Shown piece by piece: positions 1-64,000 of a stretch of 64,000 nt of DNA. The notes beneath the pieces are model-generated. The model ran no database searches and had not been told where the DNA came from. It saw nothing but the letters and a program-made list of their open reading frames with translations. Both the position numbers and the translations under genes were made by a program. Origin of the DNA: Hirudinaria manillensis (taxonomy: Eukaryota > Annelida > Clitellata > Hirudinida > Hirudinidae); contig CM067527.1 in the NCBI GenBank assembly GCA_034509925.1, positions 1-64,000 of the forward strand, read 5' to 3'. Numbering within the stretch: position 1 is the stretch's first letter; each line of letters begins with the position of its first letter.

Positions 1-683
1 GTTTTCATGATACACATTTTCAACAGACTCATTTGTTCATTTGTTACAAAGGTTGGTGTCGTTCGTTGCACTGCCATTAAACACGCAAATATACCGACAA
101 AATGTCTTTAGATTACATTATTTCTGAATATCTATATTTTATTTCGTTTGTGATGCTCATAAATTGCTATCAATTTATAGCATTCAGAAATGTTATACTA
201 GAATTGGACATTCAGGTTATGTGTGGATCCATTGTTAGCCTTTGGAGGGAAGGGTTATGATGCAGAAAATATGGTCATTATATTTTTGTTATTCTGCTTA
301 CCAACATGCACTGGCATTTATATATTTAATTCAAACTTAATTAATTCATCTATAGGATACTTTTGGCCTCTAGAGTCTAATTTCTCAGTCGTCAAACCTG
401 TAAACCACGATTGTCTTCCATCCAAGGATAGTTTAAAAAGTGGCCACGAAGCAGATGATGAGACTAGCACCACCAAAACAACATCGTCATCTGACAATTC
501 CCTCTAATTTCTGTCATTATTGAATGTTTTTTGGCAGATCTTTAAGTTTTTCCATTGCATATTTTCATAATCATATTTTTTTTTGTGCATATAGACAAGT
601 TTTTAATGAAATATTTACACTTGGAATTTGATATTTTGTCTACAAATAGCATCATTTTCTCTTTATTCATAGGTTTGGCAGAT
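1..683. other. Left-edge AT-rich sequence with one possible terminal exon
   Basis: No family is recognised here. On the + strand 223-507 is open, and the part after a possible splice acceptor (ATAG at about 353-356) encodes a short tail rich in Ser, Thr and acidic residues ending at the stop at 505-507. This could be the last exon of a gene lying to the left, but the upstream half of the frame is hydrophobic and intron-like. I see no domain and would not call a gene on this evidence. Confidence 0.2.
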
Positions 684-792
684 TAGAGGGTTAGGGTTAG
701 GGTTAGGTTAGGGGGTTAGGGTTAGGGTTAGGTTAGGTTAGGGGGTTAGGGTTAGGGTTAGGTTAGGGGGTTAGGGATAGGGTTAGGGTTAG
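684..792 (+). repeat. Degenerate TTAGGG telomeric tract
   Basis: About 110 bases of TTAGGG with frequent variant units (GTTAGG, GGGGGTTAGG). The G-rich strand is +. It is directly followed by the antisense 3' end of a PLE-type element. The variants suggest an old interstitial tract. Confidence 0.9.
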
Positions 793-1138
793 AAACGAAA
801 ATAAATAAAACTGCACTTCCACTTTCTTTGTTAGTAGATTATCAAGCAAATTATGTACCGTATTCGTCAGAAACACACAATATAAACATAACTAAATTCA
901 CAATGCATCAAGAGACAATAAATCGGCAATTGATGATTATAATAAGACTAGTAAGATATCTGGCATTAAAGTTATTGGGATCCCAATAAAATTAGAAGCA
1001 GATTAGGATAAGAAATGTTAACTGCACCACCAAGAATTGCTACGCAAGCATTGAAGTAGAGCAGTAACAGAGAGTCGTTTGTTCCCAGAAAATTCTTCAG
1101 ACGTATTTACCGTGAAAAGAAATTTTGGAAAAAATGAC
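793..1138 (-). mobile_element. Short 3'-end fragment of PLE (antisense on +)
   Basis: The block starting with the conserved stretch that reads, in sense orientation, GGAAGTGCAGTTTTATT next to CCCTAA is the same as the 3' end of the full PLE at about 21,300-21,616. Only the terminal ~345 bases are present. A new TTAGGG tract starts immediately at 1139. It therefore sits as a 5'-truncated insertion between two telomeric tracts. Confidence 0.75.
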
Positions 1139-1163
1139 GGGGTTAGGGTTAGGGTTAGGGTTA
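1139..1163 (+). repeat. Short TTAGGG tract
   Basis: Roughly four perfect TTAGGG units, closing off the PLE 3' fragment on its left. The sequence from 1164 to 1377 is non-repetitive, with no gene that I can see. Confidence 0.9.
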
Positions 1164-1377
1164 AGATAGGAGAAGAAAATGTCGTTCCGCTTTCGCAGAA
1201 GGAAACATTTACTTTAATCGTGAGACCGCTTTTTACGACCTACGCTCCTTAGAGCGGATCCGTAATTAGTCGAATTTTACGGCTAATATTGTTCGAAGAA
1301 GGTGACCAAGGAGTGAGTGCTATATAATTTGTCGCAAATAGTTGATTAGTCGTTATCACGAGAATCGATATATTTTA

Positions 1378-1578
1378 GCGACATCTAACGAGTGTCCTTA
1401 TTTGGTGGCTTCTTCTTCTTCTTCTTATTATTATTATTATTATCGTTATTGTTATTATTATAATTATTATTAATGTTATTAATATTATTATTATTATTAT
1501 TATTATTGCTATTATTATTGTTATTACTATCATCATTACTATTATTATTGTTATTATTATTACTATTATTATTATTAC

Positions 1579-1629
<51 letters not shown>

Positions 1630-2015
1630 CATTATTATTATTATTATTGTTAAGTCTTGCAATCCTTTGAGCGACATCTAGCGGGTATTCTTATGCTATG
1701 GAAAAAGCTATTGTAATTCCAATTAGCAAGAATATGAGCCAGAATGCAAGATATGGCATTTGTATGTAGCCGTGTATAATATCGGATTATTTTAATCCCG
1801 ATTTATAACGACCTTGATGCAAATCTTGCAATCATTAAAGCGACATCTAGCGGGTATTCTTATGCGATGGAAAAAAGCTATTGTAATTCCAGTAGCAAGA
1901 ATATGAGCTAGAATGCAAGATATAACATTTGTATGTAGCCGTGTATAATGTCGGATTAGATTAATCCTGATTTATAACGACCCTGATGTAAATTTTGCAA
2001 TCATTAAAGCGACAT
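1378..2015. repeat. 169-bp tandem repeat interrupted by a TTA microsatellite
   Basis: The motif GCGACATCTAGCGGGTATTC occurs at 1671 and 1840, and the repeat restarts at 2009, giving a 169-bp period. A diverged start lies at 1378. The first copy is interrupted at about 1423-1650 by an imperfect (TTA)n microsatellite. The third copy is cut after seven bases, where a TTAGGG array begins. The leucine- and isoleucine-rich frames over the microsatellite are not genes. Confidence 0.85.
1423..1650. repeat. Imperfect (TTA)n microsatellite
   Basis: About 230 bases of TTA units with scattered G and C substitutions. It lies inside the first copy of the 169-bp repeat. Confidence 0.95.
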
Positions 2016-2173
2016 GGGTTAGGGTTAGGGTTAGGGTTAGGGTTAGGGTTAGGGTTAGGGTTAGGGTTAGGGTTAGGGTTAGGGTTAGGGTTAGGGTTAG
2101 GGTTAGGGTTAGGGTTAGGGTTAGGGTTAGGGTTAGGGTTAGGGTTAGGGTTAGGGTTAGGGTTAGGGTTAGG
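2016..2173 (+). repeat. TTAGGG array, about 26 units
   Basis: An almost perfect hexamer array beginning exactly where the third 169-bp repeat copy breaks off. It is followed at 2174 by a PLE 3' end in antisense orientation. The reading frames of repeated Leu-Gly in it are artefacts. Confidence 0.95.
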
Positions 2174-2529
2174 ATTAAGACAGAAAATATAAATAAAACT
2201 GCACTTCCACTTTCTTTGTTAGTAGATAATCTAGCAATTTATGTACCGTAATCGTCAAAAACACACAATATAAATCTAACTAAATTAACAATGCATCAAG
2301 AGACAATATATCGGCAATTGATGATATAAACTGGCATTAAAGTTATTGGGAACCAATAAAAATAAGAGCCAGATACGGACAAAATGTTTAACTACAACGC
2401 CAAGAATTGCTAAGCAAGCTTGGAATTAAAGTAGTACTCGAGAGTCGTATGTTCACAAAAAATTCTTAAAACGTATTTACCGTAAAAAGAATTTTAGGAG
2501 AAAATAACGAAACCGATTGCAAATTCACT

Positions 2530-3745
2530 TAATAAATATAAATACCCGTCGAAGCACGTTTTTTTTAAAACTATTAGATCAATAAGGGATGATAAATCAT
2601 CGCCCAAAACAACAAATTAACTTAGTAGTTTTACCACGAATTCATCAATGAACGATAAATTAGTGTTACAACAAGAGATGAAAACTCAGCCCTTGGAGAA
2701 ACCAAGGAAATAAGTTGTTTATTTGGAAAAAATTATTGGGAACCCAAAAAATTAAAACCAAAAATGTAATTAAATTAACTTAGTAGTTTTACCACGAATT
2801 CATCAATGAACGATAAATTAGTGTTACAACAAGAGATGAAAACTCAGCCCTTGGAGAAACCAAAGAAATAAGTTGTTTATTTGGTAAAAAATTTTTTTAT
2901 TGGGAACCCAAAAAAAATTAAAACCAAAAATGCAATTAAAATAAAATAAATTAAATTAAAGTAGTTTAAAAATCTCAAAACGTATTTAACGTTAAAGATT
3001 TTTGAGAATGACGATCAAAAAGGGATGATAAATCATCGCCCAAAACAACAAATTAACTTAGTAGTTTTACCACGAATTCACCAATGAACGATAAATTAGT
3101 GTTACAACAAGAGATGAAAACTCAGCCCTTGGAGAAACCAAAGAGATAAGTTGTTTATTTGGAAAAAAAATTATTGGGAACCCAAAAAATTAAAACCAAA
3201 AAATGTAATTAAATTAACTTAGTAGTTTTACCACGAATTCATCAATGAACGATAAATTAGTGTTACAACAAGAGATGAAAACTCAGCCCTTGGAGAAACC
3301 AGAGAAATAAGTTGTTTATTTGGTAAAAAAATTTTTTTATTGGGAACCCAAAAAAAATTAAAACCAAAAATGCAAATAAAATAAATTAAATTAAAGTAGT
3401 TTAAAAATCTCAAAACGTATTTAACGTTAAAGATTTTTGAGAATGACGATCAATAAGGGATGATAAATCATCGCCCAAAACAACAAATTAACTTAGTAGT
3501 TTTACCAAGAATTCATCAATGAACGATAAATTAGTGTTACAACAAGAGATGAAAACTCAGCCCTTGGAGAAACCAAAGAAATAAGTTGTTTATTTGGTAA
3601 AAAATGTTTTATTGGGAACCCAACAAATTAAAACCAAAAAATGTAAATAAAATAAATTAAATTAAATTAAAATAGTTTAAAACGTGCGTTTTTCAAAAAA
3701 AATCTCAAAACGTATTTAACGTTAAAGATTTTTGAGAATGACGAG
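2530..3745. repeat. ~434-bp higher-order tandem repeat in the 3' region of unit A
   Basis: A core that includes TTAGTAGTTTTACCACGAAT recurs five times from about 2620 to 3595 with alternating spacings of about 158 and 276 bases, so the true period is about 434 bases. The core is also present once in the 3' region of the other PLE copies. It is therefore an internal expansion of element sequence. Short open frames in it are not coding. Confidence 0.75.
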
Positions 3746-4193
3746 CGAGGTATATTAAAATGCTAAAAAATACCAGGAAATGCTCCGCATTACAAGTATC
3801 AAAGCTATACCGAAATATATAATATATTATATATTATATAAAAGTTCTACAAATTCTAAAGCGTATTTCACGATAAAAAAGAATTTAAGAACAAAAGTGA
3901 AAAAAGCAATTAAAAAATTATGCTAAGAAATACCATTAAATTGCAACGCAAAAAAATGGTATCGAAGCAAAAAAGAAGCAAGCACGTGTGTTTTGAACAA
4001 AACACTGATAACCACTAAGAATATCCTAGGATTATCAAGCGACAAAAATACGAATACTTCAACAGACAAAATACAAGGCAAAGTACCGTTAATACGATTA
4101 AACTCACTAGGCCCTCGGCAGTTCTGCCCTCTAAGGTGAGCGAATAAGCGAAAAACGAAAAGATCGAAAAGCGGAAATATTGTCCTTATATAG

Positions 4194-4203
4194 CCGGGAA
4201 AGG
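4194..4203 (-). promoter_or_regulatory. TATA box of unit A 3'-region promoter
   Basis: CTATATAAGG on the - strand, preceded ~20 bases upstream by ATTGG (inverted CCAAT). It is conserved at the same place in four further copies although surrounding sequence has diverged. Function is inferred from sequence only. Confidence 0.5.
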
Positions 4204-4400
4204 TCCAGTGTTGACCAATAGGAGACTCCTGAGCGGCGGTGGGAGCACTGCTTCCACTGTCCTTTGAAGTGTTCATGCTGGCTAGCTTCTCTCTCCTAGA
4301 GGGGAGGTGGTGTCCTAGGAACTAGTTAATTAGTTATGCAGGCGTGAGTCGTTACATCGAGTTCAGGCCAGTCATTGTGTAATGCATCATTGGCCCAGAA

Positions 4401-4910
4401 CTAGGCGGCAAGATGGCTACGTCCCTTCGGACGGAAGTAACTTCCTTTTTCGAACGCCAAGATGACGGAGAGGTTCCTGAAGAATTCATCCTCGGGGTGA
4501 AAATTGCTGATGCTATCTTCTGTTGCTGTCTCCTGTTGTTCCCAGTGGTTTTTACCCAAAGGAACTATAACGGGTAAGAATTTTAAAATACTACTTAGAC
4601 GATCGTCAGAAGCATTTGTAATTTCTATGAGAATACTTCTCAAAGTTAGGCGATTGTACAATGGCGAAATATGTTTATCGATCAGTTCATTAGAATTTTC
4701 TAAGCAATATTCATTCTTAGAAGGTGATCTAATGAATCTATTGATTTCTGAGGTAGCAAGATACCCAAACATATAATTTTGGGTGGCATGATTCAGCATT
4801 TTTTATAAGGAAAGAAATCTCTAATTGATCTCCTTCTTTATTAAAAATGTATTCGTATCAAGAATTATCAGGTTCACGGAAACCCGTTACATCCAAAGAT
4901 AATTATTGTC
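4401..4910 (-). pseudogene. PLE reverse transcriptase, C-terminal remnant
   Basis: On the - strand the region matches the last ~170 residues of the RT at 18.5-20.2 kb, covering the FLDVTVFR-like segment and the thumb. Shared patterns are a Tyr-Cys-Leu-Glu-Asn-Ser-Asn-Glu-Leu-Ile segment, the NASDD motif and the tail AFEKGS. The frame is open from 4799 to 4401; before 4799 it needs a frame change. Catalytic motifs A to C are absent. It is a dead 5'-truncated copy, with no endonuclease domain after it. Confidence 0.75.
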
Positions 4911-5039
4911 ACAATGTACTCCATATTTTTTGAAAATTATTTTTCAAAAATTTATTTTCCAAAAATTTATTTTTTTAAAAAACTAATTTTTAATTTTTTA
5001 AAAAAATTCTTTTGTTTTATCCTTGTAGATTCAACAAAG

Positions 5040-5245
5040 TTAGGGTTAGGGTTAGGGTTGGGTTAGGGTTAGGGTTAGGGTTAGGGTTAGGGTTAGGGTT
5101 AGGGTTAGGGTTAGGGTTAGGGTTAGGGTTAGGGTTAGGGTTAGGGTTAGGGTTAGGGTTAGGGTTAGGGTTAGGGTTAGGGTTAGGGTTAGGGTTAGGG
5201 TTAGGGTTAGGGTTAGGGTTAGGGTTAGGGTTAGGGTTAGGGTTA
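5040..5245 (+). repeat. TTAGGG array, about 34 units
   Basis: Almost perfect hexamers with one short unit near the left end. The right end passes directly into the antisense 3' end of unit B1 (GGTTAAAAACGAGAATTAAT). Confidence 0.95.
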
Positions 5246-5805
5246 AAAACGAGAATTAATAAAACTGCACTTCCACTTTCCTTGTCAATAGATTATCAAG
5301 CAAATTATGTACCGTATTCGTCAAAAACACAATATAAACATAACTAAATTCACAATGCATCAAGAGACCATGAGTCGGCAATTGATGAATGTAATAAGAC
5401 TAGTTAGATATCTGGCATTAAAGATATTGGGAACCCATTAAAGTTAAAGCAGATTAGGACAAAAAATGTTAACTGCACTACCAAGAATTGCAACGCAAGA
5501 ATTGAAATAATGCAGTAACAGAGAGTCATATGTTCCAAAAAAATTCTTCAGACGTATTTATCGTGAAAAGAAATTTTGGAAAAAATGACACATAGATTGC
5601 ATATTCACTTATTAAAAACTCGTCAAAGCATTTAAGACAGCAAGAGATGATAAATCATCACTTATAAATTAAAGCTATACAACTAACAAATTACCCTAGT
5701 AGTTTTACCACAAATTTGTCAAGGAGCGATAAATCAGTGTTAAAACAAGAGATGAAAACTCAGCTCTTAAAGAAACCAAAGAATTTAGTTGTATAATTGG
5801 TAATA

Positions 5806-8560
5806 AAATTATTGGAAACCCAAATAAAATTACAACCAGAATGCAATTAAAATAAGCGCTTTTTATTTTTAAAAAAAATCTATCAAAACGTATTAAACGT
5901 TGACGATTTCTGGTAATAAAATTATTGGAAACCCAAATAAAATTAAACCAGAATGTAATGAAATAAATAAAAATAAAAATAAAAATAAGCGCTTTTTATT
6001 TTTTAAAAAAATATATCAAAACGTATTAAACGTTGACGATTTTTAGTTGTATAATTGGTAATAAAATTATTGGAAACCCAAATAAAATTAAAACCAGAGT
6101 GCAATAAAATAAATTAAAATAAGCGTTTTTGTTTTTAAAAAATATATCAAAACGTATTAAACGTTGACGATTTTTAGTTGCAAAATTGGTAATAAAATTA
6201 TTGGAAACCCAAATAAAGTTAAAACCAGAATGCAATTAAAATAAGCGCTTTTTATTTTTAAAAAAATCTATCAAGACGTATTAAACGTTGACGATTCCTG
6301 GTAATAAAATTATTGGAAACCCAAATAAAATTAAAGCCAGAATGCAATGACAAAGTTGTGAATTACACCCAGAATGCAATTAAAATAAGCGCTTTTTATT
6401 TTTTAAAAAATCTATCAAAACGTATTAAACATTGACGATTTCTGGTAATAAAATTATTGGAAACCCAAATAAAATTAAAAACAGAATGCAATGAAATAAA
6501 TAAAAATAAAAAATAAAAATAAGCGCTTTTTATTTTAAAAAAATATATCAAAACGTATTAAACGTTGACGATTTTTAGTTGTATAATTGGTAATAAAATT
6601 ATTGGAAACCCAAATAAAATTAAAACCAGAATGCAATTAAAATAAGCGCTTTCTATTTTTAAAAAAATCTATCAAACGTATTAAACGTTGACGATTTCTG
6701 GTAATAAAATTATTGGAAACCCAAATAAAATTAAAACCAGAGTGCAATAAAATAAATTAAAATAAGCGTTTTTTGTTTTTAAAAAATATATCAAAACGTA
6801 TTAAACGTTGACGATTTTTAGTTGCAAAATTGGTAATAAAATTATTGGAAACCCAAATAAAATTAAAACCAGAATGCAATTAAAATAAGCGCTTTTTATT
6901 TTTAAAAAATCCATCAGAACGTATTAAACGTTGACGATTTCTGGTAATAAAATTATTTGAAACCCAAATAAAATTAAAACAAGAATGCAATGACAAAGTT
7001 GTGAATTTCAAACAGAATGCAATTAAAATAAGCGCTTTTTATTTTTTAAAAAATCTATCAAAACGTATTAAACATTGACGATTTCTGGTAATAAAATTAT
7101 TGGAAACCCAAATAAAATTAAAAACAGAATGCAATGAAATAAATAAAAATAAAAATTAAAATAAGCGTTTTTTGTTTTTAAAAAATATATCAAAACGTAT
7201 TAAACGTTGACGATTTTTAGTTGCAAAATTGGTAATAAAATTATTGGAAACCCAAATAAAATTAAAACCAGAATGCAATTAAAATAAGCGCTTTTTATTT
7301 TTAAAAAAATCTATCAGAACGTATTAAACGTTGACGATTTCTGGTAATAAAATTATTGGAAACCCAAATAAAATTAAAACCAGAATGCAATGACAAAGTT
7401 GTGAATTACAACCAGAATGCAATTAAAATAAGCGCTTTTTATTTTTTAAAAAATCTATCAAAACGTATTAAACATTGACGATTTCTGGTAATAAAATTAT
7501 TGGAAACCCAAATAAAATTAAAAACAGAATGCAATGAAATAAATAAAAATAAAAATTAAAATAAGCGTTTTTTGTTTTTAAAAAATATATCAAAACGTAT
7601 TAAACGTTGACGATTTTTAGTTGCAAAATTGGTAATAAAATTATTGGAAACCCAAATAAAATTAAAACCAGAATGCAATTAAAATAAGCGCTTTTTATTT
7701 TTAAAAAAATCTATCAGAACGTATTAAACGTTGACGATTTCTGGTAATAAAATTATTGGAAACCCAAATAAAATTAAAACCAGAATGCAATGACAAAGTT
7801 GTGAATTACAACCAGAATGCAATTAAAATAAGAGCTTTTTATTTTTTAAAAATCTATCAAAACGTATTAAACATTGACGATTTCTGGTAATAAAATTATT
7901 GGAAACCCAAATAAAATTAAAAACAGAATGCAATTAAAATAAGCGCTTTCTATTTTAAAAAAAATCTATCAAACGTATTAAACGTTGACGATTTCTGGTA
8001 ATAAAATTATTGGAAACCCAAGTAAAATTAAAACCAGAGTGTAATAAAATAAATTAAAATAAGCGCTTTTTGTTTTTTAAAAAAATATATATCAAAACGT
8101 ATTAAACGTTGACGATTTCTGGTAATAAAATTATTGGAAACCCAAATAAAATTAAAACTAGAATGCAATGAAATAAATTAAAATAAGCGCTTTTTATTTT
8201 TAAAAAAATATCAAAACGTATTAAACGTTGACGATTTTTAGTTGTATAATTGGTAATAAAATTATTGGAAACCCAAATAAAATTAAAACCAGAATGTAAA
8301 ATAAGCGCTTTTTATTTTTAAAAAATCTATCAAAACGTATTAAACGTTGACGATTTCTAGTTGTATAATTGGTAATAAAATTATTGGAAACCCAAATAAA
8401 ATTAAAACCAGAGTGCAATGAAATAAATTAAAATAAGCGCTTTTTAATTGGTAATAAAATTATTGGAAACCCAAATAAAATTAAAACCATAATGCAATAA
8501 ATTAAAATATGTGCTTCTTATTTAAAAAGATCCATCAAAACGTATTAAACGTTGACGATT
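5806..8560. repeat. ~111-bp minisatellite array with ~398-bp higher order (B1)
   Basis: Monomers of about 111 bases contain GTATTAAACGTTGACGATTT, ATTATTGGAAACCCAAATAA and AAATAAGCGCTTTTTATT. Variants with an extra AGTTGTATAATTGG or a GACAAAGTTGTGAATTACA insert recur together, so the marker AACATTGACG repeats every ~398 bases at about 7072, 7470 and 7868. A single diverged monomer exists in the 3' region of the full-length copy. Its many short frames are not genes. Confidence 0.9.
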
Positions 8561-8995
8561 TTTAAGAACGACGAGTGGGGTGTATTGGAATGCTAAAAAA
8601 TACCAGAAAATGCTACGCATTACTAGTATCCAGGCTACACCAAAATATAATCTCAGTGTTCAATGAAATTCTAAAGCGTATTAACGATAAAAGAATTTAA
8701 GAACAAAGTGAATAAAAGCAATTATAAGGTTATGCAGAGAGATACCATAAAATTGCAACGCATGAAATGGTATCGAAGCAATATAGAAGCAAGCAAGTGT
8801 TTTTCAAACAAAACACCGATAACCACTGAGAAAATCCCAGGATTATCAAGTGAACAAAATACGAATACTTCAACAGACAAAATACAAGGCAAAATACCGT
8901 TAATACGATTAAACTCACTAGGCCCTCGGCAGTTCTGCCCTCTAAGGTGAGCGAATAAGCGAAAAACGAGAAGATCGAAAAGCGGAAAATATTGT

Positions 8996-9005
8996 CCTTA
9001 TATAG
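8996..9005 (-). promoter_or_regulatory. TATA box, unit B1
   Basis: CTATATAAGG on the - strand with ATTGG about 20 bases upstream. About 190-250 bases upstream are AAGATGGC-type and CCAAGATGAC sequences resembling YY1 sites. Transcription from here would run toward the 3' end of the unit and its TTAGGG array. Confidence 0.5.
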
Positions 9006-9365
9006 CCGAGAAAGGTCCAGTGTTGACCAATAGGAGACTCCTGAGCGGCGGTGGGAGCACTGCTTCCACTGTCCTTTGAAGTGTTCATGCTGGCTAGCTT
9101 CTCTCTCCTAGAGGGGAGGTGGTGTCCTAGGAACTAGTTAATTAGTTATGCAGGCGTGAGTCATTACATCGAGTTCAGGCCAGCCATTGTGTAATGCATC
9201 ATTGGCCCAGAACTAGGCGGCAAGATGGCTACGTCCCTTAGGAAGGAGATTACTTCCTTTTTTGAACGCCAAGATGACGGAAAGGTTCCTAGAGAATATC
9301 ATCTCTAGTCCTTTCGATTGATTCAAAATTGCAGATAAATCTAATAACAAAGATGGTATTAGGCA

Positions 9366-9377
9366 GGGTTAGGGTTA
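9366..9377 (+). repeat. Two-unit TTAGGG stub between B1 and B2
   Basis: GGGTTAGGGTT separates the 5' leader of B1 from the 3' end of B2. The short tract implies the second insertion followed the first with almost no telomere extension, or that the tract shrank. Confidence 0.9.
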
Positions 9378-9929
9378 AAAACGAGAATTAATAAAACTGC
9401 ACTTCCACTTTCCTTGTCAATAGATTATCAAGCAAATTATGTACCGTATTCGTCAAAAACACAATATAAACATAACTAAATTCACAATGCATCAAGAGAC
9501 CATGAGTCGGCAATTGATGAATGTAATAAGACTAGTTAGATATCTGGCATTAAAGATATTGGGAACCCATTAAAGTTAAAGCAGATTAGGACAAAAAATG
9601 TTAACTGCACTACCAAGAATTGCAACGCAAGAATTGAAATAATGCAGTAACAGAGAGTCATATGTTCCAAAAAAAATTCTTCAGACGTATTTATCGTGAA
9701 AAGAAATTTTGGAAAAAATGACACATAGATTGCATATTCACTTATTAAAAACTCGTCAAAGCATTTAAGACAGCAAGAGATGATAAATCATCACTTATAA
9801 ATTAAAGCTATACAACTAACAAATTACCCTAGTAGTTTTACCACAAATTTGTCAAGGAGCGATAAATCAGTGTTAAAACAAGAGATGAAAACTCAGCTCT
9901 TAAAGAAACCAAAGAATTTAGTTGTATAA

Positions 9930-12545
9930 TTGGTAATAAAATTATTGGAAACCCAAATAAAATTACAACCAGAATGCAATTAAAATAAGCGCTTTTTATT
10001 TTTAAAAAAAAATCTATCAAAACGTATTAAACGTTGACGATTTCTGGTAATAAAATTATTGGAAACCCAAATAAAATTACAACCAGAATGTAATGAAATA
10101 AATAAAAATAAAAATAAAAATAAGCGCTTTTTATTTTTTAAAAAAATATATCAAAACGTATTAAACGTTGACGATTTTTAGTTGTATAATTGGTAATAAA
10201 ATTATTGGAAACCCAAATAAAATTAAAACCAGAGTGCAATAAAATAAATTAAAATAAGCGTTTTTGTTTTTAAAAAATATATCAAAACGTATTAAACGTT
10301 GACGATTTTTAGTTGCAAAATTGGTAATAAAATTATTGGAAACCCAAATAAAGTTAAAACCAGAATGCAATTAAAATAAGCGCTTTTTATTTTTAAAAAA
10401 ATCTATCAAGACGTATTAAACGTTGACGATTCCTGGTAATAAAATTATTGGAAACCCAAATAAAATTAAAGCCAGAATGCAATGACAAAGTTGTGAATTA
10501 CACCCAGAATGCAATTAAAATAAGCGCTTTTTATTTTTTAAAAAAATCTATCAAAACGTATTAAACATTGACGATTTCTGGTAATAAAATTATTGGAAAC
10601 CCAAATAAAATTAAAAACAGAATGCAATGAAATAAATAAAAATAAAAAATAAAAATAAGCGCTTTTTATTTTTAAAAAAATATATCAAAACGTATTAAAC
10701 GTTGACGATTTTTAGTTGTATAATTGGTAATAAAATTATTGGAAACCCAAATAAAATTAAAACCAGAATGCAATTAAAATAAGCGCTTTTTATTTTTTAA
10801 AAAAATCTATCAAAACGTATTAAACGTTGACGATTTCTGGTAATAAAATTATTGGAAACCCAAATAAAATTAAAACCAGAGTGCAATAAAATAAATTAAA
10901 ATAAGCGTTTTTTGTTTTTAAAAAATATATCAAAACGTATTAAACGTTGACGATTTTTAGTTGCAAAATTGGTAATAAAATTATTGGAAACCCAAATAAA
11001 ATTAAAACCAGAATGCAATTAAAATAAGCGCTTTTTATTTTTAAAAAAATCTATCAAGACGTATTAAACGTTGACGATTTCTGGTAATAAAATTATTGGA
11101 AACCCAAATAAAATTAAAACCAGAATGCAATGACAAAGTTGTGAATTACAACCAGAATGCAATTAAAATAAGCGCTTTTTATTTTTTTAAAAAATCTATC
11201 AAAACGTATTAAACATTGACGATTTCTGGTAATAAAATTATTGGAAACCCAAATAAAATTAAAAACAGAATGCAATTAAAATAAAAGCGCTTTTTAAAAA
11301 AATCTATCAGAACGTATTAAACGTTGACGATTTCTGGTAATAAAATTATTGGAAACCCAAATAAAATTAAAACCAGAATGCAATGACAAAGTTGTGAATT
11401 ACAACCAGAATGCAATTAAAATAAGCGCTTTTTATTTTTAAAAAATCTATCAAAACGTATTAAACATTGACGATTTCTGGTAATAAAATTATTGGAAACC
11501 CAAATAAAATTAAAAACAGAATGCAATGAAATAAATAAAATAAAAATTAAAATAAGCGTTTTTTGTTTTTAAAAAATATATCAAAACGTATTAAACGTTG
11601 ACGATTTTTAGTTGCAAAATTGGTAATAAAATTATTGGAAACCCAAATAAAATTAAAACCAGAATGCAATTAAAATAAGCGCTTTTTATTTTTAAAAAAT
11701 CTATCAGAACGTATTAAACGTTGACGATTTCTGGTAATAAAATTATTGGAAACCCAAATAAAATTAAAACCAGAATGCAATGACAAAGTTGTGAATTACA
11801 ACCAGAATGCAATTAAAATAAGCGCTTTTTATTTTTTAAAAAATCTATCAAAACGTATTAAACATTGACGATTTCTGGTAATAAAATTATTGGAAACCCA
11901 AATAAAATTAAAACAGAATGCAATTAAAATAAGCGCTTTCTATTTTAAAAAAAATCTATCAAAACGTATTAAACGTTGACGATTTCTGGTAATAAAATTA
12001 TTGGAAACCCAAGTAAAATTAAAACCAGAGTGTAATAAAATAAATTAAAATAAGCGCTTTTTATTTTTAAAAAATAGATCGAAACGTATTAAACGTTGAC
12101 GATTTCTGGTAATAAAATTATTGGAAACCCAAATAAAATTAAAACTAGAATGCAATGAAATAAATTAAAATAAGCGCTTTTTATTTTTAAAAAAATATCA
12201 AAACGTATTAAACGTTGACGATTTTTAGTTGTATAATTGGTAATAAAATTATTGGAAACCCAAATAAAATTAAAACCAGAATGTAAAATAAGCGCTTTTT
12301 ATTTTTAAAAAATCTATCAAAACGTATTAAACGTTGACGATTTCTAGTTGTATAATTGGTAATAAAATTATTGGAAACCCAAATAAAATTAAAACCAGAG
12401 TGCAATGAAATAAATTAAAATAAGCGCTTTTTAATTGGTAATAAAATTATTGGAAACCCAAATAAAATTAAAACCATAATGCAATAAATTAAAATATGTG
12501 CTTCTTATTTAAAAAGATCCATCAAAACGTATTAAACGTTGACGA
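9930..12545. repeat. ~111-bp minisatellite array (B2)
   Basis: Same monomer and higher-order pattern as in B1, with a few missing or shortened monomers, for example the compressed AAAATAAAAGCGC join near 11,280. Confidence 0.9.
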
Positions 12546-12982
12546 TTTTTAAGAACGACGAGTGGGGTGTATTGGAATGCTAAAAAATACCAGAAAATGC
12601 TACGCATTACTAGTATCCAGGCTACACCAAAATATAATCTCAGTGTTCAATGAAATTCTAAAGCGTATTAACGATAAAAGAATTTAAGAACAAAGTGAAT
12701 AAAAGCAATTATAAGGTTATGCAGAGAGATACCATAAAATTGCAACGCATGAAATGGTATCGAAGCAATATAGAAGCAAGCAAGTGTTTTTCAAACAAAA
12801 CACCGATAACCACTGAGAAAATCCCAGGATTATCAAGTGAACAAAATACGAATACTTCAACAGACAAAATACAAGGCAAAATACCGTTAATACGATTAAA
12901 CTCACTAGGCCCTCGGCAGTTCTGCCCTCTAAGGTGAGCGAATAAGCGAAAAACGAGAAGATCGAAAAGCGGAAAATATTGT

Positions 12983-12992
12983 CCTTATATAG
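12983..12992 (-). promoter_or_regulatory. TATA box, unit B2
   Basis: CTATATAAGG on the - strand in the same context as in B1. Confidence 0.5.
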
Positions 12993-13352
12993 CCGAGAAA
13001 GGTCCAGTGTTGACCAATAGGAGACTCCTGAGCGGCGGTGGGAGCACTGCTTCCACTGTCCTTTGAAGTGTTCATGCTGGCTAGCTTCTCTCTCCTAGAG
13101 GGGAGGTGGTGTCCTAGGAACTAGTTAATTAGTTATGCAGGCGTGAGTCATTACATCGAGTTCAGGCCAGCCATTGTGTAATGCATCATTGGCCCAGAAC
13201 TAGGCGGCAAGATGGCTACGTCCCTTAGGAAGGAGATTACTTCCTTTTTTGAACGCCAAGATGACGGAAAGGTTCCTAGAGAATATCATCTCTAGTCCTT
13301 TCGATTGATTCAAAATTGCAGATAAATCTAATAACAAAGATGGTATTAGGCA

Positions 13353-13365
13353 GGTTAGGGTTAAA
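13353..13365 (+). repeat. TTAGGG stub between B2 and B3
   Basis: GGTTAGGGTTA. The flanks are identical to those of the stub at 9366 apart from one missing G. Confidence 0.85.
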
Positions 13366-13904
13366 AACGAGAATTAATAAAACTGCACTTCCACTTTCCT
13401 TGTCAATAGATTATCAAGCAAATTATGTACCGTATTCGTCAAAAACACAATATAAACATAACTAAATTCACAATGCATCAAGAGACCATGAGTCGGCAAT
13501 TGATGAATGTAATAAGACTAGTTAGATATCTGGCATTAAAGATATTGGGAACCCATTAAAGTTAAAGCAGATTAGGACAAAAATGTTAACTGCACTACCA
13601 AGAATTGCAACGCAAGAATTGAAATAATGCAGTAACAGAGAGTCATATGTTCCAAAAAAAATTCTTCAGACGTATTTATCGTGAAAAGAAATTTTGGAAA
13701 AATGACACATAGATTGCATATTCACTTATTAAAAACTGTCAAAGCATTTAAGACAGCAAGAGATGATAAATCATCACTTATAAATTAAAGCTATACAACT
13801 AACAAATTACCCTAGTAGTTTTTACCACAAATTTGTCAAGGAGCGATAAATCAGTGTTAAAACAAGAGATGAAAACTCAGCTCTTAAAGAAACCAAAGAA
13901 TTTA

Positions 13905-16045
13905 GTTGTATAATTGGTAATAAAATTATTGGAAACCCAAATAAAATTACAACCAGAATGCAATTAAAATAAGCGCTTTTTATTTTTAAAAAAATCTATC
14001 AAAACGTATTAAACGTTGACGATTTCTGGTAATAAAATTATTGGAAACCCAAATAAAATTAAACCAGAATGTAATGAAATAAATAAAAATAAAAATAAAA
14101 ATAAGCGCTTTTTATTTTTTAAAAAATATATCAAAACGTATTAAACGTTGACGATTTTTAGTTGTATAATTGGTAATAAAATTATTGGAAACCCAAATAA
14201 AATTAAAACCAGAGTGCAATAAAATAAATTAAAATAAGCGTTTTTGTTTTTAAAAAATATATCAAAACGTATTAAACGTTGACGATTTTTAGTTGCAAAA
14301 TTGGTAATAAAATTATTGGAAACCCAAATAAAGTTAAAACCAGAATGCAATTAAAATAAGCGCTTTTTATTTTTAAAAAATCTATCAAGACGTATTAAAC
14401 GTTGACGATTCCTGGTAATAAAATTATTGGAAACCCAAATAAAATTAAAGCCAGAATGCAATGACAAAGTTGTGAATTACACCCAGAATGCAATTAAAAT
14501 AAGCGCTTTTTATTTTAAAAAATCTATCAAAACGTATTAAACATTGACGATTTCTGGTAATAAAATTATTGGAAACCCAAATAAAATTAAAAACAGAATG
14601 CAATGAAATAAATAAAAATAAAAAATAAAAATAAGCGCTTTTTATTTTAAAAAAAATATATCAAAACGTATTAAACGTTGACGATTTTTAGTTGTATAAT
14701 TGGTAATAAAATTATTGGAAACCCAAATAAAATTAAAACCAGAATGCAATTAAAATAAGCGCTTTCTATTTTTAAAAAATCTATCAAACGTATTAAACGT
14801 TGACGATTTCTGGTAATAAAATTATTGGAAACCCAAATAAAATTAAAACCAGAGTGCAATAAAATAAATTAAAATAAGCGTTTTTTGTTTTTAAAAAATA
14901 TATCAAAACGTATTAAACGTTGACGATTTTTAGTTGCAAAATTGGTAATAAAATTATTGGAAACCCAAATAAAATTAAAACCAGAATGCAATTAAAATAA
15001 GCGCTTTTTATTTTTAAAAAATCCATCAGAACGTATTAAACGTTGACGATTTCTGGTAATAAAATTATTGGAAACCCAAATAAAATTAAAACCAGAATGC
15101 AATGACAAAGTTGTGAATTACAACCAGAATGCAATTAAAATAAGCGCTTTTTATTTTTTAAAAAATCTATCAAAACGTATTAAACATTGACGATTTCTGG
15201 TAATAAAATTATTGGAAACCCAAATAAAATTAAAAACAGAATGCAATGAAATAAATAAAAATAAAAATTAAAATAAGCGTTTTTGTTTTTAAAAAATATA
15301 TCAAAACGTATTAAACGTTGACGATTTTTAGTTGCAAAATTGGTAATAAAATTATTGGAAACCCAAATAAAATTAAAACCAGAATGCAATTAAAATAAGC
15401 GCTTTTTATTTTTAAAAAAATCTATCAGAACGTATTAAACGTTGACGATTTCTGGTAATAAAATTATTGGAAACCCAAATAAAATTAAAACCAGAATGCA
15501 ATGACAAAGTTGTGAATTACAACCAGAATGCAATTAAAATAAGCGCTTTTTATTTTTTAAAAAATCTATCAAAACGTATTAAACATTGACGATTTCTGGT
15601 AATAAAATTATTGGAAACCCAAATAAAATTAAAAACAGAATGCAATGAAATAAATAAAAATAAAAATTAAAATAAGCGCTTTTTGTTTTTAAAAAATATA
15701 TCAAAACGTATTAAACGTTGACGATTTTTAGTTGCAAAATTGGTAATAAAATTATTGGAAACCCAAATAAAATTAAAACCAGAATGCAATTAAAATAAGC
15801 GCTTTTTATTTTTAAAAAATCCATCAGAACGTATTAAACGTTGACGATTTCTAGTTGTATAATTGGTAATAAAATTATTGGAAACCCAAATAAAATTAAA
15901 ACCAGAGTGCAATGAAATAAATTAAAATAAGCGCTTTTTAATTGGTAATAAAATTATTGGAAACCCAAATAAAATTAAAACCATAATGTCATAAATTAAA
16001 ATATGTGCTTCTTATTTAAAAAGATCCATCAAAACGTATTAAACG
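13905..16045. repeat. ~111-bp minisatellite array (B3)
   Basis: Same monomers as B1 and B2 but a shorter array, about 500 bases less than B2. Confidence 0.9.
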
Positions 16046-16489
16046 TTGACGATTTTTAAGAACGACGAGTGGGGTGTATTGGAATGCTAAAAAATACCAG
16101 AAAATGCTACGCATTACTAGTATCCAGGCTACACCAAAATATAATCTCAGTGTTCAATGAAATTCTAAAGCGTATTAACGATAAAAGAATTTAAGAACAA
16201 AGTGAATAAAAGCAATTATAAGGTTATGCAGAGAAATACCATAAAATTGCAACGCATGAAATGGTATCGAAGCAATATAGAAGCAAGCAAGTGTGTTTCA
16301 AACAAAACACCGATAACCCCTAAGAAAATCCCAGGATTATCAAGTGAACAAAATACGAATACTTCAACAGACAAAATACAAGGCAAAATACCGTTAATAC
16401 GATTAAACTCACTAGGCCCTCGGCAGTTCTGCCCTCTAAGGTGAGCGAATAAGCGAAAAACGAGAAGATCGAAAAGCGGAAAATATTGT

Positions 16490-16499
16490 CCTTATATAG
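16490..16499 (-). promoter_or_regulatory. TATA box, unit B3
   Basis: CTATATAAGG on the - strand, 35 bases from the inversion junction. Confidence 0.45.
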
Positions 16500-16534
16500 C
16501 CGCGAAAGGTCCAGTGTTGACCAATAGGAGACTC

Positions 16535-17972
16535 CAACGTTTAATACGTTTTGATATATATTTTTTTAAAATAAAAAGCGCTTATTTTTATTTTTTATTT
16601 TTATTTATTTCATTGCATTCTGTTTTTAATTTTATTTGGGTTTCCAATAATTTTATTACCAGAAATCGTCAATGTTTAATACGTTTTGATAGATTTTTTA
16701 AAAAATAAAAAGCGCTTATTTTAATTGCATTCTGGTTGTAATTCACAACTTTGTCATTGCATTCTGGCTTTAATTTTATTTGGGTTTCCAATAATTTTAT
16801 TACCAGGAATCGTCAACGTTTAATACGTCTTGATAGATTTTTTAAAAAATAAAAAGCGCTTATTTTAATTGCATTCTGGTTTTAACTTTATTTGGGTTTC
16901 CAATAATTTTATTACCAATTTTGCAACTAAAAATCGTCAACGTTTAATACGTTTTGATATATTTTTTAAAAACAAAAAACGCTTATTTTAATTTATTTTA
17001 TTGCACTCTGGTTTTAATTTTATTTGGGTTTCCAATAATTTTATTACCAGAAATCGTCAACGTTTAATACGTTCTGATAGATTTTTTTAAAAATAAAAAG
17101 CGCTTATTTTAATTGCATTCTGGTTTTAATTTTATTTGGGTTTCCAATAATTTTATTACCAATTATACAACTAAAAATCGTCAACGTTTAATACGTTTTG
17201 ATATATTTTTTTAAAAAATAAAAGCGCTTATTTTTATTTTTATTTTTATTTATTTCATTACATTCTGGTTTAATTTTATTTGGGTTTCCAATAATTTTAT
17301 TACCAGAAATCGTCAACGTTTAATACGTTTTGATAGATTTTTTTAAAAATAAAAAGCGCTTATTTTAATTGCATTCTGGTTGTAATTTTATTTGGGTTTC
17401 CAATAATTTTATTACCAATTATACAACTAAATTCTTTGGTTTCTTTAAGAGCTGAGTTTTCATCTCTTGTTTTAACACTGATTTATCGCTCCTTGACAAA
17501 TTTGTGGTAAAACTACTAGGGTAATTTGTTAGTTGTATAGCTTTAATTTATAAGTGATGATTTATCATCTCTTGCTGTCTTAATGTGCTTTGACGAGTTT
17601 TTAATAAGTGAATATGCAATCTATGTGTCATTTTTTCCAAAATTTCTTTTCACGATAAATACGTCTGAAGAATTTTTTTTGGAACATATGACTCTCTGTT
17701 ACTGCATTATTTCAATTCTTGCGTTGCAATTCTTGGTAGTGCAGTTAACATTTTTTGTCCTAATCTGCTTTAACTTTAATGGGTTCCCAATATCTTTAAT
17801 GCCAGATATCTAACTAGTCTTATTACATTCATCAATTGCCGACTCATGGTCTCTTGATGCATTGTGAATTTAGTTATGTTTATATTGTGTTTTTGACGAA
17901 TACGGTACATAATTTGCTTGATAATCTATTGACAAGGAAAGTGGAAGTGCAGTTTTATTAATTCTCGTTTTT
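16535..17972 (+). mobile_element. Inverted PLE-derived unit B4 (3' part only)
   Basis: Sense strand is +. It holds ~870 bases of minisatellite (16,535-17,410) and then the 3' region ending at the CCCTAA array at 17,973. It is close to a perfect inverted copy of the left ends of B1 to B3 (for example 5246-6690). Promoter and leader are missing because the unit begins inside a monomer at the junction. Confidence 0.75.
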
Positions 17973-18358
17973 AACCCTAACCCTAACCCTAACCCTAACC
18001 CTAACCCTAACCCTAACCCTAACCCTAACCCTAACCCTAACCCTAACCCTAACCCTAACCCTAACCCTAACCCTAACCCTAACCTAACCCTAACCCTAAC
18101 CCTAACCCTAACCCTAACCCTAACCCTAACCCTAACCCTAACCCTAACCCTAACCCTAACCCTAACCCTAACCCTAACCCTAACCCTAACCCTAACCCTA
18201 ACCCTAACCCTAACCCTAACCCTAACCCTAACCCTAACCCTAACCCTAACCCTAACCCTAACCCTAACCCTAACCCTAACCCTAACCCTAACCCTAACCC
18301 CTAACCCTAACCCTAACCCTAACCCTAACCCTAACCCTAACCCTAACCCTAACCCTAA
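17973..18358 (-). repeat. CCCTAA array, about 64 units (longest in window)
   Basis: About 386 bases of CCCTAA on the + strand, with two slipped units (near 18,083 and 18,300). The G-rich strand is -, opposite to the arrays at 684-13,365. It separates the 3' end of B4 from the 5' side of the full PLE. Confidence 0.95.
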
Positions 18359-18458
18359 TCTAAAATTCACTTTTAATCAACTCTTTTCACAGGAATCCTG
18401 GTGGAAGGAAACAAGAGGTCTCGTAAAAGATGAACCTCGCTCCCGACGGCCTCGGTGA

Positions 18459-20206
18459 CTGGACCCCCCAGATAATAGGATATTCAATCTTTCTAGCTTT
18501 TTGTTTAACAATAAAGAGATTGATATCCTACATAAAGGCATTTATTTTGTTCCATGTTATAGTAAAGTGAATTCCCAAAGAATCCACGAAGCTATTAAAC
18601 GTTTTGTCAGAACACTTAAATTAAAAGCGTTCTTTAAAAGTGATTTACCAAAAAGCGATGGCTTTAGAATACCGAGTGAGTGGGAACCACCTCTCGAATC
18701 TCTTGATTACAATACGAGGAGAATTCTCGATGATGTAACAAATAAGTTCTACCAAACAATGAATAAATTCATCTTAGGAGATGCTACCGATTCTAGTCGG
18801 ACGTCTTTTAGAACTTTGAATGAAATCACGCATGGTTTTTCTGATTACGTAAGTATCAATAAAATTGCTAATAACAAGTCAATTACTATTCGTAAGGCCG
18901 ATAAAGGATCGTCCTTTGTAATTCTTGATAAACAGAAATACCTCGACGAGGCAATTCGGCAATTAAATGATACGAAATTCTACGTTAAGTTGACGAAGTC
19001 AATGCAACCGGAAAACGCTCAATTATTGGAACGAAGATTAAAAGTTGCCTTGGAAACACACCAAATTAGTTTGAAATTGTTTAAATTTCTTACTGGCCCA
19101 AGACCATATAATAGTAGAAAATTCTACTTTTTACCTAAGGTTCATAAACCGAGGAGTAAATGGCCTAATCCTAATTGCCCACCCGGACGACCGATAGTTT
19201 CCGATGTTAACACGGAATCATCACGCATCGCTCAATTTATTGACTACCATGTCAATAAATACGCACAACACCTTCCCTCTTACGTGAGGGACAGTTTCGA
19301 TTTTATTCAAAAGATCAAAGGGATTCAATTGGATGATGACGGGTGACGTTAGTTCGTTATACACCAATATGAATTTGAATAGAACGGTTATTATTAAACG
19401 TTGGTTTAACAAGCATCCGGTCAGTAACCGCCCTGATTCTTTGATCATCGATCTGCTCGAGTTCACCTTGAAAAGAAATGATTTTGAATTTAATGGTGAC
19501 TACTTCCTCCAAGTTTGTGGCTGTGCCATGGGTAAAAAATACTCACCGGGTTTAGCCAACCTCTACTTAAGAGTGTTAGATAATTTAGTTCTAAATAAAA
19601 CCCAAAATCTACCTTAGATATCTGGATGATATTTTCCTGATCCTGAAGGGCTCATTTGATGATGCTAAAATTCTGGAATCTGCAATGAACAATGTCATAA
19701 CGGACATTAAAATTGAGTTACAATGTGATATAAACGCAATTAGTTTTCTGGATGTAACGGTATTCCGCGAACCAGATAACTCTATTGGCACTAAAGTGTT
19801 TTTTAAGGAGACTAACAATAGACTTCTTTTAAATCCTGACTCATGCCACCAAAAACATACGTTTGGTGGTATTGTCAAATCACAATTCATTCGATATAAG
19901 AGATTATCTTCTAGGAATGAATACTTCCTTAAAACTTCTAATGAACTTATCCACAAACAAATTTCGCTGGGTTACAATCGCCAAACTATTAGAAAAATTC
20001 TCAGAGAAGTAGCGAATGCTTCGGATGATCATCCAAGTAAAAATAAAGATAAGAAAATCTTACCCTTTGTAATTCCTTTTGGTGAAACCTCGAGGAAGGC
20101 AGTAAACAGCGTTAGAAGAGTTCTCTCTGAAGATGATTTCTTTAGAAACTTCACGATCGTCTCGGCCTTCGAAAAAGGAAGTAATCTCCTTTCGAAATTC
20201 TTCTAA
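18459..20206 (+). pseudogene. PLE reverse transcriptase with two frameshifts
   Basis: Read through three frames: 18,459-19,345, about 19,333-19,600 and 19,601-20,206. Visible PLE signatures in order: RKADKGSSFVILDK (about 18,890), FYFLPKVHKP (19,125), GRPIVSDVNTESS (19,185), motif A GDVSSLYTN (19,342), motif B CAMGKKYSPGLANLYL (19,525), motif C YLDDIF (19,619) and FLDVTVFR (19,745), then a thumb. The catalytic aspartates are all present. The first shift falls just before motif A, the second in an A-run before motif C. A TGA at 18,456 closes the frame upstream and the first Met is at 18,501, so the true start is uncertain. No GIY-YIG domain is found in any frame after the stop. Sequencing indels cannot be excluded. 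Confidence 0.85.
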
Positions 20207-20522
20207 ATCGACCGGACTAGAGACGATATTCTCTAGGAACCTCACCGTCATCTTGGCGTTCAAAAAAGGAAGTAACTTCCTTCCAAAGGGATGTCGCCAT
20301 CTTGCCGCCTAGTTCTGGGCCAAGGATGTATTACACAATCGCTGGCCTGAGCTTGATGTAACGACTCACGCCTGCATAGCTAATTAACTAGTTCTAAAGG
20401 ATACCACCTCCCCTCGAAAGAGAGAGAAGCTAGCCAGCATGAACACTTCAAAGGACAGGGGAAGCATTGCTCCCACCGCCGCTCAGGAGTCTCCTATTGG
20501 TCAACACTGGACCTTTTCTCGG

Positions 20523-20532
20523 CTATATAAGG
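20523..20532 (+). promoter_or_regulatory. TATA box in 3' region of the full PLE
   Basis: CTATATAAGG with ATTGG at 20,496-20,500. Upstream at about 20,245 and 20,290 lie CGTCATCTTGG and CGCCATCTTG, which resemble YY1 sites. It sits about 320 bases after the RT stop and 1.1 kb before the element's 3' end. A promoter here would read outward through the 3' region into whatever lies next. Confidence 0.5.
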
Positions 20533-21616
20533 ACAATATTTTCCGCTTGTCGATCTTGTCGTTTTTCGCATTATTCGCTCACCTTAGAAGGCAGAACTGC
20601 CGAGGGCCTAGTGAGTTTAATCGTATTAACGGTATTTTGCCTTGTATTTTGTCTGTTGAAGTATTCGTATTTTGTTCACTTGATAACCCTGGGATTTTCT
20701 TAGTGGTTATCTGTGTTTTGTTTGAAACACACTTGCCTGCTTCTATATTGCTTCGATACCATTTCATGCGTTGCAATTTTATGGTATTTTTTTGCATAAT
20801 CTTTTAATTGCTTTCACTCACTTAGTTCTTAAATTCTTTTACCGTTAAATACGCTTTAGAATTTCGTAGAACACATATTATAATTTGGTGTAGCTTGGAT
20901 ACTAGTAAAGCGTAGCATTTTTTAGTATTTTTTAGCGTTCCTATGTACCTCGCTCGTCGTTCTTATAAATCTTTTACGTCAAAAACGTTTTGAGATTTTT
21001 TTAAAAAAGCGCACGTTTTAATTTATTTTAATTTAATTTTATTGCAATTTTGGTTTTAATTTTATTTGGGTTCCCAATAATTTCCAAATATACAACTAAA
21101 TTCTTTGGTTTCTTCAAGAGCTGAGTTTTCATCTCTTGTTGTATCACTGATTTATCGTTCCTTGACGAATTCGTGGTAGAACTACTAAGGTAATTTGTTG
21201 GTTGTGCAGCTTTAATACCAATTGTGCGTGGCATTTTGCTGTTATTTGGGACCCCAATAATTTTACTGCCAAACACAGAATTTATAGGTGATGATTTATC
21301 ATCCCTTGTTGACTTAAATAAGTTTTAACGTGCTTCGACGAGTTTATAATAAGTGAATTTGCAATCTGTGCGATTATGGTGTTGCAGTTAACATTTCTTG
21401 TCCTAATCTGATTCTAATTTTATTGGGATCCCAATAACTTTAATGCCGGATATCTAACTAGTTTTATTATAATCATCAATTGCCGATTTATTGTCTCTTG
21501 ATGTATTATGAATTTAGTTATGTTTATATTGTGTGTTTTTGACGAATACGGTACATAATTTGCTAGATAATCTACTGACAAAGAAAGTGGAAGTGCAGTT
21601 TTATTTATTTTCGCTC

Positions 21617-21640
21617 TTAACCCTAACCCTAACCCTTAAT
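21617..21640 (-). repeat. CCCTAA tract after the full PLE
   Basis: About three and a half CCCTAA units directly after the PLE 3' end, at the tail-to-tail junction with the ORF units that follow. Confidence 0.9.
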
Positions 21641-21665
21641 GGCGAAAAATAAGGTAAGACCTACC

Positions 21666-22582
21666 TTATTGGTTTTCTTCAGTTGGGAGCGAGTCCTCAC
21701 TTCGACTCGCAACTGGAAAGGCAACTTGAGGTGAGGGGTTCTGGATAAACTCCAGTTTCTCCTCCATTCGATCATCATTATCTTGCTCCGGTGTGTGTGG
21801 GGCCGAGGCGGTTTGTATAGGAGAACTGAGAGGAACAATTGGAGTAGGTTCTGTATCGATTCGGGCTGAATAGCCCTCGCCGGTAGCCGGAACATTCGAC
21901 TGTCGGAACCTTCTCTTTTTAGTGGGTGGAGGCGATGTCTCCATTGTCCCAGGTGAGTCTTTCACCAGGGATTTCCAGGTTGTGATCCTCGGAGGGATTT
22001 CGTAGTACGTTGTAATACTACATGGGGAATCCTCCATCACGAAGTTGAAAAGTTGATTTTTCAACTCCGTGAACCTTGTATTATCCCACCTTTCGTGTTT
22101 CTTTCCGTTCATCCTGAACGAAAAGGCATCAGTTAAGATGTCTTCATCCACGTTGATCGAGGGCAACAGTCCCCGAAGTTCCTTGACAACCCTGTTATGC
22201 TTTTTTAAGGCATTTTCTAGGTGGAGATTATGAATCATCCCTGTCATCACTTCAACCATCTGTTTTTGGGTCTTGACGAATTCTTCGTCAAAGCCAGGTG
22301 GTCGCGCCCGAATGCCGCGAGTAGTGCTTCCGATGTTTTTGAAGAATCGAGCGAGTATCCCGCATCGATATAAAATTCCACCTGGATTAGGCGGAAGATT
22401 AGATCCGCCGCCTTCCGGTGTTTCTCCCATATTTCAGGAGGGTGGCTCATCGACGGAGCACTCCTCTCCGTAGCCTTCTTTGTCACAAGAGGTTTGTTTC
22501 TAGGTTTGAATACTCTAGGGGCAGACTTAGTAGATGTCTTATTGTTCTTCAGAGTACCATTTGGTCCACGCTTTCTGTCCAT
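21666..22582 (-). pseudogene. Unrecognised protein of telomeric unit, copy 1 (longest, one frameshift)
   Basis: The reconstructed span is 917 bases, about 305 codons when one missing base near 22,300 is allowed for. The product starts with MDRKRGPNGTLKNNK, has an N-terminal basic region, a middle helical region, a conserved FSFRMNGKKxERW segment, a PPPTKKRRFRQ stretch that looks like a nuclear localisation signal, and an acidic, Pro-rich tail ending TEENQ. No enzyme motif, zinc knuckle or RT signature is visible. ATG follows a CCCTAACC stub by ~50 bases with the leader CTAATACCATC. The frameshift (GGGCGCGACC against GGGCCGCGACC in copies 2 and 3) breaks it. It may be an accessory (ORF1-like) protein of a telomeric retroelement, but this is inference. 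Confidence 0.6.
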
Positions 22583-22736
22583 CTTTATTCAAATTAAAAT
22601 ACTGGAACGATGGTATTAGATAAGGTTAGGGTTAAGAGAAATTAAAAAGCATTTTTCCTTCCCTTTCTGGGAACTATTGCTTAGGTGCTTTTAATTGAGA
22701 TGTATTGCTAGTTTATTTATCAGTTCTTTGGAACGA

Positions 22737-23552
22737 TTACTTTATTGCAATAATTGAAAATGTGCAGTCGGCCAAATATATGGCTACAAAAAAAATTTGT
22801 ACAGGAGTGCTGAGAGGAACAATTGGAGTTGGTTCTGCCTCGATTCGGGTTGGATAACCCTCGCCGGTAGTCGGTACGTTCGACTGACGGAACCTTCTCC
22901 TTTTAGTGGGTGGAGGCGATGTCTCCGGTGTCCCAGGTGAGTCTCTCACCAGGGTTTTCCAAGCCGTGATTCTCGGAGGGATTTCGTAGTACGTGGTTAT
23001 ACTGCATGGGGAATCCTCCATCACGAAGTTGAAAAGTTGATTCTTCAACTCCGTGAACTTTGCTTGGTCCCACCTTTCGTTCTTCTTTCCGTTCATCCTG
23101 AACGAAAATGCATCAATTAAGATGCTCTCATCCACGTCGATCGAGGGCAGCAGTCCTAGAAGTTCCCTGACAGCCCGTTTATGCTTTCTTAAAGCATTTT
23201 TCAGGTTGAGATTTTTAATCATCTCTGTCATTACTTCTATCATCTGTTTCTGGGTATTGACGAAAGGTGGTCGCGGCCCGAATGCTGCGAGTAGTCCTTC
23301 AGATGTCTTCGAAGAATCGAGCGAGTATCCCGCATCGATATAAAATTCCACCTGGATTAGGCGGAAGATTAGATCCGCCGCCTTCCGGTGTTTCTCCCAT
23401 ATTTCAGGAGGGTGGCTCATCGACGGAGCACTCCTCTCCGTAGCCTTCTTTGTCACAAGAGGTTTGTTTCTAGGTTTGAATACTCTAGGGGCAGACTTAG
23501 TAGATGTCTTATTGTTCTTCAGAGTACCATTTGGTCCACGCTTTCTGTCCAT
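22737..23552 (-). CDS. Unrecognised protein of telomeric unit, copy 2 (3'-replaced)
   Basis: 271 codons. It is close to copy 1 over the first ~250 residues but lacks five residues (GFDEE) after AFGPRPP, and its tail is replaced: after PLSTPVQI the frame runs into sequence identical to the 3' flank of the receptor gene at 25,051-25,120, ending FSIIAIK. The NLS-like TKRRRFRQ is kept. The frame is intact. The TTTATT at about 22,741-22,746, which reads AATAAA on the - strand, comes from the captured flank and could serve as its poly(A) signal. Confidence 0.55.
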   Translation of the reverse strand: MDRKRGPNGTLKNNKTSTKSAPRVFKPRNKPLVTKKATERSAPSMSHPPEIWEKHRKAADLIFRLIQVEFYIDAGYSLDSSKTSEGLLAAFGPRPPFVNTQKQMIEVMTEMIKNLNLKNALRKHKRAVRELLGLLPSIDVDESILIDAFSFRMNGKKNERWDQAKFTELKNQLFNFVMEDSPCSITTYYEIPPRITAWKTLVRDSPGTPETSPPPTKRRRFRQSNVPTTGEGYPTRIEAEPTPIVPLSTPVQIFFVAIYLADCTFSIIAIK

Positions 23553-23706
23553 CTTTATTCAAATTAAAATACTGGAACGATGGTATTAGATAAGGTTAGG
23601 GTTAAGAGAAATTAAAAAGCATTTTTCCTTCCCTTTCTGGGAACTATTGCTTAGGTGCTTTTAATTGAGATGTATTGCTAGTTTATTTATCAGTTCTTTG
23701 GAACGA

Positions 23707-24522
23707 TTACTTTATTGCAATAATTGAAAATGTGCAGTCGGCCAAATATATGGCTACAAAAAAAATTTGTACAGGAGTGCTGAGAGGAACAATTGGAGTT
23801 GGTTCTGCCTCGATTCGGGTTGGATAACCCTCGCCGGTAGTCGGTACGTTCGACTGACGGAACCTTCTCCTTTTAGTGGGTGGAGGCGATGTCTCCGGTG
23901 TCCCAGGTGAGTCTCTCACCAGGGTTTTCCAAGCCGTGATTCTCGGAGGGATTTCGTAGTACGTGGTTATACTGCATGGGGAATCCTCCATCACGAAGTT
24001 GAAAAGTTGATTCTTCAACTCCGTGAACTTTGCTTGGTCCCACCTTTCGTTCTTCTTTCCGTTCATCCTGAACGAAAATGCATCAATTAAGATGCTCTCA
24101 TCCACGTCGATCGAGGGCAGCAGTCCTAGAAGTTCCCTGACAGCCCGTTTATGCTTTCTTAAAGCATTTTTCAGGTTGAGATTTTTAATCATCTCTGTCA
24201 TTACTTCTATCATCTGTTTCTGGGTATTGACGAAAGGTGGTCGCGGCCCGAATGCTGCGAGTAGTCCTTCAGATGTCTTCGAAGAATCGAGCGAGTATCC
24301 CGCATCGATATAAAATTCCACCTGGATTAGGCGGAAGATTAGATCCGCCGCCTTCCGGTGTTTCTCCCATATTTCAGGAGGGTGGCTCATCGACGGAGCA
24401 CTCCTCTCCGTAGCCTTCTTTGTCACAAGAGGTTTGTTTCTAGGTTTGAATACTCTAGGGGCAGACTTAGTAGATGTCTTATTGTTCTTCAGAGTACCAT
24501 TTGGTCCACGCTTTCTGTCCAT
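23707..24522 (-). CDS. Unrecognised protein of telomeric unit, copy 3 (identical to copy 2)
   Basis: Identical in protein to copy 2, displaced by exactly 970 bases, including the captured tail. Either a very recent tandem duplication or an assembly duplication. No known family recognised; see copy 1 for the visible features. Confidence 0.55.
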   Translation of the reverse strand: MDRKRGPNGTLKNNKTSTKSAPRVFKPRNKPLVTKKATERSAPSMSHPPEIWEKHRKAADLIFRLIQVEFYIDAGYSLDSSKTSEGLLAAFGPRPPFVNTQKQMIEVMTEMIKNLNLKNALRKHKRAVRELLGLLPSIDVDESILIDAFSFRMNGKKNERWDQAKFTELKNQLFNFVMEDSPCSITTYYEIPPRITAWKTLVRDSPGTPETSPPPTKRRRFRQSNVPTTGEGYPTRIEAEPTPIVPLSTPVQIFFVAIYLADCTFSIIAIK

Positions 24523-24660
24523 CTTTATTCAAATTAAAATACTGGAACGATGGTATTAGATAAGGTTAGGGTTAAGAGAAATTAAAAAGCATTTTTCCTT
24601 CCCTTTCTGGGAACTATTGCTTAGGTGCTTTTAATTGAGATGTATTGCTAGTTTATTTAT

Positions 24661-24748
24661 CAGTTCTTTGGAACGATTACTTTATTGCAATAATTGAAAA
24701 TGTGCAGTCGGCCAAATATATGGCTACAAAACAAATTGGGTATCATTA
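24661..24748 (-). repeat. 88-bp copy of the receptor gene's 3' flank
   Basis: Bases 24,661-24,748 are identical to 25,051-25,138, the downstream region of the nicotinic-type receptor gene. Shorter copies (~68 bases) lie at 22,721 and 23,691. The segment includes AATAAA on the - strand. From 24,749 to about 24,880 the sequence is AT-rich, with no gene. Confidence 0.9.
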
Positions 24749-24890
24749 TTTGTGAAAAATAATTGTTTTCTCCCTAAAGATTGTTTCGAAGGGAAATTAT
24801 TTCCGTCTATTAGTTTTTTCCTTATTGAATCCTGATATTTAAATTAAGACTACTGGAACGAAAGTGGAAGTACAAGCTTTTTAATTTCTC

Positions 24891-24997
24891 TTAACCCTAA
24901 CCCTAACCTAACCCTAACCCCTAACCCTCTTTATTTTTTTCTCTAACCCTAACCCTAACCCATTTATTTCTCCTTTCTGAACCCTAACCCTAACCCT
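24891..24997 (-). repeat. Three CCCTAA tracts split by tiny tails
   Basis: CCCTAA tracts at 24,892-24,928, 24,944-24,960 and 24,981-24,997 are separated by 15-20 base T-rich tails (for example TTTATTTCTC). These resemble the last bases of the element end TTTTTAATTTCTCTT at 24,880. This looks like repeated abortive insertions at a telomere. 24,998 onward is the 3' flank of the receptor gene. Confidence 0.8.
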
Positions 24998-25070
24998 CTA
25001 GTATTATGTGTTTCATTTGTATGTTATAAACAAATAAAATGCATTGGAATCAGTTCTTTGGAACGATTAC

Positions 25071-25076
25071 TTTATT
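25071..25076 (-). terminator. Likely poly(A) signal of the receptor gene
   Basis: AATAAA on the - strand, 161 bases after the stop codon at 25,237. This hexamer is in the segment copied into the 970-bp units. Confidence 0.5.
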
Positions 25077-25236
25077 GCAATAATTGAAAATGTGCAGTCG
25101 GCCAAATATATGGCTACAAAACAAATTGGGTATCATTAGCAATGTATGAAAACTTGAAAAATTGAGTGAAAGAGAATTTCACACATTCACACTTCTTTTA
25201 AATAGTTGCAACTAATGACATTAAGCGGATCAAAGT

Positions 25237-28200
25237 TCAAGCCTTGTCAATAACAGGTATTTTGAAAAATCGTGATGTCGTCAGAGGATGGAAAAGAAGC
25301 ATTGTTGTACCAATGATGAAGAACAGACAGAGCCAAAAGAAAAATCTATCGCATACGGCAGCCATGTGGGCCCAGTCCTTGGAGTAGTTAATCTGTTTAT
25401 TCGGAAATTCATCTTTTCCAGATTTAGGGCTCCCATGTCCCTGTAACGTTTCTTTTTCAACGATGTCAACCTTTGAATTACAACGGTATCGAAGTGCATA
25501 GTTTCCGCTGTTGGCAATATTAGAGTCATGTCGTTTCAAATCTTCAGCACATGAATCCGATGAATTTTTGAATTCTTCGTGGATATAAGGTAGCTGTTTA
25601 GATTTTTCCTCATAAACATTAGTTTTCCTAGAAGTACGTTCCCATGCAGAATTATTAACTCGGTCAGAATAAAAATCTGTTTGCTGTTCAGCAGTTTTTT
25701 TGGTGTTAGCATAATTCAACTTTGCATCGGTTTTATCAATCGCTACCCTTCCAGCTGCAGTTGAAATTGAGGACAAAGCGGGACTATGACCTAGCGCTGC
25801 ACTTGATTTATCTATTTTCATGTCCAATGTAAGGGCATCACCGACACGGCCGTCTGCTGGTGAGACGATGGCGGAACTAATGTCGAGAGATTTTGATCTT
25901 GACATTTTATTCCCAATGATGCGGTCATTTCTTTCACTTTCATCTGTTGTGATGGTGCAAGCTCTGAAAATATCGTAACAAAGCAATGTTACAGGGGCTG
26001 CTAAAAAAAAGATCGTCTATTTTATGTTATATAGACTTATTATACATGTGTATATACATGAGAATAATATGAAGAACCTGAGCACTTTGACATTTGTCCT
26101 TCTATTTCTTGGGTCATAAGAAGACATAATATTCAGTTCTTCGTCCTCTTTCAAGTACTCCGAAGATCTTTCATCATCGCTTCGTTTTTGGCTGGACTTC
26201 GGTCCATCTAAACAGTACAAACACCACGAAAGACTGCCCTCTCTTTGTTTCTTCACACTGTAGTTAGTAAAATTGTTTGTTAACTGGCCATGAATATTGA
26301 GATGAAATGCACTAGAATAAAGTACTATATGGTTTCATACATAAGTAGTGCTAAAATTGAAGTTCTTCTGATTAGAAAAGTACGTCTGGCTTAACATGAT
26401 TTTATTAATTATATGCTTCTGTTTGTTTAAACCGCTAATGAACGCATTAGTTAGCGACTTGATTAAAGAAGAAGCACAATCGAACGCGTCGATTCACAAA
26501 AGAATGGCAAAATGTGTACGAATTTATAAAATTAAAAACCTAATTTCAAGTCATAAATATACTCATAAATGAACAAACTTTACAAAGGTGGTATTCTCGG
26601 CAGAATTTCTCCCAATACCCATGCACAGAATCTTGGCTACATGGTCCATCACCAACTTTTTCAACCACTTTGGTACTGGTCTGTCCTTCCTTTCGTAAAG
26701 ATTTCCGACAAGAACAGTGGCCACCATAGCAAGAGTCGTTATGGCCATTGTGCAGGTTAAGTAAATTCCTGGAATCACATAACTGCTGATTAATATTTAT
26801 TACGTTGATTAATATTAATGTTATCCAATATAGCATAGAATTAGCTAAATGGCGCATAGAAGTTGTTATTGGAAATAATTTAACAAACCATGCGTTTATT
26901 TTTTAATTTGCAAGTGCAGCTCATTTTTATTCATTTAAATATACATTAATGAACATCAGATACTTGAGTGTTATTCAGTTGATAAGGATGTATTTTTTAT
27001 TAAAAAAATATTTTCTTTATCACCATTTCCTTAAAGGAGATATACAAACAAATTACCGTTTGGTTCAGACTCACAGTGATCGGAATTTTATTAAACGCGT
27101 TCTTAGTTCGAGCATAAAACAGAATAACTACACAAAGGACGTGATACAGGGTCAGAAACAGATTTACCACAACACTAATCCTTAAAGGTCATAAACAGAT
27201 TTGAGGCGACAGATAATATGAACGTTTGAAATCATACGGACGAAAGCGCAATTAACGGTGCATCTGAGATGACATAAGAAACTAACCTAGAAGAGGTATG
27301 TGATCAGATGTCCTTGGCACGGTGTCGGCCACGTTGACTAAAAATAGCCGGAAGGACAATAGGGCAGCAACTCCAATATGGACTTTCTGAGAAGGTACAC
27401 AATAGAAAAGTGACAGCAGGACTGCCGAGGTCAACAGACCAGGAAGTATGACATTCATGACGTAGAAAGTCTGGCGCCTGCGTAATTCTACGGCGAAGGA
27501 TATGTAGGAGAACCTCTGTTTAGGGCAACATTCGAATGCGAACTCATTTCTCTGTGCGTCTGTATCTATCACCTGCAGGTTAAACAGCTTAATCGTCGCA
27601 GCTAATCAATTTTATGTTAACTCTAATCAAATTCGTATCATATATCCGATTGTTAACACGATCGAGTCGGATGAATCGAATTTAATGACCGTATTTCTGG
27701 CATATGATTAGATTAAGATCAACTTTATGGTTTGCTTAAGGAACAAAATGGCGTTTATTTTGAATATAAAGGTTTCGCAAACGAACCTGCCATTCTCCAT
27801 TCTTTTCATAGGCATCCATCCTGATGTTCTTCTCATCTGTGGTAAGATTCATTTTCGTCGTGTGATAAGACCAAGCGCCGAATTTAATCTCGCATCTAAA
27901 TGGGATCATTACTCACTCCATCAATTTAATTAACATTAACATCTTCTATAACAAATTACTAAATGAAAGCAACGATTATTGTAGCGAATTTAGTTAACAC
28001 TACCTTTGGGTGTCGAAAGGATAAAAAGTAATATCAATACTGCACATGGTTTTAAAGATGCCTCCTGGTTCCCACCTCAGAAAGCCATCAGCCCTTAAGG
28101 TTGCCTGGAACTCGACATATTCACCATATATGCTTTCAGCGCTGGAAGAGAAAATAGTTGCGAATTATAAAATATTGCAAATTATGGCGCTTTCCGTTTC

Positions 28201-31200
28201 ATTATCTTAGAATTTCCCTTTTTTTCTATTTATAGTTTTATATTTATCGATTATATCAATGACAATTCTTCAAATGTTTGCCGCAATTATAACTTGCATC
28301 GTCCTATAAAACGTTACTCTAATTTCTCCACAAAGAAGAGCTTTCCAGAGGAAACAGTTTCTGCTCCCTTGGGACAAGTTCCCGGAGGTGCAAAACGAAT
28401 GAATGAATGAATGTTGGACTGTGAGCCTTTTAATAGTTCACAGTATTTACAGTTCGTGAAGATCAAATTAAATACTTTTAATTGTACAGCAATTGTAGAT
28501 AAATTATATTAGCCTTTTAAGCTGCCAAATTACATTTCATTATTTGTAAAGCCTACCGAATATCGCATAAATGACGTCTACAACGTTCTTGTTTGAACTC
28601 TTGCTTTTGAGAGTTAAATAATGATTAAATAGGTTCATGTAGTTAATGAAAGTCATTCGATCTAGTTGATTAGTATTTCAAAATTAAAGGTTATATTGAC
28701 CAACCCGTTGATAACGGCGAATTCGGGTTTCCAAATATTTTCTCCTTTCACTACCACTTCATCCAGCTGACTTATGTCACGAGACCACGTGAGCCTTTCA
28801 TCCCTCCATTCCTGGTGATGAAAATTCAAGGATTTATTGCATTGTAGGCTGGCATTATTTTTTTCGCCACAATGTTGCATCTTCAACAATCGACTTGAAT
28901 TAACTGTCGATGGAATCTTTGGAAAAGATTTTTAACTACTGCAATGCTTTATGATTTAATAAATTCAGGAGTCGACGAAAAAATTGCGACAAACTTAAAA
29001 AATAATAGCTTTAAGCATTTAAATTTCATCAAAACTTATTATCTTCAATAACGGGTTCAACGGCTACAGACGGGATTTCTTAAAAAGTAAAATGAAAAGT
29101 TTTGAGATCCATGCAAAGAAATTTAAAATAATTTTATTTTAAATAAAAATTAGCAAATACGATTTATAACACTGCAAATTTAAATGCATTCTTAGGCAAT
29201 TAATCAAAGAAAGAGCAAAGTTCGGCGTATATTTTTCCAGCATTATCAATATCATCACCGCCTGTTTACAATTCATTCACCAAAGCCGAGTCTAAATCCC
29301 ATCAGCGTCGCAGCACGTTGGAGTATTAGATTTCATATCGGACTGATGGTTTCATCAGCGTATCTAAGAATTTATTCCTCTTATTCTACAAGTTTTCCAC
29401 TAAAATTAGTTTGTATAAAATGCTCAGCTTTGATAGAAAATGAAAAGATATGTGTTTTTGTTTGCTAATATTGCTATCAGGAATGTAAAACTGACCTAAT
29501 AATATTTCAAGTTATTTCATATTACGAAAAGACAAACTTACCAAGATTAAGAATCCTGTTGATGTCAGGATCTGATTTCTTACATTCTGTCGAGCAAATC
29601 GTTAAAATCATAATGATAATTTCCAAGCTAATTTATTGTAGCTCGATTTAACATCATCACTGAATGCCGAAAAGCTAAAAATTTACATTTATTTAAGAAA
29701 GGAAAATTTCAAGACATATAACGTCATCCCCTCTCTTTCCATGCACATCTCTCCAATCTAGCGGAAAAGAAAGATAAGGATCTGTGGACGCATAGAAAAA
29801 GGAAAGTTCTAAGGTTTTGTTTTTTACTTATTCGTTATTATTATTATTATTATTTTTATAATTATTAAAAAAAAGAATCAGTTTAAATTTGGAAAATGCT
29901 TATTTCTGACAATCAAATAATAAAGTATTTTTGGCCAACGTCTTCAAACTATGTAGTTTTGGATTTTAAATTAGAAACCTAAGCATCAAGCAGAAACTGC
30001 CACACTCTCTAATACATTCTGCCACGACTATTAATGGCTATTACTTGACAGTAGGTTTGTGAGGGTACTTCATATTTAATAACATTTTAATTTTTATTCT
30101 GTTCAATAAAATTTAAATAGCATGGTTAATTTTAGACAATCTCTTTAATAAAAGTGCTCATAAATTAAAATTAAAATATCACAAACTTCATTTTTTGTAC
30201 GAACTTAACAAATTCGGATCGTAATTTTTAATCGAAAAATTCAAGAACGCTTAATGGATCGCCTGAAACAGGCAATCTGGTTTATAACAGAATTTTACGA
30301 AAGCAGTTACGTGACTTACATTATTGCCTTGGTCGGCGTGCAATTTTATTTCAGATGCTGTTAAAGTGCGAAGAATGATAAAGTGATAAGAGTTGTAATA
30401 CAAGTTAATTTTCGGTGTCAGAATTGATATTATTAATAATATTATTATTATTATCATCATCATCATTCCTTTTTTTTAAATTGTGTTGTAAATACTTAGT
30501 ATGCCTGTGATAAGAAAATCATTTATATTCGTTATAAGTTGATTATGCGACTGGAGCTCAATTGTGATTCAATTATTCATTGGAATCAAGCTCTTCCTCC
30601 GTTGCTTATGGCAACGTGAATATTGGAACGACCGCAATCAAGAGTAGAAATGGTTTGCGGTAACGATATCAAATACCGGCGAAGTCGGTCAAGTTGTGAT
30701 AAAGATTACAATTATCAATTATTTTACTCATTAATTATTACTTTCAAATAGTCTACTCCAACAAAAATTGTTTAATTAAACGTAACGAGTCTTGATAAAA
30801 AAATTTCTGGTCATCCATAAATTATTAATGATCGCAATTTATCTTTGCTTTTAGATTTGACTCGTTAACATATTAAAATATAGTTTGATACAATTTCTAA
30901 ATTATTAAATATAATCATTGAGCAAACTTCATATCCACAGCAACGTCGTCTTCGTTTGACAATTTCACGGTCTTAAAGTTCCATGCAAAAATTCTTTTTC
31001 CATTCCAGGCAAAATTTTATCATTGTTATTATTATTATTTTTTTTTTTTTATTATTTTGGTCATCAGCATTTATTCATATAGAGCTGTTCACACTTCATT
31101 TACCCTTCCACATCGTTGATAATTCTATCGAGATTAACAACATGATAATTCGACGAGAACTGAACGAATAAAATATAAATGTAACAAAACTTCGACTTCA

Positions 31201-32153
31201 AAAATATCTTCAAGTCTGGGACAAAAGTTGTACGGAATTGGACCAGGAATAAAGCACACAGATGGAAATTTGATAAGCAAGAATATACGGCGATGACATT
31301 CTTTAAGAATGAACTGATTCTTTTTTATCAACTCGTGCTAAATGTATTCTATTTAGATATTAAAATAATTCTAAAAACTTTAATAATGGCAGATACAGAA
31401 GTGGTGTTTATGCATGTACGAACATACGATATTTCCCAACTGTCATGATAAATTATTTTTGATTCATTAATAAAAAAAAACACTCGATTTGTATTTGTTG
31501 AATCATATATAATATGAAGTAAAAAACACACAAATTTACCAGCTCTTGGATTTGAAGCAAAGAGAATTTTAAATTGACGAAAACTGTTGCTGATGAATTG
31601 AGGACCGGTCTTGCCGATGGATTGTAATTGGAAAATAAATAGGATAAAAGATTCTCTTCGTCTGATATCGTAAATGGTGACCTCTTGTATGGCCATGCCT
31701 TTTCGAGCGAACTTGCTTCGATCAAACTCCGAGATGCTGGATTGTCCAATGGATAGTAGTCATCTTTTATTTCATGTTGAGAGTCACTTGGAATGACCAG
31801 CCACCAAGGTATTTCACCAACAATACTTTCGCTGATATTAGGAAAGGATTGATGAGGCGAGGATGCTTCGAAAAATGTTCATGTTTTGTTATTAGGAGGA
31901 TATTCGTAACACATTGATATTTACATTTAGGGTTACGGTTAATTTTTAATACAGCGATTATCGCACTAAACGAACGTATCTTCAGTTCTTTTCCAGCCAT
32001 CTATTTCGAAAATGTTCACAATTTTCCACAATTCATAACGTTAGATAACAAAAATAGTTCGTTAAATTTATAAAAATTAGTCACAATTATCCAACTAGCT
32101 AACCAACCTTTAGACATAAGAACAAGGACAGCCAAAGATAACTCCAACAGCAT
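25237..32153 (-). CDS. Nicotinic-type Cys-loop receptor subunit, alpha-like
   Basis: Ten exons with matching phases: 32153-32108, 31865-31540, 29586-29542 (45 nt, like the conserved nAChR exon 3), 28811-28705, 28141-28004, 27895-27787, 27572-27287, 26768-26584, 26250-26078, 25963-25237; 713 residues. A signal peptide (MLLELSLAVLVL) leads to a ligand-binding domain with a WRDERLTW loop, the Cys loop CSIDITFYPFDTQRC and the vicinal pair FECC, which marks an alpha-type subunit. Four membrane helices follow: M1 near 27,430, M2 with QKVHIGVAALLSF, M3 at 26,760 and M4 near the C-terminus, with a ~280-residue cytoplasmic loop. Such subunits form pentameric ligand-gated ion channels in the plasma membrane. 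Oddities: most aromatic ligand-box residues are changed (W55F, Y93I, Y190F, Y198F; the loop B Trp is kept) and M2 has His at 2', Arg at 12' and Asn at 17'. The junction at 31865 is the weakest. Confidence 0.9.
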
Positions 32154-33307
32154 TTTAAGCGAAAATGTTTTTGCTATGAAAGTTTTTATGAAATAAAAAT
32201 AATAACGCGAAAGAATAACGAGCTCGTGAAACCCTCGTAACCTAAAGGATTAATCGTGACCATCTACACAACTCTAACTAGTATTTGTTTGATGTAGAAA
32301 CGCTTTTAACGTTGTTTAATACACCTTCAATAAAGGCTTATTAAGTTGATTTAGTACTACCAACATTTACATGTAAAACGCACCATATTTTCTTTATAAC
32401 CCATTTAGCTATAGATTGTTCAGAAACAGTTTCTTAGTATTATCTGCAAATAACTTGTAGAAATTGAGAAATTATGTGAGTGTATCCCCTTAAAAAGATA
32501 TGAACAAAAATAAGCTCAGTCTGTTGCAGCGAGGAAAGCATGAAGAGGGCGCGAGCTGCTTTTAAATCTTAGGACCTGGTTTGCTGGAGTTGAGCGATAA
32601 TGGAATAGATGCGCATCTCCACGGAAGGGAGGTTTTCTTTTTTTTTTTTTTTTAATTCTTCATTTCCCCTTTTCTCCACTTTTGTCTCTCTTCCAATTGT
32701 TTTCTGCGTCCACAATTCTTAAAATATATTTTTTGCAAAAATTTAAAAATTAAATTTCAATAGCGATTAAATGTCGTGCTAAAGTTATTAAATAAGACAT
32801 TGAAGTTTTTAGATGGGATAGAATATTCTCGGCCGAGGATTCCGAGATGTTTGCAACGATGTCTATCAATTGATGTTGTTGAAAATACGCTACGTGAACA
32901 AGAGCAGCGTGGGCACACAACAATAATGCTCGATCATCCGACTCAGTCCCAACTATTGCAGTAATTGTGCTTATGCTATCACAAGCAGTAACAACATTAT
33001 AATAAGTTGAATCGCAGAAGATCCAGTTATGTTATCTTTTACAATCAAACTGGAGTCATCAAATGCAATTTTACGCTCAGTTTTAAAAAATACTTGTTAT
33101 GCTCATGTACATGATGCTCATTTTCTATATGCTCGCTAGGTTATTTATGGAATAAATTTAGAAAATATACAGCTATGGCCATCATGCTAGTCACAACCAG
33201 GGTTAGGGTTAACGTTCATTAATTCATGCGTACATAAAATGTTTCATTAATGCAATTGTGAAGGTGGTCGTTGAAAGATATATAAGTAACAATTAAATTA
33301 ATTATCA

Positions 33308-33338
<31 letters not shown>

Positions 33339-35315
33339 CAGTTGATCAACTTTGTGACCGAAATTTTGAAATGTAAATGTTCTGAAATAAAAATCTATAC
33401 TTTGTCGGATATACAGATTGCCAGTATAAAACTTAATGATTATTTTATCACTTTCTCTAAAACTCACTTTATACAACAAATTTATTCAATTTAAAAAAAA
33501 ATTTAAATTGGTTAGCCATACAATTCCTCGGCCTCGCGCTGAAATTCCAGTTTGAAAAAATGGACAGCAATTGGCAAACAACAAAACTCTAGAAATTTTA
33601 AAGCCATATTGCGAACGCATTCTATAGACGTGGTGGATACGACCCAATAAGTACTCTCAAGAAACATCGTCCCGATACTTACAATTACAATTATCTGTAC
33701 TCTCCTCCTGTTTGTTAGTAACCACCCCACTTATTACAGCTTCTAAACAGTGGTAACAGCCTCAACAAATGCAAAACATAAGCAAAACATAAGCAAAACA
33801 TATTTACATCACATTCTCAGCCAAACATCTTTCTCCATCAAGTACGATTTAATCACAATTTCTTCTTCAAATAAATTATATTATGACTGAGACCTCCCCC
33901 CTTAAAAATAATCAAATAAAAAGGTTACACAAAATTAATTATAAATCAAGACAAAGAATGTCTAAAAAATTTCAGTAGGATAAGATTTATTATGAAAAGT
34001 TTGTTACCAATTGCCAACAAAAGTTTAATAATTCAAAACTAAATGAAAAAAAGTTGACTTTTCAGCCTCCATTGAAATGAAGAAAAATGTCAAGAAATCA
34101 AAGAAATAAAAATCTCTTCTCGCGACCACAAGAATCTAGCAATATTTCCTCGACAAGCAATCGTTCCATTCGAAAGCATTTCGCGAAGGGCAAAGAAAAA
34201 AAGAACTTCCGGTGAAAAGTCTCCCCTCGTCTCCGCAGAGAATCGAAATCGAGACTCCGCCGTGCCGACGGAACGCGGGGCGAGCCGCGATCGAAGGGGC
34301 ACGAGCGACCGCGAATCGTTAATACTGCACAATACTGTCACTCCTGAAGTTGTTTTTCTTGCTTCTAGAAATAAATTATATGAAGTACAAATCGTGTTAT
34401 TAAAGCTGATGCGTTGTCTTGCACGAGCCATTAATCGATCCGATGTACATAATTAAATACAATCATACGATCGTTGCACGAGTTTGCATTTTGTACATGG
34501 TACGTACATAATTCAATACTGCAAGTACAGTGCTGAGGAAACAACCAGAAAACAAATGTGTGACTTAAAACCATTTGACATATTTGAAAAAGACAGTTTT
34601 TACAGTCAGCGTTGGGGTTAGGGTCCCTTCCACAAATTAATTTGTCTTTATTGCTGTACAAAGAAATTTTCAACATCAAGAACAGAAAGACAAATAAAAG
34701 CGGTCACAACGTGAGTACTTAGAAACATTATAAAGGACGCATCCTCGACGTTAAACTAGATGTTGCAAAGATCGGTTGCGGTCACGAGCGGACGAAATGC
34801 CAGTCGCGTCGCTCGTGATGCAAAGAAACTTTTTAAACCAGAAAAATTGCAATAAATAACGGCGCCGCCGACGAACGATTTCGATCGGCAGACGGTCGCG
34901 ACGATGCGACGATCGTAACAATACTTCTGGAATAAGAAACTTAAACGACTACTCATTTTTATCAACTCTTTACAAGCCTAACCCTGTACTCGTGACAGTA
35001 CCAAAAAACAAAATATTTCACTCTCAAAATAAAATACAACCAAAGATGATGACAATTGAAATTAATTATGGCATAGCCTCTGTAAATGTGATAACGAGAT
35101 CACAAATGAAGGTTAACTAAACAAACTTTTGCATCAATTAATGTCGAGAGCAAAACACTGAAAATCAGAGAAAACTGCAGGCTTTGCACGAGTAATGGGA
35201 AAGAGGCATCGCAGATATTGCATCGCAGTGCCTCTGCAGTTCGACTCCGTTCCTCGTTCGCTCCTTCCATCCCTCTCGCACTCCTTTCATCCCTCTCGCA
35301 CTCCTTCCCTCGAGA
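32154..35315. other. Intergenic region between receptor and PFK-2/FBPase-2
   Basis: No gene is assigned. Contents: a T-run at 32,639-32,653; a two-unit TTAGGG stub at 33,199-33,212; a (TTA)n microsatellite at about 33,304-33,340; and CpG-rich islets at about 34,100-34,310, 34,760-34,960 and 35,190-35,310. The first two islets are open on the - strand after plausible acceptors (ATTGTGCAG, TTATTCCAG) and may be alternative 3' exons of the gene to the right, but I recognise no domain. A - strand frame at 33,512-33,730 is also unassigned. Confidence 0.5.
33199..33212 (+). repeat. Two-unit TTAGGG stub in unique DNA
   Basis: AGGGTTAGGGTTAA, far from the arrays. A similar stub lies at 62,995-63,007. 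Both are followed by AAC. Confidence 0.6.
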
Positions 35316-40937
<5,622 letters not shown>

Positions 40938-41324
40938 TACAAAAGAAAAAGCTTCCAAAAGACGAAAATGCTATCCGTATCAAAACTGGCGAAATTATTC
41001 TGAGCTTTTTGCGCGATTTTGAAGGCCGATCATGTATCACGCGGCGTTCACGCTCACGACACGTGATTCAGGAACGGTTGTGCTTGTGAACCATTGGTCT
41101 TCAGCTTGCCATACCCCAAGCATTTTACTTGCGATTTTTTAAATGTACCAGCTTAATACCCTATATATTCATATAAGCATTCGTGTGTGCATAATGCAAT
41201 TTTCGTTGCTAAACTTTTTTACTTTGCAAAAATCTTTTAGCAATAAATACACAACTCACTGCGATGAAATCCGTTGTCGCCGCCTTGGATTTCCTGATGC
41301 ATAATTCTCTTATTTCTTCTTTAG
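40938..41324. promoter_or_regulatory. Presumed shared promoter region of two divergent genes
   Basis: Lies between the start of the - strand PFK-2/FBPase-2 and the first found exon of the + strand RUN/PTB gene. It contains a CpG-richer patch at about 41,010-41,080 (ACGCGGCGTTCACGCTC). No clear TATA box. The missing 5' exon of the RUN/PTB gene may lie here. Confidence 0.35.
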
Positions 41325-44300
41325 GAAACCCTTTAAGATATCTTTAAAGCAGCTCAAAGAATCGACGACTGACCTAAAACTAGAAAAGGTGTAAAAGTGT
41401 TTCAAGCTTTGACCTAAAGTGCGACAACTTCTAAGCTTAACCTATTATCAGCTATTGCAAAAATATTGGCAGACCCTTGACTGATATCTTGTTTTTATGT
41501 TGTTTTTAAGTAATTTTCTTAGTTTACTTTTGTCCTTTTCTAGTAAAAACCTTTTAGGATTGGTCGCTAATGTAATTAAGTTAGATTCGTTGCTAACGTA
41601 AATAAAAAGTTTACGTATTAATTTCTTACCGGAAATGGACATTCACACTAAAGTGCAATGTGTGGTGACATGTGCATCGAACAATATAGATATGAAACGA
41701 CCCAATTTGTTTCATGTTGGAACTTTTAATTGTAAAAAAATATTAATAGCGACCTTGCAAGTCTAGTCGGCATCCACTTGAGTTGAGCAATGTTTACAAT
41801 TTGATAGCTAGCGAAAGGTAATGAAAGTTTCTTCTAGAGGTACATGTGAGAAGCCAAAGCACCATGGAATGTAGTGCACGTGAAAACATTGTGCATTCCA
41901 CATGATACCATGATGTTTGCTTTCATTTGATCTGCGTCTTCGATTACTTTACTAGAATGGTCCAAATAAACACGATACGAGTGACAAAATTGTTCATAGT
42001 CAAACTAGTCAAGTTTCCAATATTTGGTCATAATCTTGTTTAAACACCTCATTTTGTAAATGTGTTTAGTACCATTGCATAAATATCTCTTTTTTCATCA
42101 TTTATTCGTTTAATCTCAATCGAAAAGTGAATTTAATAAGGTGTTTTGCCAGACTGGCTTAGAGCTTTGTTTCGCTTGGGCATCGTAAACATATTTTTCC
42201 TGGGAATGTCTTTCTCAAATCCATTTATAAAGGAAATAAAAAGTTAGATCTTGTTTTCTGGGACTACATTCTTAATTAAGATTTCATTACGAAGCTTCAT
42301 TCACTTATTTTGTTGCATAACTTTTTAAGATTTTTTTAGGAGATTGCACGTTTTTCAGAGAACGTTTACCACCTTACTATTAACCAGCCTGTTACCGACG
42401 ACCATCCAAATCTTCAGCCATTTTGCGAACAACTCGAAATTTTGTTAAGAAAGGATTTGAAACGTACTTAGAGAGTTACATTTTTTTGCAACTCATTCAG
42501 GGCCAAAATAATTAAACTATTTGTATCATTATTAAAAGTATATTTTTAACTATATTTGAATTATTTCTACTAAATTGCCACATCATTACTGGCAAATAAT
42601 TGTACAGTATTACAAAGTCATCTCTATAATTACTTCCTCACTTACACCATTTTTTTTTCAGAGGGTTTATCCTTTTTTGATACATCAGTCAGAGATTATT
42701 GGAAATGTATTGAGTCATTTTCAAATTATTTGACCATTAAGAATATCAGGTATATCCATGTCTTCAATTAATTAATTAATGATAAGGAATATAACATTAA
42801 ATGTCTTTATTTTGTTGCAGATGCCATCCTTTACTCGAGATTTTCATGAAAAGAGCCAAAACTTGTACTAAAGTAATGTTTATGTTGCTTTTAATAAATA
42901 TGCATGTACAAATTTTTTTAATCTCTTTGATTCTTATGTGATTTGCAAATGTTAAGTTAGCTTTCTAATTAATTAGGCCATTCATAAATTATGTTGGCAA
43001 ACGTTAGCATTTATTCAGTTCATTCTTAAACTCATTGAATTTCATCAACTTTTTAATTTCTTTCTTTTAGGTTACCACAGATCAGGGTCGTGGACGATAC
43101 TTTCTACGAAGTTCTCTTCAAAACAAATTTCTTGATAAAATAATAGAGCTTTTGTCAGCTCATCTTTCTTTCCTCAATGTTAGCATGTTCTGAGCATTTT
43201 TGAAAGGCATTGTTTTTGTATTAGTTTTAACAGTAGCAAATTGTTATTGTAATTTAAAATGCTTCCTATAACTTATTATTTCTATTGTTCTACTAGTGTG
43301 TCTCTATCATAGTTTAATAATATTAGACTTTATGTTTTAGTTGATTGCTATTTGAATTTCATAATCTACTTTATGTTTTTGTATATTGTTCCCAGGATTT
43401 TTTTTGTAAATGTTTGGTTCCAAGGACTGAACTCTTAATCTCATTGCACATGACCATTTCTCCCCTGGATAATTTTCATTGATAGTTCTAACAGCAAATA
43501 ATGAGTTACCATGGATGTAGCTCATGATTTATCCACAAACTGAGGCTATGATGAGTAGCAACATATTTCTCTGATCTTGTACACTTCTATTTTTTTTTTG
43601 CACTTTTAACTTGAAACTTTGACCAACCAGAGCTGAGTGATTTGTCATTTATAAAATCTATTTTAACATCCTCCTGTTTTAGCTGAATTCAAAGAATGCA
43701 TGCAAAATAAATGACTTATTTCATTGTTTAATCTTGCAGTCAAGGTAGTGAGAAATAGCAATAATAGAGAGTCTAAATTGCCAAATCATTTTATATTACA
43801 TTAACTCTAAATTGTGGCCTTCATTCTGCATGCAGAATTGGTATTCAAAGTCATGTCTCCTATTTGACTCCATACAAACAGGTAACATTTGCTAAGTGTG
43901 TGGATCTATTTTGTTTGATTTAATCACTTTGTCATTATCATTGTTGTTGCTTTTGTTGTTACTGTTTATACATATTAATACATAATTATTTTGTACAAAT
44001 TTACTGACTTTACTGTTGACTGAGTTTCATTTGCATTTGGATGGATGATTTCACCCATTTTTCAAATTGATTTAAGTTTCGTTATTTGATTTCATATTTG
44101 CACTCTTGGCATTTTTCACAATTGCAGAGATCTTACTCTCCGTTCTTAGGCAGATCAATGAGTTAAAGTTTGAATTATGTCTGCAGGTTTGTCTTGACTG
44201 CATTAATTAATAATATTTGTCTAAAACTATCTAAAACTTAAAAATATTTGTCATTTCTCTAGATAATTGCAAATGTAAGATGTTGCTTATTAATTCGAGG

Positions 44301-47300
44301 TCTGATCTCCTGAAGTTGAGCAAAAACAACTTTAATTCACTGAGTCTTTTAGAATACTCTAATAAGTGATTAAATTAATTAATTAATGTCAGGGATCCAG
44401 CAATACTTTAATTGAGCAGGCATCTTTTAGTTAGCCCAAATGCAGTTATATAGCAGATAGTTCTGCACAATTTTATTTATGTTCAGGAGGGCTGCATTAA
44501 ATTTGAACATTTTAAATATTTTAAAATTTCAATACCTTGTTTTTCAAGGCATTCATTCATTGATGAATTCATTCATTGAACCAACCAATTTATGATTGCA
44601 TCCATTCTTTTTTTAGAACTCCTCATTTCTTGATGAGACCTGGACGATTCCAGTTAGGATTTATTTTGCTATTATTTTTTTTTGGGTCACATTAAAATTT
44701 ACTTTTACAATGCTTTCACATGCTTGAAAGTATGAAATGGTGATATATACAAGTATCAACATTTGGCAGGTTCTCAGATTTACCACTCTGGTCCCATCCA
44801 GAAATCTTGGCATCGAGATATTGTAAGTTATTGCTTATATAATAATATGTATGCAGTTTTGTTTTACTAACATACTAATGAGCTCGAGTGCTCATTCTCT
44901 TTACCAAGGCACAAGAATGGCCATTCTATTGTGTTAGCTCTTTGCAAGGCTAGCGTGGCTGCAGAAAATGTGAGAACACTATCATTTCATTGATAAGCTT
45001 AAATTTGTGACTTATTAGAACTTTTATCATTTATTAAAACACCTAAATAATTTTTAAAACAAAATTATCTTGATGAGCAATCATTTCTTTTTATAGAATC
45101 TTCACTGTATAAATTCTATAAGACATTGAGCATCACACAGATTCAGTTAATCTGTCTTTTTAATGGACTTCATCTAACCCTAATTTGATTTTGAACTGAT
45201 ATTTGTTAGGGTGAGATTGAAGCTGGTGACATCCTTGATGAGATTTTCCACAAGCCACTCAAGAACTCAAGCATTGGAACAGTAAGAATATTCTAGCTCC
45301 TATTTGGCCTGTACTTTGTACAACTATATATTATATGGTACACCGTATTTTGTAATTTGAAACTAGATTTCAACTTACTTGAGGCAATTCAGAGACAAAC
45401 CAGTGGAACTAGCTTTAGTAAAGGTGTTGGTTTTAATTAATAATTATATTGCTATATATGTTCAATTTTAACAAACTTTTTTAGTCATTAAAATGAGAAT
45501 CCATTTGATTTCATATTCTTTTAAATTTTCAAGGAGGAATGAAAAGTTGAAGTGCAATTTGTTTAAGACCTCTGAGGACAAAATAAATAAAAATATGAAT
45601 AAAAAGTTTACCATTCCTCAGAAATCAACATCAGGGCTTTTGACAAAAGATTTAAGCGAACATGTTAAAATAAGTAATAATCTATAAATTTATAAGTTTA
45701 TTAATTATATATAAATTTTATGTTACGATTTCATCGGACTTACGCATTTCCGTCTTCAGAGCAAACTAGCAGACGGCTCGGTTTTTGGGCCGACGGCCGA
45801 ACTCGTCAAAGAACTCCCCCTAGCCATGGGATCCTCGAAGAGGGAGGTCAGCCGTATTTTGGAAGAGAATCTCCAGAATTCCAACGACGGAAAGTACCCC
45901 CCGCACGCTCTTCTGCCCGGAGACGAGGAGGAGGAGGTGCCGGTGCACGACGGAAACGATCGGTCGGTTGATTCCAATTGCTATCGTTACCGTGGCAATC
46001 GAAGTCATGGGATCGAAGGTTTAAAAAGAAGGAAATAAAACAACCGTTAAAGCGAAAGTCGATTAGATTCGGATTTAAGTCGGGTATTTACGTTGGTCCG
46101 AGTACTTTCCGTCTTTGTTTGCACGAACGCGGGCTTTAAATTTTTATTTAAAATGCATGATTTTAGGGCCCAATACGATGTTCAATACATTGGTTCTACA
46201 CATGTGGGGCAGGTGAATAATTTTTTTTATCAATTTTAATTATTCTACCCTTTCTATTATGGTCAAACCAAAACTAGAGATTAGTTAACAGATAGATGAT
46301 GACTTTTAAACAAACACTGGCAATTATAGCAATGAACACCCTTTTTTTTGACAAGATGTACTTATTTAATAGGATGGATCGGTTTGCCAGATCGAGCAAG
46401 CCATCGACAAAATTACAAATGCCGGCCTTCAAAACCGACTCCAGGTTAATGCACGACGCTTTTGTTAAATTATCGTTTTTATTTTTTGTTTATTCTGTAA
46501 TTTAAGTAATTTGTTATTCTGTAATTCCTTTATTATTCAAGTTAATTATCATTATTATTATTATTATTTTAGTGCTAGAAACATAGTGCCAAAAATGTGA
46601 CAATGGAATAAAGGAAACTCTAAAATCAACAGTGAATAAAAGCTTATTTTTTCAAAATAGAAATAATCCATAATCACAAAAAACAGCTAATGACGAATGA
46701 GAATGCACTTTGGTGCAACATATTATGATCCGTAATATGTTCGTGTAATAAAAGCAGTTGATGCGACGAAAGTTTGCGTTCAGCCTTTCAGGGCCGAGCT
46801 ATATTTGGGGGAAACTGAACTTGTGGTCTTCAAAATTAATTCTGAGGTTAGATGTAAATGAAATATTTTATTTTAATTTTTTTTCACTAAATAGTTTTGA
46901 AATTACAAGATATCACGTTTAGCTTATTCTTTTATTTATTTATTCAATTTCTGCTTAAATGCAGTCGTTCGATGCAACGTTTTCATACGATCTCGGGACG
47001 ATCGCGCGTCATGAAATTCAATCGACTCGAAGTGCTTTATGATAACCTCGTGATTATCTCGAAATTGCAGATGTTCTTAAGAGCCTGCTATACGGAGATT
47101 TCGTCGTGCGGGCGAAAGGACGATCATTCCGAGATGTTCGCTTGCATCGTGGGGTATTTCGTTTTGCATTTAACGACGTATTTATATTGGTAGAGTTGGC
47201 TTCACAAAGTCAACATCATTATTAGGTAAATTGAGAAATAAATATGAGAATAATAAAAATAAGACTTTGTGACTTTCTTAAATATATGCTTATTGGTTTT

Positions 47301-48084
47301 AATGATTTAGGATTGGCAAAGCTAAACATTATTACTAATATGTTATTACCAATATATGTTTTTGTATATTAACTGTGCTTATTTCAATCAGTTGTAGCAA
47401 TCACCCAAGGTCTTTAGTTAATTTGGAATGTTAATTGTATAATTATAATATTATTATTTTGGATAAGCACATTGAGAAATTTTAATTAGAATTTTAGTGT
47501 CATAATAAAATTTTGAATTAATTATTAAATTATTCATAGATTAATCTTATCCTATTTCTAGTGAGACAACTTGTACCCTAGCTAAGGATTTTGTTGCCCA
47601 CTTGTTCAGGGCTAGGAATGTAAGGGAGGTAAAGATCTTTATGAAGATGCATAATCTTTACATGAAATATTAAAATATGAAGATAAATCAAACATTTTAG
47701 TTTTTAATTCATTGAAATCAATAAAAAAGGTAAAAGTATTATCATAATTGTCATCTGGTAATTTTTGAAAACAGGCAAAGATAATTTTGTGCACTATTGG
47801 TTAGTAAGATGTGGTTGTATTTAAATATTTTAGTCAGTGAGAGATTCATTAATTTTTATGGCTTTTATTTTAATCCCTTTCTTTCAATAATTAATTATGG
47901 TAATTATGGATTTTATATGGACAATTCCTTCAAAATTCAGTACAAAATAATGTCCAGTGAATTTTATCAGCTCAAGGTTTTGAACGAACTCACTGGTTTG
48001 TCTAAGCGAGAAGCAGAGGACGACCGATTCAATGTTTTCTTCATATGTTTATGTTTTGGAAATACATGCCAAAATTATATTTAA
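41325..48084 (+). CDS. RUN-domain plus PTB-like domain protein (5' end missing)
   Basis: Exons in phase: 41325-41388, 42340-42463, 42662-42749, 42821-42872, 43071-43178, 43836-43881, 44128-44186, 44770-44822, 44909-44969, 45210-45281, 45367-45423, 45760-45962, 46167-46212, 46373-46444, 46784-46846, 46965-47153, 47562-47628, 47971-48084; roughly 510 residues. The first part resembles a RUN domain (QPFCEQLEILLRK, then a GRGR turn before RSSLQNKFLD). A PDZ-like middle follows (GIEILHKNG; GEIEAGDILDEIF; PVELALVK), then a PTB/PID-like fold starting AQYDVQYIGSTHVG and ending CTLAKDFVAHLF. RUN domains bind small GTPases and PTB domains bind NPxY-type tails, so a trafficking or adaptor role is likely; this is inference. 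The exon at 46965-47153 needs a further intron of 52 or 76 nt (or an indel fix) to keep frame. The first exon was not found. Confidence 0.7.
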
Positions 48085-48774
48085 ATAATTTAAATTTAAT
48101 AATCCTTTATTTTTTGTGAAATTTCCTTTCTCGTAACAGAAATTATATAAACATTTATTTTTTATTCTGAAGGTAGCACAAGTACATTGATTATTAAGGT
48201 CACTTATGAAATGTCTTACAATATTGCAGATGATGTTTCTGTGTAATGGCTTCAATATTATGTTGGAATCATATGGATGCTTAGTTCCTAAAAAATGTAA
48301 CGTTGCTACATCTTCACTTTTTATACAGCTTTTGCAATCTCCTTCTGACAATTTTGCATGTATTTAAGAATAAAATCTAAGATTTAATAATACACCAAAA
48401 CAAACATTGGTGACTAAATGCTACATTCCATCAGTGCCAATTCCTTTGAAAATTTCTTTCTCATTATTATTTTGAATAGTTTGTTTTAAATTGTGAGCAC
48501 CTGTGATTAGCCATCGATTATCTGACACTTTCTTCCAATTGTTATGCTGCACAAAAGGGATAAGTAAGTAAATGTCTCTTCATTTGTTTGTTTCCCGTTA
48601 AATTGTATATTTGGTAGCAGGAACAATAATTTAATAAATTTGTTTTCATTCCGGACTGACTCCCTCGGGTCTCTGTTTATTTCATATTATTTTAAGAATT
48701 ATTCATTTTTAAAAATAGGTTATTAGTGTAGTAACTAGGGTAGTTACGATGCGAAAATTGATGATTTTATTCAT
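48085..48774. other. Intergenic, AT-rich
   Basis: 3' flank of the RUN/PTB gene, with a possible AATAAA poly(A) signal at about 48,369. I see nothing else. Confidence 0.5.
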
Positions 48775-49002
48775 TCAAGTCAGCGAATCAAGTGCGGACG
48801 AGCTTGCATTGTGACTGTAGATCTTATTCTCCTTGTGGCGCCATCTTCGGACCATCGTAGGTGGTTTTCCATTTATGAAGAGTTGTTTCTCGAAGGCGAC
48901 GCAATGCGAATGTTGCCGATACCATCGTTTGCAGTAATCTCGCAATGTGTCCAAAAAGAGTCGGTTTTTTAAATGTTTAAGAGTGTGCGAGCTGACGACC
49001 AA
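48775..49002 (-). other. Basic open frame opposite the caspase 5' region
   Basis: A 75-codon - strand frame without an ATG, rich in Lys and Arg and containing DYCKRWYRQ and NGKPPTMVRRWR. An acceptor-like CTGCAG lies upstream. I do not recognise it. It overlaps the presumed first exon and CpG-richer 5' region of the + strand caspase, so it may be a shadow of promoter sequence or the last exon of an overlapping gene. Confidence 0.25.
48837..48850 (+). promoter_or_regulatory. YY1-like site upstream of the caspase
   Basis: GGCGCCATCTTCGG, about 180 bases before the proposed ATG, in a CpG-richer patch. The similarity to YY1 promoter sites is by eye. Confidence 0.3.
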
Positions 49003-49016
49003 AAATATATATAGAA

Positions 49017-51015
49017 ATGCGCTGCAGAAAGTTCCCAGGTGAGTTACAGGTGAATGATTAATCTAATTAACCAGTGATAAAAATTTTAATTTGATAATTC
49101 TTTCCAAGTCTCTCAGCAAAACTCAATCAAGCACGACAACAAATGTTTAATAATCTACGATCAGATTTCCAAAATGTACATGCAATATGCAGTGCAACAA
49201 AGACACAATTTCAATGCTATGTAATTATAAATATGTGCACAAAATACATACTTCGTAATTTTAGTTCAAATGAGTTATTTCTATCAGAAATTACTTCTAT
49301 TTTTAGATCCAGACTTCTATCATTCACTTTCCACGTATCTGTTATTGATTACTAACGTAAACTCCTAAATTATTTTAGAATCTAAAGTTATGGCTACGCT
49401 TGCTGATGCCAGTTCAGCTGAGACGAGGCATGTATTGACTTGTGATGAACTATCCTGGTCTTTTTAGCATTACATCTCGTAGGTTATTTTCCAGGACAAC
49501 GGTTTTGACAAATGTACTACCATCCCTGGAAGAATATAATTTCGACGGGAAAGTTATTGGAAGATGTCTCATAATAAACAACCACAACTTTGATCCTGTT
49601 CTTACGGGCCAAGTAGAACGCACAGGTCAGAGACACTGGATACATTTTCGTATTATTGGTGTTTAATTGTTGTGAGCATAATAAACAGGCACTGATGTAG
49701 ACGCACGTGAAATAGAGAGGATATTCTCGACCATGGGATTTGAAGTCTTGATGCATAAAGATCTGACGTGCATGCAAATGCGTTTTGCCATGTCCGACAG
49801 TAAGTTATTTCTGGTGCCGTAATCAACGCAGCGTAACAGCTCTTAATATGTAGTGACATCGCTATTGTTCACTCTGTCGCTAAATGAATTTAAATTGAGT
49901 TGTTGGTTATTAGAAGTTAAATAAATAAATAAAATTAATATTCGACTGGTTTACAGTGGCAGAGGAAAACCATGCTGATTATGGCTGCTTTGTCTGTTTC
50001 ATTCTTTCCCATGGATGTGAAGATGAAATAATTTATGGTGTCGATGGCCAACTTAAATTGCATGACCTCATTGAAAAAGTTAAAGGTCATAAATGCCCTA
50101 CTTTGATAGGGAAACCTAAACTATTTTTTGTGCAGGTTAATATATAACCAGATTTATCATAAATTATGATTTTTATCGCTGTGCATACTGTTACAATATT
50201 AGAAAACAGTGGTTTTTGTGTGGACCACTAATAAGTGGTTCTACCATGTCATTATGGTTTTACCATTGGGCTAGGAAATTATTAATTGTGCAAGTAGCCA
50301 CAATTCTAAGTCTCCTATATGTCTATTATTATCTAATTACTTTTTTAAAGGCATGCAGAGGTTCATATTATGATCATGGTGTTGACTTGGTGGATGGACA
50401 ACTAGCAGGTCAAGGATTGGATGGAGTTAAAACAATTTCGGCCGAGGCCGATATTATGATCGCATATTCAGTGGTCCCAGGTAATATTAACTTTTATTAA
50501 ATTCTTAAAAAAATTGCATGATTAATATTGACTCAACATCAGATTTATGAATGTGACATTTAAAATAATATTTGCTTATATTTTTATATTGACATTGATA
50601 TAGGACATTTTTCCTGGAGGAATAGTATTGATGGATCATGGTTTATTCAGTCCTTATGCCATGTCCTGGATGGCAGTTTAACTCAGACAACTGACTTACT
50701 TGGGTTAGTATGTGAAATCAAACATTGGGATAATAGAGTTACAATAACAAAAGCACTTTGCTCAATCTCTCTAAGCGCATCAAAGCAATTTCTTATTTGA
50801 AAGGATTAACTATAAGGTTTTTTTTTTAAAGATTATCTTATATCTACTTACCATTTAGCATAATGACAGTCGTCTGCAAGCTGGTTTCAGAGAAGTTTGA
50901 ATCAGTCACAGACAATAAATCAACTTCAGGACTTAAACAAGTTCCTTGGATTGTCTCTACTCTAACAAAATTGGTTTATTTTAGAAAAAAAATGGTGAAA
51001 AGTAACCTCCAGTGA
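49017..51015 (+). CDS. Caspase, short prodomain
   Basis: Cysteine-aspartate protease of apoptosis. Exons: 49017-49038, 49117-49175, 49379-49431, 49495-49625, 49689-49799, 49957-50135, 50351-50480, 50604-50703, 50859-51015; all phases agree, 313 residues. From 49,495 on the model is firm. Large subunit: GRCLIINNHNF, the substrate-binding Arg in ERTGTDVDA, catalytic His in LSHG, catalytic Cys in VQACRG. A short linker with Asp sites (VDLVDGQ) leads to the small subunit: SAEADIMIAYS, FSWRN, GSWFIQSLC, KQVPWIVSTL. The ~60-residue N-terminus has no visible DED or CARD, so it looks like an effector caspase. GRCLIINNHNF and KCPTLIGKPK resemble caspase-8 more than caspase-3. The first three exons are less certain; one intron there would be only 63 nt. 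Confidence 0.85.
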
Positions 51016-52385
51016 AACTCTTTAATCATTTTCCTATAATACCAAATAATGTTGCTCAAATAAGCCATGGCAACATAAAAATCTTCAATCTTACAAAGAG
51101 AACATCTTGAAAGTTGATCTGCTTCTAGAATTTTGCTTGTTGAAAGCCTGTTTTAAACTTATGCATAATTAGTACCTTATTTACTTATTATATAATTATA
51201 ATTAGTACTTTATTTAATAACAATATTTACTTACCATTGAAATGTGGTTGTTATTAATTCTGAGAGAACAATTCATAGATTTTTATTTAATATCGAGGAG
51301 CAACTAAGAAGATTTTGTCTGGGATACAAATATTACCTAATACTTATATTATTCATACAATTCAATATACTATTTTGTTTGGGATACATATATTATTCAA
51401 ACAATTCAATATCACATTGGTGCCACTATACAACCCTTGGGACAGTTGTGATAATAAATAGCACATTAAAAATCTGATAAACTTAGAAAGTCAATGCAAT
51501 ATTTATTTAAGCAGAAACAAGATGGACAACAGAAGGCTGTGGACGAACCCCTATTTCACCTCGACAGCATTAATTAGATTTCTAAAAAGAGTCAATAGAG
51601 AGATTAATGTTTGACTGCACTTAAGAAAATTATTGTTAGTTATGAAACTAAGGACTAAATAATTGTGAAATATACTTAAACAAAACATTTAAGAATAGCA
51701 AAGCACTTAAAAGTCAGGATCGTGACGACGCGTTCGGTAAGCTAACATGTTAACTCGTTGCCACTCGTTTGTACAAAAGTTTTCAAGGGGTCGCGTGCGG
51801 ACATTTGTTTCAGAATTTTACTACCGTGTCGTGAGAAATTCATTCGAAAACTGTGGTGTCACCTGCAATTACTTTAGGAAAATTATCATTTTCATAACTT
51901 TTAGCTAGACAAATCCCTCAAGGTTGATGATCCCAAATTTCAATTTATCCAATAATTATTCAAAAGTTACTTGACTTTTTTTTTTACCTTATTTTATTAA
52001 AAAAAATAAAAACAATAATTTATTGATTAATATAATAATAATAATCATTTCATTTTGATTTCCCCATTCCATACTTAAGCTATTTAAACTGGTAAAAGAC
52101 CGAAAGACTCTGAAAATCTAACCTGGTGAGTTAAGATGCACAATGTTGTCTTTGAGCATTCTACTGAGGTCTAGATAATGCTGAAATAAATGACTGAAAG
52201 TATTGCCAAAGTTTTACAGTACACGTTCATTACGTACAACTCAGGCAATTGATATTTTGAAATAATTGATATTTTTAACTATTAATCAAAACAATCATTA
52301 AAAATGGAAGGATAATTAATATACTGTCCATTTGGCCATCCATTACCTATCCATTTAAAGATTTTATAGCAAAATATCAAGTTGA
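51016..52385. other. Intergenic between convergent caspase and RET-like genes
   Basis: Contains the 3' flanks of both genes. Possible AATAAA for the caspase at about 51,453. A small CpG-richer patch occurs at 51,720-51,800. No gene seen. Confidence 0.5.
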
Positions 52386-55300
52386 TTATGTTCTAACTGA
52401 TTTTTTGGAAAGGAACTTTTCAAATTGTTTGACAAGACTTCTGAAATGTGGTCTCTTTTTGGGGTCATTTTGCCAGCAAGACTGCATTACATCAAATCTG
52501 AAATTGATATTTAGTTTGCTTCAATAGTGATATTTAAATGAATAAGGTTACGAGCTAACATTTCTAAAGAACATGAAACAGGCTTTTCCATCCTATAACC
52601 AGATTTGAGAAGATTAAATAGATTTTCTGCTGTTATTCCAGGATAAGGATTAGCTCCTATATTAGCATAAGTTTAAAAAAATAATTATGGAGCAACAAGT
52701 TATGTTTAAAATTGTTATTGATTTTATTGTACTCTAATTGAATTAACATATTAAATAATTGAACAAACATACCCATGGTGACAATTTCCCACATGACGAC
52801 TCCATAAGACCATCTAAGATTAAATAATCAAGAATTTGCTTGACAACTTCATAGTTTCAAAAGATAAAATACTAGAAATAATGAATCCAAAAAATATATA
52901 GTCAAGCCAAACTCAACGCTCCATTGGCTCGCAATAAGAAATTCCAATAAATTGTTTAAAAGGTGCTTGCAATATATTTAGCTAGAAAATAAGTGACTTA
53001 CACATCACTTTTAGGAGTAAAAATATGGTCAAACAATGACTCAGGAGCCATCCATTTTACGGGCAAAGGACCCTTGAAAAAGTGAATTTAAAATTATAGC
53101 ATGTATAAGCAAAATTATAAACATAAAAATAGCTGAGTGGAATCACTAAAGCAGAATGCACTTAACATTTAGAATGTACCTTGCTTGTTTTAAGATAAGC
53201 ATCTCCCTCATAGACATCCCTGCTGAGACCAAAGTCAGATATTTTAGCTATCCTTCCTTCTGCCACTAGAATATTCCTGGCAGCCAAATCTCTATGCACG
53301 ATGCGCATGGAACTGAGATATTCCATTCCTTTAGCAATTTGCCAGCAAAATGATAAAAGGTCTCTCTCGCCTATGAATTCCAGGGATTCTTCATCACTTT
53401 TTGAGTGTTTTCTCTCCTTATTAATTTCAAGAGTCTCTTGTTTTTCCAATTCATCCACTGTCAATTGAACCAGTTCCTGATCAGTTTGAAATTCAGTATG
53501 TACTGGTTCCAGTACTTCACTCGAGATACTCTGACTTATTATTAATTCATCGCTGAGCCTTCTGTACCACAGACCATGCGATTGGAGAGTTGGGCATGAT
53601 GTGGCAATGTTAAGAGTCTCATTTGCCGAGACTCTGTTTTTTACAGACTTCAAATAAGGATGAGTTGTATACTTGATTGAATTCATTGTGCAATCCGACA
53701 TCAAGGCAAGATGCCTTTTGTGAGAGGAACTCTCAAATTCCTTAGGAATTCGTCCATCTCTATAGGTATCAAAAATAATTTTTCCAATCTTCTTGTTTTT
53801 GTTGGAATCATTATCAGTTAATGTCACAGGAGCACTTTCGTCACTATGGTTTATTGTTAATACATTTGATGCTATATTTGAATTAAACTGTGCATTAAGG
53901 ACAGGTACGTCGATTAGACATTTCTCCTGATAAGACCAGTTAATCCTGAATTTCTTCAAGTAGGATTTCAAAGACCCATGCTTGCAATATTCGACGACAA
54001 CATAAAGCGGACCTTTAAACATATTTCGAGCCAATCAATTAGGAGAACATTTAACTTTATAGAAATATAGCACGACTATGTTTTAAAAATTAAGTTCAAG
54101 TTATTCAGCTAATTTGAAGCCGCGGCGCATGAAATAATAAAATGTCTACCTTCGGGACTGCTACAAATTCCAATAAGTTTAATGATGTTGCTGTGTTCAA
54201 CTTGCTGCAGGAGATTAAATTCGGAGATCAAATCTCTGTATTCGCTCGCAGAAGCACAGTCTAAATTTGATCGAGAAGCAATTTTTCACATTAGATTTTG
54301 TTTACTAATTTTTGTTATATTATATGAGATATTCATATTATGTATCGCATTGGGCCGCATTTTTATTTGTATTATAAGTTCCTAAGGCAGAGGACTATCC
54401 GCAAAAGGAGAAAACACAATCCCCAGCCTCCGTTTCCATAACTATCTTATTAAATGATTTAAAAACAGAGTTTACCCTTCAATGTCTTCACAGCTACGAC
54501 CATTTCTTTTGGATAACCGGGCACATTTCTTGCCCTGGCCCTCAGTACTTTTCCAAATTCGCCTTCACCTATGACTGATTCGAGTCTTAGTGAAGTTCTT
54601 TCGATTTCCCACTTGGAAAACTATATAAACTTTTATTGTCAATGATTCAAATCGCAAAACAAATAAATAACGATTTACCTTGAAATTGGAGGGAAAGTAT
54701 ATTTTATTCCAAAGAATGTTACCAATTCCATTCAATAAGGGTTCTTCAGTATCTGCATATTGAGGATTTTCCACCAGAGTTCCAGAAATTCTAGCGACCT
54801 TTGAAGACTTTCCATTACTGAATGTTTCATTGTTTTTTTCTCTCAGGAGATTTTTAAAAGAAAATTTTCCATTTCGGTACAAAAGAAAGACCACTGTCAA
54901 AAATCCAGAGAGAAGGAAAAAGACCACTGCCACGGAAGATACGACAGTCAACCTGCAAGTGTTTCCGCAGAATACCGCAGTTTCCGGAGCTCCACTTTGG
55001 TCGGAAAAACAATGGGGACCACTACAAGCAGTAGAGGTACCGACGCTCATTTTGTCTGCAGGTTTGACGTTCTCGCAAGAGCAATGCTGGTTCTTATCGC
55101 ACCAGCATTTGGTGCCAGAAATGGTATCAATGCCAGAGTTAGGGGCATGCTTCAAATTTCCGATACCAAGGACTTCGAAGGCTTTGAAACAAGATTTCAC
55201 ATATTAAGGCAATTAATATATTAATAATAGGGATTGTTGCCTCTTAGTGATACATATATTTAATAATTTAAAGTTTCATTATTTCTCCAAAGAATAAATG

Positions 55301-58300
55301 GGTAAAGCCTACTTAACGTGGCATTAGTTAGTATCAATATTTAATTAAATAATGTTTAATATGAAATAATAATATTAACGTAGTAGTAATTAAAAGCATA
55401 ATTAAGTTATAATTAATTATAAACAATTACTTAATAATATTTATAAACGTTTTATTTATATATTAATTGCATTAATCATTTAGTATTATTTATTTTATTA
55501 TCAATACATCTCTCTTTCCATCAGGTTTAATCTTGCTCGATTCTACTTGATGACACTTCATTTCAAAATTCCATTGAGGCAGATGTTTCAATGGACTTTA
55601 ACTTCCGAAAAGTTTATTCCAATTAATTATTAAAACACGATCTTACTCGGAACGATCTCCTGTACTTACGTGTACAGTCTTGCGGGCAGAGAAAAGGAAC
55701 CATTTTTTCCAGCTCATCACATATTAGGTCTGGGCAGGTGGTTGGCGAAGATGTGCAAGTCTCATAATTTGAGATGACGTTTTTCATTTGTCTTCCTATT
55801 CCGCCCAGTGACTTAGCCCCGACTTCGTTGGTAGTTGCATTATCCTCAGAAATATTCTTTAACTGCGGAATTAGCCAAGTACAATACCCTTGAGAAGTTC
55901 CAATGCCGTTACTATGTGAACATGCATGTTGATTGTCGCTCCACGAACAGCTGGCGTTCTTGGAAAATGCATCTTGCAAAGAAAAAAAGAACACAGTTAA
56001 GTAAATAATTAATGTTTAATTAATTTTTATCTGTTATTAAATAAATGTTCCTATAAAGGAAGACTTGCTTTTAAATTTCATCCAAGGTTGTGAGGAATTG
56101 TGGATGATAATTGTAATGTTTGAAACAAGTTGATTGGGACTCTTGTCCCGTGTTTTATTAGAATATTTTTTGCTGTCGTGTTTCTTCTCAACTAATAACG
56201 TTAAGGAGGCGCTATTAATTTTATCCAGAATATTGATGTTGTTGACGTAAGCAATTCCTTCTTTTGAAGTGACTTTAAAGACATCACTGAGTTGCCTGCA
56301 TTCAACTCCCTTTCCATCAGGTTTAGTTTTGCTGGATTCTATTTGAGGACGTTTCATTTGGTAAGTCCTTTGACGCAGAAGCGTAACATCAGCGTTTGGA
56401 ATGACATTGCAATTTTCTAATCTAGACACGAACGTGGTGCCGAGCATCGGACGGTAGCGCATCGAAGAAACCTAGGTGAAAATATCGACAAGGAAATTAT
56501 GTAATTTTTTCCTTTCGTTAAATGGTTTGGGTTAGGGAATGAAATTATGTTATTTTATTTTTTCAATACTTCCAATCATTTTAAGGATTAATCGAACCTA
56601 CTCTGAAATAGGGAGCCGTCATATGCGACAATTCCACGCTTTCATAAGTTATGTCGACAGTAGGTGCTCCTCTGGCTGTCATAACGACTTTATAAATCAC
56701 CTAGAAACATCAATCTATCATTTAGAAATGTTAGCTGAGGTTAATAGAACAAAAGTTATTGGAAGAAAAGTGCCATATTCGTCAAAACATTTAATCTAGT
56801 TTATGTGACCCTCTTTTAATAGATAATTTGATTTCGTAAATTTCATTTTTTAATTTTGAACTTGATCGTGAGTGAAACAATGCTTAAACTCATATTTTGC
56901 ATTTTTGAAAGTGTTCTAATGCAAACTGACCGAGTTGGTATCATTGTACTCCGTCGAGGGTACAAAGAGAGTATCTATAATTTTGACTGAAAATTCAATG
57001 ACACCGGAAGTGATGTGTTTGAGATCAAAGTCTCTTTTGGCCCGCAGATCTGCAAAATAATAAATGGCTTGATTAATTGCAAGACACGTTGTTTAATGCT
57101 TACGTTTTTAAGCAAGGTTTAATAACTTCTGATCTCAACAAGCATTAAAGCCTTTAAAAATACATATGAGTAAATCAAAGAAGTGAATAGGACCGAAAAG
57201 GCGAACGAATGAATTGATGATCGAATGACTGATCGAACAATTAGAGAGAAAAAGGGGGTTATTCTTTTATTTAGTCTTCCTCTTCAACGTAAATGGAAGC
57301 TCCACAAACCCACGCATCTCAAGTGGCCCACATGGCGCTCATGATCAACAGAAGCTGTCACGATATTATACCTGTCCCCTATTACCTGAACTTCATAGGC
57401 TTTTGGATTTGTTGCATCAACATCTCGGAAAGAGAGACAGGAATGTAATAAGTCTCCCTGGAAATGAAAGATTCATTGAGTTTTATATTTTTTACTTGTT
57501 CATCATTCACAAATCTGAGCTTTCAAATGCAAGTTAATCTACATTAATTATTATATGGTAGGAATGAATATATATATATATATATATCATCTTAAATAGC
57601 TAATGAGATAAAGAAATATTTTAAACCTTTTTGATTTCTTCATTGTTAAAATAACTTTGAATTTCCAGGTATTTTAAAGTTTGATTTCTGTGCTTGATAA
57701 TCCACGGACCTAAATCGTCGACATTTCGAACTTTAAGCTGTGATTGACAAATTCTAACCGTTTCCTCAACTTCTGGCGACGTTACATCAACTACATCAGA
57801 AGAAATAGAAGCAGATCCCCGGACACATTCGAAGGTAAGATTCAATTCCTGGACTTTTTCGTAATCCAACTTACGAATAAGGCTGAGGATACCAAAGGCC
57901 ACTTCGAAATGATTGGCATAATCTTTGTTGTCTTTTGCTGGCACATTTAAATGTTATAGTTACTGTTGAAATTACTATTAAAAGATAAGGTTTGATAGTT
58001 TTTATTTTTACAGTACACCTAGTCTATTTCAAATCAAATTAAGTTAATATATCTGATGCATTGTAGGCTTTCCGAATCAATTTTTATAAACTATATATAT
58101 TTTTGGGATCTATTAATTTGTTCAGGTCACTTCACCTTGTGCCTTAAGGTAGCATTCCAGTCCTTGAGTCAAATGTTCCACACTACTAGAATTGGAGTTG
58201 GAAAAGCTGATTTCAAGCGGATTGCTGTCGTCAAACTCTTCGGAATCAGTGCTAAGAGAAGAAATGAACTTTTCCTCTTTGACGTCGCAGCAGATTTTTC

Positions 58301-61300
58301 CCAAGGAAATCTGATCGACATTTTCAGACACGTAAAAGATTTTTGGTTCAGAACAGACGAGTTTCTCTGTTTCCACTTGGTCATCATTGTACAGTATTGC
58401 AATGATTGTAAAATTTCCATGAAGTTTCATGTCTTCAGTTGCGCAGTTTATAAAAAGCTTGATACGTCCTTGATCGGTGAAAAAAGTGAATTAATTTCAT
58501 TTTTAATTCGAATTTCCTTGTTGAAAAGATTGGCAATCTAGGAATTACTAACCGATTATTAACGTCTCTGAGAGATCAACTTTTGACAACAATGAAAACA
58601 CATTTTCCTTTACATCGCTTTCTGCCTTGTTAATTTCAAACCAGTTTATTGGCTGTAAATAAAGTCAAATAGTGTAAAATAGACGCTACCTTAAAGTGAA
58701 TACATCGCGATAAATTTATGATAGCAATCGTGAATGCTGGACTTATCACCTTCATTCTCAGATTAGATGAAGAAAATGCCTTTCAGCATATGACTTATTC
58801 ATATTATTTTATCGACGAGTCATTATTGATTTGGGCAAACAGCAAATAAGATTTTTGTGACATGTGAACATGAAATACAGATTTTTAACTTAATGTCGCA
58901 AGTTCTGCATCGATCGTTCTAATGCTTGCTTCATAAATTCTCTTTCCACTTTCATTATAAATTTTGAAAAATGTCTTTTAACGGTAAACATTCTGTATAG
59001 TTTGAATAAATAATCAATATATAATTGCAAATCGGAAAATCATTGACAAAGCAATACAAGTTCTGAACCCACTCTGTCATAGGCCTCGAGGTCATATTGT
59101 AAGAAGATGTCCTCATCTCCCTTATTCAAAAGCACATCGTCCACAGCGCAGGATACCGAACCGTTTGAATTATCAAGATTTGGACTCTGTGGTTGTGCAA
59201 GTACTTTGAATTGAACGATGGTTTTGTTGATAGAATCCGAGACGTTAACCAAAGCAATGGGATTAACAGTGGTATATAGCGGAGCCAGAACTACAACATA
59301 ATAAAAGGTTCGATCAAACGAAAATTCTGATTAAGATTATCTTTGAAAAATATTAGCATTCATTCGCAGATTTACCAATCTTTTTGCAAGATATTCGAAA
59401 TCTCGAAAACAGGATAACTTTCATTGGAGGGCAATAAAAATCAATTCCAAATAACCAATATTTTTAGGTTTCTGTCAATACTTACGTTATTTTTTTATGC
59501 TCAACAACAACGTGATATTTTTTGCATTAATCCCCGAAGTAACGAGCCACTCCAGATGATAACTTAATTGTTGTGCAATTGCTATTACGTGAAACGACCT
59601 CCGATAATATCAACAATTACCAGCACCTGCTCTGTCAGACAATTATGCTGCGGAAGTGGCTTTTAACGTTTTTTGTCAAGTTGGCATCGCCATTTGACGA
59701 TTTCTGTTGAGGAGAACCAGCAATTTCAAGAGCGCCAAATAGCGCCGAATAAAGTATTTGAGAAGTGACTGAGAAAGACCGTTTTACCTAAAGCCAAAGC
59801 TCTTAATTCTACAATTTGCAGATTTAAATATTTAGGGTTTAATATAGGATGTCAGAACAAAATCAAAGTTTTTATTCCGTTGATCAATTGAAGTAATGAA
59901 AGAATCGTATTGCGACCCATCCCGTAAGTCGCTCAAGCCTGTGAAAAAGCTTTTGCTTAAATAAAAGTTGTTTTTTTTTCTCCAGGAAACAGCTGGCATA
60001 TCCAGGTTACAGGAAAATAAAAAACATAGCATTCTTTTTCACACCGATCGTGACTGTTGCAATCAATTCAGGTAGAAATATTGCCGGATGTGATCTGCTC
60101 CGCCTTTCTAAAGGTTTTATTTAATTCCAGTTTATTTTAATATTATTCATGACGTCTTAATTTATCACAATTCAAATGTTGGTGACCGTTAGAAAATAGG
60201 GGTCGAAATTAAAGATAAAATTAACAATGTAATAAAATGATAAAAAATTAATATCAACGAACACCGTAAAAAGTAATTTAATCTATTGGTGGAGTTAGAA
60301 AGAACCCATTTAACTCCTCAGAGTACAGTTTATTTGCTAACTGATTCAAGTTTATATGTTAATTTGATTCAATGATCTCACTCTGCAGATATTATCGGGT
60401 TCCACGATTATTGGGAATGTGAGCAATAACAAAAGGAACAAATGAAATTTGCACATATTTAATCACAAATAATAAATAGAATTGAATCGCGGAAAATGCA
60501 GCATTTTTCACTCTATTCAGTTATCTCATAAATTACCGCTTATATTTGTTCAAAGGTCCAATTAATTCATGCTTTTACGCAATTTAATATTATTTCAATA
60601 GATTTTTAAAATCTTAATCTAAATGAAATTCAATGTCAAAATCTCTTTAATGTTTAAAACATTAAGAATAGTTTCTCTTCCCATATAGAAAATGTTAGAA
60701 AAATCATAAAATAATATTATTGATATCCCACAAGAAAATAATATTATTTTAGAGTATTAGGGTTAACCCTGGATTTAACAGATTATTTTTCAATGACTAA
60801 ATCCCTTTTGATAATTCGTTAACTAGATGTACCGATCAATCAATGAATCTGTTATTTAACTGAATTGAAAGTTTAATTGAAAGTTCAGAAATGATGTAAT
60901 TGATTGAATCCGAGATAATATAAAGGAAAACCATTTAAGATACCATTTAATTGCTTTTATTAGTCACACCTAATCGTAATTGATTCGTAAACAATTCGGT
61001 TGTTTCGTTAATGGTCCAAATCATTTCATGCAGACTTCCAAAAAGAAATATTTTGCGAGTTTTTCTCTTTTAGGATCTGAAATCACATCAAAAGTATGGT
61101 GGCCGAAAATGCTCGTTTTGTGTGCCGAGCCCTTGAATAGTTCTCGAGTCCTGGGTTAATATATTCGATATACCTCAACCGATGCTTCGCTGTCTTCCTT
61201 TATTCTCCATCCATCTCGTCCAAATTGTCATCCTCTCTTAATTCCAATTGCCCTTCTCTGCATCTTAATTTTCAGTCTTTTATTACATATCTTCGCCGAG

Positions 61301-62093
61301 CATGACAGGTTTATTTTATCTACCAAAAGTTTCTGATTTCACTTTTACAATTATTTAATTAATTCTTAAATATGCTAAATATCGAAATAATTTAACTACC
61401 ACAAGCATATAGTTGTACCATAATGTGGATTTCAAATTTATTCATTTTGTTATTTGTTATTTCACATTAGCTATTAGTCAGACCAATCAACGGAATTCGC
61501 TGGTGCTGGTATTTTTAAATTAAAATTCAGGGTTCAAAAGCACGGCGAGGATTAACATCCGTGAATCGTGAGCGTGACCGAAGAAATTTGCAAGTTAATG
61601 TCTTGCTAAGTTTATCTGAGTCGCTGCATAATAATGCATGTTTGTCGTAAGAACAAAAAAAAAAAGGAATTGGTAGTATTGACGAAAAGAATTTAAGTTT
61701 AATAATGGCACATTATAGGAATAATTAAGATGTCAGCAGAATTCTGTGAACTTTACGACTTGCTTTGTCGCTGTATTAGGTGGAAAGATTAGAGAGTAAA
61801 AAGAATAGATATTCAAAATCATAATATATCAAAACCGTTCGTTGGAATTAGCTGGGCTAAAAACTGATTTAACCGAAAGAAAAAGAAAGTAATGTTAATA
61901 CGTAATAATGCAATTAATACAAAAATGCCTAATAACACAGACAAAGGCAATGCATCAAACAAAATGCGAACAAGGCAGAAGCATGTTAAAATGTTAAACC
62001 ATAGACAAAAATACCTTCTGCAGACACCATCCGAGAAATCAAAAAGCAGTGGAGGTAGACGACAAAGACGATACTGACTAGAATGCCTGGCAT
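52386..62093 (-). CDS. RET: RET-like receptor tyrosine kinase
   Basis: Exons: 62093-62015, 59290-59058, 58652-58553, 58468-58136, 57937-57627, 57457-57372, 57033-56931, 56700-56602, 56471-56065, 55950-55670, 55181-54679, 54611-54476, 54260-54150, 54012-53180, 53072-53002, 52813-52773, 52656-52560, 52497-52386; all phases agree, 1311 residues. Signal peptide ([14 protein letters not shown]), cadherin-like ectodomain, then the Cys-rich domain with [15 protein letters not shown] and CPQDC, diagnostic of RET. A membrane helix lies near 54,950. Kinase: [52 protein letters not shown]. The kinase insert is about 190 residues, against about 30 in vertebrate RET. RET normally signals with GFR-alpha coreceptors. 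The acceptors at 57033 and 55950 were chosen for phase and are the weakest. Confidence 0.9.
57571..57588. repeat. (TA)n microsatellite in RET intron
   Basis: About nine TA units between exons 57,627 and 57,457. Confidence 0.9.
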
Positions 62094-64000
62094 CACGTCT
62101 TCAGATTAACTACTCAAATAACTTAATAAGTGACTTGTGATTTCGTTAGCAGCAATTCTTAAAGCATCGTTCTCCTTTTAATTATTTACTCAAAATTTAA
62201 AATTATAAAATCACCTTAAATATCACTTCTTATCCTAAATTGGAACATTGAAGAAATTAAGTTTAACTGTTCCTACTACAGTTTATCTGAAGTTTAACAT
62301 GTTTAACTTAATTTAAAATATTTCATTCTGTCTACTTTCTCTCGACTTTCCCCGAAGACTTTGTTTAAGAAATCTTCTTGCCTACCTACTTTTGAGGCGA
62401 TTTCGCTTTAGCGCATGCTCGCGCCCACATTGGTCGACGATGATAATAGTATCAGAGGTGCTCGTAGTGACGATAATAAAATCTTCAGGGGAGAAAGCAA
62501 CTGGAAAAGCTAAAAAAATTGACTGACAACCTATAAAAACATCAATTACTGTGGATTTATGGAATTATGGAAAACTTCTGGAATTAATTGTTCCTGAAAC
62601 AAATAATTGACTTCTGACTGCTCATCCAGAAAACCTACAGGAAGTGATTGAACTCGAGTCTCGAGTTAAACATTCGCTTTGTTCGTTTTAACAACAACTC
62701 ATCCTTCCAGGCCGAATGCAGAGACATTGATTTAATTAAGCGGATAGGAAATCCTTTGGTCTTTGGACCCAGCCAATATTTCTAATTGCTGCTGCTAAGT
62801 CACATTATTTTTTTGTCATTCAACAATCTGGAGTGTTGATGATGATGACAATAATAATAATAATAATATTATAAAAATAATATAATAATAATAATACTTA
62901 ATACAAATTCTTCTTATGAGTGAAGTGACATGATATCCTCCGTCCTACTTCAAAAGTGCCTTTATTTTGGAGACTTTTATGCCCATTATGTGGATGGGTT
63001 AGGGTTAACTGTGATGAACCGATATTTGCGACTGTAGGATGCTGGTGGATGCTAAGAGATACTGGGACAGGGGACAGGGGGTCAGACAAAAAATTGGGCG
63101 TTTTACTCTGGGCGCCAACAGCTGGTCTATGCTGCGTCAGTTATAACTTCCGATGACTGGCATTACCCTAACACGGTATATGCCGATACGTTCGGAGATG
63201 GCAAACGTTGCCAAGGACGAGACAAATTGAGCGTCAAACAAAAGCGTCCCTACTTAGGAGTTGATAAAAAAAATAATTGAAGGGAATTATTAAGCAAATT
63301 ATTAGAGTGAGAGAATGCAAAACAAATTAAGAGGTAAAAATAAATGCGCAGTTGATTTGACAGTGGGAGGATCATTAGGTCAGCAAATATTTGCCCAAAG
63401 ACTTGGAACGATTTCGATGCTGCTTCTTATCCGTCGATTCGTATAACAACAATAACATGACCGCCATTTCCATATTCCCCATGACATGGATCACTCTGGA
63501 TTCTCGGTAGCAATTCAGACGCATAATGCAACAGTCGTAACATGTCGTGTTCACAACCTAGCTCGTACTGCCATAAGCGCCCTCGGGAAGGAGCGTCCCC
63601 GAATTTCTGCCTGTGGCGCTAAGCGACGTACAACCACAATCACAACAGAGCTACAATGAAGACTAGCAAAAACTTAAGTCTCGTGAACTATATTTCTTAA
63701 ACTCTACAATTTTATAATGACCGTTTAAGTTTAATTGCTCCGTGCTGGAACACCACCCACTGAACGCTATCGACCGAGACTCGACTGAGAATATCAAATT
63801 ATTTACACGTTTCTCGATGTCAACCGAACAATGACCAATGCAGGTCACGACTAAAGTGAAACCTTAGATAAGGATGGAAAAAGTCAAATAAAATTCTATA
63901 GCACGAAGGTCTAAGCCAATAGCATGACCATTATCATCTCGTGCCATCGACTGGGGCAATTCGACAGGTCAAACTTAGTCCTACTTTCAAAATTAATAAA
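62094..64000. other. Right-edge region upstream of RET
   Basis: 5' flank of the RET-like gene. Contains an (ATA)n microsatellite at about 62,850-62,897, a two-unit TTAGGG stub at 62,995-63,007, and a CpG-richer patch at 63,540-63,640 that may be the promoter of a gene to the right. No coding exon is supported. Confidence 0.45.
62995..63007 (+). repeat. Two-unit TTAGGG stub
   Basis: GGGTTAGGGTTAA in unique DNA, like the stub at 33,199. Confidence 0.6.

Follow-up and report, generated by a model that had tools for sequence, protein, structure and literature searches.

Telomeric LINEs such as TRAS and SART carry a reverse transcriptase (RT) of a different class from that of Penelope-like elements (PLEs), hammerhead ribozymes in the pLTR are common in PLEs without being defining, and the HeT-A and TART elements lie with their 5' end toward the terminus. 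As far as the excerpted sources go, Athena PLEs of bdelloid rotifers are endonuclease deficient and telomere associated (PMC3846280, PMC5537684), terminons are giant Athena-containing units (PMC5537684), and an endonuclease-deficient PLE is mentioned for the kuruma shrimp (PMC3846280). Further excerpts place TRAS/SART and other telomeric LINEs, as retroelements, among telomeric repeats (PMC10088271) and describe HeT-A/TART of Drosophila as attaching to chromosome ends (PMC5537684).

The window that we analyzed, 64,000 nucleotides from the leech Hirudinaria manillensis, is the start of a 14.27-Mb chromosome in the assembly, and its first 25 kb hold PLE copies with 3' ends joined to TTAGGG. We are fairly confident that an endonuclease-less PLE family lives in leech telomeres, with the insertion cycle proposed below. 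Like Athena as excerpted, the leech element combines an RT without a GIY-YIG domain, a 3' end abutting telomeric repeats, truncated 5' ends with telomeric repeats beyond them, and concentration at ends (PMC3846280, PMC5537684); it has an annelid host with TTAGGG, and may differ from Athena further in its ORF1-UGA-RT in one frame and its arrayed ORF-less derivatives. Terminons, in the excerpt available, likewise have Athena-type RT units at telomeres and telomeric repeats within the unit (PMC5537684), whereas the longest leech element has two ORFs in about 7 kb, and the genome's only GIY-YIG match is in an SLX1-like exon. Canonical Penelope shares the RT, and the leech's partial repeat of the 3' end before the ORFs resembles a pLTR; unlike Penelope, the leech element has no C-terminal GIY-YIG, nor does the genome beyond that exon. 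The element also sits among telomeric repeats as telomeric LINEs do in the excerpted account (PMC10088271), although, unlike TRAS/SART, it has no nuclease of its own that we could find and a variable distal register. It shares its place at chromosome ends with HeT-A/TART (PMC5537684, excerpt), but in a different setting, as the leech encodes telomerase and has TTAGGG caps.

Among the papers listed, our literature search returned neither telomeric PLEs of annelids nor readthrough in PLEs, and a text search of the H. manillensis assembly paper and the three-leech paper gave no mention of "telomer" or "Penelope". What appears to be new here is an ORF1 and an RT in one frame across a UGA, with purifying selection before the first Met of the RT.

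Layout of the window

The (TTAGGG)3 18-mer matched the window 110 times, versus 0 in each of 100 shuffles. All seven tract/element junctions quoted in the initial annotation are present, each within two bases of its quoted position (Table 1). Followed along the G-rich strand, telomeric sequence gives way to an antisense 3' end at 791/792, 2173/2174, 5245/5246, 9377/9378 and 13363/13364 (the last a real junction that had been placed at 13365/13366); the two reverse-strand junctions are 17972/17971 and 21618/21617. We rejected 9377 and 13363 as telomere tracts; each marks a joint where one tandem copy meets the next, and the telomeric repeats there, about two per joint, sit inside recurring element-owned sequence (AGGCAGGGTTAGGGTTA; at 13363, AGGCAGGTTAGGGTTA). 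The tract at 2173 has an imperfect final repeat (GGGTTAGGATTAAGACAG). The family D end is also found after tracts at contigs C7, C8 and C12, and the family C frames belong to tandem units, each about 970 bp long, in which telomeric repeats stand at 22621-22634, 23591-23604 and 24561-24574. The idea that window positions 1-683 also occur at another chromosome end was rejected, since a search across the assembly returned no second copy.

The terminus lies to the right for 684-16535 and to the left for 16536-25003, such that two end-like stretches meet head-to-head and the first 16.5 kb are inverted relative to the rest. There is no telomere tract and no N at the join. The region had been described as a chromosome end: telomeric PLE ends are indeed present, but that description is too simple given the join, and we leave undecided whether the join is an assembly error or an in vivo fusion.

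Table 1. Telomeric features of the window, with positions and strand
Feature	Position	Strand
Degenerate TTAGGG tract, terminus to right	684..791	+
Shortened PLE 3'-end fragment (sense on - strand), then telomeric repeats	792..1139	-
Short TTAGGG tract	1140..1163	+
Family D fragment, end AAGATAGGAGAA...TTCCGCTTTC beginning after GGGTTA	1164..2015	-
TTAGGG tract	2016..2173	+
A-type 3' region, decayed RT fragment at 4434-4916	2174..5038	-
TTAGGG tract	5039..5245	+
B unit 1: 5'UTR start and 3' region, matching neither ORF1 nor RT	5246..9365	-
Tandem joint, two telomeric repeats	9366..9377	+
B unit 2	9378..13352	-
Tandem joint, about two telomeric repeats	13353..13363	+
B unit 3, cut by head-to-head join	13364..16535	-
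Head-to-head join; the end-like stretches on its two sides have opposite orientation	16535..16536	.
B 3' end, sense on + strand	16536..17971	+
387-bp telomere tract, CCCTAA on + strand	17972..18358	-
5'-truncated autonomous-type PLE: ORF1 tail, UGA, RT, 3' region	18360..21617	+
TGA separating ORF1 from RT, in frame; context CGG-TGA-CTG-GA	18456..18458	+
Probable PLE-type RT, frameshifted copy in the 5'-truncated element, YLDD from 19619	18459..20206	+
Short telomere tract at 3' end of the 18360..21617 element	21618..21639	-
Family C, three ORF1-like frames (21669-22433, 22740-23552, 23710-24522)	21669..24522	-
Family C 3' end on telomere tract	24740..24891	+
Innermost telomeric tracts, then host genes	24892..25003	-

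Element anatomy and the ORF1-UGA-RT frame

The longest element, on contig C7, opens with a partial copy of its 3' end and continues with TAACCCTAACCCT, a 5'UTR, ORF1, TGA, RT and the 3' region. Its pLTR-like partial repeat is evident from element positions 8-594, which match the same copies as the stretch up to 7052. In intact copies, ORF1 is accompanied by an RT of 589 aa; this RT frame is open in ten copies, near identical across ends, all at ends other than the window's. In Pfam, an intact RT copy matched RVT_1 above the cut-off (E=1.1e-7), and the broken RT pieces of the window had no match. The RT displays KADKG, GRPIVSD, GDVSSLYTN, AMGKKYSPGLANLY and YLRYLDD, which we take to be PLE-type motifs and on which a probable PLE assignment is based. 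In the PDB, a piece of the window RT had no match and the whole RT hit group II RTs alone, at E about 0.05; the NCBIfam group II RT model scored far below its cut-off, and an AlphaFold2 model had a mean pLDDT of 35.5, too low to inform on the fold.

The initial annotation had also held that the RT lacks GIY-YIG, and Pfam agrees, finding none in the one intact copy scanned, whose 589-aa frame is shared by nine more. Genome-wide, GIY-YIG was found in one place, an exon without RT that looks like SLX1, and we therefore rejected an endonuclease-bearing PLE in this genome. Element sequence L045 had no hammerhead match in Rfam up to E=1 (one chance match of another kind appeared), and RNAalifold on ten 3' ends found 0 of 47 pairs covarying.

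A query across the ORF1-RT joint returned 33 matches, and all 26 that span the joint carry the TGA. Among 11 joints read from four groups, ten have CGG-TGA-CTG-GA and one CGG-TGA-CTA-GA. RT residues before the first Met (residue 100) are under purifying selection: dN/dS is 0.15-0.17 over residues 1-98 versus 0.12-0.18 after that Met. Counting against the cycle proposed below, dN/dS of the ORF1 codons before the UGA was 0.32 and 0.49, and one comparison held 8 replacement and no silent changes.

Position, orientation and telomeric flanks

We found 108 genomic copies of the element's 3'-terminal 20-mer and located 100, the other 8 falling after C18 position 99440 in contig order. The 13 chromosomes hold 75 copies, concentrated at chromosome ends: 73 of the 75 lie within 60 kb of an end, zones that make up 1.06% of chromosome length. 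We attach no binomial P to this, since such a test assumes independent copies and tandem arrays violate independence. Many 3' ends in non-telomeric DNA, which the initial annotation had named as evidence against its reading, were not seen: all 75 are within 211 kb of an end. Exact copies occur at 16 of 26 chromosome ends and are missing from 10. Orientation is as predicted for 63/75; the remainder comprise five on C2, four on C3, and one each on C10, the C1 tip and C11 (C11:210285), with head-to-head joins traced only for the C2 copies and part of those on C3. PLE DNA is not strictly terminal, as mid-chromosome fragments exist, some 80-90% identical. Eight of these, read with 0.9-6 kb around each, were diverged, truncated or rearranged and had no match to the element's last 150 bases; further fragments are known from search matches alone.

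A test of whether all 3' ends adjoin TTAGGG had been suggested, and we found telomeric repeats at every copy whose flanks were read: 54 of 54, half of the 108 (29 tracts of at least 12 nt, 24 tandem joints and 1 short). A gapped-pattern search, among the matches listed, recovered all of the 65 reverse copies and, of the 35 forward copies through C11, 34; at the one it missed, C11:210285, the tract lies at a distance of 37 nt. These counts are not independent events, because 3' ends within arrays are copies of one another. The proximal register is ...GGGTTA followed by A or G, a purine, with few exceptions, and families A, B, C and D all start after GGGTTA. Distal starts, in contrast, vary over all six registers in 67 tracts, some of them not PLE tracts (AGGG 19, GGG 17, TTAGGG 17, G 7, GG 5, TAGGG 2). 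Copies with 5' truncation followed by telomeric repeats are also present. A fixed proximal and variable distal register fits in-register priming and untargeted recapping, although telomerase leaving a preferred overhang end could be an alternative source of the fixed register.

A TERT RNA-binding domain match (E=1.1e-27) lies in a 1042-aa open frame on contig C10. Among 21 readable assembled ends, two finish in almost pure TTAGGG and three have neither element nor telomeric repeats. The left end of C4 runs through D-type DNA, a 75-bp tract and B units and closes in a TTAGGG cap, about 1.24 kb long, in which some units are variants. Since telomerase is encoded and two ends finish in almost pure TTAGGG, the earlier suggestion that the family maintains or lengthens this end is not supported; the arrays, too, look locally amplified.

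ORF-less derivatives are arrayed, with unit lengths that are end-specific at several ends: 3381-3382 (x4) on C3, 3462-3469 (x3) on C4 and 3201-3203 (x4) on C22; among the matches listed, 20-mer spacing is 3340-3341 (x3) at C11 right and, on C18, mostly about 3868. Identity among the units of one array is 99.4-99.9%, at near-constant length; between units from different ends it is 98.0-99.6%, and several indels separate them. Exceptions to end-specificity are C3:24001-30407 and C22, which share one class (99.5-99.9%), and the innermost C4 unit (3370 bp, 99.0-99.4%). The window's two full B units, of 4132 and 3986, are 99.5% identical with 21 indels. The near-identical tandem arrays, much of the bulk, look locally amplified and not inserted singly.

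A proposed cycle and its alternatives

The cycle that we propose takes as observed the anatomy, position, orientation and register of the copies and their want of a recognisable GIY-YIG. The element would be transcribed from the terminus inward, giving an RNA whose conserved 3' region (GAAAGTGGAAG box) is presumably followed by C-rich telomeric sequence. This tail would pair in register with the TTAGGG overhang, whose 3'-OH may prime reverse transcription; the cDNA would often be cut short at its 5' end, and telomerase would probably cap it with new TTAGGG. ORF1 and RT would be made from one frame by putative readthrough of the conserved UGA, while ORF-less derivatives with the same 3' end could ride along, and a unit may be amplified locally at several ends into near-identical tandem arrays. 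The TERT match, the conserved UGA and the end-specific array unit lengths at several ends are themselves observations.

Could the pattern instead come from an assembler that collapsed or chimerically joined subtelomeric repeats? The head-to-head joins at window 16535/16536 and C3:31710-31799, the inverted tip of C1 and the round-number lengths of several scaffolds point that way, but the recurrence of 3' ends at 16/26 ends, mostly in the expected orientation, joined stretches free of N, and clean ends such as C4 left make it exceedingly improbable; at most, artefact may lie behind the inversions. Site-specific insertion into internal telomeric repeats, as in TRAS/SART, with a trans nuclease cutting TTA^GGG, would account for the many copies flanked by telomeric repeats on both sides and for the 17 of 67 tracts that begin with GGG, as such a cut would leave. 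Nevertheless, we regard it as very unlikely: Pfam finds no nuclease in the element, the sole genomic GIY-YIG match is SLX1-like, and distal starts occupy all six registers.

A more serious alternative, though one we doubt, puts recombination first, with arrays and perhaps most of the bulk spread between ends by unequal exchange, break-induced replication or rolling-circle copying, as in recombination-maintained telomeres, and reverse transcription rare or extinct. Array units that are near identical, near constant in length and end-specific agree with this, as do ten open RT copies near identical across ends. However, the end-specific rule is imperfect (the C3/C22 class, the innermost C4 unit, the window's B units), and insertion events are needed given single elements on their own tracts, with differing 5' truncation points and distal registers, the GGGTTA starts of all four families, and RTs under purifying selection. 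Recombination explains the arrays, not the whole. Within the telomeric-insertion cycle, it is unlikely that RT translation has a start of its own, at Met100 or a non-AUG codon, in place of UGA readthrough. A Met does stand at residue 100, yet the UGA keeps its frame and context in four groups, and residues 1-98, with dN/dS about equal to the rest and a third-position excess, disfavour a start at Met100, though not a non-AUG start.

More tentatively, the element may be mobile-telomerase-like: transcription into the inner telomere tract would yield a CCCUAA-tailed RNA, and each insertion would thereby restore, in register, the site to which its primer binds. In an animal with a telomerase gene, chromosome ends would then be shaped jointly by three routes: telomerase, the element itself, and the local amplification of arrays specific to an end. 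Taken together with UGA readthrough, this is a possible picture toward which we do not yet lean.

Endonuclease-less telomeric PLEs bear on the relationship between telomerase and retroelements, and animal examples are few in the literature surveyed, as excerpted: bdelloid rotifers and a mention of kuruma shrimp (PMC3846280). The leech adds a new setting in which to examine the sharing of chromosome ends between such elements and telomerase, and its HiFi chromosome assembly, open-frame copies, TTAGGG telomeres and TERT gene make direct tests possible.

Junctions between elements and telomeric repeats

The initial annotation had proposed that TTAGGG tracts run into the antisense 3' ends of an endonuclease-less Penelope-like element (PLE) at this chromosome end, and every junction that it quoted was present to within two bases. 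Scanning 238 kb of regions picked around matches, rather than sampled at random, we found 53 occurrences of the core CTTCC-N-CTTT-Y, and GGGTTA lay no more than 32 nt upstream in all 53. The 20-mer AAAACTGCACTTCCACTTTC has 108 exact copies genome-wide, and the 54 that were readable within 273 kb comprised 29 whose tracts reach 12 nt or more, 24 that lie at tandem joints and one short case at the tip of contig C1. A gapped pattern run against the genome gave 65 matches for the 65 reverse copies and recovered 34 of the 35 forward copies listed through contig C11; the sole miss, at C11:210285, escaped the pattern because its tract is 37 nt away. The five copies on C22 were read directly, whereas three forward copies, one at C13 right and a pair on small contigs, went individually unread.

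Proximally, the element starts with A or G right after GGGTTA, with exceptions at five copies (see table). Distally, the opening telomeric letters varied over 67 tracts, which include some degenerate or non-PLE repeats. As read from these sequences, a fixed proximal and a variable distal register would be compatible with a mechanism in which the 3' tail of the element RNA pairs with the telomeric overhang and, after priming, recapping with telomeric repeats takes place at a random 5' stop. A telomerase that left a preferred overhang end would likewise fix the proximal register.

Element structure and the ORF1-RT joint

The longest copy, on C7 (L045), spans 7,052 bp in minus orientation and contains, in order, a portion of its own 3' end, TAACCCTAACCCT, a brief 5'UTR, ORF1 (492 codons), TGA, the RT frame (589 codons) and a 3' region of 3.2 kb. 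Within that 3' region lies a decayed RT fragment (L045 1656-2127), 44-48% identical to the element's own RT over its two longer pieces, which is probably a remnant of another PLE. The 589-codon RT frame is open in ten copies, L045 included. The B units of the window retain the beginning of the 5'UTR together with the 3' end and had no match to ORF1 or RT, and family C has three ORF1-like frames at window 21.7-24.5 kb that are 37% identical to ORF1 of element A.

The RT matched the Pfam domain RVT_1 above the curated cut-off, and neither ORF1 nor RT contained a GIY-YIG domain by Pfam; the initial annotation had described the RT as lacking that domain. A Pfam search of the whole genome by exon, which diverged domains could escape, returned a single GIY-YIG match, at C1:14669915 and without an adjacent RT; its translation resembles what we take to be an exon of SLX1. 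We class the element as a putative PLE from its recognised motifs and its behavior.

ORF1 and RT share a frame with TGA in between. In a protein search over the joint, 26 of 33 matches spanned it, and all 26 contained at least one TGA. Eleven joints, drawn from A, the window copy, C8:5.087 Mb, C4:10.47-10.48 Mb and C9:5.17 Mb, were read by letter and gave CGG-TGA-CTG-GA in ten cases and CGG-TGA-CTA-GA in one (the second joint of piece L064). These represent four groups, since the window and C8 copies form one subfamily. Some of the joints from C4 and C9 are tandem duplicates of one another. The simplest reading of these frames is that the RT would be made by UGA readthrough, although it may instead be translated by non-AUG initiation. 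The RT frame has its first methionine at residue 100, and dN/dS for residues up to 98 and after, respectively, was 0.171 and 0.174 for A versus the window copy, 0.169 and 0.116 for A versus the C8 copy, and 0.153 and 0.161 for C8 versus the window copy. The 26-28 ORF1 codons ahead of the UGA, too few to weigh, lent no support (dN/dS 0.32 and 0.49; eight replacement and no silent changes for C8 versus the window).

Arrays, internal copies and genomic setting

Several ends carry units in direct succession, with no long tract separating them. The C3, C4 and C22 arrays are 99.4-99.9% identical internally and nearly constant in length, whereas units compared between ends are 98.0-99.6% identical with several indels, and we infer that the arrays were amplified locally, by recombination or rolling-circle copying. 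Exceptions are C3:24001-30407, which is as close to C22 as to itself, the innermost C4 unit (3370 bp, 99.0-99.4% identity) and the window's pair of complete B units, whose lengths are unequal (4132 and 3986 bp).

Eight internal fragments were read (C2, C4 twice, C6, C7, C8, C9 and C10), all of them diverged, truncated or rearranged; additional internal matches lie on C13, at 3.29 Mb on C7 and at 11.26 Mb on C6. The C6 fragment adjoins degenerate TTAGGG, and a script saw no telomeric repeats around the other seven. Judged by sequence, the C8, C4 and C9 fragments resemble small satellites assembled from ORF1 and RT pieces.

The gene order cox1-cox2-atp8-cox3 in piece L040 is, by eye, what we take to be the annelid arrangement. 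The window is the first part of a 14.27-Mb contig (G000:C2:1-64000) in a genome of 148.4 Mb in 23 contigs. The published H. manillensis HiFi/Hi-C assembly is described as having 22 scaffolds with an N50 of 11.46 Mb, 13 chromosomes that range from 14.76 to 8.30 Mb and a mitochondrion of 15,581 bp (PMC10671345).

Coordinates of junction exceptions and accompanying features
Feature	Location	Piece	Observation
Register exceptions	C2:2195; C3:13644725		GGGTTAGGATTAAGACA at junction
Register exception	C11:210285		additional stretch at junction
Register exceptions	C1:14747331; C13:70836		repeat left at GGG (TTAGGG then AAAGAG or ATAGAG)
Head-to-head join	window 16535/16536, between end-like stretches		may be real fusion or chimera
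Head-to-head join	G000:C3:31710-31799	L046	end-like stretches meeting at two short, opposed telomere tracts a few bases apart; may be real fusion or chimera
Unplaced 106-kb contig	G000:C18:1-106000		PLE-derived units from ~12.6 kb onward, steps mostly about 3868 bp
Flank just inside innermost tract	window 25049-25138		90 bp, with a second copy at 24659-24748 (100%) and 79-bp matches at 22719-22797 and 23689-23767 (98.7%); local flank and family C units thus have common DNA
Family D end (TTAAGATAGGAGAA...ATGTCG)	window 1164-2015	L018, L011, L013, L059	on telomere tracts at C2, C7, C8, C12
Mid-chromosome repeat	C9:5171429-5179488	L066	unit about 1412 bp; near chromosome middle
Mid-chromosome repeat	C4:10472267-10473876	L065	unit 357 bp
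Mid-chromosome repeat	C8:about 5086100-5088900	L063	near chromosome middle
cox1 copy	G000:C9:3026446-3027786	L039	full match, score equal to mitochondrial contig's; may be nuclear mitochondrial insert or assembly error
Host genes next to end	window 25240-26016; 53165-54034		weak neurotransmitter-gated channel match (below cut-off); protein kinase

Chromosome ends and telomerase

Among the 100 copies of AAAACTGCACTTCCACTTTC listed of the 108, 75 lie on the 13 chromosomes, where they occupy 16 of the 26 ends; 73 of the 75 are within 60 kb of an end, and 63 are oriented as expected if the 5' end points toward the terminus. The two copies beyond 60 kb, at 70.8 kb on C13 and 210 kb on C11, are both on telomeric tracts. 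We surveyed the terminal 800 bp at each of the 26 ends, and five read as N over this stretch. Elements A or B matched at eight of the 21 readable ends and families C or D at three, seven had telomeric repeats without any of these elements, and three had neither elements A-D nor telomeric repeats. One of the seven ends with telomeric repeats alone, C2 left, corresponds to the inverted beginning of the window.

The C4 left and C11 left ends, which also belong to these seven, are almost pure telomeric sequence (123 and 115 CCCTAA units). The TERT RNA-binding domain was found once in the genome, in an open frame of 1042 aa. Given the two almost pure ends, we conclude that the leech element adds to telomeres whose sequence is ordinary, and we make no claim that telomerase is replaced.
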